From positions 33,513,517 to 33,577,516 of the forward strand of contig CM039463.1 of assembly GCA_022414725.1 (NCBI GenBank): DNA of 64,000 nucleotides, in the 5' to 3' direction. Positions within the stretch are counted from its first letter, which is position 1. Each line of letters starts with the position of its first letter. Position numbers and translations under genes: made by a program. The notes under the pieces were generated by a model. It had not been told where the DNA came from and ran no database searches. It saw only the letters and a program-made list of their open reading frames with translations. The DNA is from Microglena sp. YARC (Eukaryota; Chlorophyta; Chlorophyceae; Chlamydomonadales; Chlamydomonadaceae). This document shows, piece after piece, positions 1 to 64,000 of this stretch.

Positions 1-3000
1 GAAAGCTGCAGTTCAAACCATGATGGCAGTCCAATTCGGTCAGCGATACCATGAGTACTTTGCAGACATTGTGACACACCTATCGGCAGCATTCACGGGG
101 TCTCTTAAAGTCACTTTCGAAAAGTCGTCTCTGCCCCACCCTCACCCTCCACTCCCACCCCCACCCCCACCCTCACTTCCCCACCCTCACCCCCACTCCC
201 TCACCCCCACCCCCACTTCCCCACCCTCACTTCCCCACCCTCACCCCCACCCTCACCCCCACTCCCTACCTTTACCCTCACTCTCACTTCCCCACCCTCA
301 CCCTCACCCTCACTTCCCCACCCTCACTTCCCCACCCTCACCCCCACTCCCTCCCGCACCCCCACTGTACTGCCCTGTACAGGCACTGAGCAGTGCGAGC
401 CTGCCCCTGCTGGCACCTTCACACTGCCTTCACTCCCTTTGCTTGACTATTCTTCCCTCACTGCCCCACCCTCACCCTCACCTTTACCCTCACCCTGACC
501 CTCACCCTCACCCCCACCTCACCCTCACTGTACTGCCCTGTACAGGCACTGAGCAGTGCGAGCCTGCTCCTGCTGGCACCTTCACTAGCGCCACTGGGAT
601 GGCCGAGTACCAGCTTTGCCCTGCTGGACAGAGCAGCGATGCAGGAGCCTCAGCTTGCTTTGATTGCCCGGGAGGTATGTGTGTTTTACCTGCTTTCATA
701 AACATGTGTTTTTGACGCGACGCAGCGACGCGGAAGCCTGAGCTTGCTTTGATTGCTCGGGAGGTATGTTATCAACCTGCTTTGATCAATATGTATTGGA
801 ATGTGTTTTACCTGCTTTGATCAATATGTATTGGTATGTGTGTTTTACCGGCTTTGATAAATATATATCGGTACGTGTTTTACGTGACGCAGCGATGCAG
901 GAGCCTCGGCTTGCTTTGATTGCCTGAGAGGTATGTGTGTTTTACCTGCTTTCATAAACATGTGTTACTATGTTTTGACGTGACGCAGCGATGCAGGAGC
1001 CTGCGCTTGCTCGAATTGCCCGGGAGGTATGTGTTACATCTGCTTTGATACAATGATACGTATGTATCGGTATGTTTTTGACACGACGCAGCGATGCAGG
1101 AGCCTCAGCTTGCTTTGATTGCCCGGGAGGTATGTGTGTTTTACCTGCTTTGATCAATATACAACCAACATACACATTAACCAACACACACATATATTAA
1201 GCAAAACCTGTACTGGTATATACAGATTAACCAATATAAACACTCATCGCCTTTCCCCTAAAGGAGTGGGTGTGGGAGTGGGGTGTGGGGTCGGACTGTG
1301 GGGGTAAGTGGTGGGGGGGTATAGGGGGGAGGGGGGGGGCAGTGGTGTGTGTGGATGGGAGGGAGGGAGGGAGGGGGGGGGGGGGTAAGTGGTGGGGGGT
1401 ATGGGGGGAGGGAGGGGTTAGTGATGTGTGTGTATGGGGGGGAGGGAGGGGTTAGTGATGTGTGTATATGGGGGGGAGGGAGGGGTTAGTGGTGTGTGTA
1501 TGGGTGGAGGGAGGGGTTTGTGGTGTGTGTATGGGGGGGGGGGGGGAGGGGGCTTTCCTGTTAGGGACCCTTACAGAGGCGTTCACTGATGTAGACGGCG
1601 TTAACAGCATGAACAGCATGAACAGCATGAACAGCATAATAGCACTAAAAAGCACTAACAAGAATGAACAACATCCATACAGGGACGTATACCGACGTGG
1701 ATGGCATGCCAGCCTGTATCCCATGCCCTCCAGGGCGGTACAGTGTGGACACTATTGGAGGCAACACAATGTGTACTGCCTGTCCTACTGGTAGCTCAGC
1801 AGAATGGAACATCGTGAAGGACTATCAAACATGGAGCACAAGAATGTATGCCTATTTTGCCAGCGCTTCTTGCTTGCCTTGTCCCATGGGGTACTATCAA
1901 AATGACCCGGGCTTGCCACATTGCAACGCATGTCTCCCATCCACCTTCGCAAATCAGAGTGAGTAAACCCTAAACCCGGGCTTGCCACATTGTAACGTGT
2001 GTCTCCCATCCACCTTCGCAAATGAGACTGAGTAAAAACCCTGAACCCTAAATCCTAAACCCGGGCTTGCCACATTGCAACGCGTGTCTCCCATCAACCT
2101 TCGCGAATCAGAGTCAGTAAACCCTTAATCCGAAATCCGGGTTTTCCACATTGCACCGCGTGTATCCCACCCACCTTCATGAATGAAAGTGAGTGAGAAA
2201 GGCTAAGGCAGGGGGGTTGGGTGCGGATTGATTCATTGCTTTTTGGTTCTGTAGCAGACTTGATCATCAGAGATACTTGCTCGGATGTCGATGCCATCTT
2301 ATGTAGTCAATCGACATATGTATGCGAACAATTTTAAAACATGCTAAATGTTGAAAAGTTGGTATGATGAAGATACCTGACATGTTCATCAATGTATTTA
2401 GAATAGTAATGATTTGTGTCTTTTAAATTAGAGTTAAATCATCTGCATATTACGAACTCTGGGCCCCTGTCGTTTTATGATTTGTTTTGTGTGTGTGGGG
2501 GGGGGGGGGCAGTTCACCAGTGCTTGTTTTGCATTCACCCCTTCCCAATATTGAGTTTGGGCAAGTCTGTTAGGCCTATTTGGCTACGCCTTAACTTGCA
2601 CGAGCCAAACCAATCCCGTCCTGTCACCTGCACAAGCCAAGCCAAACCAATTCCTTCCTGTCACCTGCACAAGCCAAGCCAAACCAATCTCTTCCTGTCA
2701 CCTGCTTAAGCCAAGCCAAACCAATCCCTTCCTGTCACCTGCACAAGCCAAGCCAAGCCACTTCTCCTTTTCACTGCTATCTCTGCCCACACACCACCAT
2801 CATCGTACACACACATGCATGCATGCACAGAAACACTCCCCCCCCCCTCCCCCCCCCCCCCCTACACCACCCTTCACACACTCCACCCGCACACAGCCCC
2901 CCACACACAACCCCCCGCCTCCACGTACCCCACACCCACCCACCCCACCCTCTCCTCTTTCATGCGTGCAGCTAGCCAAGCCACTTGCACCGCCTGCCCT

Positions 3001-6000
3001 GATGGAGCCTTCACCTTACCCACACACACACTTACACTTACCCCCCCCCACACCCCTTCCCCTCCCCTCCCTTCTCTTTCATGCGTGCAGCTGGCCAATC
3101 CACTGTTGCACCGCCTGCCCTGACAGAGCCTTTTTCAGTTCCCGCAGCCAGCTCGTGTGGAACGTGTCCTGCTGGTCAGTTATGAAACACACTTACCCCC
3201 CCCCACCCCCCCGCCCGCCCCCAATGCAGCTGGCCAAACCACAGTGCACCGCCTGCCCTGACGGAGCCTTCTCAGTTCCCGCAGCCAGCTCGTGTGGAAC
3301 ATGTCCTGCTGGCTGGTTATGTGACGCACTTACCCCACTACACACTCGCACACTTACCCCCCACCCACCCACACACACACAACCCCCCCCCACACACAAC
3401 CCCACAACCCCGCCCTCCTTGCAGCTGGCCAAACCACTTGCACCGCCTGCCCTGACAGATCCTTTCCAGTATCCGCAGCCAGCACGTGTGGAACGTGTCC
3501 AGCTGGCCAGTTATCAGGCACACTTACCCCCTCCCCCACACCCCCACCCCCACCCCACCCCCGGTCCCCTTGCAGCTGGCCAAACCACTTGCACCGTCTG
3601 CCATGACAGAGCCTTCTCAGTTCTTGCAGCCCGCACCTGTGAAACGTGTCCTGCTGGCCAGTTATCAGACACACTTAACCCCCTACACACACTTACCCCC
3701 CACCACCACCACCACCACCCACCACCACCCCGGCCCCTTTCAGCTGGCCAAACCACTTGCACCGCCTGCCCTGACAGAGCCTTCTCAGTTCTTGCAGCCC
3801 GCACCTGTGAAACGTGTCCCTGCTGGACAGTTATCAGACACACTTACCCCCCTACACACACTTACCCCCACACCACCCACCACCCACCCCACCACCACCA
3901 CCACCACCACCACCCCGGCCCCCTTGCAGCTGGCCAAACCACTTGCACCCCCTGTCCTGACGGAGCCTTCTCGGTTCCCGCAGCCAGCTCATGTGGAACG
4001 TGTCCTGCTGGCCAGTTCTCAGACACGAGGATAGGAATTTGCCGACCTTGTCCACCGGGTGGTTATGCGCCCAACCCTGGAACCCCTGCATGCATCCCGT
4101 GCACTGCTGGTGAGTGGTGGTGGTGGGGTGTGACCAGGGTACTTCCAAGCGCGCGCTCTCGCGCTGCCTTTTTGAGCCCCACTGCACGTTTCGCGCAGTT
4201 TTTTGCAACCCCCTGTGGGCGCAGCAAGCAATTTCTGCGCTTTTTGCATTACAAAGCGCAGTTTTTATTTTTTCAACTGCGCTAAAGAGCTGGCCAATTT
4301 GGCCAATGGAAGTACCCTGGGTGCAACAAATACAAGCTTATTTCCGGGCAGTGAGTACTAGGGATCCAAGTTGAAATTTTCGAAAAGAGAAATCAACAGT
4401 AAGGGGAGACAAGAAGTAGGGACGATTTCCTACAAAAAGTAGGGACTAGATCCTGGTACCCCTGCAAGCCTTCAGTGCCCTGCTGGTGAGTGGTGGGGGG
4501 ATGGGGGGTGTAACAGATAAAAGCTTATTTCCGGGCAGTGAGTACTAGGTGTAACATTTGAAATTTCCGAAAGGAGAAATCAACAGTAAGAGGAGACGAG
4601 AGATAGGGACAAATTATTACAAAAAGTAGCGACTAGATCCTGAAACCCCTGCAAACCACCAGTGCCCTGCTGGGGAGTGGTGGTTGAGCTCCTAGAAAGA
4701 ACGAAGAAATTGCCGGGTTTGAATCCCCACGGGTGCGATTTAGTGTTCGCGGTCGCTGTCAACCGCCATGGTAGCTTTGTCCAGGTTAAGTAGCAGCCCG
4801 TCCCCTACCGCCGTAAGACGGGGCTCCCTTAATACCACGCCCTACCAGGCAATATCATTACTAGTTGTCTTGTGTCCTGTAGTTTCCTTGGGTTTGTGTA
4901 AGTCCTGTATTTTGTTTTGTTTTGTTTTGCTGCATGTCCTGTACTGCAATTATGTGGCTCGTGTTTGGCGTGGCCCTCTTGAACGTCTGTGCTGAGTCCA
5001 ACGTCCCCACCAGGCAATATCATTTACTTTGCTGGTGAGTGGTGGTGGTGGGGTGTAACAAATACAAGCTTATTTCCGGGCAGTGAGTACTAGGGAGCTA
5101 AGCTGAAATTTTCGAAAAGAGAAATGAACAGTAAGAGGAGACGAGAGATAGGGATGAATGGTTATAAAAGGTACTGACTAGATCCTGGTACCCCTGCAAG
5201 CCTCCAATGCCCTGCTGGTGAGTGGTGGTGGTGGTGGCGTGAAACAAATACAAGCTTATTTCCAGGCAGTGAGCACCAGGCATCTAAGTTGAAATGTTCG
5301 AAAAGAGAAATCGACAATAAGAGGAGATGAAAGCTGTGACGAATTATTCCTAACAGCAGCGACTAGATCCTGGTACCTCAAGTGCCTCCAGTGCCCTGCT
5401 GGTGAGTGGTGATGGTGGGGTGTAACAAATAAAAGCTTATTTCCGGGCAGTGAGTACCAGGCATCTATGTTGAAATTTCGAAAAGAGAAATCAACAGTTA
5501 GAGGAGACGAGAGATAGGGATGAATGGTTACAAAAAGCAGCGACTAGATTCTGGTACCGCTGCAAGCCTCCAGTGCCCTGCTGGTGAGTGGTGGTGGTGG
5601 GGTTTAACAAGTAAAAGCTTATTTCCGGGCAGTGAGTACTAGGGAAATTCGAACCCACCCCACCCACACCCCCACACCCCACCTATTTTTCCTTGCCCTG
5701 TCTGTCCCTTCCAGTCAAGTACTCCAACCTAGGAGCCCTCTCCTGCACCCCCACACTCGCACCTTACCCTAATGTTTCCTCACAGAACTCTTCCCCACCC
5801 TTACTCTTCCTTACAGGCAAGTACTCCAACCCAGGAGCCCTCTGCTGCACCAACTGCCCTGTGGGCCACGCCCCCCTTCCGCACACTCCCTCCACACCCT
5901 AACATATCCCCGCCTATACTTTTCCTCACTCTCTTTGTCCCTTAAGGGTAAGTACTCCAACCTAGGAGCCCTCTGCTGCACCAACTGCCCTGTGGGCCAC

Positions 6001-8957
6001 GCTCCCCTTCCGCACACTCCCTCCACACCCTAACATATCCCCGCCTATACTTTTCCTCGCTCTCTTTGTCCCTTAAGGGTAAGTACTCCAACCCAGGAGC
6101 CCTCTGCTGCACCAACTGCCCTGTGGGCCACGCCCCCCTTCCGCACACTCCCTCCACACCCTAACATATCCCCGCCTATACTTTTCCTCACTCTCTTTGT
6201 CCCTTGAAGGTAAGTACTCCAACCCAGGAGCCCTCTGCTGCACCAACTGCCCTGTGGGCCACACACCCCTTCCGCACACTCCCTCCACACCCTAACATAT
6301 CCCCGTCTATACTTTTCCTCACTCTCTTTGTCCTTTAAGGGTAAGTACTCCAACCCAGGAGCCCTCTGCTGCACCAACTGCTTGAGGGCCATGCTCCTCT
6401 TCCGCACACTCCCTCCACACCCTAACACATCTCCGCCTATACTTTTCCTCACTCTCTTTGTCCCTTAAGGGTAAGTACTCCAACCCAGGAGCCCTCTGCT
6501 GCACCAACTGCCCTGTGGGCCACGCCCCCCTTCCGCACACTCCCTCCACACCCTAATATATCCCCGTCTATACTTTTCCTCACTCTCTTTGTCCCTTAAG
6601 GGTAAGTACTCCAACCCAGGAGCCCTCTGCTGCACCAACTGCTTGAGGGCCACGCTCCTCTTCCGCACACTCCCTCCACACCCTAACATTTCCTCAACCT
6701 AACTTCTCCCACCCCACACACCCACACCCACACCCCACCCCTTATTTTCCCTCACCCTCTCTGTCCCTTAAGGTAAGTACTCCAACCCAGGAGCCCTCTG
6801 CTGCACCCCCACACTTCCACCTTACCCTCATGTTTCCTCACCGAACTTTTCTTTACAGGAAAATACTCCAACTCAGGAGCTCTCTCTTGTACCAACTGCC
6901 CTAAGGGCCACGCGACTGTGAAGGCTGGCTTGCCCTTCTGTTCAGCATGTGCTTTTGGGCACTATGCCAACGCTTCCATCGGTGCGTCGGCGTGCATCTC
7001 TTGCCCGGCTGGCACCTTCTCAAACAGTTGTGAGTGGAATGACTGAGTCTGATCGGGCGATGGAGCAGTGGGGTGATGGAGCCATGGGGCAGTGAGCCAT
7101 TGGGGTGATTGGGCAGTGGGTTGATGGGGCATTGGGGAGGTGGAGCAGTGGGGCTGTGGGGTGATGGGTCATTGGGACGGTGGGGCGATGGGGTGACGGG
7201 GCATTGGGGAGGTGGGGCGATGGGGCATTGGGGAGGTGGAGCAGTGGGGTGATGGGCAGTGGGGTGATGGGGCAGTGGGGAGGTGGGGTGATGGAGCAGT
7301 GGGGAGGTGGGGCGATAGGGAATTGGGGAGGTGGAGCAGTGGGGGCAGTGGGGTGATGGGGCAGTGGGGTTATGGGGCAGTGGGGAGGTGGGGTGATGGG
7401 AGGTGGGACGATGGGGAATTGGAGCAGTGGGGCAGTGGGGTGATGGGGCAGTGGGGAGGTGGGGCATTGGGAGGGTGGAGCAGTGGGGCAGTAGGGTGAT
7501 GGGGCATTGGGGTGATGGGCGATGGGGTTCTAAACCGTTAACCCTAAACCCTGGACCCTCAACTCACCCACACACACAGCCTCTGCCACTCTCTCAGAGT
7601 GCCTGGAGTACCCACACAACTTCCTCTTTCCTCAAGCACCTCACCTCACATCACCTCACCTCACATCCTCACATCACCCACACTCACACTCACAGCCTCT
7701 GCCACTCTCTCAGAGTGCCTGGAGTACCCCCACAACTTCCCCTCACCTCACCTCATCCACACCTCACCTCACCTCACATCCTCACCTCACCTCACCTCAC
7801 CTCACCCACACTTGCAGCCTCTGCCACCCTCACCGAGTGCTAGGAGTGCTCCCACAACTTCACCTCACCTCGCCACACCTCACCTCACCCTACCCACTCT
7901 TGCAGCCTCTGCCACCCTCACCGAGTGCTAGGAGTGCTCCCACAACTTCACCTCACCTCGCCACACCTCACCTCCCCCTACCCACTCTTGCAGCCTCTGC
8001 CACCCTCTCCGAGTGCTAGGAGTGCTCCCACAACTTCACCTTACCTCGCCACACCTCACCTCACCCTACCCACTCTTGCAGCCTCTGCCACCCTCACCGA
8101 GTGCTAGGAGTGCTCCCACAACTTCACCTCACCTCGCCACACCTCACCTCCCCCTACCCACTCTTGCAGCCTCTGCCACCCTCACCGAGTGCTAGGAGTG
8201 CTCCCACAACTACACCTCACCTCGCCACACCTCACCTCCCCCTACCCACTCTTGCAGCCTCTGCCACCCTCTCCGAGTGCTAGGAGTGCTCCCACAACTT
8301 CACCTCACCTCACCATACCTCACTTCACATCAACTCATCTTACCTCATTTCACCTCACCTTACCCACACCCACACCCAGTCACCCACACTCGCCATGCCT
8401 CACCTCACCCCACCTCACCCACACACCTCACCTTACTCACACTCACACTCACAGCCTCTGCCACCCTCTCAGAGTGCCTGGAGTACCCCCACAACTTCCC
8501 CTCCCCTCACCTCATCCACACCTCACCTCACATCCTCACCTTACCTCACATCCTCACCACATTTCACCTCACCCCACCTCACCTCATCTCACCTCACCTC
8601 ACCACACCACACCTCACCACACCCACACTTGCAGCCTCTGCCACCCTCTCCGAGTGCTTGGAGTGCCCCCACAAATACCCCTCACCTCACCTCACCTCAC
8701 CTCACCTCACCACACCACACCTCACCTCACCCACACTTGCAGCCTCTGCCACCCTCTCCGAGTGCTTGGAGTGCCCCCACAACTTCTATGGCCCCAGGCC
8801 AGGGATGAGTGAATGCGTTGCTTGCCCTCCTGGCCAATTCACATGCCGCTACGGAGCCGTGCGCTGCTCCAAAATAGCTTGCAAGGAGCCCCTGCCGCCT
8901 GCTCCCCCCCCAGGTCCACCTAAGCCCCCTCCAACGAAACCTCCACCTCCGCCCTGA
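1..8957 (+). CDS. Cys-rich GCC2/GCC3-like repeat protein, 3' part of a multi-exon gene
   Basis: Five exons can be joined: 546-674, 1683-1958, 3930-4109, 6859-7029 and 8743-8957 (TGA at the end). Every intron is phase 1, so the joins stay open throughout. The protein is a string of short Cys modules such as CPAGQFSDT, CRPCPPGGYA, CIPCTAG, CPKGHA and CISCPAGTFS. This is the pattern of GCC2/GCC3 (ephrin-receptor-like, TNFR-like) extracellular repeats, which are usually disulfide-bonded and found on surface or secreted proteins. The last exon ends in a Pro-rich tail (PPAPPPGPPKPPP) after CSKIACKEP. No signal peptide or membrane segment is visible, so the 5' end probably lies left of the window. 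Bases 1 to about 98 may be another exon, but no convincing donor follows. The family assignment is from motif reading. Ligand and partner are unknown. Confidence 0.65.
110..545 (+). repeat. C-rich intron minisatellite with a decoy copy of the next exon head
   Basis: The tract is built of CCCCAC, CCCTCA and CCCTAC-type units on the coding strand. At about 366-425 it holds a near-identical copy of the acceptor and first about 50 bases of the exon that starts at 546 (GCACTGAGCAGTGCGAGCC). That copy then breaks off without a donor and is followed by more C-rich repeat. Confidence 0.7.
675..1190 (+). repeat. Tandem copies of an exon 3' end plus donor site
   Basis: After the exon ending at 674 (CCCGGGAG then GTATGT), the segment GACGCAGCGATGCAGGAGCC...GATTGCCCGGGAG with its GTATGT donor recurs near 714-775, 880-935, 975-1030 and 1078-1135. 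Spacers of TTTACCTGCTTTGATAA-type sequence separate them. The copies carry small substitutions, but the donor is kept in all of them. Confidence 0.8.
1260..1555 (+). repeat. G-rich intron minisatellite
   Basis: GGGGGGAGGGAGGGGTTAGTGRTGTGTGTATG-type units run as purine-rich sequence on the coding strand, upstream of the exon at 1683. Several G runs exceed eight bases, so length polymorphism and G-quadruplex formation are plausible. Confidence 0.75.
1959..2200 (+). repeat. Three decayed copies of an exon tail plus donor
   Basis: The exon ending at 1958 finishes GGGCTTGCCACATTGCAACG...CTTCGCAAATCAGA before GTGAGT. The same about 70-base piece recurs at about 1978-2035, 2060-2115 and 2145-2195, separated by TAAACCCTAAA-like spacers. 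The later copies are more diverged (AATGAGACTGAGT, AATGAAAGTGAGT). Confidence 0.8.
2455..2770 (+). repeat. Dispersed-family fragment followed by a 37-bp tandem repeat
   Basis: Bases 2455-2600 resemble the CATA-tailed dispersed family seen at 40308 and 62545 (GGGCCCCTGTCG..., AGTTCACCAGTGCTT, TTGGGCAAGTCTGTTAGGCC). From about 2605, CACAAGCCAAGCCAAACCAATC...TTCCTGTCACCTG repeats about five times. I see no gene here. Confidence 0.6.
2790..3929 (+). repeat. Array of about seven acceptor plus exon-head copies
   Basis: GCAG followed by CTGGCCAAACCACTTGCACC and up to about 90 more exon bases occurs at about 2968, 3089, 3228, 3422, 3573, 3742 and finally 3926, where the real exon begins. C/CA-rich spacers of 60-100 bases separate the copies. 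The copies stop after the CCTGCTGGCCAGTTATCAGACAC segment. Only the last copy reads through into CGAGGATAGGAATTTGC and a donor at 4110. A long open frame crosses this array but is an artefact of the repeat. Confidence 0.85.
4135..4319 (+). mobile_element. hAT-like MITE, copy 1
   Basis: A 185-bp element is bounded by the inverted termini CAGGGTAC and GTACCCTG. It is flanked by an imperfect 8-bp duplication (GGTGTGAC left, GGTGCAAC right). The unoccupied tandem-array units around it read GGTGTAAC at this point, so they act as empty sites. A CAGGG terminus and an 8-bp target duplication fit the hAT superfamily. The interior is rich in GCGC motifs and has no transposase. A second copy lies inverted at 9654-9836. 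Confidence 0.8.
4675..4862 (+). mobile_element. SINE-like dispersed repeat, copy 1
   Basis: A box-B-like GGGTTTGAATCCC near 4717 follows GGTTGAGCTCCTAGAAAG. The downstream body (GTCGCTGTCAACCGCCATGG, ACGGGGCTCCCTTAATACC, ACCAGGCAATATCATTA) recurs in the same orientation at about 59425-59575. Two copies with a tRNA-like head suggest a tRNA-derived SINE. The A box is poor, so the class is inference. Confidence 0.5.
5690..6858 (+). repeat. About 130-bp array of acceptor plus exon-head copies
   Basis: AAGTACTCCAACCCAGGAGC...CTGCACCAACTGCCCTGTGGGCCACGC followed by CCCCTTCCGCACACTCCCTCC and a pyrimidine tract recurs at about 5716, 5820, 5950, 6082, 6212, 6343, 6474, 6605 and 6775. The tenth copy, with acceptor ending at 6858, continues into the genuine exon 6859-7029. 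The pyrimidine tract plus TTACAG or TTAAGG before each unit resembles a 3' splice site, though many copies have AAGG instead of CAG. Confidence 0.85.
7030..7540 (+). repeat. G-rich minisatellite, GGGGCAGTGGGGTGAT units
   Basis: Purine-rich units such as GGGGCAGTGGGGTGATGG, GGGGAGGTGG and GGGGCATTGG run from just after the donor at 7030 to about 7530. Open frames across it encode low-complexity Gly/Trp or Pro/His strings and are not genes. Confidence 0.85.
7560..8742 (+). repeat. About 88-bp array of acceptor plus last-exon head
   Basis: GCAG-CCTCTGCCACCCTCTCCGAGTGC followed by TTGGAGTGC or TAGGAGTGC and CACAACTTC, then CCTCACCTCGCCACACC, repeats about ten times. Spacing is exactly 88 bp in the middle (7837, 7925, 8013, 8101, 8189, 8277). 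In the middle copies TTGGAG has become TAGGAG, giving an in-frame stop, so using these acceptors would truncate the protein. The copy at 8743 is the true terminal exon. Confidence 0.85.
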
Positions 8958-9395
8958 TCCGTTCATGCGTTGCTTGCCCTGCTGGCCAATTCACATGTCG
9001 CCACAGAGCTGTGCCCTGCTCCAAGATGGCTTGTAAGGAGCCCCTGCCACCGGCTCCCCCCCCAGGTCCCCCTAAGCCACCTCCACCTCCGCCCTGATCC
9101 GTTCATGCGTTGCTTGCCCTGCTCGCCAATTCACATGTCGCTACAGAGCTGTGCCCTGCTCCAAGATGGCTTGTAAGGAGCCCCTGCCACCGGCTCCCCC
9201 CCCAGGTCCCCCTAAGCCACCTCCACCTCCGCCCTGATCCGTTCATGCGTTGCTTGCTCTGCTCGCCAATTCACATGTCGCCACAGAGCTGTGCCCTGCT
9301 CCAAGATAACTTTCAAGGAGCCCCTGCCACCTGCTCCCCCCCCAGGTCCACCTAAGCCACCTCCAACTAAACCTCCACCTCCGCCGTGATCCGTT
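8958..9395 (+). repeat. Three tandem copies of the gene's own C-terminal coding end
   Basis: The segment from TGCGTTGCTTGCCCTGC to CCTCCGCCCTGA (about 140 bp, including the stop codon) recurs at about 8958-9096, 9097-9236 and 9237-9388, just after the TGA at 8957. The copies keep GTGCCCTGCTCCAAGAT and the Pro-rich tail. They presumably lie in the 3' UTR. An AATAAA at 9416 could be a polyadenylation signal, but this is weak. Confidence 0.8.
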
Positions 9396-9445
9396 CTAGG
9401 CCGAATTTATAATTAAATAAACAAATAGCCTTGTCATGAAGTCAC

Positions 9446-9592
9446 GCCAATGTGATACCATGCCATCGTATGATATCATATGATACCGGCAGTCTGACTA
9501 GGCTAAAGTTACCATTTATGTACAATATCATATGATGCAATTTGAATGATATCATACTCACCTTTAGTCAACATCATATGATCCCTACGTAT
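9446..9592. mobile_element. Degenerate member of the ATCATATGAT / GGGAACGGCA MITE family
   Basis: This has the same interior as the clear copies at 19536 and 21464: TATGATATCATATGAT, GGCAGTCTGACTAGGCTAAAG, then ATGATATCATACTC and CATCATATGAT followed by CCCTA. The left terminus is eroded. Confidence 0.6.
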
Positions 9593-9653
9593 TATGAGGC
9601 GTTCTAGGTTGAGCGTATAAGTAAATAAACAAATAGGACGCCTTATTGTGATC

Positions 9654-9836
9654 CAGGGTACTACATTTTGTCAAATTGATCAGGGCTTTAAGCGCGCATA
9701 CGTCAAATTGGTCAGCGCTTTATAGTGCAAAAAGCGCAAAAATTGCGCGCTGCGTCCACAGAGGGTTGAAAAATCTGCGCGAAACGCGCAGTGTGGCTCA
9801 AAAATCGCGCTGCCGCGCGCGCTTTGTTGTACCCTG
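9654..9836 (-). mobile_element. hAT-like MITE, copy 2 (inverted)
   Basis: A 183-bp sequence runs from CAGGGTAC to GTACCCTG and is the reverse complement of the element at 4135-4319, with about the same length and the same GCGC-rich core. Flanks are TTGTGATC and CTGTGGTC, an imperfect 8-bp duplication. Confidence 0.8.
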
Positions 9837-9839
9837 CTG

Positions 9840-11000
9840 TGGTCCGTTCTAGGTTGAGTGAATAAACAAATAGGCAAATAATACGCCTTATTATGAGGCG
9901 TGAGGTTGAGAGGGTCAGCCTGTTTGCTTGCACTGGGGCCAACCACCAATGGTCGAGTGTATCCATAATCCTAACCCCCAAGAGCAAAGCGAGGCTCACA
10001 TGGTCCTCCACTAAAAACTCTACCTTCACCATGATCAGTTTTAGATTACACTACCTTGCATTGTCATAAGCAGGCCGGTGTTGACTCAAGGGAGTGTTGA
10101 GAGTGCCGCTAATCCTAAATCCTAAGGTACACTCGGCCATTGGTGGTTGGCTTGGCACTTAGCTCGCACTGGGGCCAACCAGTCCACCAAGGGTTGAGTG
10201 TCATTGTTTCTTTTGGGGGCTACTCATAGTCGCTTCCTACCAGCTCCAATAGCCAGCCACTGGGCCAAACCCAAAGCTTGCAGCTGCATTGGAATGCCTG
10301 TAATGTCAGCAATCAGACGCACTAGCTATCTTCAGGTGTGGCCCTGGGACAGGGAAAGGAGCTGCATAGAAGCAGCTACCGGTAGCCCAAAAATATATAC
10401 CAATATCCACTTAAACCTCCGCCTGCGACGTGATCAGTTATAGGTTACATTACCTTACACTGTCACAAGCAGGCCGGTGTTGACTCAAGAGAGTGTTGAG
10501 AGTGCTTCCCTAACCCTAACTTCTAAGGTGCACTCAGCTATTGGTGGTTGGCTTGGTACTTTGCTTGCTCTGGGGCCAACCACCAATGGTTGAGTGCTTC
10601 CCTAACCCTAACTCCTAAGGTGCACTCAGCTATTGGTGGTTGGCTTGGTACTTTTCTTGCACCGGGGCCAACCACCAAGGGTTGAGCGTATCCCTAATCT
10701 TAACCCTTATAAGCAAAGCAAGGCCCAGCTGGGCCCCACCATTCCCACCAAAACCTCCGCCTACGCCATGCTCAGTTCTAGGTCACATAACCTTTCATTG
10801 TCATAGGCAGGCCAGTGTTGACCTAAGAGAGTTGAATTTATCCCTCATCCTCAATTTGTTCCTGATATCCCCGAAAACTACAATTAAAGTTGAAGTTACC
10901 TAAACCCCATAAGCAAAGCGAGACCCACCTGGGCCCCACCAGTTCCACCAAAAACTCCGCCTAAGCCATGATTCATTCAAGGTTGGGTCAGGGTAAGATG
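9840..11000. repeat. Intergenic dispersed and tandem repeats
   Basis: No gene is seen. Units of GGGGCCAACCACCAATGGTTGAGTG, AGCAGGCCGGTGTTGACTCAAG and CCTAACCCTAA recur several times (about 9930, 10075, 10130, 10460, 10550, 10640 and 10800). The motif GAGGCGTGAGGTTGAG...CCAGCCCGTTTGCTTGCACTGG at 9895 recurs at 11693 and 12740, and inverted at 39365. Confidence 0.6.
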
Positions 11001-11117
11001 ATGGTGATGATGTGTGCATTATTGTGTGCATGGTGATGATGTGTGCATTATCCAGGTGCCCCTCTAGACCCCTAATGTTCACACATGTTGACAGAGTCAA
11101 GTTGGTCTGGCAATGCA

Positions 11118-11254
11118 TGTGTGTGTGTGCGTATGTATGTATGTATGTATGTATGTATGTATGTATGTATGTATGTGTGTATGTATGTACGTATGTATGT
11201 ATGTACGTACGTACGTATGTATGTATGTATGTATGTACGTACGTATGTATGTAA
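11118..11254. repeat. (GTAT)n microsatellite at the tail of a dispersed element
   Basis: The tract is nearly pure GTAT with occasional GTAC. It directly abuts TTCAAGGGTAGGCCAAATAGGCTCAAGGGACTCGCCC, the reverse complement of the 3' end of the CATA-tailed family. Confidence 0.85.
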
Positions 11255-11463
11255 GTTCAAGGGTAGGCCAAATAGGCTCAAGGGACTCGCCCAACTGTGA
11301 TAGGAAGGGCGTAAAAATAAACGCATTAGTCACACTGGGTCTAGCAATAGTCACACATAAATCCTTATTAAGGTGTACGAGTCATTAATTTGGTATACTC
11401 CAAACCTAACCCTAACCCCAATTATCAAAGGGAGGACCACACAGTGGGCTTTTAGTTTCATCT

Positions 11464-11640
11464 TTTCTGAGCAGCTGCTAGGCAGCTCCCTGAGCCAGCA
11501 ACTGTGCTACACCCAAATGTTGAAATATTTCAGCAGTTCTTCACAATTGATTATGTCAGCTTCAAGGAACCCTAGGTTGCGTTAGGCTGGGCTGAATAGC
11601 CAGACAGGGGAGCTGCAGAGAAGCTGTTGATCGTAGTTGA
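11464..11640. mobile_element. Small TIR element (AGCTTCTAGGCAGCTC family)
   Basis: The left end is GAGCAGCTGCTAGGCAGCTCCC and the right end GGGGAGCTGCAGAGAAGCTG, which are inverted repeats. The interior has CACCCAAATGTTG, TTATGTCAGCTTCAAGG and GTTAGGCTGGGCTGAATAGCCAG. The copy at 40625-40806 has the same arrangement. Related ends occur near 10330, 13060-13200, 36185, 39605 and 40215. Confidence 0.6.
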
Positions 11641-11759
11641 CAATAAAAACTATGCTCTTATTTATAAATAAATAAATAGTACGCCTTATTACGAGGCGTG
11701 AGGTTGAGGGGGCCAGCCCGTTTGCTTGCACTGGGGTCAACCACCAATCTATGCACTTA

Positions 11760-12590
11760 ATATATTTTGCAGCCAGACAGGGTAGCTGCATAGAAGCCGT
11801 AGCTCATTGCTGAAAATAAAAGCTATGCTCTTATTTATATGCTACAGCCAGGCATGGGAGCTGCATTGAAGCTGTTGCTCATAGCTGAAAAGAAAAGCTA
11901 TGTTCCTAGTTCTATGTTGCAGCCAGACAGGGGAGCTGCATAGAAGCTGCTGCCCGTAGCTGAACTGAAAAGCTATGCTCTTATTTATATGCTACAGCCA
12001 GGCATGGGAGCTGCATTGAAGCTGTTGCTCGTAGCTGAACTGAAAAGCTACGCTCTTATTTCTCTGCTACAGCCAGACAGGGGAGCTGCATATAAGCTGC
12101 TTCACGTAGCTGAACTGAAAAGCTACGCTCTTATTTCTCTGCTACAGCCAGACAGGGGAGCTGCATATAAGCTGCTTCTCGTAGCTGAACTGAAAAGCTA
12201 CGCTCTTATTTCTCTGCTACAGCCAGACAGGGGAGCTGCATATAAGCTGCTTCTCGTAGCTGAACTGAAAAGCTATGCTCTTATTTATATGCTACAGCCA
12301 GGCATGGGAGCTGCATTGAAGCTGTTGCTCGTAACTGAACTGAAAAGCTGTGCTCTTATTTCTCATCCAGACAGGGGAGCTGCATATAAGCTGCTTCTCG
12401 TAGCTGAACAGAAAAGTTATGCTCTTACTTATATGCCACAGCCAGGCATGGGAGCTGCATAGAAATTGCTGCCAGTGGCTGAAAAGAAAAGCTATGCTCT
12501 TATTAATATGCTATAGCCAGACATTGGAGCCGCATAGAAGCTGTTGCTCGCAGCTGAACAGAAAAGCTATGCTCTTATTATATGTTGCCG
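11760..12590. repeat. 75-77 bp tandem array made from one end of a TIR element
   Basis: AGCCAGACAGGGGAGCTGCATA followed by TAAGCTGCTTCTCGTAGCTGAA and AAAAGCTACGCTCTTATTTCTC repeats about eleven times, e.g. at 12071, 12146 and 12221. The unit matches the right terminus of the TIR element at 11464. An open frame across it (157 codons) simply translates the repeat. Confidence 0.85.
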
Positions 12591-12594
12591 CTCT

Positions 12595-14000
12595 TGGTTG
12601 ACGGCGTAGCCAATTCATCTGACTCACAAATAAATACATATATACAACTACAGTACGCCTTGTCACGATGGCGTAGCCAATTCATCGATTCATCAGACTC
12701 ACACATAAATTCATATATAAATATACAGTATGCCTTGTCACGAGGCGTGAGGTTGAGGGAGCCAGCCCGTTTTCTTGCACTGGGGCCAAGCACCATTCTG
12801 ACTCACAAGTTGGTATCTTGCGTGTGCGTTTTTACAGTGTAGCCGGTAAAGGCGCAGCCGAATAGGCTAAATAGACTTGTAATGCATACGAGATGCTTCC
12901 AGGGTTTTTTCTAAGGAAATGAAGCAGTGTCTTTATGTAGCACCGTGGTGCTCCTAGTAGCATTTGGGGTGCTGGGTGGCAGCTTCCAGCCAGCTCCATT
13001 ACCCAGCCACTGGGTCAAGCCCCAAGCTAGCAGCTGCATTATAATGCATGTCATGGCAGCTTCCAGCCAGATCCATGACCCAGCCACTGGGTCAAGCCGC
13101 AAGATAGCAGCTGCATTTGTAATGCATATCATGGCAGCTTTCAGTCGCACTGGCTAGCTTCAGGTTTGGTCCAAGGAAAGGCAGCTGCGTAGAAGCTGCT
13201 GCACGTAGCAAACAAATAGAAACAGTGGAGCGGCTATCTTAAAGCCCTAACTGGATTATAAACCCTAGGACCTCAGTATGGACCGAAGCCTTACACAGAG
13301 TGATGTGAGCAGCCCAGAGTAAGCTGAAAACCATGTAACTATCTAATCCTGATGTTGACAATAGCGCCTCCACCCAGTAGAAGGAGGAATCGTCGTCATG
13401 ACTTCTACAATCGAAACCTGACTATTTACGGATCGCTGCAGCCGTATGTATCAATAATGTTACAAACACGTTATATAAGTTTAATAACGCAACACATTGT
13501 CCGGCCGTACCGGAGATAGGTAACATTTTGCAACGTGTTATAACGTCCAGTTCTGTTTCCATGGTGGTAAATAGGTCCTGGATTCACATATGAATATATT
13601 TGACAATACCCCACAATACTAGGTCCTGGATTCACACATTAATGGATTTGACGACAACCCACAATACTAGGTCCTGGATTCACATTTTAATAGATTTGAC
13701 ATGTATGCATGTATTTGTACAGTCCAGGGGCAGCTGAATAGGCTATTGAATAGGTACTTTCCCAACCGTGATATTAGCAGGGGCCAAAACGAAAACTGTT
13801 TAACTGGATCTTAAACAATCGTTTTACCGACCAACTGAAATGATTATTTAATTGTGCGATTACTATCGCATATGTAATACAATTAATAATTTATTTCCAT
13901 CCTTCAAAGGATTCAGGATTCGTGACTTGCCTCAAGCCGGAGTCTTTATCAACCAACTCGGGTTCAGTTCTCATTTTCTCAAAAAGTATTTTCCTATCCT
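12595..14000. other. Intergenic repeats, no gene recognised
   Basis: The stretch holds two copies of GGCGTAGCCAATTCATC (12605, 12670) and a GAGGCGTGAGGTTGAGG unit (12740). It also holds a family copy of GTAGCACCGTGGTGCTCC (12938, matching 39222) and paired CAGCTGCATTATAATGC-type units (13030, 13110). A 50-bp repeat TACTAGGTCCTGGATTCACA occurs three times (13570-13700), and an inverted fragment of the CATA-tailed family lies at 13715-13800. Confidence 0.55.
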
Positions 14001-14279
14001 AAAGAGTATAAATGGCATTCTAACCTGAAACGCATCAACTTCTACCGGTCTTAAACCATGCACCACCATATCTGAGCAACTGCAAGTTATACTAGAACGA
14101 GTGGTACTCCTACCGCCTTAAACATTCAAATTGTGAGCTTTAAGGCGTAGTCTTGCTACGCATGCACCATGATGATGATGGTGTTGATGCTGCTGGTGTT
14201 GGCGGTGTTGATGTTGATGCTGTTGGTAGTGTGGTGTTATATGATGGTGGGCTATGCATGCACCATTATTATTACTCAC

Positions 14280-14618
14280 GATGGTTGGGAGTTTGGTTTG
14301 TATGTCCTCGACATACCCCTGATGTAATGTTTCTTTTTGCTTCGTTCAGCTTTGTGGGTGCTTTTTATTTTTTTAAGCACAGAGTCTCCTACACCCTCGT
14401 GGTGTCCAGTAGACTTTAACATGTAAAAGACAAAGACAAGATTCAATAAGTTAGTATAGGTGGACCTATAGTTTCTATCATCCGACATCATCCAGCTTTG
14501 TGGGTGCTTTTTATTTTTTTAAGCACAGAGTCTCATACACCCTCGCGGTGTCAAGTAGACTTTAACATGTAATGTAATGTAATGTAATGTAATGTAATGT
14601 AATGTAATGTAATGTAAT
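14280..14618. mobile_element. Duplicated GCACCCACAAAGC repeat with a (TAATG)n tail
   Basis: Two copies of CAGCTTTGTGGGTGCTTTTTATTTTTTTAAGCACAGAGTCTC...TAGACTTTAACATGTAA lie at about 14347-14422 and 14492-14566. The second is followed by a (TAATG)n tract to 14618. The right arm lacks these insertions at the matching place (28690-28750). A third copy with the same tail is at 37165-37358, so this is a mobile or retroposed family. Confidence 0.65.
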
Positions 14619-14619
14619 C

Positions 14620-15320
14620 CAAGTAGCATAAGTAATGTATTTAATACCGTCTCCTTAGTTATCACCAAGGTTCATGGGGTTACTTGTACTTAGAAATTAC
14701 CAGTCAATATATGTTATTTCGTTGACGCCTTAATCGTTTTCCCTAAGTTAATCTTGATCAGTGAAGTCTGGCCATCTTGAAGAATATCAGAAAAATGTTC
14801 TACAACCCCAAATATCTGAGTGCACCCTAGTAATCCATACGACAAACTTTGTTGGTTTCTACCTCTGGATGCCATTAGAACATTCTCTAGCAAGGCTCTT
14901 AACACAAAATCATCGTCCATACGGTCAACGAACTTATTCCAAAATCCATTACATTGTCTGAACCATTGAGCCCATGTAGGTGATATGTTAAGTCTATCAA
15001 GGACCAAGTCGGACCAGGGCTGTTATCTCTAACGCCAAGAGCCCTTTTCATGAACGTATTCCGTATAGATTCACATTTTTCTTCCATGCCATGAGAAGTA
15101 TTAATATTACCCAGACAGTCTAGACCCCACACTTCACACCCATAGTTCAGGATAGTGTTGAATTAGCCATAAAGATAACTTCAAATATTGGCTTTTGCGA
15201 GATCCATCTCGCTGTACAGTTTCCAGAGTGCACAAGTTGGAGGCAACACGTTATCTTTTACCGGATTCGTGTGTGACACCATTCCAGTCATGTTTCCCCT
15301 TGAAGAGAATCTGAAGTAGA
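14620..15320 (-). pseudogene. LINE-type ORF2 C-terminal fossil, left arm
   Basis: On the minus strand, broken frames give VWGLDCLGNINTSHG, IRNTFMKRALGVRDN and FVDRMDDDFVLRALLENVLM. These fit the region downstream of reverse transcriptase in LINE proteins, where a YGCEVW motif and a K-R-x-LGV motif are usual. Stops and frameshifts interrupt it. The mirror copy is at 27990-28740. Confidence 0.6.
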
Positions 15321-15359
15321 ATTCCAATCAGTAGAATTACTAAGCCCTCGGACCTATAG

Positions 15360-15600
15360 AGAAGAAAGGATAGAGGGTGCCGCCCCTCAATCCTCTCACA
15401 AACAGTAAACTCACATGCTCCACCACCTTGCCTCGGCATATGGAGCCACGCCACTTACTCCTCACACAAACAGGATACTCACATGCTCCACCACCTCGCC
15501 TCGACACATGGGGCCACGCCACTTACTCCTCACACAAACAGGATACTCACATGCTCCACCACCTTGCATCGGCACATGGGACACTCCCCTGTCTTAGACA
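15360..15600 (-). repeat. 68-bp tandem copies of the RING gene 3' end
   Basis: The minus-strand segment coding CR.KVVEHVS.LFV, its stop region and ACACAAACAGGATACTCACATGCTCCACC recurs about three times (about 15400, 15470 and 15540). Only the copy at 15530-15570 joins the gene. The right-arm gene has a single copy. Confidence 0.75.
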
Positions 15601-17472
15601 GCACCTTCTCACAGCAAGGGGAGCACATGACAACATGGCTACACGGCAGCAAGCACACCTCCCGCTCCCTCTCCATGCACACAACACATAGATCCTCGTC
15701 CTCATCCTCTGCCTCCACTGCTGCCATGGAAGCCAGAGTGTGGCTTTTGGAAGGGGTACTGTGGGGGGGAGGCAACATTGCCTCAATGGGACCAACTCCC
15801 AGACTTAATGACGGGTTTCGGGGGGGGGACAACACTGCAGAGGGGATGCGTGGTGGTGGTGGTGCTGCTGCTGCTGGGACGCGTGGTGGTGGGATGCGTT
15901 GTGGTGGTGGTGGTGGGATGCGTGGTGGCGGGATGCGTGGTGGTGGTGGGATGCGGGGTGGTGGTGGTGGTGGTTGAGCAGCCACCATGGCAGCCTGTCT
16001 GAACTGATGGAACAGAGCCTGTCTGAACTGATGGAACAGAGCAGGATTCAATCCTGGCTGCATGGCACTGGTATGGCCTACCGCCCTGGGCTGGGTAGCA
16101 TGTGTAGGGCAGGGGGCAGGGCTACCAGCGGGAGGTTCCATTTGGGTGGTGTAAGAGGGTCCTATACTGGGCGTTGCAATGGCGGGAGGAGGTAGACGCA
16201 TGGAGGAGGGTGCAGTGGTGGAGGGATGCCTATGCCTCAAGGGCTGGTAAGTTCCAATAGGGATAGCTTGCACTTTAGGTGTGGGGAGATGGGTAGGCAG
16301 GGAGAGTGCGGATCCTGTGGCCACACCACCCGAGGCTAGGGCTAAGGTGTGACCCAGTGGGTCCTGACGGGTGTAAGGTTGCAACCTCTGGGACTGAATG
16401 ATCTGACGAGGTGCAAAGTAAGGCATTACAGCATGAGGTTGATTGATGCTTGGCTCCGTAACTGAAGGCTGTACACTGCAAGGCGGCGTATCAAAAGCAG
16501 GTGGTACAACCTGAGGATGTCCAATCCAAGGCAGTGGATCAACAACAGGGGGTATAAACCGAGGCTGTACAACTTGAGGTTGATCAATGTGTGGCTGAAC
16601 AACTGACGACCGTGCACTCTGAGGCTGTACAACCCGCTGATGCTGTCCATGAATGGGCATAGATGCATGAGACGGGAATATCTTCAGGGGTGGCCGATCC
16701 TGCTGAAACGTTGAAGTGGGGGTCCATGCACTAGCAGGAAGTGCTCTGGAACCTTGGACTGCAGTGGGAGCGGCAGCAGCAGAAGCAGTGTCGGTGATTG
16801 AGCTAGCTGCTGAATCAGTCAACGTCACCGTAGTAGCAGTGGTGGGGTCAGCAGATGTAGAAGAGGTGGCAGCAGCAGTGGCAGCAGCAGAAGTAGTGGT
16901 GGTGATAGCAGTAGCAGCTGAATCAGCTCCAGTTGTAGTAGCAATGGTGGGATCAGCAGATGTAGAAGAGGTGGCAGCAGCAGAAGTAGTGGTGGTGATA
17001 GCAGTAGCAGCTGAATCAGCTCCAGTTGTGGTAGCAGTGGTGGGATAAGCAGATGTAGAAGAGGTGGCAGCAGCAGTAGGAGACGGCAATTGGGGCGGTC
17101 CAGTAGAAGCTAGTGGTACAGCCAGGGATGCACTTCTAGCAGTTACATCAGGAGCTCTCTGCATGTCATGAGCACTAGCAGTATTAGTGCCACTTCCACT
17201 CGGCTCCCCACCATCACCACCACCCTCAAGGCTACTCCTTGCATGTTGCAGTTGTATCAGAGGCACATCCTGGTCCCCCACTGCCGATTCCTTAACCTGG
17301 CATTGCAGCTCCCTGCCACTTGCCTGACTGGTCTTGTCCTTCTTCAAAAGCTCCTGAAACGTTGGTGATGTTGTAAACATTGTTGACTATGTATACATAT
17401 CAATCAATCAATCAATCAATCAATCAGTCAGTCAGTCAGTCAGTCAGTCAGTTAGCCAGTCAGTCAGTCAGC

Positions 17473-17505
<33 letters not shown>

Positions 17506-18731
17506 AGTCAGCCAGTCAGTCAGTCAGTCAGTCAGTCAGTCAGTCAGTCAGTTGGTCGGTTGGTCGGTTGGTTGGTTGGTTGGTCTTTCCGTCCGTTTGT
17601 CAGTCCGTCTGTCACTCCGTCCGTCCCTCACTCCATCCATCCGTCAGTCACTCTGTCAACCACAGTCGATCAGTCCTTGAGTATGTATATGGCCCTCCCA
17701 AGGCTGTTGAAGACACTAACATTCACAAGTCACAACCTCATAACCATTTGTATCGCACCAAGCAGAGATTATCCCAAACATTCACAACCTCATAACCATT
17801 TGTTTTGTACCAAGCAGATGGTATGCCTTACCTTTACAACCTTCCTTATAGCTGCTGCTGCCTTCTTCACCTCAGCTTCCTTGGCAGCTCTCTGTTGCAT
17901 TTCTGGCACACTCTGTAGCAACTGGACAAGAAGCTTTGACACCTGCTGCAGCGATCGTTCTGTGTTGCTGTTGGACAATAATGCCTCCAATGCAGGAAAG
18001 GCCCCTGCTGCAATGATATTTCTCGTGTTGTCAGCGTTGTTTGTAGCTAGATGCATAAGAGCCTGTGCAGCGATCTTCTGCACACGTGCTGCATTGCCAG
18101 CGGATAACAACGCCACCATGTAGGGAATGGTGCCTGCAGCAACAAGCTCGTCTGACGACGTGCAAGCTAGATTTGAGACAGCTATTGCTGCACCTAAATT
18201 AACTCTCGCCGCATCAAAAAACCCATCTTTCTGAGTAGTGCCACTGGCAAGAATTGTGAGGAACTTTACAACAGCCACCTGAACACTTGTTGCAGTGCCA
18301 GCAGACAACAACGCCAGCAAGGGGCGTAAGGAACGTTTAACCAACTCGCGCACATACTTGCATTCAGCGCGGATGACAAAAGATGAAAGGGTTGTTACTA
18401 CCGCCTGCTGCAAACTTGCTGGAGTACTAGCGGATAACAATGCAACCAAGACGGGAATGTATCCTACACGAACAAGATTCCACCGTCCGTTGGGATTTCC
18501 GGTAGCAAGACATTCAAGAGCCTTTGCTGCCTGCTCCTTCACAACAGTTGCCACATTACTGGATAACAGTGACATCAAGAGGGGAATGGCACCTGCAGCA
18601 GCCACTGCACAGCCCTCCGGGTGACTTCTGATTCTGAACTCCTGAGTCTGAAGGTACCTTGTTGCCTCCAACTGCTCCTCCACACTGGAAGTGGGTCCAA
18701 GCTTGTCAATGCAATCCTGGATGGCTGACAT
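15530..18731 (-). CDS. ARM-repeat / C-terminal RING protein, left-arm copy
   Basis: Two phase-0 exons are inferred: 18731-17832 (300 codons) and 17353-15530 (607 codons plus stop). The donor at 17831 reads AAAG-GTAAGG and the acceptor is GTTTCAG before GAG CTT TTG. Exon 1 begins MSAIQDCIDKLGP and has about six ARM repeats (AAGAIPLLMSLLSSN, ALECLATGN). Exon 2 has a charged start, a long Ser/Thr/Ala then Pro/Gln-rich linker, and a C-terminal IAP-type RING with CVVC, LPCSHVVMC, SPCC and CPMC. The usual role is as an E3 ubiquitin ligase with ARM repeats as substrate binder, which is inference for this protein. Exon 1 may start further upstream. Compared with the right arm this copy lacks about two ARM repeats. 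The exons could instead be separate genes. Confidence 0.65.
17395..17660. repeat. Tetranucleotide microsatellite in the ARM-RING intron, left arm
   Basis: (CAAT)n passes into (CAGT)n, then GGTT/GGTC and CCGT-type units. It lies just inside the acceptor of the RING exon on the minus strand. Related but independently evolved tetranucleotide tracts lie at the corresponding place in both right-arm introns. Confidence 0.9.
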
Positions 18732-18744
18732 GCTCCCACGCCAC

Positions 18745-18926
18745 TTGTCGTGATCACACTCAGGAGTTGATGCTAAGCCACTAATATTGTTACAGTTCTA
18801 CTATCCCTAGATGGCCGACGTGTTGGCAACTACTTGCAAGCTGTCAGCCCTGGGATGGATGACTAGCTGCAGGAGTGTCAATCTGCAAGTAGTCAGCATA
18901 GGGGCGATGATGGTGTTTGTGTGTGT

Positions 18927-18957
<31 letters not shown>

Positions 18958-20270
18958 GGCAGGGACTCATGGTGGCACTTGGCAGTGCCTTGAGGGCGGG
19001 AGGCTGGTGGTCCTGTTCATGCCAAGGAGTCTGCGAGCAGTCAGCCCTGAATGCCTAGGTGTATAAGTCTACCAGCCATAAATGGGTACAAAAGGACAGG
19101 ACAGAGGCAGCCTTGTCCAACATAGTTCTTCTGACCTGCATGTGAGAGGGGTCAAACAAGTTATACGCAGTGTCGCAAGCGACGAAGAAAATTGGCAGAG
19201 TGTGTTGGCAACGGAACGAAAGGTGGCAACGATGGAGCTGACAGAAGCCAGTTAGTTATGAGACAGTTGGCTGGCGTGCCAGGCTTCAATTTTTTTGTCG
19301 GTCGGTCAGTCGGTTGGACGTTCGGACTGACAAATGGGTAACCCTGTGGGGCTCTGCCAAAATATAGATCGCACATGAGCCTGGATGGCTTTGGTGAAGG
19401 GGATTCTCACCCAGGAAGGTGGGTCTCCTGACACGTATCAGATAAAATGAGGACCACACAGTCACACGAAGGGCAGGTGATCAGTGGAGTGCCAGGACAA
19501 GGGGGGAAGAGCGGAAGACATCAGACATTTGGATAGGGAACGGCAATATGGTATCATATGATATCATGTCATCATATGATATCATATGATGCCAGCAGTT
19601 TGGCTAGGCTAAAGCTGCCATCTATATATAATATCATGTATTCATATGATGCGTTTTGTGTGATATCATACTCTCCTTCGGCCAGCATCATATGACATGC
19701 CGGTCCCTTCATATGGATGGAGGGGGTGGGGGGAAGCTTTGTTGCTTGTTTTGATAACATGGTCGGTCAGCCAGCTATCAGGTTGCTCACCATTTGCGGG
19801 TTCAGTGGACATGCGTAGGATAAACAAAATAACTAACAACACTGCTGAGTGCATTGGGGCAGGTTGAAAGCGGGCTCAGAAGGATGGGGGGGCAAGGGGA
19901 CCAGGGGACATGCGGGGGGGACAAGGGAGAGGGGGGGGAAGACAAGGGGGCTGAAGCGCGGAACGAGATAAAGGTGCAACCAGGCAGAATAGACAGGCAG
20001 GGGGGGTCAGGAGATCTGATGCAGTTTGTTGATTGATAAGCTTGATAATGGAGTTGCTCACCCTAGGCTCCTTAAGTTCTGCATGGGCTGCCTGGACGCT
20101 TTTCGGTTGTGCTGGTTGGAGCTCTCAGGAGGCGCACAATGTACCTGAGTGCAACATGCAATGGATCCCGGGACTGTGCTCGAACTCGACGGCGTACAAA
20201 ACCGCGAAACGAGAGCAACTAACTCGAAGCCGGGCTGACTGCGTAGATATATATTAACTTCTTTGAACTT
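18745..20270. other. Inner part of left arm, no gene recognised
   Basis: Only mirror-image non-coding sequence is seen. There are GT and G runs (18915-18960), a CACCCAGGAAGGTGGGTCTCCTGACAC motif (19408) shared with 21740 and 31338, and a MITE (19536-19707). A G-rich stretch (19880-20010) is the complement of the C-rich 21100-21190. Confidence 0.6.
19536..19707. mobile_element. TA-flanked MITE, GGGAACGGCA family
   Basis: Terminus GGGAACGGCAATATGGTATC pairs with CATATGACATGCCGGTCCC in inverted order. The left flank is TA and the right is TT. The interior is rich in ATCATATGAT palindromes. Other copies are at 21464-21629 (the mirror), 62172-62333 and a degenerate one at 9446. Confidence 0.75.
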
Positions 20271-20812
20271 CGTTGAAATCTCAGCACTACATTGACGTTG
20301 CGTGCGCGGACGACAGGAAGCAAATTGAGGAGGACTTCGGTGGGGACGGGGTAGATGTCTTTGCTGTAGCTCCCAGGCCACATGTCTATGTGGCGTCGTG
20401 TGGCGTATGGTCGCGTAAGAACCGAAGCAGTGGATGACATAATCACGTGGTGGACCGATCAATATGCCCAAATCGTAGCTCCACCGGCCAGGCTGGCGCA
20501 GATGTACTCTCGTCGCCGGCGCCACACTAATAAATCTCGCATCTGCAACAACCCGAGTACACTTGCAGGTGAGGGCCGTGTTCCCTGTTCCACTTGCATG
20601 CTAGCTTTCTGTCTGGGAGAACATCTGAAACGCCCATCGAGGGGTTCGAACCCTCGACCACAAGATGTCAAGGATGCCTATATCTCGCGCTCTACTAACT
20701 GAGGACCCCCTTTGGATTGCTTCCTCAATTCACGCCGACATCGCATACTGCTTTCATTTTTTTACGACGGTATTCACACGCAATCGATGTTAATTTAGTG
20801 CCGAGGTGTCAA
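20271..20812. other. Central spacer of the inverted duplication
   Basis: Mirror symmetry stops near TTAACTTCTTTGAAC at 20270 and resumes at CAACGAAGAAGTTAATATAT at 20811. The 540 bases between are single copy in this window and contain only the tRNA-like sequence at 20631-20712. No protein-coding gene is convincing. Confidence 0.7.
20631..20712 (-). tRNA. tRNA-like sequence (pseudo-tRNA or SINE head)
   Basis: On the minus strand there is an A-box-like CAGTTAGTAGAGCG and a perfect B box GGTTCGAACCC inside a 5-bp T stem (GAGGG/CCCTC). The possible anticodon stem CGAGA/TCTTG encloses a 17-base loop, so an intron of about 10 bases or decay is needed. The acceptor 3' strand GATGGGC has no good 5' partner (GGGGTCC is found). 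I therefore do not assign an anticodon. A decayed tRNA or tRNA-derived SINE head is more likely than a working tRNA. Confidence 0.45.
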
Positions 20813-21463
20813 CGAAGAAGTTAATATATATCCACGCATCCAGACCGGTCTTGAGTTAGTTGTATCGCGGTTCTGTACGCCGTCTAGTTCGAACAGTCCC
20901 GGGGTCCATCGCATTTTGCACTCAGGTACTCTGTGCGCCTCCAACCTGCACAACGGAAATGCGTTTAGACAGCCCATGCAGAACTTAAAGAGCCTAGGGT
21001 GAGCAAGGTCATCATCAAGCTTATCAATCAACAAACTGCATCAGGTCTCTTGACATCCCCTGTCTATTCTGCCTCACTGCACCTTAATCTCGTTGCCGCG
21101 CTTCAGCCCCCCCTTGTTTCTTCCCCCCCCCCTTCCCGTCCCCCCCCCTCTCCCTTGTCCCCTGGTCCCCTTGCCCCCCCAGCCTCCTGAGCCCGCTGCC
21201 AACCTGCCCCTATGCACTCAGAGTTCAACCTGCCCCAATGCACTCAGAGGAAATGCACTCTGAGTTGAACCTGCCCCATGCGTAGCGACACCTGCATTAT
21301 CGATAATTGAGAAAGTCAATACCTGAGACAGCCTGAGAGAAGTTATTTTGTGCATCCTACCTGTGTTCACTGCACCCGCAGATGGTGAGCAACCTGACAT
21401 CTGACTGAACATGTTATCAAAACAAGCAACGGACCTTCCCCCCACCCCCTCCATCCATATGAA

Positions 21464-21629
21464 GGGACCGGCATATCATATGATGCTGGCCGAAGGAGAG
21501 TATGATATCATACAATTTACTTCATACAATAGTATATATGAATGGGAACTTTAGCCTAGTCAGACTGCCGGAATCATATGATATAATATGATGACATTAT
21601 ATCTTATGATATCATATTGCCGTTCCATA
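21464..21629. mobile_element. TA-type MITE, mirror copy
   Basis: It begins GGGACCGGCATATCATATGAT, ends ATATTGCCGTTCC, and is the inverted counterpart of 19536-19707. It was therefore probably present before the duplication. Confidence 0.75.
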
Positions 21630-22092
21630 TCCATATGTCTGCTGTCTTACGCTCTTCCTCTCTTGTCTTCTGACACTCCACTGATCACCTGCCCTTCATG
21701 CAACCTTGTCGTCCTGATTTTCTCTGATATATGTCAGGAGACCCACATCCCTGGGTGAGAATCCCCTTCACCAAAGAACAATTCATCCAGGCTCATGTGC
21801 GCTCTATTTTTCTATCCCTCACACATGCAGGTCAGCAGAACTATGTTAGTCAAGGCTGCTTCTGTTCTGTCCTTCATTACGCATCCATGGCTGCCAGAAT
21901 TATACACCTCCAGATAGGCATTCAGGGCTGACTACTTGCAGATTGACACTCCTGCAGCTAGTCATCCATCTCAGGGCTGACAACTTGCAAGTTGTAACCC
22001 GCACGTCGGCCATCTAAGGATAATAGAACAGTAGCAATAGTACTGGCTTAGCATCAACTCCTGAACGTGATCACGACAAGTGGCGTGGGAGC

Positions 22093-25000
22093 ATGTCAGC
22101 CATCCAGGATTGCATTGACAAGCTTGGACCCACTTCCAGTGTGGAGGAGCAGTTGGAGGCAACAAGGTACCTCCAGACTCTTAGTCACCCGGAGGGCAGT
22201 GCAGTGGCTGCTGCAGGTGCCTTGCCCCGCTTGGTGGCATTGTTATCCGCTGCCTCTCAGAGTGTGCAGGAGGAGGCAGCAAGGGCCCTTTCACATCTGG
22301 CCGCAAACAAGCGTGACACATCGAGCCAGATAGTTGGTGCAGGAGCCATTCCCCCCTTGACGTCACTGTTATCGAGTAATGTGGCAACCGTTGTGAAGGA
22401 GCAGGCAGCAAAGGCTCTTGGATGTCTTGCGACGGGGAATCCCAACGGACAGCGGAATCTTGTTCGTGTAGGTGGCATTCCTGTCTTGGTTGCATTGCTA
22501 TCCGCTCGTACTCCAGCAAGTTTGCAGCTGGCGGCAGTAACATCCCTTTCATCTCTTGCCATCGGCGCTGAAAGCACGTATGCAAAAGAGTTGGTTTCCG
22601 CACCTGTCTTTCTCCCTTTGTTAGCATTGTTGTCTGCTGGCACTGCGACAAGTGTTCAGGTGGCTGCTGCAAAGGTCCTTACACTTCTGGCAAGTGGCAC
22701 CTGTCTCGCTGCGAGCAAGATGGATACTTTAGGCGTCATTCCCCCCTTGGTGTCGTTGTTATCCCCTGGCAACGAGGCAAGTCTTCAAGAGGAGGCAGCA
22801 AGAGCTCTCTTATATCTAGCTTTCAAGTCGTCAGACAAGCTTGCTGCTGCAGGCGCCATTCCCCCCATGGTGGCACTCGTATCTGCTGGCAATGCAGCAC
22901 GTGTGCAGATGATGGCTGCACAGGCTCTTGTACGTCTAGCTAAAACAAACGCTAACAACCAGAGCAAGATCGTTGCAGCAGGTGCCATTCCTGCATTGGA
23001 GGCATTATTGTCCAACAGCAACACAGAACAAGCGCTGCAGCAGTCGTCAAAGCTTCTTGTCCAGTTGTTACATGATGTACGGCAGATAGCTGCCAAGGAA
23101 GCTGAGGTGAAGAAGGCTGCAGCTATAACGGAGGTTGTGAAGGTAAGGCATAACATATGCTTGGTACGATACAAATGGTTATGAGGTTGTGAATGGTAGT
23201 GTCTTCAACAGCCTTGGGAGGGCCATATACATACTCAAGGACTGATCGACTGTGATTGACTGACTGAGTGACGGACGGACGGACGGAGGGACTTACTGCC
23301 TCACCGACTCGACTCGACTCGACTCAACTCAATTCGACTAGGCTTGACTGACTGACTGACTGACTCACTGACTGACTCACTGACTGACTGACTCACTGAC
23401 TCACTCACTGACTCACTCACTGACTCACTGACTCTCTGTATGACTGACTGACTGACTGACTGACTGACTGACTGACTGACTGACTGACTGACTGACTGAC
23501 TGACTGACTGACTGACTGACTGACTGACTGACTGACTGACTGACTGACTGATTGACTGACCGACCGACCGACCAACCGACCGACTGACTGACTGACCGAC
23601 CGACCGACCGACCGACCGACTGACCTACTGATCGACCGACCGACGACCGACCGACCGACCGACCGACCGACCGACCGACTGACTGACTGACTGACTGACT
23701 GACTGACTGAACAACAATGTGTACAACATCACCAACGTTCCAGGAGCTTTTGAAGAAGAACAAGGAGGAAGAGGAGGACAAGACCAGACAGACAAGTGAC
23801 AGGGAGCTGCAACGCCAGGATGAGGAATCGGCAGTGGGGGACCAGGATGTGCCTCTGATACAGCAGCAACATGCGGGTGGCAATCATATCTTCAAGACTG
23901 ATGGTGATGGTGGGGAACCAAGTGGAAGTGGTACAGTGGGTGTCGTAGGGGATGAGGAGCAGAGTCTCACGCCCTCCACTGCTACTACAACCGGAGTACA
24001 GCTCCATCCTGAATGTAAACACAACAAGTGGAATGGGAGGATGTCAGCCATCCAGGATTGCATTAAAGAGCTCGGACCCACATTCAGTGTGGCGGAGCAG
24101 TTGGAGGCAGCAAGGTACCTTCAGAATGTAGATCACGAGGTGAGCAGGGCAGTGGCTGCTGCAGGTGCCATCCCCCCCTTGGTGGCATTGACATACGCTG
24201 CCACCGCAGCACCTGTGCGGGTGGAGGCTGCAACAGCTCTTGCATGTCTAGCTGTTGGAAATCGTGGCTGCCACAGCCAGCTGGTTGCTGCATGGGCCAT
24301 TCCTTGCTTGGTACCATTGTTGGCCGCCGGTCTTCCAAGCAGTGCTCAGGGGTTGGCTGCAGTGGCCCTCTCCCATCTGGCCAATAGAGATCCTGTTTAC
24401 CTGGAGAGAGTTGTTCATGCAGGTGCCATTCCTGGCTTGGTTGCTTTGTTATCCAGTAATGTGGCAAGTGGTGTGAGGGAGCAGGCAGAAACGGCCCTTT
24501 TATCTCTTGTCATCGGCGTTCAACACAATGCGGATGCCATTCCCAGCTTGGTTGCGTTGTTATCCAGTCATGTGGCAAGTGGTGTGAAGGAGCAGGCAGA
24601 AACGGCCCTTTCATCTCTTGTCATCGGCGTTCAACACAATGCGGATGCCATTCCCAGCTTGGTTGCGTTGTTATCCAGTCATGTGGCAAATGCTGTGAAG
24701 GAGCATGCAGCACAGGCTCTTGGACGTCTTGCTACGGGGAATCCAAAGGGACAGCATGAAGTGGTTAAGGCAGGTGGTATTCCCGTCTTGTTCGCATTGC
24801 TATCCGCTTGCACCCCGGCAAGTTTGCAGCTGGCAGCAGTATCGGCCTTTTCATCTCTTGTTATCGGCGCTGAATGCAAGTATGTGCGTGAGTTGGTTAC
24901 TAAACATTCCTTTGCCCCCTTGCTGGCGTTGTTGTCTGCTGGCACTGCGACAAGTGTTCAGGTGGCTGCTGCAAAGGTCCTTACACTTCTGGCCAGTGGC

Positions 25001-27914
25001 ACCTGTCTCGCTGCGAGCAAGATGGATACTTTAGGCGCCATTCCCCCCTTGGTGTCGTTGTTATCCCCTGGCAACGAGGCAAGTCTTCAAGAGGAGGCAG
25101 CAAGAGCTCTCTCATATCTAGCTTGCAAGTCGTCAGACAAGCTTGCTGCTGCAGGCGCCATTCCCCCCATGGTGGCACTCTTATCCGCTGGCAATGCAGC
25201 ACGTGTGCAGATGATGGCTGCACAGGCTCTTGTGCGTCTAGCTACAAAAAACGCTAACAACCAGAGCAAGATCGTTGCAGCAGGTGCCATTCCTGCATTA
25301 GAGGCATTATTGTCCAACAGCAACACAGAACAATCGCTGCAGCAGTCGTCAAAGCTTCTTGTCCAGTTGCTACATGATGTACAACAGAGAGCTGCCAAGC
25401 AAGCTGAGGTGAAGAAAGCTGCAGCTACAAGGGAGGTTGTGAAGGTAAGGCATAACATCTGCTTGGTACAATACGAATGGTTATGAGGTTGTGAATGTTA
25501 GGCAAAACATCTGTTTGGTACGATACAAATGGTTATGAGGTTGTGAAGGTAAGGCATAACATATGCTTGGTGCGATACAAATGGTTATGAGGTTGTGAAT
25601 GTTTGGGATAATCTCTGCTTGGTACAATACAAATGGTTATGAGGTTGTGAAGGTAAGGCATAACCTTTGCTTGGTGCGATACAAATGGTTATGAGGTTGT
25701 GAATGGTAGTGTCTTCAACAGCCTTGGGAGGGTCATACATATAATCAAGGACTGATTCACTGTGGTTGACAGAGTAAGTGACTGACTGACTCACTCACTC
25801 ACTCACTCACTCACTCACTCACTCACTCACTCACTCGCTGACTCACTCACTGACTCACTCACTGACTCACTCAATTACTCACTCAATTACTCACTCACTC
25901 ACTCACTCACTCACTGACTGACTCACTGACTGACTCACTGACTGACTCAGTGACTGACTGACTCACTCACTCACTCACTCACTCACTCACTCACTCACTC
26001 ACTTACTCACTCACTCACTCACTCACTCACTCACTCACTCACTCACTCACTCACTCACCGACTCACCGACTCGACTCGCCTGGGCTTGACTGACTGACTG
26101 ACTGACTGACTGACTGACTGATTGATTGATTGACAGACTGAACAACAATGTGTACAACATCACCAACGTTTCAGGAGCTTTTGGAGAAGAACAAGGAGGA
26201 AGAGATGGACAAGACCAGACAGACAAGTGACAGGGAGCTACAATACCAGGGTAAAGAATTGGCAGTGGGGGACCAGGATGTGCCTCTGATACAACAGCAA
26301 TATGCAAGGGGTAGCCTTGCGGATGGTGATGATGGTGAGGAGCCAAGTGAAAGAGGCACTGCTACTGGTAGTGCTCATGATATGCAGAGAGCTGATGTAA
26401 CTGCTAGAAGTGCGTCCCTGGCTGTACCACTAGTTTCTACTGGACCGCCCCAATTGCCGTGTCCTACTGCTGCTGCTACCTCTTCTACATCTGCTGACCC
26501 CACCACTGCTACCACAACTGGAGCTGATTCAGCTGCTACTGCTATCACCACCACTACTTCTGCTGCTGCCACTGCTGCTGCCACCTCTTCTACATCTGCT
26601 GACCCCACCACTGCTACTACGGTGACGTTTACTGATTCAGCAGCTAGCTCAATTTCCGACACTGCTTCTGCTGCTGCCGCTCCCACTGCAGTCCAAGGTT
26701 CCAGAGCACTTCCTGCTAGTGCATGGACCCCCACTTCAACGTTTCAGCAGGATCGGCCCCCCCTGAAGATATTCCCGTCTCATGCACACAGTGCGCACAT
26801 TGCACGGTCGTCAGTTGTCCAGCCACACATTGATCAACCTCAGGTTGTACAGCCTCGGTTAATACCACCTGTTGTTGAAACACTGCCTTGGATTGGACAT
26901 CCTCAGGTTGTACCGCCTGTTTTTGATACGCATACCAGTGCCATGCAGCTAGGATTGAATCCTGCTCCGTTCCATCAGTTCAGACAGGCTGCCATGGTGG
27001 CTGCTCAACCACCACCACCACCACCACGCATCCCACCACCACCACGCATCCCGCCACCACGCATCCCACCGCCTGCTTTTGATACGCCGCCTTGCAGTGA
27101 ACAGCCTTCAGTTACGGAGCCAAGCATCAATCAACCTCATGCTGTAATGCCTTACTTTGTACCTCGTCAGATCATTCAGTCACAGATGTTGCAACCTTAC
27201 ACCCGTCAGGACCCACAGGGTCACACCTTAGCCCTAGCCTCGGGTGGTGTGGCCGTAGGAACCGCACTCTCCCTGCCTGCCCATCTCCCAGCACCTAAAG
27301 TGCAAGCTATCCCTATTGGAACTTACCAGCCCTTGAGGCATAGGCATCTCTCCACCACTGCACCCTCCTCCACGCCTCTACCTCCTCCCGCCATTGCTCC
27401 GCCCAGCATAGGACCCTCTTACACCACCCAAATGGAACCTCCCGCTGGTAGCCCTGCCCCCCGACCTGCACATGCTACCCAGCCCAGGGCGGTAGGCCAT
27501 ACCAGTGCCATGCAGCCAGGATTGAATCCTGCTCTGTTCCATCAGTTCAGACAGGCTGCCATAGTGGCTGCTCAACCACCACCACCACCACGCATCCCCC
27601 ATGCAGTGTTGCCTTCCCCCCATAGAACCCCATCCCAAAGTCTGGGAGTTGGTGCCATTGAGGCAATGTTGCCTCTCCCCCACAGTACCCCTTCCAGAAG
27701 CCACACTTTTGCTCCCATGGCAGCAGTGGAGGCAGAGGATGAGGACGAGGATCTGTGTGTTGTGTGCATGGAGAGGGAGCGGGAGGTGTGCTTGCTGCCG
27801 TGTGGCCATGTTGTCATGTGCTCCCCTTGCTGTGAGAAGGTGCTGGCTAAGACATGGGCGTGTCCCATGTGCCGAGGCAAGGTGGTGGAGCATGTGAGGA
27901 TCCTGTTTGCGTGA
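22093..27914 (+). CDS. ARM-ARM-RING protein, right-arm copy
   Basis: Three phase-0 exons join cleanly: 22093-23142 (350 codons), 23744-25444 (567 codons) and 26175-27914 (579 codons plus stop). Donors read GTGAAG-GTAAGG and acceptors AACGTTCCAG or AACGTTTCAG before GAG CTT TT. Exon 1 carries about eight ARM repeats. Exon 2 opens with the same charged linker as the RING exon (ELLKKNKEEEEDKTRQ) and then carries about ten ARM repeats, so it is a fusion of both exon types. Exon 3 has Ala/Thr/Ser and Pro-rich linkers with a duplicated HTSAMQ.GLNPA block, and ends in an IAP-type RING (CVVC, LPCGHVVMC, SPCC, CPMC). It is likely an E3 ubiquitin ligase (inference). The exons could be independent genes, but phase agreement argues for one. 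Confidence 0.65.
23255..23712. repeat. (GACT)n/(GACC)n microsatellite, intron 1 of right-arm gene
   Basis: Long GACT and CACT tracts with GACC blocks (23555-23690) run to within 30 bases of the acceptor at 23743. The open frames on the minus strand (SVSQ and SVGR repeats) are artefacts. Confidence 0.95.
25434..25700 (+). repeat. 53-bp array of exon tail plus GTAAGG donor
   Basis: GAGGTTGTGAAGGTAAGGCATAAC..TGCTTGGTACGATACAAATGGTTAT repeats five times after the exon ending at 25444. In alternate units the donor GAAG-GTAAGG has mutated to GAATGTTAGG or GAATGTTTGG. The other units keep it (25546 and 25652). Confidence 0.85.
25770..26140. repeat. (CACT)n/(GACT)n microsatellite, intron 2 of right-arm gene
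   Basis: Nearly pure CACT with GACT and AATT interruptions ends in (TGAT)n just before the acceptor at 26174. Confidence 0.95.
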
Positions 27915-27989
27915 GGATTGAGGGGCGCCACCCTCTGTCCTCTCTTCTCTATATGGCTGAGGGCTTTGGAATTCTACTAATTGGAATTC

Positions 27990-28740
27990 TACTTTGGAAT
28001 TATCGTCAAGTGGAAATATGACAGGAATGGCGTCACACCCGATGCCGGTGAAAGACAACGTGTTGCTGCCAACAGGGCTACTTATGCACTCTGGAAACGG
28101 TGCAACCAGATGGATCGCGCAAATGCCAATGTTTGAAGTTATCTTTATGGCACACTAATTCAACACCATCCTTAGCTATGGGTGTGAAGTGTGGGCTCCA
28201 GACTGTCTGTGTAATATTAATACTTCTCATGGTATCAAAGAAACATGTGAATACATTCAGAATAAGTTTATGAAAAGGGTTCTTGGGGTCAGAGATAACA
28301 GCTCTGGTTCGACTTGATCCTTGATAAACTTAATATATCACCTACATGGGCTCAATGGTTCAGAAAATGTATTGGCAATGGGAATAAAATCGTTGACCGT
28401 ATGGACGATGATTTTGTGTTAAGAGCCTTGCTGGAGAATGTTCTAATGGCATCCAGAGGTAGCAACCAACAAAGTTTGTCATATGGATGGTGCATTCAGA
28501 GATTAGGTGTTGTAGAACATTTCTCTGGTATTCTTCAAGATGACTAGTCTACACTGAGCAAGATTGACTTGTGAAAAAATGATAAAGACGTCTTCGAAAT
28601 AACAGATATTGACAGGCAATCTCTAATAACAGTAAACCCTAGGAAACTTGGTGGTATCTAAGGAGACGGTATTAAATCAATTTCTTATGCTACTTGGATG
28701 GTATCAGATGATAGAAACTATAGTTCCACCTATACTAACT
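27990..28740 (+). pseudogene. LINE-type ORF2 C-terminal fossil, right arm
   Basis: Fragments YDRNGVTPDAGERQR, RATYALWKRCNQM, KFMKRVLGVRDN and FVDRMDDDFVLRALLENVLM lie in different frames with stops between them. The order and motifs fit the region after reverse transcriptase in LINE proteins. No catalytic RT core (YADD or FADD) is present, so it is a truncated dead copy. Confidence 0.6.
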
Positions 28741-29015
28741 TGTTGAATAGTAAGGATGGTGCATGCATAGCCCACCATCAAATAACACCATGCCACCAAC
28801 ACCAACAGCATCACCACCACCACCACCATTATCATTATCATTATCATGGTGCATGCATAGCAAGACTACGTCTTCGAGCTCACAATTTGAATTTTGAATC
28901 TGATAGGAGTGCCTCTTGTTCTAGTAGAACTTGCAGTTGCTTAGATATGGTGGTTGATGGCCAAATAGTGGTAGAAGATGATGCGTTTCATGTTAGAATG
29001 CCATTTATACCCTTG

Positions 29016-30000
29016 AGGATCAGGGCTACCAAAGGGTGCTTGCTTGACGATGTTGTCAAACTTTGCTCAAATTCAAATGTAAGACCACAAATGGATTGAG
29101 CTCGTCGAGAGGATCACTGTAGACCCTACTTTGACCCCCTAAATCTAATTTCTGAAGGGGATATGGGCCCTTGGAGGGGGGGGGGGGGGGGGGGGGTAAG
29201 GCAGATTACAAAAACTTCCGACATACACCGGACGAGCCTTAAGTATTGGCAAACGGTTTGGCAAACGTCCCCTTGCCAAACCGTTTCATGCTCGAACCTG
29301 AGGCCACTCCGGCTAGTTTCTCTTTGCCAAGTTACGGTTACAATGGTAATTTGTTACATGGTTTTATTTACAGCAAGCTTGGGCAGACTCCTTTGTGAAC
29401 ATGTACTTTACCTTGAACTTGGGTGCATGGCTCCAGCCAGCACTTTGGCTAAGGCCTAGCAAGTTAAATGCTCCTGATTTGTATTATGGTCTTATTTACA
29501 GCAACCTTGGGCAGACTACTTTGTGAGCATGCACTTGACCTTGAACTTGGTTACATGGCTCCAGCCAGCAATTTGGCTGGCTGGAGCCATATACCGGTCT
29601 GGATAGTAAGCCCTATCAAGTTTAATGCCCCTGGTTTGAATTTTTACATGGTTTTACAGCAAGCTTGGGCATACTACTTTGTGAATATGTAACAAGGAAA
29701 TGTAACAATAACATGTAAGTTGTTTGCCAACTAGATTTCAGGTCTGAACTTGAGTCAGTCAAAGCCATAGACCCTTTTGCCAAGTTAGTTTTTCCATGCT
29801 TTTGTGAAACCCACTTTTATGGGCAAATTACATTTCCAATACTTAATCTTGCCAATACTTTAAGGCGCGTACGGGAATGTGGGAGGACTCGGAATTGGTT
29901 ACATGGCTCCAGGCTTTAAGGCTGCTCGTCGTCTTCGGCAGTAACACAATCAATTAACATCAAAATATCATTATCAAAATATACTGGATCCAATCTCCAG
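29016..30000. other. Repeat-rich stretch, no gene recognised
   Basis: A run of about 20 G lies at 29176. An about 150-bp unit (TTTACAGCAAGCTTGGGCAGACT..TTGTGAACATG..CTTGAACTTGG..ACATGGCTCCAGCCAGCA) occurs about three times from 29365 to 29700. Fragments of it recur at 29897 and 41452. Confidence 0.6.
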
Positions 30001-30620
30001 TGAAGGACAAGGAAGAGAGAGCGAGGGAGGAGAGAGTTCAATGGAGAGCAAAGAAGGACAATGAGGGGAGAAAGAGGGAGGAGGGACTTACCCTAGAGCA
30101 GTGGAGGAGGAGGAGGGGCGAGAGAGGGAAGAGGGAGGGAGTTCAGTGGAGGAGAAAAAGGGGAGAGATAGGGGGGAGGGGAGTTCAATGGAGGAAAAGG
30201 AGGGGGGAGGGACTTAACCAAGAATAACGAAGGAGGAAGAGGGAGTTCAATGGAGGACACGGGGGGGGGGGGGGGGGGGGAGGGACTTACCCAAGAGAAA
30301 TGGACGAGGGGAGACAGAGGGAGGAGGGAGTTCAATGGAGGAAAATGAGGGGAGAGAGAGGGAGGAGGGAGTTCAATGGAGGACAATGAGGGGAGAGAGA
30401 GGGGTGGGGGAGTTCAATGTAGGACACGGAGGGGAGAGGAGGGATGAGGGAGTTAAATGGAGGACGAGGAGAGGAGGGAGAGGGAGGAGGGAGTTCAATG
30501 GAGGACAAGGAGGGGGGGGAGAGGGGGGAGGTAATTACCCAAGAGCAATGGAGGACAAGGAAGGAAAAGAGAGGGAGGAGGGAGGGCAATGGGGGACAAG
30601 GAGGGGGGGAGGGACTTAAC
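30000..30620 (-). repeat. Purine-rich minisatellite containing repeated donor-like sites
   Basis: On the plus strand, GGAGGGAGTTCAATGGAGGACAAGGAGGGG-type units dominate. On the minus strand, segments like CATTnCTnTTGGGTAAGTCCCTCCC recur at about 30088, 30213, 30290 and 30536. They resemble the exon end and donor at 30621-30620 (ACTTTCG-GTTAAGTCCCTCCC). The array therefore appears to come from the exon tail of the minus-strand gene. The long polypurine tract could form triplex DNA. Confidence 0.65.
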
Positions 30621-31966
30621 CGAAAGTAATGTCGGCGGCATCATATGCTACGGCCGCCTCCACTTCATCAGTGCAGTCATGTAGTGACCAACATAGGTTG
30701 ACTTGTCTTGCCTATTGAGGCACACAATATTCACATTACATCTCTCAGTTGGCTTGATCCAACTGACATTCCTGCAGTGAGGTTGAATTTGAATTTGAAC
30801 TGTTACCAATCGTTTCAGTCAGCTCTGGGCTGTTCACCGTCTTCCAATTCCAAGTCCACCCGTGCGATACCCATGGGAACCAGGGAGCCAAATATGCGGA
30901 TTAGACAAGTTAAAGACTTGTCCATGTCAAAATAGCTGAAATCTCAAAACCGCAACAACCTTCAAGGAATCCACAACTCAATCAATGTTCAAAGGATTAA
31001 AAAACAACTTTGATTCTGGCCACGGTAGTGTTCTTAAGGTTGCCAGCCCCGTTTTGGGGTTTAGGGTTTACGGTGTAGGGTGTAGGGTGTACACAGTTTG
31101 GTATCCACCCAACTCTCCCCCAAACGCTCCATTCAACCCTCCACCACAAACTCCTCCTCCATACCTGTTTATTCTGTTCTTGTAGCTAGCCTGCCTGAAG
31201 CTTGCAATGAGCACCTCCATATTCATGCTGTCTGGCTCAGCCGTCTCCTCCTCGGAGAAGGAACTTGATGAAGCTGAGTCGCCCGATCTTGTACAGCATG
31301 CTAGCAAGCTTTTTTTTTAGTAGTAAAAGGACTTTCACCCCAGGAGGTGGGTCTCCCGACACAAACCAGCGACACGGAGGATTCAGTTCGAATGGTGTTA
31401 TTGTCCGTTGCGTCGGACACTGAGTTGGCATAGTGCGCGTGGGGTCCTGGTGCCCCAGGACCCGGGTTGCCTGCCGCCAGGCCATAGGCTAGCTATGGCC
31501 TGCACGTGTATTCAGAATCTTCCTGGAGACTTCCTATTCTATATAGCCGCACAAGTTGCGATGTTAACTCTCTTCTCTTCAGTCTTCACTGTGTAACAAC
31601 TCTATCGATTGAAAGGTTATCGGCCCGACCGCTGCCCGAAGACCATGCCCCTGCGCCCGTGCCAAGTGGATCTTCAGCCCTGCACAAGGTGACAATTTTC
31701 TCTCTGACTTGCTCGACGGCTTGAGCACTGCTTTTGGCCCTGGATTGCCTACATGTTCACGTGAGGAATCTAACCTGCGCTGCCTCGCCTACTGCCCACA
31801 CAACAGTTGTTGTCTCTACTTTCCGCCCCAGACGCCCCGTAGACGCAGTCCAGAAGTCTCAGTAGATCTACGACGTGAGTTGTACACTCATCAGATCACA
31901 CGCAGCGTTGCACAATCCTCTGAGATTGTTTGTGCCAAGGAGATATTCAGCCCTGCACGCCATCGT

Positions 31967-31999
<33 letters not shown>

Positions 32000-34900
32000 T
32001 GATTCCGTAAAACCCCTTACCCCACCTGCTACTATTACCACAATTTCAGAACACCAGGATCCATTTGGATCCCCTTTCGCTGTCAACACTCCCTCACCAC
32101 TACCTCCGAACCGCACTACCAAGACTGAAGACCGACAAGCTTCACACCCGGATTACCCACTGGCCGGTTTATTAACCTAGTGTGAAAGCCAAGACCCCAA
32201 GACCCCAGCGCCGCGACAGACAACATGGCAACATCAGTCAAGCCCCCTGCATTCGTCTTCGACGGCACCCCAACTACTCCCTGGCACAAGTTTGGACCCT
32301 TCCTCCTTCGTCACCTCAGATCCCACCCTGGATGCATCTCCATCGCCATTGACGCGGCGATGGCCCCACCCCCAAACGGTGAACCAGCAACAGGTGACGA
32401 ATACCCATTGGAGGACTCTCATTACCCGAATGCTAACCATGATAATGCAACTATTGCGGCTCGTGCTGTTCCCCACCGCATCACAATCGTGAAGAATGCT
32501 GTCGCTCTCAATGAAATCCTCAGGCATTGTTCAGACCCCATACAGCCGGCCATACTTGCGCACACTGACGTTGCTGCCAAAGCCTACAGGTTCCTGAAGC
32601 TCACATATGGAGAACGGAATTCTGACCTGGAAACAGGTGCTGTGAGATCCATATACAGTCTCAGCATGACGACATCTGAACCACTGCAGGTCTACCTCTC
32701 TCGAATCTATGAGTTATACTCCTTGCTTCCCCAAGTCAATGGAGTCAGCAACACCTCCATCCTCGCTTTCCTTAGTATCATTGTCCAGGGACTCTCAACT
32801 CGTCCAGAATACAATGGTTTCAGGAACTCCTTCCACAACTCTGTCTGCCCTGACTTTGCATCATTCCAGACACAGATCATCAGGTACCAAGTTTCCAACC
32901 AGATATCTGACTCCACCATCTCTCCCGAGGAGAATGAGCACATTGTGGCTGCTGCCTTCCAGGGGAGACCAAGGAAGGACCGTGTTCCATCAACCCAGAT
33001 GACCTGCTGGAACTGTAATGGTTTTGGACACAACTCCCTCACTTGCCCCAGTGACTCCACCAACTTGAAGTACAGACCTCCACCGTTTTCATCTACATCT
33101 GGCAATAGGGGATCTCCATCACCCCCCAATGCTTCAGCCAGGAGGTCCTCCAGCAAGTCCAAGTCCCCTAGGAGGGACAACAGGAACTCCAACAAAGACC
33201 CCAAGAGCTACAGCCGCCGTGACAACAGCAGGCATGCACATGTTGCAGATGATGACTGTTCCACTTCCCAGTCCAGCACAGACAATGAGGATGAGCACAA
33301 CTTCATGGCACTGACAACACATGATGGACCCCAGCCCCTCCAGTATGCTGAGTCAACAAGAGGCAAGTCCACACCCCTGTCTCTCCCACATGCTCCCTTG
33401 GATGACAGTACTTTCTTTGGCCCTATGAATGATACAGATGCCTGTCTTATAGAATGGGATGAATCCATGCCATAACTAGTCTCAAGTGATGATGACACTG
33501 ATGATGATGATGATGAAGGGGATGGAAATGTGGACCTTTCTGACAGTGACACTGATGATGACAGTGCCACCCTTGATCCCTACCAGACAGCTCTCCAGAC
33601 AGAGTGGCTTTTAGACAGTGCAGCCCACTCCCACTGCACCAGTAACCCCTCCAACTTGCATGACATTCAGGATCTCCCCCAGCCTATTAGCCTACAATTG
33701 GCTGACCTTGGAGCAGCCCCACTCCTCTGCCTCCAGAAAGGGAAAGCTCACATCAAAGGGCATAATGGATCCCTGATCACCCTACACGATGTACTCCTTG
33801 CTCCCCCCCTGACTACAGCCAACATCATCAGCTTGCATGCAGCACACAGGCTCTCTCCCAAGCTCCAAGTTCACATGTCCAGAGCTACTGCTACTCTCTC
33901 CTTACCCACAGCCAGGGGTACCAAGACAATCCTCTTATGCCCCCAAAGGCATGGTCTCTACTTCACCAGCACCCCTAAGAACCCTACCCCTCCCCCTATC
34001 CCCATTCCCCCATCTACCCGCCTATCCCCATCTTCCACAATCCCTTTGATAATCATGATGGTCACCCAACCAGAGATGGCCAATCAGCCAATTGTCCACT
34101 CCAATGATGACTTTGCTGGCAGCTGCTCCATCCCACCTGATACTCCAAGCAGCTCCAGTAGTCTACCAGATCTGGTTCCAGTCATTGGTGATGATGACCT
34201 GCCCGACCTTGCACAAGCCCGTCCACCATCCATGCTCCAGTCAGACAATGGGGGAGAATTCACATCACACAAAGATGATCTGTACACCACTTCTTCACAT
34301 GACTTCATCCCAGATCCTGCCTACTCTACCGCCCCCATCCAACAGCTTCCCACTGTTCCTTTTGATGACCTCTGTAACCTGACAGAAGCACAAGCCAGAA
34401 TAGAGATGGACCTCATGCTAGACCAAGCCAGAACTACATATGAGGATGCATTCCCTGTTGATGGACAAGGGTCCTGCACCCAGCATGAGCTCTCCCAAGC
34501 CCTTAGATTTAACCAGTGGATTCCCTCAGCTACTTCCCCTTCCCCTGATCAGCCCCTCACTCATGTCAACATGAACACCTACCCAGTCCATTTCCTTAAC
34601 AATTCTGGTCTCTCCAGAACCAGGTTTGGAGCCCTGCTGACTACCCTCAACAACTCCCCTTCTTCCCTTAGAGCCTTTAGCATCAGACCTAGACAGCCTG
34701 TCCCCACCCTCATCCACCGGCTAGCCAACCAGTTCCCTACCCTGCTAGCATCTGAGCAGACTAAATTCCCCAGCAGGCAGATGCATAGCAGCCCTTCATC
34801 AGTCTGTGGACCTCTTCTCAAGCATGTCAACAGATTGCAGCACATGGTCCACATCTACCCCACTGTTTCTACAGCTGACAGGCCCACCCTTCAGTGGGCC

Positions 34901-37482
34901 ATCTGCCTACAAGCAGCCATGGTCCAAGCACATGCATGGATCCTTGCCACCTGGCCCAAGATGCTTATGCATCCCATCAGCTGTGTGAACCCTGGGGGCA
35001 AAGTCATCTGTGTCAACAACCTCAGCATGCACTGGAACCCAATGGATTTCACATTCATCAACATGCTGGACACTCCAAGGATGTCTAGGAAATCCTTCTC
35101 CACTCTCCTAAAGAAAATCCACAGTCAGCTGGACCTTGATGGATAACTAGCATCTGGCACCTAAATATGCACCTATAGTCTATTGCTCCTTATTGTTTTA
35201 GCCATGAGCACTCTAGGATTAATCTGGGTACTGCCTCCTGTACTGGTGTCTTGTACTGCCTCATGTACTGATGCCCATTTTTATTTAGAATCCATCATCA
35301 AGTTACTGCCGTATGTCTGCAATACTCTAATTTAGGATGAGCCCAAATTATGGGGGGACTGGCACAGACATCTTTTCTAAACTTATTCTCCCATCTCAAA
35401 TCATGTCCTACTTCTCATAACCAACCTAGCCTGCAGCCTATCAGCAGTTTCCTTCCAGCTTCCTAGCAGCCTCCCTGCAAACTAGCCTGCAGCCTATCAG
35501 CAGTTTCTCCCAGCTTCCTTGCAGCCCCTCTGCTACCTAGCCTGCAGCCTATCTGCAGCTTCCCTCTAGCTTCCTAAGCAAGCCTCCCTGCTATCTGCTA
35601 CCCTAGTAGACTGACATTGATCTGAAGATCTTTGCTATCAATGTGCCGTGTCCCCTTGGATCCTGTTCCAAATAATTTATTATTTACAGCCTCTCCTGCC
35701 AGCCATTAGCATCTCTAAATAGCCTTGTCAGCCATTATACTATTATAATTTCTTTATGCCCCTCAGTTAATTCCAGGGATTCTTGTATCCAAGAATACCT
35801 TGAATTGGGGGGGATGTTATTGTCCGTTGCGTCGGATACTGAGTTGGCACCAGGACCCGGGTTGCCTGCCGCCAGGCCATAGGCTAGCTATGGCCTGCAC
35901 GTGTCTTCAGAATCTTCCTGGAAACTTCCTATTCTACATAGCCGCACGAGTTGAGATGTTAACTCTCTTCTCTTCAGTCTTCACTGTGCAACAACTCTAT
36001 CGATTGAAAAATGGTGGTGCAACTCCTACAATATGGATAAGGGAGACAGGGTGGCGGTTGGGAGTGGTGGCAGGAAGGGAAGGGGGTGGAAGGCACCGGA
36101 AGGGGAGGGGAAAGGGGGACACACAAAATTGCTGCCATGCCAACACTCAGCCAGCACTGCTGTTTTTATTTTGGGACACGTGTAGCAGCTTCTAGGCAGC
36201 ATCTCATCCCCGCCCTTGAGCTGTAGCAGGAAAGAAAAGCAGTGCAGGTATCAGGGATTTCCCCCCCCCCCCCCCCTCTATATATATAGCGATCGCTAGT
36301 TTTGACCCATTTCAGCGAAATTATCGCTATAAAAAAAGTAGAACAAGAAAGTTTTTTGTTTGCCCTAAATGGCCCTAGAAAGCTACAAAAAGCTATAAAC
36401 AGCTGGAGAAAGGATTAAAACGCTGTGCCTGGAGGAGGCCTAAAACCACTAAGCTCAGAAAAATTCACTTTCAGATTTGAAAAAAAAAATCACTGGCAGG
36501 TACCCACCTGTCCACCGCCTTGGCGGCTTCCTCAGCAGTGTCAAAGCAATTTGTGGCGATGTGCTGCGCAACAGAAATGACAAAAATAGCAAAATAATCA
36601 TGTAAATCGGGTAGAACTGATATTATTGTGGTACATATGACTATATGAGCCAATGTAGTATTGTAGTGCTGTTCAGAGGCAAAATATACTTTCTCCGATT
36701 GGACCCAAATTAACTAGGAATGCTGGTTGAGACAAAATAACATTTTGGACCATTTTGTCAAAATTATTTTTTAGATTTTGGACCCAAATTTATTTTTTGC
36801 ACTGATATTTTTGCCAAAAATGCTTGTGAATTCGTGGCTGACTCTGAAAACCGCTTTACAATTTTTTTGAAGGGCCCATTGTGATACATTTGACCATATG
36901 AGCCAATGTGGGTGAATATCCCCGAGGATAACTTTCCTCACTATCTCATACGTCTGCACAGTTTAATAATCAATCCAGGATCAATCAGATTATATGATTC
37001 ATATCATACACAAACTTGTATTTGTGTACACTTATATAAGTAGAAACACTCACAAGTATCGTAATCATCAGTATGAAGCTATCAGATTTTCACCATCCTA
37101 TCCAACCCTAACACCAGAGATTACCAGCATCTACATACATCTCTAGTTTAATACCTACGCCACCAAAACGGTGGTTGGGAGTTTGGTTTGTTTGTCCTCG
37201 ACACACCCCTGATGTAATGGGGTTTTTTGCTTTGTGGGTGCTTTTTCTTTTTGTTTAAAGCACAGAGTCTCATACACCCTCGCGGTGTCAAGTAGACTTT
37301 AACATGTAATGTAATGTAATGTAATGTAATGTAATGTAATGTAATGTAATGTAATGTAAATGTTACCTGCCTTTTCTCCTTGGAAGCATCAGCCTGGAGA
37401 CTCTCTGCTGGCTCCTCTTGCTCCCTTGCGTTGACATGGACACGACCTCGGTAGGGCCTTTTAAGCTTTTTATCCTTGGGGC
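30621..37482 (-). CDS. Probable AP2-domain protein, internal exons
   Basis: Four minus-strand exons with matching phases are proposed: 37482-37367, 36563-36508, 31287-31165 and 30706-30621. The key segments are KRPYRGRVHVN (AP2 start-like), FDTAEEAAKAVDR (AP2 helix), a Ser/Glu-rich acidic linker FSEEETAEPDS, and TDEVEAAVAYDAAD (a second AP2 helix). AP2 domains bind GCC-type DNA elements in plant and algal transcription factors. The domains here are incomplete, so either exons are missed or the gene is decaying. Neither the start nor the stop was found. The Copia element at 31396-36009 sits in the intron between exons two and three, in the opposite orientation. Confidence 0.45.
31396..31614 (+). 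repeat. 5' LTR of the Copia element
   Basis: It is 219 bp. Relative to the 3' LTR it has 24 extra bases (TAGTGCGCGTGG...) ending in a perfect hairpin, GGTCCTGG at 31443-31450 and CCAGGACC at 31455-31462 with a TGCC loop. A handful of base differences separate the two LTRs. Confidence 0.88.
32225..33475 (+). CDS. Copia gag polyprotein (UBN2-type, CCHC zinc knuckle)
   Basis: The 416-residue frame begins MATSVKPPAFVFDGT. Residues about 85-230 resemble the UBN2/retrotran_gag region of Copia gag proteins (AYRFLKLTYG, LQVYLSRIYELYSLL, FLSIIVQGL). A zinc knuckle CWNCNGFGHNSLTC (C-x2-C-x4-H-x4-C) lies near residue 260, followed by a basic Ser/Arg-rich stretch and an acidic tail. A TAA at 33473 ends it, but the same frame stays open downstream into the protease frame. 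Confidence 0.8.
   Translation: MATSVKPPAFVFDGTPTTPWHKFGPFLLRHLRSHPGCISIAIDAAMAPPPNGEPATGDEYPLEDSHYPNANHDNATIAARAVPHRITIVKNAVALNEILRHCSDPIQPAILAHTDVAAKAYRFLKLTYGERNSDLETGAVRSIYSLSMTTSEPLQVYLSRIYELYSLLPQVNGVSNTSILAFLSIIVQGLSTRPEYNGFRNSFHNSVCPDFASFQTQIIRYQVSNQISDSTISPEENEHIVAAAFQGRPRKDRVPSTQMTCWNCNGFGHNSLTCPSDSTNLKYRPPPFSSTSGNRGSPSPPNASARRSSSKSKSPRRDNRNSNKDPKSYSRRDNSRHAHVADDDCSTSQSSTDNEDEHNFMALTTHDGPQPLQYAESTRGKSTPLSLPHAPLDDSTFFGPMNDTDACLIEWDESMP
33476..35146 (+). CDS. Copia protease plus integrase remnant, no RT
   Basis: The frame directly continues that of gag after one TAA codon; its first Met is at 33530. Residues around EWLLDSAAHSHCT match the Copia protease active site, where DSG is usual and DSA is seen here. 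HDVLLAP, TTANIISLH and CPQRHGLYF fit the rest of the protease and the pre-integrase region. The integrase is reduced to a single LQSDNGGEFTS motif with no HHCC finger. The remaining about 300 residues resemble nothing I recognise. No RT motif (YVDD) is seen. Confidence 0.65.
   Translation, partial: LVSSDDDTDDDDDEGDGNVDLSDSDTDDDSATLDPYQTALQTEWLLDSAAHSHCTSNPSNLHDIQDLPQPISLQLADLGAAPLLCLQKGKAHIKGHNGSLITLHDVLLAPPLTTANIISLHAAHRLSPKLQVHMSRATATLSLPTARGTKTILLCPQRHGLYFTSTPKNPTPPPIPIPPSTRLSPSSTIPLIIMMVTQPEMANQPIVHSNDDFAGSCSIPPDTPSSSSSLPDLVPVIGDDDLPDLAQARPPSMLQSDNGGEFTSHKDDLYTTSSHDFIPDPAYSTAPIQQLPTVPFDDLCNLTEAQARIEMDLMLDQARTTYEDAFPVDGQGSCTQHELSQALRFNQWIPSATSPSPDQPLTHVNMNTYPVHFLNNSGLSRTRFGALLTTLNNSPSSLRAFSIRPRQPVPTLIHRLANQFPTLLASEQTKFPSRQMHSSPSSVCGPLLKHVNRLQHMVHIYPTVSTADRPTLQWAICLQAAMVQAHAWILATWPKMLMHPISCVNPGGKVICVNNLSMHWNPMDFTFINMLDTPRMSRKSFSTLLKKIHSQLDLDG
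35147..35814 (+). other. Copia 3' untranslated region and polypurine tract
   Basis: An about 63-bp unit (ACTAGCCTGCAGCCTATCAGCAG...CAGCTTCCT) repeats three times from 35425 to 35590. The polypurine tract GAATTGGGGGGGA ends at 35814, immediately before the 3' LTR. Confidence 0.7.
35815..36009 (+). repeat. 3' LTR of the Copia element
   Basis: At 195 bp it is nearly identical to the 5' LTR except for the 24-bp difference and about eight substitutions. It is followed by the target duplication AATGG. Confidence 0.88.
37165..37358. mobile_element. GCACCCACAAAGC repeat with (TAATG)n tail, third copy
   Basis: It shares GGTTGGGAGTTTGGTTTGT, TGTCCTCGACA, CCCCTGATGTAATG, GCACAGAGTCTCATACACCC and the TAATG tract with 14280-14618. 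It abuts the donor of the AP2-like exon at 37367. Confidence 0.65.
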
Positions 37483-37725
37483 CTGATGTGTGATGCGCGT
37501 AGTTGTGGCTTATGTAGCTGGTATGTAGCTGATGTGTGATGCACGCAGTTGCAGCTGATGTGTGATGCACGTAGTTGTAGCTGATGTAGCTGATATGTTG
37601 CTGATATGTGATGCACCCAGTTGTAACTGATGTAGCTGATGTGTAGCTGATGTGTGATGCACGTAGTTGTAGCTGATATAGCTGATGTGTAGCTGATGTG
37701 TGATGCACGTAGATGTAGCCATGGT
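37483..37725 (-). repeat. Acceptor-side array of the AP2-like gene
   Basis: On the minus strand CATCACACATCAGCTAC and ATCAGCTACAACTACGTG repeat about eight times before CACATCAG-GCCCCAAGG, the acceptor of the exon starting at 37482. Each unit keeps CATCAG. Confidence 0.7.
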
Positions 37726-38150
37726 TTACTGGTTTAGAGCATCCACTTGTGCTCTCCTGTCCTGGTCCAAGTCTAGGACCAGTGGCAATGGGCCAGGCAG
37801 CCGGCTTGTACCCACACCATGCTAAGTGGTTTGGCCCAACTGAGCATCCACTGGTGTTCTCCTGTCCTGTACCAAGTTTAGGACCAGTGGCATTGGGTGT
37901 GGCTACACAGGTGTGAACTCACCATTTTCTGTAGCCATGCAGTAATACAGAAGCATTGGGGCAATCAGGGCAGGGAGTTCATGCCAATGAGAGACGTTCA
38001 ATGAGTGGCATTAACACGCATTGCCAGCCTCTAGTCCCTCTAGAAGGGGTTGGGTTGGGTGGGGGGCTGGGCGGGTGCTTCTTCTCCACGGGACAGCAGC
38101 TGGGACGGGAGCGCACAAGTGCGGGATGCGGCGGATGAGAAATGCCAGGC
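37726..38150. other. Intergenic between divergent genes
   Basis: An about 95-bp unit (GAGCATCCACTTGTGCTCTCCTGTCCTG..AGTCTAGGACCAGTGGCAATGGG) occurs twice, at 37738 and 37842. No exon is recognised. The 5' exon of the minus-strand gene may be hidden here. Confidence 0.45.
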
Positions 38151-38482
38151 AAGGTTGAGACAAACGGGGGCGTGGAAGGGGCGGGGAAGGAGAGCTTTTA
38201 AGTTTTAAGAGGCCGTCCGCACCCGCCCCGCCCCGGACCCATCGATTAGACCACCGTTAGTTAGTAACGCCCAGAAGGGGGCGGGGGGAAACCTGGGGCT
38301 GCCTGGGGTCAAATTTTAGGATACGTGTGCCAGTCAGCACACTGCAAGTTTCAGTTTTTTCTTCCAGAAAGTCTGCGAGGAATCATGCCGCTGTCCTGAT
38401 CAACAGCTAAACTCCTCCTTTCAAAATCCTGTGTTCGTAATCCGTATGGCCCAGTGCAAGTAGCGGCCTTGTAGCAAGCACG
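38150..38482 (+). promoter_or_regulatory. GC-rich promoter-like region before the C2 gene
   Basis: A local GC-rich segment (GGGGCGGGGAAGG, CACCCGCCCCGCCCCGG) lies between the minus-strand gene and the first C2-gene exon. It is one of the few low-repeat intergenic stretches. No TATA box is obvious, so the promoter call rests on position and composition. Confidence 0.4.
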
Positions 38483-41400
38483 ATGGCATCGTCTCCCCAC
38501 AGCCAGAGTGATGCCCCTGGGGAGGACGGATCAGTGCGAACGAGCTCCGGTCCAAAACGCGCCAACCTCGGCACTTTCCAGCGAAAAATGGCGACAGCGA
38601 AGCGAACTGCGCGCCAGGTAGCGTCTGCTTCTGATGAACTTTGACCAGTCCTTAAATTGGACCTTATTCGAGGCAGCGGTCCAGTTTTGTCCCCTGAGTT
38701 CGAATTGCATTAGGAATACTACAACGGTCTATGCCCATGATATGCCCACATGGCGGAAATCTGACAACTGCGCATTTCTTTTCATCTCGTTGCACCTCAG
38801 GCTGTTTTCCCGAGTAATATTGTGTCAGGGGGTACTGAGGCTTCTTGCTGTCCAGTCAGCCTGGCCGCATGCCCCCGCGCGTTCTAGCACATGGCGGGAT
38901 TCTGATTGTGAATGTTCAATGTTGTCTGCTTGCTCGCAGCATGCTCGCATGATGGTTGAGGATCGGCGCAGGGAGCTTGGCATGAAGACGGTTCGAGCAG
39001 TACAGACCGATTTCAAGATCCTGAGCTTTGCTAAGGTAACAGCACGGGGTGATCTAAGGGGACCTGTGTGAGCAGCTGGGATCTTCATGCCTCCAGTCTC
39101 ATCCATGAGTGTTATCATTGCATCATAATGTGTGTAATAATCCCAAAGACACTTTTTTTTTTTTTTTATGGAAATGAACCAGTTTTGTTCAATTGTATGG
39201 AAATGAACCAGTGTCATTTTTGTAGCACCATGGTGCTCCATGTAGGCTTTGGGGTGCTGCTAGCAGCTTTGGGGGCCGTAAACAGCGCTCCGCAAAGGCC
39301 CCACAATGTATCACTCCCAAAACACTAATGTGCGTAATTTGTGCAACAAGTAGTACCTTCAATAAAACCCGGCTGACCCCTTCAACCTCACGCCTCGTAA
39401 TCAAGCATACATTTCATTTATTTATATATTCAACCTACGTTGATCAAATCTAACCCAATATTCTTGATTTGCAAGACGGCGAGACCCATAGAGGCATCGC
39501 CTTACTAATGGAATCAGCAAAAAACGTACATAGATGTGTACTTTGGGGAGAAGAATTGGCTCTGAGGATTGGGTCTAGGGGGCATACTTTTTCATTTTAG
39601 CTTCGAGCAGCAGCTTCTAGGCAGCTCCCTGGGCTCTCTCTTTATCCAAACCTGAAGCAACCTAGGCACCTTGAAGCAGTTTTTTTTGTGTGCGACTGGT
39701 TGCCGATTCTGCGACCAACGTTCGACCACCGTGCAATCCTCAGGTGTGTGAGTTTAGGGCGAAATGGGCCCATGGTTACCACGAAGTGTGACCATGAGTG
39801 AGTGAATTGAGCCCTAGGTCGCACCTGGGTCGCACAGGCCCAGCCCAGGTAGCTAGCTAGCTAGCTACCTCTAAGCCAGCTCTTGTCAGAACTGAAAGAA
39901 CTGAAAGAGACCCCTGAGGCCAACTGCCCAAGCCAGAAAGTACAGTAGTGCAGCCCGTGGAGTTACTTCCGCGTTCCAACTTCCACCAGGGGTGAGGCAC
40001 GGGCACTGTTCCAGTCAAGCTTAGTTTGTTGATTTGTTGATTATTGCAACGGCATGAGGTATGCCTGTCATATATATTTAACAAGACCGTATTCGTCTGC
40101 GCCACCCGTGTTAAGACAGCAGAGTTTGCGCAGTCTGTATCCACCAAAGGCAGTCGCGGCAATGACAAGTGATATCGACAGCTTTCCAATGCACCTGGAA
40201 TCATTGGGTTTGGCCCAGTGGCAGCCTCAGAGAGCTGCCTAGAAGCTGTTGCTGGTAGCCGATGAGAAAGACAGTGCTAGGGGGTCTAGTAGCGGGTCTG
40301 GTAGCACGAAGTCAGGACCCCTGTTTGTAAAACAATTGTTTTGGGTTCAGTTCTTCAATGCTTTTTATATTTAGCCCTTCCTGTCACGGATATACAAGTC
40401 CCTTTAGCCTATTTGGCCTACCCCTGGACCGTACCATACATACACAGGAGCTCTGTGTCTGCAAGACTGCAGGCTGTCGAAGGTTAAGACATCCCAGTAA
40501 GTTTTTTTTTTGTTTATCTCGTGTTGTGTGATTAAAAAAACGTATCCCAATGTGGTGGTGGGAGTGGTGGGAGGGGGTTGGGGTGCGGGGGGTACTGCCA
40601 TTACACCGAGCAGCAGGGCTTTATTCACGGCTCTTCTCAGCAGCTTCTAGGCAGCTCTCCAAGCTAGCCACTGAGTAACACCCAAACATTACAGCACTTC
40701 TGGACAGCTGATTGTATCAGCTTCAAGGTGCACTGGGCCGTGTTAGGTTTAGCTAAATAGCAAGTCAGGGGAGGTGCCTAGAAGCTGCTGCTCGTAGCGG
40801 GAAAAATTCAATGGTGAGCAACTCATGCCTCTCTCCACCTCCTTCAGTTTTTTGTGTGCGACGCGTTGCAAATTTAGCGACTCAATGCGACCCCAGTGCA
40901 GCAGTTGTCCCCGGAACCCTACCGTGCTATGCAACAATCCTGAAATCAGGCTTGCGTCGCAACTTTGCTACACAACTGGACCTACAGAACGTAAAAAAAG
41001 CTGACCCCCAGTTCTGCAAATTCACCACCCTGACTATGCTTTCCCATGCTCTTCTAAGCACGCAACCCCACCAGCTGCTACTAATACACATCCCCAGTTC
41101 TGCAAATTCACCACCCTGACTATGCTTTCCCATGCTCTTCTAAGCAAGCAACCCCACCAGCTGCTACTAATACACATCCCCAGTTCTGCAAATTCACCCC
41201 CCAGGTTGTGCTTTCCCATGCATTTCCTTAATCCTGCACTCCTACGCTATGCCTCCACATAGCGCCGCATACGCATGTCCCTATACATTTCCTCGATCCT
41301 GCACTCCTACACTATACCTCCACAAAGCGCGCGACATACACATGTCCCTATACATTTCCTCGATCCTGCACTCCTACGCTATGCCTCCACATAGCGCCGC

Positions 41401-42496
41401 ATGCACATGTCCCAATACATTTCCTCAACCCGACCTCCTTTTTGCAGGATGTGTCTTGAACTTGGTTACATGGCTCCAGCGGACAATTTGGCAGCTCGCC
41501 ATCTCAGGCAGTACAAAAAAAAATTTACCAGGGAAAATGTAAACATGAATAAACCATTTTTTGTCTTCTTCATTTTTCTTATTTATATACTTTTTATCAT
41601 TTCCCCTCTCATTTCGCAGGATATGCTACTGACACTTATTTGATCATTTCCCCCTTCCATTTCGCAGGATATGCTACACACACTTATTTTATCATTTCCC
41701 CCTTCCATTTCAAAGGATATGCAACCCACACTTATTTTATCATTTCCCCCTTCCATTTCGCAGGATATGCTACTGACACTTATTTTATCATTTTCCCCTT
41801 CCATTTCGCAGGATATGCTACCCACACTTATTTTTTCATTCCCCCCTTCCATTTCGCAGGATATGCTACTGACACTTATTTTATCATTCCCCCCTTCCAT
41901 TTCGCAGGATATGCTACCCACACTTATTTTATCATTTCCCCCTTCCATTTCGCAGGATATGCTACCCACACTTATTTGATCATTTCCCCCTTCCATTTCG
42001 CAGGATATGCTACACACACTTATTTGTATCATTTCCCCCTTCCATTTCGCAGGATATGCTACCCACACTTATTTGATCATTTCCCCCTTCCATTTCGCAG
42101 GATATGTTACCCACACTTATCTTATCATTTCCCCCTTCCATTTCGCAGGATATGCTGCCCACACCAGAAGCCATGGAAGAGCCCGCTCTGACTCCTGGGG
42201 CCAAGCCAAAACCAATGACAGTTGCGTTAGCTGCTGAGCTGTTCAAGACTAACCAACTGCATGTCAAAGTCCAGTACGCACGAGAATTGGTGGCAACTAA
42301 TGTCGAGGGAGTGAGCAACCCATATTGCAAAATCAGTGTGGGAGACCAGCCGCTGCGCACCAACCATGTCATGGGATCTTGCAACCCCGACTGGAATGAG
42401 ACGTTTACATTCTCTGGCCAGGTAGGATCCATCTAGGTTCAGGTTTAAGTTTGGGTTAAGTTTCACCAGATATGCCCTGTCATGATAGAAGAAGTA

Positions 42497-42529
<33 letters not shown>

Positions 42530-45500
42530 CAAAATCAGTGTGGGAGACCAGCCGCTGCGCACCAACCATGCCATGGGATCTTGCAACCCCGACAGGAATG
42601 AGACATTCACATTCTCTAGCCAGGTAGGATCCATCCAGGTATAGGGTTAAGTCTAGGTCAAGTTTCACCAGATATGCCCTGTCATGGTAGAGGAAGTATG
42701 CCCCCCCCCTGCAAAATCAGTGTGGGAGACCAGCCGCTGCGCACCAACCATGCCATGGGATCTTGCAACCCCGACAGGAATGAGACATTCACATTCTCTA
42801 GCCAGGTAGGATCCATCCAGGTGTAGGGTTAAGTCTAGGTCAAGTTTCACCAGATATGCCCTGTCATGGTAGAGGAAGCATACACCCCCCTGCAAAATCA
42901 GTGTGGGGGACTCCAACCATGTTTTGGGATCTTGCAACCCCGACTGGAATGAGACGCTTACATTCTCTGGCCAGGTAGGCTTCATCCAGGTTCAGGTTTA
43001 AGTTTAGGTCAAGGTTCACCAGATGTGCTCTGTCATAGTAGAGGAAGTATGTAACCCCTCCTTCAAAATCAGTGTGGGGTACCCCAACCACGTAATGGTA
43101 TCTTGCAATCCTGACTGGAATGAGACGTTCACATTCTTTGACCAGGTAGGATCCATCCAGGTTTAGGTTTATACATACATAAATGAACTTACACCTAAAT
43201 AGATACATTAGGCTAAGTTTCACCAGATATGCCCTGTCATAGCAGAGGAAGTATGCAACCTCTCCTTCAAAATCAGTGTGGGGTACCCCAACCACGTATT
43301 GGGATCTTGCAACCCTGGCTGGATTGAGAGGTTCACAATCTCTGGCCTTTCAAGGAGGGTTCTTCCACCGCTTGGAATGAAATTGGATGCAGGTCACCAC
43401 GCACACACCGCTCTCTCCGCTTCCAGCCCCCCTCGCACACATTACCACTACACGCACCACCCACACTCACACCACCACCAACAGCATCACTACCAACCGC
43501 GCTCACACCACCAACACGAAGACCACCACTCACACCACACACACTCACACCACACACACTCACACTCACACCACCACCACCCACACTCACAGCACTCACC
43601 ACCACCACCACCCACACTCACACCACTCCCCACCACCACCCACTCTCACACTCACACCACCAGCACCTGCTCAACCCACCCCATCCATCTCCCCCACCGA
43701 GCAGACAGTGATGGAGGCTGACTACGTGGTGGTGTTTGAGAACTGGTCCAAGGACGCCATGATGCGACCAGATGACTTCTGCGGCCAGGCTGAGCTAGAC
43801 CTCAGAGCGGTGTGTCTGGGAACAATGGCAGATCGCCTTAGCTGCGAGCTGACCCTGTATGTGCTGAAAACAAGCGGGAAAAAAGATTCCAAGGTAGACT
43901 ATGGTCGTCTCTTCATCACATGCTGGATGTCTCCTGAGGACAGGGGGCGACATGTTCTGTCCCCTGGTGAGTCGGGAGGCTAGTAGTGTGTGCGTGGGGG
44001 TGTGGAGGGGGTGGGGTGTGTGCGGGGGGTCGTTTAACCTGGTGAGACAGGAGGCTAGTCGTGGTGGATGTCTCCTGAGAACAGGGGGCGACATGTTCTG
44101 TCCCCTGGTGAGTCACCAAATAGCACTAGTGCCCTACACATCACGGTTATCACCTATCACGGTTGTCACGGATAACTAGTGCCCTTCATATCACGGTTAT
44201 CACCTATCACGTTTTCCCCTAAAAAAAGTGTGTGCTGAAAACAAGCGGGAAAAAATATTCCAAGGCAGACTATGGTTGTATCTTCATCACATGCTGGATG
44301 TCTCCTGAGGACAGGGGGCGACATGTTCTGTCCCCTGGTGAGTCGGGAGGCTAGTAGTATGGGAGTGGGGGTGGGGTGGGGCGTGGGGGTGAGAACAGGG
44401 GGCAGCATGTCCTGTCCCCTGGTGAGTCACCCAGTATCACTAGTGCCCTTCATATCACGGTTATCACCTATCACGGTTATCACCTATCATGGTTATCACC
44501 TATCACGGTTATCACCTATCATGGTTATCACCTATCATGGTTATCACCTATCACGGTTATCACCTATCACGGTTATCACCTATCATGGTTATCACCTATC
44601 ATGGTTATCACCTATCATGGTTATCACCTATCATGGTTATCACCTATCATGGTTATCACCTATCACGGTTATCACCTATCATGGTTATCACCTATCACGG
44701 TTATCACCTATCATGGTTATCACCTATCACGGTTATCACCTATCATGGTTATCACGGATCACTAGTGCCCTTCATATCACAGTTATCACCTATCACGTTT
44801 TTTGTATACAAAAACATGTATGTGCTGAAAACAAGCGGGAATCTTTATCACTTGCTGGATGTCCCTGAGGATAGGGGGCGACATTTTCTGTCCCCTGGTG
44901 AGTCGGGAGGCTAGTAGTGTGGACGTGGGGGTGGGGCGTGGGGGTGAGGACAGGGGGCGATATGTTCTGTCCCTGGTGAGTCAGGAGGCTAGTAGTGTGG
45001 GGGGGGGGAGGGGGGGGGGGGGGGGGGGCTTGTTTAGCCTGGTGAGTCGTGAGGCTAGTAGTGTGTGTGGGGGAGGGGGGGGGGGCTTGTTTAGCCTGGT
45101 GAGTCGTGAGGCTTAGTAGTGTGCGGGTGGGGAGGGGGGGGGGGGGGGGGGGGGGGCTTGTTTAGCCTGGTGAGTCGTGAGGCTAGTAGTGTGTGTGTGG
45201 GGGGAGGGGGGGAGGGGGGGGCTTGTTTAGCCTGGTGAGTCGGCGAGGCTAGTAGTGTGGGGTGGGGAGGGGGGGGGGGGGGGGGGGGGCTTGTTTAGCC
45301 TGGTGAGTCGGGAGGCTAGTAGTGGGGGGGTGGGGGGGGCTTGTTTAGCCTGGTGAGTCGGAGAGGCTAGTGGTGTGGGGGCGTGGGAGGGGGGGGGGGG
45401 GGGGCTTGTTTATCCTGGTGAGTCGTGAGGCTAGTAGTGTGGGGGTGGGGAGGGGGGGGGGGGGGGCTTGTTTATCCTGGTGAGTCGGGAGGCTAGTAGT

Positions 45501-48500
45501 GGGAGGGGGGGGAGGAGGGGGGGCTTGTTTATCCTGGTGAGTCGGGAGGCTAGTAGTGGGGGGGGGGGGGGGGGGGGGGGCTTGTTTATCCTGGTGAGTC
45601 GGGAGGCTAGTAGTGTGGGGAGGGGGGTGGGGGGGCTTGTTCATCCTGGTGAGTCGTGAGGCTGGTAGTGTGGGTGGGGGGTGGGGGTTTGTTTACCCTG
45701 GTGAGTCGGGAGTCTAGAAATATGGGGTGGGGGTGGGGCGTGGGGGTGAGCACAGGGGGCGACATGTTCTGTCCCCTGGTGAGTCGGGAGGCTAGTAGTG
45801 TGGGCGTGAGGGTGGGGAGGACGGGGGTGGGGGATTGTTTACCCTGGTGAGTCGGGAGGCTAGTAGTGTGGGGTTGGGGGTTGGGGGTTTGTTTAAACCC
45901 CCACATTTTGTAACCCTTGTGGTCAGGATACATTTCAGGTTATTTTGAAATCCTGACTACAAGTGAAGGGTTATACATTTTGAAATAGCCTAGAATATAT
46001 TCTGACCACCACTCTATACCTCAATCCTTACCACACTGTTTTCCTATCCCTTAACCCCACTTCACACTCAGCCCCACCATCAGCCTCAACCTGAACTCAT
46101 CCTCACCCTCATCCTCACCCTCGCCCTCATCCTCACCCTCGTTCTCGCCCTCACCATCACCCTCATCCTCACCATCAACCTGAACTTCGACCTAAACCTA
46201 AAGCTCAACCTAAACATAAATCTCATGCTCACCCTAACTCTTAACCTAAACCTAAACCTCATCCTCAACCTCATGCTCACCCTCACTCTAAACCTAAACC
46301 TAAACCTCATCCTCACCCTCACTCTAAACCTAAACCTAAACCTCATCCTCAACCTCATGCTCACCCTCACTCTAAACCTAAACCTCAACCTCATGCTCAC
46401 CCTCACTCTAAACCTAAACCTAAACCTCATCCTCAACCTCATGCTCACCCTCACTCTAAACCTAAACCTCATCCTCAACCTCATGCTCACCCTCACTCTA
46501 AACCTAAACCTCATCCTCAACCTCATGCTCACCCTCACTCTAAACCTAAACCTAAACCTCAACCTCATGCTCACCCTCACTCTAAACCTAAACCTAAACC
46601 TCATCCTCAACCTCATGCTCACCCTCACTCTAAACCTAAACCTAAACCTCAACCTCATGCTCACCCTCACTCTAAACCTAAACCTAAACCTCATCCTCAA
46701 CCTCATGCTCACCCTCACTCTAAACCTAAACCTCAACCTCATCCTCAACCTCATGCTCACCCTCACTCTAAACCTAAACCTCAACCTCATCCTCAACCTC
46801 AATGCTCACTCTAAACCTAAACTAAACCTCACACATGCTCAACCTCATGCTCACCCTGTCCCTCTACCTAAACCTCATCCTCAGCCTCATGCTCACTCTC
46901 TCCCTCAACCTAAGCCTCATCCTCATCCTCATGCTCACCCTCTCCCTCAACCTAAACCCCATCCTCAGCCTCACGCTCACCCTCTCCCTCAACCTAAACC
47001 TCATCCTCAGCCTTATGCTCACCCTCTTCCTCAACCTTAACCTCATCCTCAACCTAAACCTCATCCTCAACCTCAACTTCACCCTCATTCTCACCCTCTC
47101 CCTCAACCTAAACCTCATCCTCACCCTCAACTTCACCCTCATTCTCACCCTCTCCCTCAACCTAAACCTCATCCTCACCCTCAACTTCACCCTCATCCTC
47201 ACCCTCTCCCTCAACCTGAACCTCATCCTCACCCTCAACTTCACCCTCATCCTCACCCTCTCCCTCAACCCAAACCTCATCCTCACCCTCAACTTCACCC
47301 TCATCCTCACCTTCTCCCTCAACCTAAACCTCATCCTCACCCTCAACTTCACCCTCATCCTCACCCTCTCCCTCAACCTAAGCCTACACCTCATCCTCAG
47401 CCACATCTTTACCCTCTCCCTCAACCTCAACCTCATCCTCACCCTCTCCCTCAACCTAAGCCTACACCTCATCCTCAGCCACATCTTCACCCTCATCCTC
47501 AGCGGCACCCTCAACCTAAACCTCATCCTCAACCTAAACCTCATCCTCACCCTCTCCCTCAACCTAAACCTCATCCTCAACCTCAACTTCACCCTCATCC
47601 TCACCCTCTCCCTCAACCTAAACCTCATCCTCACCCTCAACTTCACCCTCATCCTCACCCTCTCCCTCAACCTAAACCTCATCCTCACCCTCAACTTCAC
47701 CCTCATCCTCACCCTCTCCCTCTACCTAAACCTCACCCTTAACTTCACCCTCATCCTCACCCTCTCCCTCAACCTAAACCTAAACCTCACCCTCAACTTC
47801 ACCCTCATCCTCACCCTCTCCCTCAACCTCATCCTCACTCTCAACCTCACCCTCAACCTAAGCCTAAACCTCATCCTCAGCCACATCTTCACCCTTACTC
47901 TCAGCGGCACCCTCAACCTTACCCCCATCCCCATCCTCACCCAATCCCCCTGGTGGCAATGCAACAACAACTAAGGAGCTACTAGGCAAGCTTCTGAAGA
48001 CAAAGACACTTCCAGCGATTTTCCACAGCGCATGCGGGACGTTGTACGAGGAGCCCTGCATTGTTTTCATTCGAGTGAGTGGTGGTTGTGGTGGTATGAG
48101 TGTATTACCAGTGTATTGGTGAGTGGTCCGGTGGTCTATGAGTGTATACGAGGAGCCCTGTATTGTTTTCATTTGGGTGAGTGGTGGTTGTGGTGGTATG
48201 AGTGTATACCAGTGTATTGGGTGAGTGCTGGTGGTGGTGGTATGAGTGTATACCAGTGTGCTGGGTGAGTGCTGGTGGTGGTGGTATGAGTGTATACCAT
48301 GAGCCCTGCTTTGTTATCATTTGGGTGGGTGGTGGTCGTGGTGGTATGAGTGTATATGAGGAGCCCTGCATTGGGTGGTGGTGGTGTGAGTGGTGTGTAT
48401 ACCATGAGCCCTGCATTATTATCATTTGGGTGAGTGGTGGTAGTGGTGGTATGAGTGTATAAGAGGAGCCCTGCATTGAGTGGTGGTGGTGGTGGTGGCG

Positions 48501-48971
48501 TTAGTGTATATGAGGAGCCCTGCATTGTTTTCATTCGGGTGAGAGTGGTGGTCGTGGTAGAGTGAGTGTATACCAGTATACCCACCCCACTCCCATCCCC
48601 TGCCCCATTAGGTGGATTTGACTGCTGCAGTGTGCAAACTATTGCTTGGGATCATTCATCCAACCATCCACCCACCCACCCCACATACCACATACATACA
48701 TACATACATACATACATACATACCACATACATACATACCACATACATACATACATACATACATACATACATAATACATACATACATACCACATACATACA
48801 TTAATACATACATATACATACATACATACATAATAATACATACATACATACCACATACATACATGCACACATACACATACATACATACATAACATACCAC
48901 ATTACATAATACATACATACATACATACATACCAACAAATACATAACATACATACATACATACATACAGCA

Positions 48972-49002
<31 letters not shown>

Positions 49003-52000
49003 CATACATACATACATACATACCACATACATACATACATACATACATACATACATACATACATACATACATACATACATACATACATACATACATACAT
49101 GCACACATACTTTCATACGAGCATAAATACATACACACGTACGTACGTGCAGGTGGCCATTCATGAAATCCAACTGCCGCATGACCTGGAGGAGCTTCGA
49201 AGAGCCCCAACAGGAATTGGAAGTGCCAGCTTAGGTTGCCAGCCTGTTAATGGCTTGCACATGAATGCCAAGGGCATGCAGGGGATGAACAAGTCGTTGG
49301 GAAGGTCGTACAACAGACGGGGCAGCATGTCCAAGGAAAATAAGTCCTTTTTCGGTCGATTCGGTGTTAAGGACAAGGACCCTGTTTTCTCAAGGTTTGG
49401 GAACCCGGCTGGTTTGTCCGCCATGTCTGGGATGGGAGAGGTGAGTCAGGGCGTGTTTTGGTTGCGCAATGTTTTTGTTAGAGACCTTTAAGATCCGGCT
49501 GGTTTGTCTGTCATGTCTGGGATGGGAGAGGTTAGTGTGGGCGTGTTTTGGTTGCGTAATGTTTTTAATAGAGACCTTTAGAATTCCGCTGGTTTGTCCG
49601 CCATGTCTGGGATGGGAGAGGTGAGTGTGGGCGTGTCTTGGTTGCATAAAAAAAACAGTTATACTAAACAGTTATACTGAACAGTTATACTAAACAGTTA
49701 CCTAACAGTTATACTTAGGTTCCTCTAGTCCCCATAAGAAATTCGAATTTGCCAACTTTTAAAGCGTCCCCCAGCCCACCTAAGGTTTTTTATACATTGA
49801 TTTTTCATACATGGCGTTGTTATACATTTAGTTTTTATACATTAAGTTTTCATACATGGCGTTGTTATGCATTTAGTTTTTATACATTAAGTTTTCATAC
49901 ATGGCGTTGTTATGCATTTAGTTTTTATACATTAAGTTTTCATACATGGCGTTGTTATGCATTTAGTTTTTATACATTAAGTTTTATACATGGTGTTGTT
50001 ATACATTTAGTTTTTATACATTTAGTTTTTATACATTAAGTTTTTATACATGGTGTAGTTAAGCATTGAGTTTTCATATTTGGCGTTTTAATACGTTGAG
50101 TTTTAATACACTGAGTTTTATGTATGGCGTTTTTAAACATTGAGTTTTTATACATGGTGTAGTTATGCATCGAGTTTTTATGTTTGGCGTTTTAATACGT
50201 TGAGTTTTTATACACTGAGTTTTATGTATGGCGTTTTTAAACATTGAGTTTTTTATATCGTTTCGTTATTGCCCCTCCTGTCATGGTTGGGAAAGTCCCT
50301 TCAGCCTTTTACGTCTATCCCTGGACTGTAACATTTATATACACATCCTTAATGGCCTTTTCCAAGTTTCTGCCTTTTATGTGTGTCATGTGTCTGTCAT
50401 GTGTGTGTGTGCCTGCCAGACCCGCTGGACTGGAAGGGGCCGTGTTCTTTAAGGATGACTTTGCATATGCATGCACCCCTGGACTGTAACATACATACAC
50501 ACACATCCTTGATGGCCTTTTCCAAGTTTCTGCCTTTTATGTCTGTCATGTGTCTATCATGTGTGTGTGTGCCTGCCAGACCCGCTGGACTGGAAGGGGC
50601 CGTGTTCTTTAGGGATGCCTGTGCATATGCATGCACCCCTGGACTGTAACATACATACACACACATCCTTGCCGGCCTTTTCCAAGTGTCTGCCTTTCAT
50701 GTTGGTCATGTGTCTGTCATGTGTGTGTGTGCCTGCCAGACCCGCTGGACTGGAAGGGGCCGTGTTCTTTAGGGATGACTGTGCATATGCATGCACCCTG
50801 GACTGGAAATACATAAACACATCCTTGCAGGCTTTTCCAAGTGTCTGCCTTTCATGTTGGTCATGGTGTCCTGTCATGTGTGTGTTGCCTGCCAGACGAC
50901 CGCTGGACTGGAAGGGGCCGTGTTCTTTAGGGATGACTGGTGCATATGCAATGCACCCCTGGACTGGAAATACATAAACACACCATCCTTGCAGGCCTTT
51001 TTCCAAGTGTCTGCCTTTCATGTTGGTCATGTGTCTTGTCATGTGTGTGTGTGCCTGCCAGACCGCTGGAGCTGGAAGGGGCCGTGTTCTTTAGGGATGA
51101 CTGTGCATATGCATGCACCCCTGGACTGTAACATACATACACACACATCCTTCAAGTGCATATCGACCTGGACTTAAAAGATGATGACCCAGACGTAACA
51201 ACATATCCTACACGTGCATAACGACACGGACTTCAAAGAGGCTGACCCAGACAAGCACAACATATTTTAACATGCAGAACGAAGTGCAATTCAAAGATTA
51301 TGACCCAGACATCGACATCTACGCCGACTCAGACGAGGAGGAGGAGTTGGAGCTACCGCCTGAGCTCCAGCCTTCGAAGAAGAAGAAGGCTGCCAAGTAC
51401 TGGATTTACTGTGAGGTGGGATCCCCCCCCCCCACCCCACCGCACACCACCCCCACACACACACACCATCATCCCACCCGCTGACCCTCACCCACCCACC
51501 ACCCACACTGCCATCATCCCACCGCTGACCCTCACCACCCACCACCCACACCCATCATCCCACCCCGCTGGTGAATACTCACCCCCCACACCCATCATCC
51601 CGACCACACCCCCATGCTGACCCTCACCCACCCAGTCCCACCCACCCACACCCCATCATCCCACCCGCTGACCCTTTACCACAGTGGCCACCCATACCAT
51701 CAACCCACCCACACCCTTTCCAAAACCATCCGCTGAACCTCATCCACACCCTATTAACTTGCAATACTGGATTTACTGTGAGGCTGAGCTCCCACCCACC
51801 CACACCCACATCCATCAAACCACAAACCGCCGCTGACCCTGACCCACCCACCCACACCCACAACGCAACCGAGACCCTTACCCACCCGCCACCCACACCC
51901 CACATCCCACCCACCCACACCCCATCAACCACCAAACCAACACCCCATCAACCCACCCACCCACCTCACCAACCAACCACACCAAGCGACAATCGGCTCG

Positions 52001-55000
52001 CCATCAAAACCCAACCGCAGACCTCAATTTTAACCACACCCCGCCCACCACCCTACCATTGTGATAGCACCCACACGATTAAGTAGTCAGCATCATCCCA
52101 CCACTCACCCACCCACCCACCACCCGTCCCCATCAACCCACACATGGAAACACCCTTAACATCCAGAAGGTATTCTGTGTACCCACAGCTCGTTTTGTTA
52201 GTTTGGTTAGGCGTATCTGTATCACAACGATTTTTCACCCCACACCCCATCAACCCCAATACAGGACCCTCACCCACCACCTCACCCACCCGACATCATC
52301 CAGCCTCATCAACCCACCCACACCCCATCAACCTGAGTCCCATCCCACATCAACCCACCCACCCACACCCATCAACCCACCCATACCCCATCAATCCCAC
52401 CACACCCCATCAAACCACCCCCCACACCCCCATCAACCCACCCACACCCATCAACCCACCCATTCACCACCATCAACCCACCCACACACCCACCCCACCA
52501 CAAGCCAATCAACCACGACCACACGCCATCAACACCCATCAACTCTCGCATCAAGACCAATCAACTCCCTCGCCATACCCACCGCCACTATAACCAAATC
52601 AACCCACCCATCAACCCCATCCATAACCATCAACCACCCACAACACCCCATCAACCACACCATAACCATCAAACTACCCCACAACCCCTCACCCACCCCT
52701 CACACCACCACCCATCAAACCACCCATACCCCAGCTCAAACATTTTAGACCACACCCCAGCAACCCACCACACCCCAGCAACACCACGCACACCACCAGC
52801 AACCCACCCACACCCCGAAGCAACGCCCACCCAGCACCCAATCAAACCACCCACACCCCAGCAACCCACCCACAAACCCATCAAACCACCCACAACCCCA
52901 TCAAAACTAACCACACCATCAAACCACCCATGCCCATCAAACCACCCATGCCCCATCAAACCACCCACACCCCATCAAACACCACACATTCAAGCAAACC
53001 ACCCATCAAACCAACCCACACCCCATCAAACCGCCCATACCCATCAAAACCCCATCTAAACCACACACCCCATCAAACCACCCACACCCCATCAAACCAC
53101 CCATACCCCATCAAACCACCCACACCCCATCAAACCACCCACACCCCATCAAACCACCCATACCCCATCAACCCACTCACACCCATCACACCAACCCATA
53201 ACCCCATCGGAACCCACTCCATACCCCAGCAAACCACCCACACCACATCAAACCACCCATACCCCTAGTTCTTCAAGTACTTGATTTATGCCAGATGAGC
53301 TCCCATCCGGACCAGGTTGTTAGTATCAACTCACCCACACCCTATCAACGTCACTTCCACCCACACCCAATACCCACACCCTATCAACTTACCCACATGA
53401 ACAACCCACACAACACCCCACTCCCACACCTATGTACTATTTTTCACGCACACAACACCCACATCCTATCAAACTCATTAACACCCACACCCAGACCCTA
53501 TAAATCACCCCACGCCAGTTATACCCCATCAACCCACCTATAGCAGACCTCCCACCACCACCCGCACCCATCACCCGCACGATGACCCTCCCCCCCACTC
53601 CCCCCCACATCAAAAACCACCTGCTGACCCTCACCTCTCCATCCCACCCACCCACACCCCATCACCACCCGCTGACCCTACACCCACCCACCACACACAC
53701 CATCAACCACACCCATCAACCCACCCACCCACAACATCAACCACCCGCTGACCCTCCACCCAACCACCCTCACCCCCATTACCCACCCGCTGACCCTGAG
53801 CACCCACCCACCCACACCCCAATTAACCCACCCGCTGTACCCTCACCCAACCCACCACACCACCATTAACCCACCCGCTGTACCCTCCACCCACACCACC
53901 CACACCCCATTAACCCCACCCGCTGACCCTCACCCCACCACACACACCATCACACACCCCATCACCACCCACACCCCATCAAAACAACCCACAACCCCCC
54001 ATCAAACCACCCATCCCCAAAACCCACCCCAGCACCCCATCAAACACCACCCACACCCCATCAAACCACCCATACCCATCAAACCACCCACACCACATCC
54101 CATCAAACCACCGCACACCCCATGCGAACCACCACACCCCAGTAATACATCACACACCCACACCCCCATCAAACCACCACACCCCATCAAAGTCACACAT
54201 ACACAGACCCAGCAACCCACCCACACCCCAGCAACCCACGCACGCACCCCATGCAACCCACCCACACCCGAGCAACCCACCACACAAATCCCTACCCATC
54301 AAACCACCCACAGCGCCCATCAAATCCACCCACCCAAACCCCCATCAAACCACACCCACCCACACCCCATCAACCACCCACAACCCATCAAACACCCACC
54401 CCCATCAAACCACCACACACCCCATCAAACCACCATACACCCCATCAAACCACCCATACCCCATCAAACACACCATACCCCATCAAACCACCCATACCCA
54501 TCAAACCACCCATACCCCATCAAACCACCCACACCCCATCAAAACCACCATCAAAACCACCCATACCCCATCAAACCACCCACAAACCCCACCCATCAAA
54601 CCACCACAGACCCCATCAAACCACCCACACCCCATCAAACCACCCATACCCCATCAACCCACCACACACCCATCGAACCACCCACACCCCATAACAACCA
54701 CCCATACCCCATCGAACCACCCTACCCCATCAAACCACCATACCCATAAACCACCCACAACCCCATCAAACCACCACGCCCGATCAGACCACCCATACCC
54801 CATCAAACCACCACACCCATCAAACCACCCACACCCCATCAAACCACACACCCCCATCAAAACCACCCACACCATAAACCACCACACGCCCCATCAACCA
54901 CCCACACCCCATCAAACCACCCATAACCCATCAAACCCACCCACACCCCCCATCTACCCACCCACACTTCCCACCATCAAACCACCGGCGGCCCACGCAG

Positions 55001-55705
55001 GTGAAGAACGCCTAGCAGGAACACACCAACACCAACACTCACACCCGCAGCGCACTCACTCCACACCCATGCCACACTCACACCCACTCCCGCGACCTAT
55101 CAACTCACCCACACCCACACCCAATAATACACGCAGGTGAAGAATGCCAAGCAGGAACACACGAGCAAGCTTCGCCGAGTGGACCCCGTGACGCGGAAGT
55201 GCAAGTTTGAACAGAGCTTTGTGTTTCCAGAAGTCCGACCGCTCCACAGACGCGCCCCAGTCCAGATCTTGTTCTATTTCACAAACAACAAAACGTGAGT
55301 TTAGGGGTGGGGGAGCTCGGGGAGGGGTGCGGTGGGGCGTTTTTGGTGATGTTTTTGTAGTGGTTGTTTGTTGGTGGTAAAAAGCTGTGAGCTTGGTTCA
55401 CCAGTTTATTATTTTAGATCCTTGGCTGTATGTTGGGTTGGGCAAGGCCCTTCAGCCTATTTGGCTACCCCTGGAAAGTACACTTGCACACACACAGCAA
55501 TCTGACAGCATGACCTACAATTTCCCCCTATGTCCCCCCCTCCCCCCCCCCCCTCCCTCCCTCCCTCCACACAATCCCACAAACCCACAAACCCACACCC
55601 ACACCATCCCCTCCTACATGTTGCAGGCAAGCCGGTACGTAGATCTGCAAGAAGTCAATCTGCATGCTCACGCTGCTGCTCTCTCCCCCCTCCCCCCCTC
55701 TCTCT

Positions 55706-55746
<41 letters not shown>

Positions 55747-57905
55747 CCTCCCTCCCCTCTCTCCCTATCTCTCTCTCACACACACAAAAACACAAGCACA
55801 CAAACACCCAAACCCACACCTCCCTCCCACATGTTGCAGGCAAGCCGGTACGTTGATCTGCAAGAAGTCCACCTGTATTCTTACGCTGCTGCTCTCTCCC
55901 CCCTCCCTATCTCTCTCACACACACATACACACCCAAACACCCACCCAAACACCCACACCCACACCTCCCTCCCACACGTTCCAGGCGAGCGGGGACGTT
56001 GATCTGCAAGAAGTCAATCTGCATGCTGAAGCTGCTGCTGATTCATCAGAAGGCTGACATGGAGGCAGAGCTGCAGTGGGACCACCCCTCATTGCCAAAG
56101 AAGCACACACGCTTCATCGACAACCCAACACAAACACCCACCCAAACACCCACACCCACACCTCCCTCCCACACGTTCCAGGCCGAGCGGGACGTTGATT
56201 TCTGCAAGAAGTCAATCTGCATGCTGAAGCTGCTGCTGATTCATCAGAAGGCTGACATGGAGGCAGAGCTGCAGTGGGACCACCCCTCATTGCCAAAGAA
56301 GCACACACGCTTCATCGACAACCCAACACAAACACCCACACAAACACCCAAACACACACCTCCCTCCCACACGTTCCAGGCGAGCGGGGACGTTGATCTG
56401 CAAGAAGTCAATCTGCATGCTGAAGCTGCTGCTGATTCATCAGAAGGCTGACATGGAGGCAGAGCTGCAGTGGGACCACCCCTCATTGCCAAAGAAGCAC
56501 AAACGCTTCATCGACAACCCCACAGTGGCACCAAAGTTCAGCCTACCATTGATTGATCAGGAAATGGACAACGTGACTGTGAGCATGCACGTGGGCGCAG
56601 CTGACATGGACTACCGACCACAGATGTACAATGTACCGCTGGTCCCTCCCGAAATCCAGGAAGAAATGACTCAGGTGAGCTTGGCTTCTCACAACATCGT
56701 GTCATGATCGTATGCACAATCCATGGGCTAGGTGTTTTCAGGAAATGGACAACGTGACTGTGAGCATGCACGTGGGTGCAGCTGACATGGACTACCGACC
56801 ACAGATGTACGATGTACCGCTGGTCCCTCCCGAAATCCAGGAAGAAATGACTCAGGTGAGGTTGGCTTCTCACTACATCGTGTCATGATCGTATGCACAA
56901 TCCATGGGCTAGGTGTTTTCAGGAAATGGACAACGTAACTGTGAGCATGCACGTGGGTGCAGCAGACATGGACTACCGACCACAGATGTACAATGTACCG
57001 CTGGTCCCTCCCAAAATCAAGGAAGAAATGACTCAGGTGAGCTTGGCTTCTCACTACATCGTGTCATGATCGTATGCACAATCCATGGGCTAGGTGTTTT
57101 CAGGAAATGGACAACGTAACTGTGAGCATGCACGTGGGTGCAGCAGACATGGACAACCGACCACAGATGTACAATGTACCGCTGGTCCCTCCCGAAATCC
57201 AGGAAGAAATGACTCAGGTGAGCTTGGCTTCTCACTACATCGTGTCATGATCGTATGCACAATCCATGGGCTAGGTGTTTTCAGGAAATGGACAACGTAA
57301 CTGTGAGCATGCACGTGGGTGCAGCTGACATGGACTACCGAACACAGATGTACAACGTGCCGCTGGTCCCTCCCCAAATCCAAGAAGAAATGACTCACGT
57401 GAGGTTGGCTTCTCACAACATCGCGTCAGGAATGTGTGCACAATATATGGGCTAGGTGTTATTCAATCAATAGACAACTTAACTGTGAGTATGCATGTGG
57501 TGGCAGCAGGCATGGACCACCGACCACAGATGTACAATGTACCGCTTGTCCCTCCCCAAATCCAAGAAGAAATGACTCAGGTAAGCTTGGCTTCTCACAA
57601 CATCGTGTGCACAATACATGGGCTAGGTGTTTTTTCAAGAAATGGACAACGAAACTGTGAGTATGCACGTGGGTGCAGCAGGCATGGACTACCAACCACA
57701 GATGTACAACGTCCTGCTTATCCCTCCCCAAATCCAGGAAGAAATGACTCTGGTGAGCTTGGCTTCTCACAACATCGTGTGCACAATCAAGGGGCTGGCA
57801 TTTGCTTTAGCAATTCAGCGGATAATTTTGAATTCGATTTTTAAAAACCGTTGAAGGTCATACTCCCTCCCTCCCCTTCTTATTCTGACCCCACCACCAC
57901 CACCA

Positions 57906-57946
<41 letters not shown>

Positions 57947-60043
57947 AATCAGGTTACTAACACCAGTACCCAACAAGAACATCCAACATCCATCACCCAG
58001 CACTCACCAAGAATACCAGTCTACTACCACCAACCCCTCATATGTACACACACACACCGACCTCACATGCCTAGGCCTAGGCCTAGGCCGACTTGGGAGT
58101 ATTTACCAGATTTTGACCTCCCCCAATCACTGCTCATCATTCAGGTGTGTAGACTTTGCCTTTGGTTAACATCATATGAAATGCTGTTCCCTTCTTATTA
58201 TTAGGGGTCGGCTATGTTTTGTACTTATATTAGCGAATAAATCATATTAAATACTATTATATAATATTAGTCGGACGAGCCGTCTCACCATAATTTTGAA
58301 TATATTTGAAAAACTAATATTATTGTGACACTGTAATAACATTAGTTTTTCAAGCATTAATATTAGTTGCCGTTCCCTACGTGTTATACATGCCCATGCC
58401 TAGGTCAACTGACAAGTGTTGACCAGATTCTCTCCTCCTCCTCCCTCCTCCCTCCCTCCTCCCTCCCTGCATTTAAAGGAGTCTCCAAAAGGATGTATTT
58501 TATTTCAATTCTAAAGGATTCATTTTATTTCAATTCAAAAGGATTTATTGTATTTCAATTCAAAAGGATTTATTGTATTTCAATCCAAAATGATTTATTT
58601 TATTTCATATATAATGTAGGCATCCACTGCTCACCGTGCAGATGCTTGGACTGGAGCTAGACGAGGTGTACCAGAATGCCCAGAAGCAGCAGCAAAGTGC
58701 AAGTGAAGCTGACAATGTGACAAAGTACACAAGTGGTGATGTAAAAAGCCCAAGCTTCACCGAAGTCATGGAGCATGTGCAGCAAGCGATGGCAAGAACT
58801 GACCCGAAGGGATACGCCGAGAGTCTGATGCAAGGCTCGAAGCTGCTCTACGGCCAAAGCCTAGCGCAAACGGAGGAGAAAGAGGAGAGAGGTGGCAAAG
58901 CTGCGGCTTCTGCGACGGTGAAGGAGGCTCAGACCCAGAAAGTGACCTTTGCGGGTGATGAAGATGCTGAGGATGGGTTGGTACGTAAGGTAGGGCACTA
59001 AGGGTTATTTGGGGCTACTTCAGGATATTTCAGGCTATTTGGGGCTGGTGGAGATGCTGAGGATGGGTTGGTACGTAAGGTAGGGCACTAAGGGTTATTT
59101 GGGGCTACTTCAGGATATTTCAGGCTATTTAGGGCTGGTGGAGATGCTGAGGATGGGTTGGTACGCAAGGTACGGCACTAAAGGTTATTTGGGGCTATTT
59201 CAGATGGCAAGAATGGGGTTGAAGGGACACATCGAGAGCCTCATGCACGGCTCGAATCTGGTCTACGGCCAAAGCCTAGCGCAAACGGAGGCGAATGAGG
59301 AGAGAGGTGGCAAAGCTGCAGCTTCCGCGACGGTGAAGGAGGCTCAGACCCAGAAAGTGACCTTCGCAGCTGATGGAGATACTTGGGATGGGTTGGTGAT
59401 CACCAAGGTAGGACACCAAATGGGGTTCAACTCCCCCTTCGGTCGCTCTTGGCGTTGCAGGTTGTTGTCAACTGCGATGGTAGCTTGTCCAGTTGAGGTA
59501 AGAGACCACTCCCCACCCACGACAACGGGCTCCCTTAATACCACGCCCCACCAGGCGTTATCATTACCTTTTTTAGGACACCAAAGGTTATTTCAGGCTA
59601 TTTGGGGCTGATGGAGGTGTACTAGTACGGTAGCCCACAAGCACGTAGACAAACCACCCCCACCCCAATCATAGTACGGTGACCGTTTGGTCTTCGGCCA
59701 CACCTGTTTGGGGCTGGGTTACAGAATGGTTTACACTTGTTCTCCCCCCCACCCTTCACATGGACCACACAGCCATGATGTTTCCCACTGAAAACCCTGC
59801 CCCCCCCCCTCTCCCTTCCCTCCCCGTAGGCCACACCTGATTTGGGCTGGGTTATAGAACGGTTTCCGCGGGTTTCTCTGCAGTGCCTGCAACTGAAAAA
59901 CACTGACGGACGCATATTCCCACCATTCGCCCACCCATGGTGACTTGCAGGAGGGGGCTGGGTTACAGAATGTTTTACACTTGTACTCCCCCCCACCCCT
60001 CACATAAACACACAGCCATGATGTTTCCCCCACTAAAAGCCCT

Positions 60044-60076
<33 letters not shown>

Positions 60077-63000
60077 TTCCCTCCCATTAGCCACACCTGA
60101 TTTGGGCTGGTTACATAACGGTTTTCCGCAGGTTTTCTGTGCAGTGCCTGCAACTGAAAACACTGATGGACGCACATCCCACCACACGCCCACCCACGCT
60201 GGCTTGCAGGAGGCCAAGCGCACTAGAGATGACTGATTAACTGTGGAACCTCAACCTGACCACACCACCACACCCCCGTCCCCACACCCCCGTCCCCACA
60301 CCACGCCCACCCATGTTGGCTTGCAGGAGGCCAAGCACATTGGAGATGGCTTGTTAACTCTGGAACCCTGACTTCACCACACCACCTCCCACCACCAACA
60401 CACCACACCACACACCCACACTACACACCCACACCACACCCCATACCACACACCCACACCACGCCCACCCATGGTTGGGCTTGTAGGAGTCAAGCGCATT
60501 GGTGATGACTTTCCCAGAGCATCGCAGTCATGGGCACCTCTGGACCGTTGGCACCACTCCATCCCCACCTCACCTCACCACACCATCCCCACCACACACA
60601 CACCACCCACACTCCCCACCATGCTGGCTTGCAGGAGGCCAAGCGCACTAGAGATGACTGTTTCAACTCTGGAACTCCAACCTCACCACACACCCCCACC
60701 CCACCACACACCAACACCACACACCCCGCACTCCACACCCACACGACGACACCCCCATCACCACACACCCACACCACACACCCACACTCCATCCCCACAT
60801 GACACCCCCACACCACCCTCACCACCACACGCCCACCCATGTTGGCTTGCAGGAGGTCAAGCGCGTTGGTGATGACTTTGTAGAGCACACAGTCATTGGC
60901 ACCTCTGGCTGGAAGATGCCCTCCTTGATGCAAACCATCGTAGCGTGGCTGCTGGCGCCCCTCATTGAGATGGTGATGGGACGCGTACAAGAATGTAAGC
61001 AACGCATGAAGATCAGGAGATGTGGAACAGAAGGTGGTGGCCATGTTTTATCCTATGATCAAGAATGTCGAATTAGATATACACAAGCAGAGCATGAAGA
61101 TCAGAAGATGTGGAACAGAAGGTGGGTGGTATTTACATTTATATTTGTGTTTATATTTAGCCAATAATTCACAAGGGCATGTTAAGCCAATGGCTCGTAG
61201 GGAACGGCAACTTATATTAGTGTGTGAAGAACTGATATTAACTAATATTATTATAGTGTCACAATAATATTAGTTTTTCAAATACATTCAAAATTCTGGT
61301 GAGACGGCTCGTCAGTCTAATATTAACTAACATCCACTAATATTATTTATTCACTGATATTATGTAACTTAGCCTTTCCCTAACAGTTCATAATGTGGGT
61401 GGGCACATAATGTGGGAGGGCGCAGAATGTAGGTGGGCACAGAATGTGGGTTGGGTAGGGTACTTAGATAGTTCACAATCATATAAATAAGCACAATAAT
61501 TGTTATAATTTCACTACAAGTCAGCATGATCAGCCAATGGGCACAGAGTGTGGGTGGGCACGGGAGGTGGGTGGGATAGTGTACTTATCCGGATGATCAA
61601 TGGGAATAGTCGAATAGATATACACAAGCAGGAGCATGACGAGCAGGAGATGTGGAACAGAAGGTGGGTGGCCATGTTTGGCCAATGGTTGAGGAGGTAC
61701 GTAGGCACAGGGTGTGGGTGGGCACAGGAGGTGGGTGGGTAAAGAAAGTGGATGGCCATAGTTATCCTATGATTCAGAATACATGCACGAGCAGATAATG
61801 ATTCAGAATATATAATGATTCAGAATATAATTATAGTTTTCAGAATATAATTATAATTATGATTATTTTCAGAATAATACGGGATATATAATTATAATTA
61901 ATTATTATATAATTATAATTATGATTATTTTCAGAAATAATTATAATAATTATGTTATTTTCAGAATACGGGATATATAATTATAGATTAATTATTATAT
62001 AATTATAATTATGATTATTTTCAGAATATAATTATAGAATGATTCAGAATATATGCACGAGCAGAGCATGAAGAGCAGGAGATGTGGAATGTGGAACAGA
62101 AGGCGGGAGGCCATGTTTAGTCAATGGTTCAGGAGGTGGGTGCGCACAGAGGGTGGTTGCGCATATTTATAGGTACCGGCATATCATATGATTTTGACCA
62201 AAGGCGAGTATGATATCATACAATTGATCATATGATTTTTTTGTATAAAATGGTGCTTTGGCCTAGTCAGACTGCCGGCATCATATGATATCACATGATT
62301 CTTATAGACATGATACATACTTTTTCTGTTCCCTACATATTTAGCAAACGGTTCACAAGGTGGGTGGACATTCAAGGTGTTTGCGCATATTTAGCCTCTT
62401 TGGCTACCCCTGGAGAGTAGCATAGAGATGTGGAGCAGCAGTGGTGTGGCCATGTTTAGACAATGGAATTCAGTTTAGGTGGGTGGGCAAAGAAGGTGGT
62501 CGCATTATTTTAGCAAATGATTACAATTACATGATCACTGTAGCACGAACTCAGGGCCCCCGTCGGTAAAACAATTGTTTGGGGGTCAGTTCATCAGTGC
62601 TTTTTCTTTTTAAGCCCTTCCTGCACGGTTGGGCAAGTCCCTTTAGCCTATTTTGACCACCCTGGACTGTAGCATACATACAAATGGTTCAGCAGGGGGC
62701 AGTGGTGGGCACATAATGTCGTCGCGCGTATTTTGCCTTCTATTTAGGCTTCCCTCTGGACTATTGCAATTCATACATGGCGCTGCAATATTACTCCATA
62801 ACCACATAAACTAACGAATTGTTGAATTGTTTGTGATTCATTGCATCGCTCAGTAGTTCTGGTGGAGAACCTGGACATCACTGGCCACTGGAAAACTGTA
62901 ACAAAACGCATGCATGGCTGCAATATCTCCACTCATTCTAATCATGAATTGTTTGTAATTCGATTGCAGTGTTTTTCTGGAGGAAGACCTCGACATCACC

Positions 63001-63943
63001 ACGGCACCAAGAGATGGAGAAGGCCTCTTGCAATCTGGAACAATACATACATGGCTGCAATCTCTTCACCATAATAACTCGTGAATTGTTTGTAATTCGT
63101 TCACAGCATTTTGGGGGGGAAGACCTGGACATCACCACGGCACCAGTAATGGAAAGGCCCACTGGAAAACTGTAACAAAACATGCATAGCTGCAATCTCT
63201 TCACCAAAATAACTCATGAATTGTTTGTAATTCAATTGCAGTGTTTCTGGAGGAAGACCTGGACATCACCACAGCACCAGTGATGGAGAGACCCTCAGCA
63301 AAGCTGTCACGTTGCCAAGCGGAGCAGGGCCGCTGGTCTCCCAACATTCTTGCAGGTACGCTTGTGGCAGCAGTGATTGTAGTGACGGGGGTTTAAGGTA
63401 CACTTGTGGCAGCGGTGACTGTAGTGAGGGGGATTGAAGGTACACTTGTGGCAGCGGTGACTGTAGTGAGGGGGATTGAAGGTACACTTGTGGCAGCGGT
63501 GACCGTAGTGAGGGGATTGAAGGTACAGTTTGTGGCAGCCGGTGATTTGAAGGTGACCGGAATAGTGCAGATGGTGGTGGGGCGAGGGTGATTGGCGTGC
63601 GAGCTGTGTTGTTGTAAATCGAAAGGATGTTGCCAGGGTAGGTACAAAGGTGGGCGTTTGTGGAGGCAGCGGTTATTTGGTAGTGTGGGGGATGGTGGCG
63701 AGGGCTGAGATTAGTGTATGTGAGGATGGTGCTAGGGCGGTGGCGATGTGGTCGTGTGCGTGGTGAAAAGTAGTGTACAGGAAGTTTACCAACTCAACTT
63801 GACAGACATGGACCCCCCGGGCTCCACGCTTCGCGCTCTGCGCGGGTTCGGGGGGCCAGCGCACTGGGGCTGCTACCGACTCCGCTCTTTGCGACTTGTC
63901 GCGCGAAAGAAAAAAAAACGGTCCGGCGACCTGTTAACACTTC

Positions 63944-63978
<35 letters not shown>

Positions 63979-64000
63979 CCCTGCAGATCTGAACATCGTT
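38483..64000 (+). CDS. C2-domain protein, about 15 exons, 3' end beyond window
   Basis: Proposed exons: 38483-38617 (ATG), 38940-39035, 42149-42421, 43705-43966, 47905-48074, 49153-49440, 51278-51415, 55137-55294, 56380-56674, 58642-58980, 59204-59407, 60853-60994, 63242-63355 and 63987 onward. All junction phases agree, giving roughly 870 residues so far. Residues about 100-250 form a C2 domain (LHVKVQYARELV, SNPYCKISVG, CNPDWNETFTF, DDFCGQAELDL). Usual calcium-binding Asp positions are altered (SNPY for SDPY, ENW for D-x-D), so calcium binding is doubtful. Later parts include an acidic DSDEEEELELP stretch followed by KKKK, and a second C2-like beta-rich region (KYWIYCE, KFEQSFVFPE). The role is unknown. 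C2 proteins usually act at membranes. A ferlin relationship is possible but not shown. Confidence 0.65.
40308..40445 (+). mobile_element. CATA-tailed dispersed element, well-preserved copy
   Basis: The consensus features are AGGACCCCTGTTTGTAAAACAATTG, TTCAGTTCTTCAATGCTTTTT, AGCCCTTCCTGTCACGG, AAGTCCCTTTAGCCTATTTGGCC and CCCTGGACCGTACCATACATACA. Further copies lie at 2455, 50262, 55425 and 62545 (+) and, inverted, at 11255, 12840 and 13715. A fixed 3' end followed by CATACATACA suggests a retroposon. Confidence 0.6.
40625..40806. mobile_element. Small TIR element (AGCTTCTAGGCAGCTC family)
   Basis: CAGCAGCTTCTAGGCAGCTC and GAGGTGCCTAGAAGCTGCTG are inverted termini about 150 bp apart. The interior matches the copy at 11464 (AACACCCAAACATT, TGTATCAGCTTCAAGG, GTTAGGTTTAGCTAAATAGC). 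There is no coding capacity. Confidence 0.65.
41600..42148 (+). repeat. 47-bp array of acceptor plus exon head
   Basis: CCCCCTTCCATTTCGCAG-GATATGCTACCCACACTTATTTTATCATTT repeats eleven to twelve times. Each unit has a pyrimidine tract, a CGCAG acceptor and the first about 12 exon bases (GATATGCT). The final unit (acceptor ending 42148) runs into GATATGCTGCCCACACCAGAAGCC, the true C2 exon. This is the clearest acceptor array in the window. Confidence 0.92.
42422..43330 (+). repeat. Five or more copies of C2-exon tail plus GTAGG donor
   Basis: GCAAAATCAGTGTGGGAGACCAGCC...ATCTTGCAACCCCGAC.GGAATGAGACRTTCACATTCTCTRGCCAG-GTAGGATCC recurs at about 42530, 42713, 42893, 43068 and 43268, at 165-185 bp spacing. 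The distal copies lose the CGCTGCGCACCAACC section. The last has lost the GGCCAG-GTAGG donor. Confidence 0.88.
43967..45900 (+). repeat. Exon-tail copies, then a G-rich donor array
   Basis: Copies of GTGCTGAAAACAAGCGGGAA...GGATGTCTCCTGAGGACAGGGGGCGACATGTTCTGTCCCCTG-GTGAGTCGGGAGGCTAGTAG recur at 44050, 44228 and 44820. A 17-bp ATCACCTATCACGGTT array lies at 44440-44750. From 44990 the sequence collapses to CCTG-GTGAGTCGGGAGGCTAGTAGTGTGGGG with long G runs and CTTGTTTA, about 15 units. Each still holds the donor CCTGGTGAGTC. Confidence 0.88.
46090..47904 (+). repeat. 1.8-kb hexamer-type array, CTAAAC / CTCAAC / CTCATC
   Basis: Six-base units CCTAAA, CCTCAA, CCTCAT and CCTCAC form higher-order units such as CTCATGCTCACCCTCACTCTAAACC (46230-46800) and TCCCTCAACCTAAACCTCATCC (46880-47850). 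Because the unit is a multiple of three, frames stay open (LTLNLNLIL, RMRFRFR) but are not genes. The exon at 47905 begins directly after CTCTCAG in the last units. Confidence 0.9.
48075..48560 (+). repeat. Exon tail plus GTGAGTGG donor array
   Basis: GAGTGTATACGAGGAGCCCTGCATTGTTTTCATTCG.GTGAGTGGTGGTNGTGGTGGTAT repeats eight or nine times after the exon ending at 48074 (GAGGAGCCCTGCATTGTTTTCATTCGA). Some units lose the exon piece and keep only GTGAGT. Confidence 0.85.
48680..49110. repeat. (CATA)n microsatellite
   Basis: Nearly pure ACAT tetranucleotide has scattered CCACATAC and AATACA interruptions, ending about 45 bases before the acceptor at 49152. Confidence 0.95.
49441..49650 (+). repeat. 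92-bp copies of exon tail plus donor
   Basis: CCGGCTGGTTTGTCCGCCATGTCTGGGATGGGAGAG-GTGAGTGTGGGCGTGTTTTGGTTGCG..ATGTTTTTAATAGAGACCTTTA occurs once at the true exon end (49440) and twice more, ending at about 49532 and 49620. Confidence 0.85.
49780..50255. repeat. AT-rich array, TTTTTATACATTAAG units
   Basis: TACATTAAGTTTTCATACATGGCGTTGTTATGCATTTAGTTTTTA (about 52 bp) repeats about five times and then decays into GAGTTTTTATACACTGAG variants. Confidence 0.85.
50262..51140 (+). repeat. 160-170 bp array derived from a CATA-tailed element
   Basis: The unit is CCCCTGGACTGTAACATACATACACACACATCCTTG, TTTTCCAAGTNTCTGCCTTT, GTGTGTGTGTGCCTGCCAGACCCGCTGGACTGGAAGG and GGCCGTGTTCTTTAGGGATGACTGTGCATATGCATGCA. 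It repeats about five times. Its start matches the 3' end of the CATA-tailed family. Confidence 0.85.
51140..51277 (+). repeat. Two decayed acceptor plus exon-head copies
   Basis: GTGCATATCGACCTGGACTT..GATGACCCAGAC and GTGCATAACGACACGGACTTCAAAGAGGCTGACCCAGAC precede the true exon CATGCAG-AACGAAGTGCAATTCAAAG..TATGACCCAGAC (51278). In both, the CAG acceptor has become CATA. Confidence 0.75.
51416..55136 (+). repeat. 3.7-kb C-rich intron array
   Basis: The intron moves from CCCACCCGCTGACCCTCACCCAC units (51450-52080, 53560-53930) to CCCATCAAACCACCCACAC units of about 20 bp (52230-54990). Decayed copies of the upstream exon tail appear at 51764 (AATACTGGATTTACTGTGAGG) and 53275. A copy of the downstream acceptor and exon head (CACGCAGGTGAAGAACGCC) appears at 54992. 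Confidence 0.9.
55612..56379 (+). repeat. Tandem copies of the 5' half of the exon at 56380
   Basis: Four copies start near 55627, 55840, 55986 and 56180 with TTGCAG or TTCCAG. They then show AGCGGGGACGTTGATCTGCAAGAAGTC (early copies CAAGCCGGTACGTAGATCTGC). The last two keep the whole segment to TTCATCGACAACCCAACAC before dissolving into ACAAACACCCAC spacer. The copy at 56180 has an extra base (GATTTCTGC) that shifts its frame. Confidence 0.88.
56380..57790 (+). repeat. 181-bp array of complete 114-bp exon cassettes
   Basis: The parent exon ends at 56674. Four further units have a TTTTCAG acceptor, a 114-base open segment beginning GAAATGGACAACGT and a GTGAGC or GTGAGG donor: 56742-56855, 56923-57036, 57104-57217 and 57285-57398, exactly 181 bp apart. 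Each is phase 0-0 and codes 38 residues (start EMDNVTVSMHVGAADMDYR, end QEEMTQ or QEEMTH). Two more units (about 57465 and 57640) have damaged acceptors. Confidence 0.92.
57896..57945. repeat. (CACA)n / (CAC)n microsatellite
   Basis: CCACCACCACC passes into a pure CA run. Confidence 0.95.
58204..58377. mobile_element. TA-flanked MITE, subfamily 2, copy 1
   Basis: It begins GGGGTCGGCTATG after TA and ends GTTGCCGTTCCC before TA. The interior has AATATTAGTCGGACGAGCCGTCTCACC and CTAATATTATTGTGACAC. A reversed copy lies at 61200-61380. It shares termini with the ATCATATGAT family but has a different core. Confidence 0.75.
58981..59203 (+). repeat. 95-bp copies of exon tail plus GTACGTAAGG donor
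   Basis: GGAGATGCTGAGGATGGGTTG-GTACGTAAGGTAGGGCACTAAGGGTTATTTGGGGC recurs at about 59048 and 59140 after the exon end at 58980. The third copy (GTACGCAAGG) leads into the acceptor of the duplicated exon at 59204. Confidence 0.85.
59204..59407 (+). CDS. Duplicated exon of the C2 gene (204 bp, phase 0-0)
   Basis: It starts after CTATTTCAG and codes 68 residues (MARMGLKGHIESLMHGSNLV, ending DGLVITK). It parallels residues about 49-113 of the preceding exon (MARTDPKGYAESLMQGSKLL). The acceptor lies inside what is coding sequence in the parent exon, so a new splice site was formed. Both exons could be used in one mRNA without changing frame. Confidence 0.6.
59425..59575 (+). mobile_element. SINE-like repeat, copy 2
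   Basis: It shares TCAACTGCGATGGTAGCTTGTCCAG, CGGGCTCCCTTAATACCACGCCC and CACCAGGCGTTATCATTACC with the copy at 4675-4862. Confidence 0.55.
59640..60852 (+). repeat. Two arrays leading to the exon at 60853
   Basis: An about 250-bp unit (TTTGGGCTGGGTTACAGAAYGGTTT..CTGCAGTGCCTGCAACTGAAAA) occurs two to three times from 59690 to 60180. CCCACCCAYGNTGGCTTGCAG-GAGGCCAAGCGCACTAGAGATGACTG then repeats at about 60190, 60310, 60470 and 60625, separated by CACACCACACCC spacer, before the true exon at 60853. The copy heads carry in-frame stops such as GATGACTGA. Confidence 0.85.
60995..62160 (+). repeat. Dispersed copies of GAGCATGA.GA.CAG.AGATGTGGAACAGAAG-GTGGG
   Basis: Copies lie at about 61008, 61088, 61630 and 62065, each followed by GTGGGTGG and GGCCATGTTT. 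They look like tails of a small exon coding EH(D/E)(D/E)QEMWNRR. I could not tell which, if any, is spliced in, because the phase does not fit the neighbouring exons directly. AT-rich ATAATTATAATTA repeats fill 61790-62040. Confidence 0.55.
61200..61380. mobile_element. TA-flanked MITE, subfamily 2, copy 2 (inverted)
   Basis: TA, then GGGAACGGCAACTTATATTAG ... TTAGCCTTTCCC, then TA. The interior is the reverse complement of the 58204 copy (CACAATAATATTAG, GGTGAGACGGCTCGTC). Confidence 0.75.
62172..62333. mobile_element. TA-flanked MITE, ATCATATGAT subfamily
   Basis: TA, then GGTACCGGCATATCATATGA ... TTTTCTGTTCCC, then TA. It shares GAGTATGATATCATAC and GCCTAGTCAGACTGCCGGCATCATATGATATC with 21464-21629. 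Confidence 0.75.
62540..62830. repeat. CATA-tailed family copy and a related fragment
   Basis: CAGGGCCCCCGTCGGTAAAACAATTG, AGTTCATCAGTGCTTTTTC, CCCTTTAGCCTATTTTG and CTGGACTGTAGCATACATACA mark the copy at 62548-62690. A truncated relative with CCTCTGGACTATTGCAATTCATACATGG follows at 62745. Confidence 0.6.
62820..63241 (+). repeat. About 135-bp array of acceptor plus exon head
   Basis: ATTGTTTGTAATTCRNTTGCAG-TGTTTCTGGAGGAAGACCTGGACATCACC..GGCACCAGTAATGG repeats three times (about 62845, 62967, 63105) before the true exon 63242-63355. The first lacks the CAG (CGCTCAGTAG) and the third has CACAG. Confidence 0.88.
63356..63560 (+). repeat. 47-bp donor array after the exon at 63242
   Basis: GGTACACTTGTGGCAGCGGTGACTGTAGTGAGGGGGATTGAA repeats four times. 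The first unit contains the real donor GCAG-GTACGC. Later units begin GAAGGTACAC. Confidence 0.85.
63561..63986 (+). other. Last intron in the window
   Basis: GGTGGCGAGGG-type sequence occurs to 63770. A GC-rich palindromic stretch (GGACCCCCCGGGCTCCACGC ... GCGCGGGTTCGGGGGGCC) lies at 63810-63860, and a run of about 30 C at 63944. The acceptor CTGCAG at 63981-63986 then gives the first 14 bases of the next exon, which fits phase 1 (DLNIV). Confidence 0.55.

Follow-up and report, generated by a model that had tools for sequence, protein, structure and literature searches.

Mirage-type tandem arrays crossing exon edges enlarge introns in a photosynthetic eukaryote

Exon-edge arrays in the window

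The analysis of a 64,000-nucleotide stretch of eukaryotic DNA (the window), situated on a contig of 94.8 Mb in an assembly totalling 568 Mb over 2390 contigs, revealed tandem arrays built from the edges of exons as a real and frequent pattern, of the type described as mirages, that enlarges introns. In genes A, C and F, intronic copies that include 8 or more exon bases were present at 20 of 36 junctions, and 15 of the 18 introns of these genes carried exon-edge copies. The longest exon piece copied ranged from 12 to 200 bp per junction. All 20 junctions align on the intron side too, and that alignment adds the acceptor at 546. Copies crossing exon edges were likewise observed in other genes, and paralogues occur both with and without the expansion. 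In a set of 20 introns that includes those of gene B and one of gene D, only 6,780 of 33,138 bp are non-duplicated DNA, so that approximately 80% is locally duplicated when all repeat types are counted, and removing local duplicates shortens the median intron from 1498 bases to 236. Over the window as a whole, 39-47% of the 40-mers find a 28/40 match within 1.5 kb, versus 0.03-0.26% in a Markov shuffle.

The window was selected on account of the array finding itself, and exon edges were set without use of the repeats, from reading-frame phase and GT-AG dinucleotides. Gene A (546-8955, plus strand), cysteine-rich and with an Ephrin_rec_like match, was modelled from 546 onward. The C2-domain gene F (38483 to beyond 64000, plus strand) has 12 phase-consistent GT-AG introns, and its edges were additionally fixed by the homologous protein P0001, later recognised as the gene model of a paralogue. 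The Arm-RING genes B (minus strand) and C (plus strand) are paralogues of each other, and gene D (30621-37482, minus strand) is a poorly resolved model read only by eye. A search returned 118 chlorophyll a/b-binding matches in the genome, and the organism was therefore taken as photosynthetic.

Genes B and C, at 15530-27914, resemble an inverted duplication whose spacer, at approximately 18.8-22 kb, is an inverted repeat, as judged by eye. The long intron of gene D contains an LTR-type element (31320-36010) with a Pol_BBD match and, below threshold, a zinc knuckle. A reverse transcriptase match was absent in the two frames searched, and the comparison of the retroelement with a phage collection returned no match.

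The original prediction, largely right as a description, listed 22 array-bearing exon edges and extended the pattern to every gene of the window. Nineteen of the edges were confirmed as repeats extending into the exon. They comprise the donors at 674, 1958, 4109, 25444, 42421, 43966, 48074, 49440 and 58980 (exact edge 58989), and the acceptors at 546, 3930, 6859, 8743, 42149, 51278, 55137, 56380, 60853 and 63242; the acceptors at 546 and 55137 have a single extra copy each, and that at 51278 was recovered solely as a TRF unit, with none from crossing-copy searches. The other three were not upheld: the array at donor 63355 begins at the junction and includes fewer than 8 exon bases, and the gene D edges at 30621 and 37482 yielded weak matches at the junction (30/40 and 25/40). 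The extension to every gene proved wrong, since such copies are absent at 16 of the 36 junctions of genes A, C and F, the intron interior of gene D is just 2% duplicated, and 13 light-harvesting loci outside the window are nearly array-free. Edges beyond the earlier list include the donors at 56674 and 51415 (one copy), the low-complexity acceptor side of 47905, and two arrays crossing a stop codon, in genes A and B. Arrays are also present in intergenic DNA.

Organisation of the arrays

In gene A (plus strand; unit lengths in bp), a single extra acceptor copy at 365..424 crosses into 40 bp of the head of the exon at 546. Donor arrays follow exon 546-674 (675..1161; unit 96, 42 bp of exon tail, 4 crossing copies) and exon 1683-1958 (1905..2121; unit 69-85, 54 bp of exon, 2 crossing copies). 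Exon 3930-4109 is flanked on both sides, by an acceptor array at 3084..3929 with 6 crossing copies and up to 97 bp of exon, and by a donor array at 4319..5643 with a unit of about 187, 34 bp of exon and 5 crossing copies. The acceptor array of exon 6859-7029 lies at 5819..6858 (unit 131/261, 55 bp of exon), and that of exon 8743-8955 at 7637..8782 (unit 88-108, 44 bp of exon, 10 crossing copies). Some copies at 5819-6780 read AAG followed by GTAAGT, which we take to resemble recursive splice sites. The gene ends in a TRF-detected array holding no splice site (8939..9365; unit 140, 3.0 copies), in which the tail of the coding sequence, the stop codon and the 3' flank are repeated.

On the minus strand, gene B bears a stop-codon array at 15391..15580 (unit 68, 2.8 copies), where a comparison by eye shows three copies versus a single one in its paralogue C, and an intron with two units of exon tail plus donor at 17730..17843. 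The homologous Arm introns on the plus strand hold one exon-tail unit at paralogous exon C1 (23131..23195) and five 52-bp units, with 12 bp of exon tail, at paralogous exon C2 (25433..25708).

In gene F (plus strand), exon 42149-42421 has an acceptor array at 41592..42164 (unit 48, 16 bp of exon) and a donor array at 42422..43171 (unit 182, approximately 95-120 bp of exon). The donor array of exon 43705-43966 (43967..45820) contains 7 crossing copies, the remaining copies retaining just the donor plus spacer (TRF unit 57), and was not counted as edge-linked in the array-family test described below. Further donor arrays belong to exons 47905-48074 (48045..48572; unit 105, 30 bp of exon), 49153-49440 (49405..49649; unit 90, 33-39 bp) and 58642-58989 (58948..59203; unit 90, about 42 bp), and further acceptor arrays to exons 51278-51415 (51143..51311; unit 58, 34 bp, TRF unit only) and 63242-63355 (62885..63294; unit 135, up to 69 bp). 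Both edges of exon 56380-56674 are duplicated, on the acceptor side at 55748..56524 (unit 196, up to 145 bp of exon) and on the donor side at 56557..57787 (unit 181, 118 bp of exon, 6 copies). A single extra acceptor copy with 26 bp of the head of exon 55137-55294 lies at 55001..55136, and dispersed acceptor copies of exon 60853-60994, 4 of them crossing, at 60178..60852. The donor-side array from the 63355 junction (63350..63545; unit 42) includes almost no exon and is not edge-linked in the array-family test.

The acceptor-side array before exon 47905 (46062..47942) is of low complexity, with 17 weak crossing copies. It spans 1.9 kb and is based on hexamers (CCTAAA/CCTCAA) with a telomere-like look. 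At 47905-47960, exon 5 opens with approximately 16 proline-rich, array-like residues that are missing from the paralogue protein P0001; array DNA may have become coding at this exon start. At 51416-55000 lies an irregular CCCA-rich array of 3.6 kb with indel noise, perhaps in part sequencing error. The seven copies (the exon's own plus six) of a 38-codon exon tail at 56561-57760 constitute candidate tandem cassette exons.

Occurrence elsewhere in the genome

Kinesin motor matches numbered 128 and fell on each of the six large contigs as well as on some of the smaller contigs; some matches were partial neighbours with a common exon edge. From an initial pick of 20 in the match table, ten kinesin genes were used, selected for size and for exon matches that were contiguous; partial duplicates had already been noticed at 3 of the 10 loci before testing. 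Among their well-supported introns, which leave out 4 of 18 with weak splice scores, 12 of 14 copy their own exon edge, some through one copy of about 80% identity, and 17 of the 28 junctions have exon-edge copies. With all 18 introns the junction count is 21/36, and the unduplicated part amounts to 3,652 of 20,123 bases.

The 13 light-harvesting loci are close paralogues and hence not 13 independent cases. In the stretch around two matched exons they showed local duplication of 0-1%, except for one locus (L041, 10%) in which a 16-bp repeat array ends at an acceptor, and the gaps separating matched exons measured 245-644 bp. Fisher's test of kinesin introns (12/14) versus light-harvesting loci (0/13) gave 6e-6, with the 13 loci related to one another and scored differently, by local duplication and TRF instead of crossing copies. 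Arrays are few in the light-harvesting genes looked at, where splicing or expression is probably under strong selection. Nineteen arbitrary 10-kb stretches, placed at hand-chosen round coordinates and not at random ones, held a mean of 3.6 complex arrays each; one was a pure satellite, and the other eighteen were 0.4% to 72% duplicated. Coding-potential gene finding on these stretches returned no usable genes.

Exon edges and the origin of the arrays

The prediction that arrays lie at exon edges beyond chance was sustained when counted by array family in present introns and not when counted by base. The flanking exon's edge is contained in 25 of 38 array families (window 16/26, kinesins 9/12; genes B and D excluded, and families sharing an intron not independent), versus 5.1 expected from random placement in present introns, and a reversed-unit control gave edge links in 0/38. 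Per base, the duplicated junctions were 21/44 in the window versus 56-65% for intron interiors, and 19/36 in the kinesins versus 21.8 expected. Junctions are hence not more duplicated than intron interiors in the window and kinesin introns, an outcome that could arise once an intron is filled by arrays. The idea that arrays respect exon edges was not borne out either, since units run 12 to 200 bp into the exon at no fixed distance; as a fraction of the unit, exon overlap is spread over 0.18-0.74, with a mild departure from uniform (KS P 0.04).

Random placement in deduplicated introns yields 17.7 expected edge families versus the 25 observed (P 0.005). By founding intron length, the expectation is 28.8 for 150 bp, 21.9 for 250 bp, 17.5 for 350 bp and 14.5 for 450 bp. 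The edge excess is still significant for founding introns of 350-600 bp (P 0.006 to <0.0001), including those of 350 bp with the complexity filter dropped (P 0.014-0.022), and loses significance once founding introns are about 250 bp or less. Dropping both the complexity and the period filters gave 26 edge-linked of 47 to 63 families, with the pattern unchanged. Short founding introns could explain most of the edge excess, and the exon gaps of the light-harvesting loci leave room for some true edge preference.

We consider it probable that these arrays are mirage-type minisatellites, generated by ordinary tandem duplication across existing exon edges, tolerated, and then subject to array turnover. 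Under this explanation, a local tandem duplication, mostly of about 40-200 bp, would straddle the exon edge of an existing intron or the end of a coding sequence, each array starting by slippage, microhomology template switching or unequal exchange. The duplication would be tolerated because one intact edge remains, with the exon-nearest copy retaining the correct splice site or stop codon. The array would then expand, contract and homogenise, and the intron would reach one or a few kb. Edges would be over-represented mainly because founding introns were short, a few hundred bp or less, so that a unit of 50-200 bp often reached the exon; a modest extra edge preference may contribute. The arrays at two stop-codon edges indicate, with only two cases, that a splice site is not required. 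In addition, the periods of three arrays lying within coding exons are 93, 111 and 24 bp, all multiples of three, as expected if selection filters a general duplication process. The recurrent mechanism at splice boundaries proposed in the original prediction was accordingly not established, as stop-codon arrays and in-frame exon arrays need no splice-specific mechanism.

Several observations stand against the explanation by ordinary duplication. Pure neutrality predicts neither the intact decoy dinucleotides nor the third-position lean described below; light-harvesting introns, though array-poor, are not that short (245-644 bp); the edge excess is significant with founding introns of 350-600 bp; and the overlap with the exon is mildly non-uniform.

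An edge-directed process, tied to transcription, splicing or exon structure and recurrently copying exon edges, would account for the 25 edge families where 5.1 (present introns) or 17.5 (350-bp introns) are expected, and for the donor arrays found at exon 4 in both C2-domain paralogues with unrelated intron parts. The identity of crossing copies bears on it as well: of the 14 junctions with at least 4 copies, 10 showed identity declining away from the exon, 3 showed it increasing and 1 showed no trend (rho -0.8 to 0.6). The declines hint weakly that arrays may be reseeded from the edge. A conveyor-belt model, in which the copies beside the exon are the newest, is weakened by this mixed pattern and was not convincing. 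Against edge-directed duplication stand the per-base comparison, the lack of any fixed distance between splice site and exon extent, the arrays likewise found on two stop-codon edges, and an excess that is not significant at founding introns of 250 bp or less; we regard it as unlikely. The wider proposal that genome-wide preferential duplication of splice and coding-end edges seeds much intron length in many genes, with selection keeping splicing-active decoys, appears doubtful.

Decoy splice sites and state of the copies

As had been predicted, the arrays create decoy splice sites in numbers. Among crossing copies, GT is intact in 59/62 at donors and AG in 76/78 at acceptors, together 135/140, a count that leaves out the acceptor at 47905 (AG intact in 1/17). 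With copies compared among themselves, splice dinucleotides exceed other positions by 0.11 at donors (12 arrays, P 0.0098) and by 0.10 at acceptors (13 arrays, P 0.046); versus the same dinucleotide elsewhere, donors are borderline (P 0.047) and acceptors show no excess (P 1.0). A first version of the dinucleotide test, in which copies were compared with the exon, was biased by the exon's own constraint and was redone among copies; codon-position counts of copies versus exon, subject to the same bias, were replaced by the copy-copy comparison. Decoy sites have not been purged, and selection may be keeping them. Of 16 arrays, 6 contain stops (11 in total) and 5 contain frameshifted copies (7 in total), and segregating sites distribute over the codon positions as 49/50/75, with a third-position lean (P 0.024). 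Array copies thus evolve nearly freely, close to neutral.

The protein P0001 is a predicted protein containing three copies of an exon head. It is encoded by the paralogous locus on contig C4, with stretches identical by eye, and must hence be the gene model of this organism or of a near-identical strain. P0001 and P0002, which follows the same naming style, were dropped as evidence from related species, P0001 belonging to the C4 locus.

The copies could also be tandem exons under selection, used as alternative or repeated exons, which would make the arrays functional. In the exon frame, the six copies that follow 56674 are free of stops and frameshifts, and an AG precedes most of them; these features, the intact GT or AG in 135/140 copies and the exon-head copies in P0001 would be consistent with such use. 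The stops in 6 of 16 arrays, the frameshifted copies in 5 of 16 and the weakness of the codon-position skew among copies (P 0.024) argue against it, and P0001 may be a gene prediction instead of a proven mRNA, so that functional tandem exons seem improbable.

That the arrays are ordinary intronic satellites without relation to exon edges would fit the 13 of 38 families that have no edge link and the arrays in intergenic DNA, but was already disfavoured by the presence of the flanking exon's edge in 25/38 families and in none of the controls, and is very improbable. An assembly or sequencing artefact, as frame breaks and homopolymer noise in some coding stretches might suggest, is hardly credible given that array copies diverge from each other by 1-26%, that array content differs from paralogue to paralogue and that light-harvesting loci in the same assembly are nearly array-free.

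Growth inside existing introns

The claim that arrays enlarge pre-existing introns was substantiated by unit counts that differ among paralogues in shared introns. Three paralogous Arm introns, otherwise alignable, contain 1, 2 and 5 copies of the 52-bp exon-tail unit, and an Arm intron probe search, among the best candidates scored, returned those three loci only. The C4 paralogue of gene F has 77% nucleotide identity in exon 3. Comparing the C2-domain paralogues on contigs C2 and C4, respectively, the exon 4 acceptor has 0 versus 4 copies (of which one includes just 8 exon bases), the exon 5 donor 4 versus 0, and the exon 3 donor 5 versus 2. The exon 4 donor has arrays in both paralogues, with mostly different exon extents. 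Near-identical repeats in the Arm proteins were dropped as evidence, being confounded by Arm repeats. Three probes searched against the genome revealed no second haplotype and, among the best candidates scored, matched their own or paralogous loci only, with no dispersed near-identical copies at unrelated loci.

Given that paralogues hold the same intron with little or no expansion, the introns were enlarged and not created; in the cases compared, namely the Arm intron and a set of C2-domain junctions, paralogues share the intron whether or not it carries an array. Intron gain through tandem duplication of AGGT-containing exon pieces involves the same kind of duplication event and has a precedent in potato, so far as the accessible text of that report extends, but the unexpanded introns at the same place in paralogues leave it almost no credence.

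Relation to known systems

In amphioxus, tandem repeats whose unit spans the exon-intron boundary have been termed mirages; in the accessible part of that paper their units measure 10-72 and 150-160 bp, many copies keep AG/GT, and regular splicing is backed by RT-PCR (PMC3902484). A later mirage paper, in its accessible part, extends the list to PGBD5 and refers to Adh and troponin C. The arrays analysed here have boundary-spanning units at 20/36 window and 17/28 kinesin junctions, some of them single extra copies, and both 5' and 3' intron boundaries are duplicated. As in the amphioxus cases so far as they are described there, the unit joins an intron end to part of an exon on donor and acceptor sides in variable copy number, unit lengths overlap (here mostly 42-196 bp), and many copies retain AG/GT (here 59/62 and 76/78, except at 47905). 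Unlike the amphioxus mirages, which on the same accessible text concern few genes in one animal group, the arrays affect 12/14 kinesin and 15/18 window introns of a photosynthetic host, with introns about 80% locally duplicated (all repeat types) and two stop-codon edges involved; mirage splicing is supported by RT-PCR in amphioxus, whereas the present pattern is known from DNA.

In potato, according to the portion of the report available, introns have been gained by tandem duplication of AGGT-containing pieces. There, as here, a duplication crossing the intron-exon boundary provides splice signals; unlike that single duplication producing a new intron, existing introns are enlarged here, often by many copies. 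Introner elements are dispersed mobile copies that contribute much intron sequence. The arrays resemble them in making up a large share of intron sequence and differ in that the three probes, among the best candidates scored, found only their own or paralogous loci.

Within the open-access literature searched, exon-edge arrays of this kind were found described in amphioxus only, and the accessible portions of the literature on the alga Cymbomonas contained nothing on such arrays. The present arrays differ from the amphioxus precedent in how large a share of introns they affect, in lineage, in reaching two stop-codon edges and in their contrast with the light-harvesting genes. The arrays add a second lineage, besides amphioxus, for mirage-type arrays, and gene models in array-rich genomes can take in decoy copies, as exemplified by P0001. 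They also provide many loci where authentic splice sites compete with near-identical decoys, so that spliceosome site choice can be examined in a natural setting. Overall, these results suggest that introns in a large genome can grow largely via local duplication, often with exon edges, instead of via transposons.
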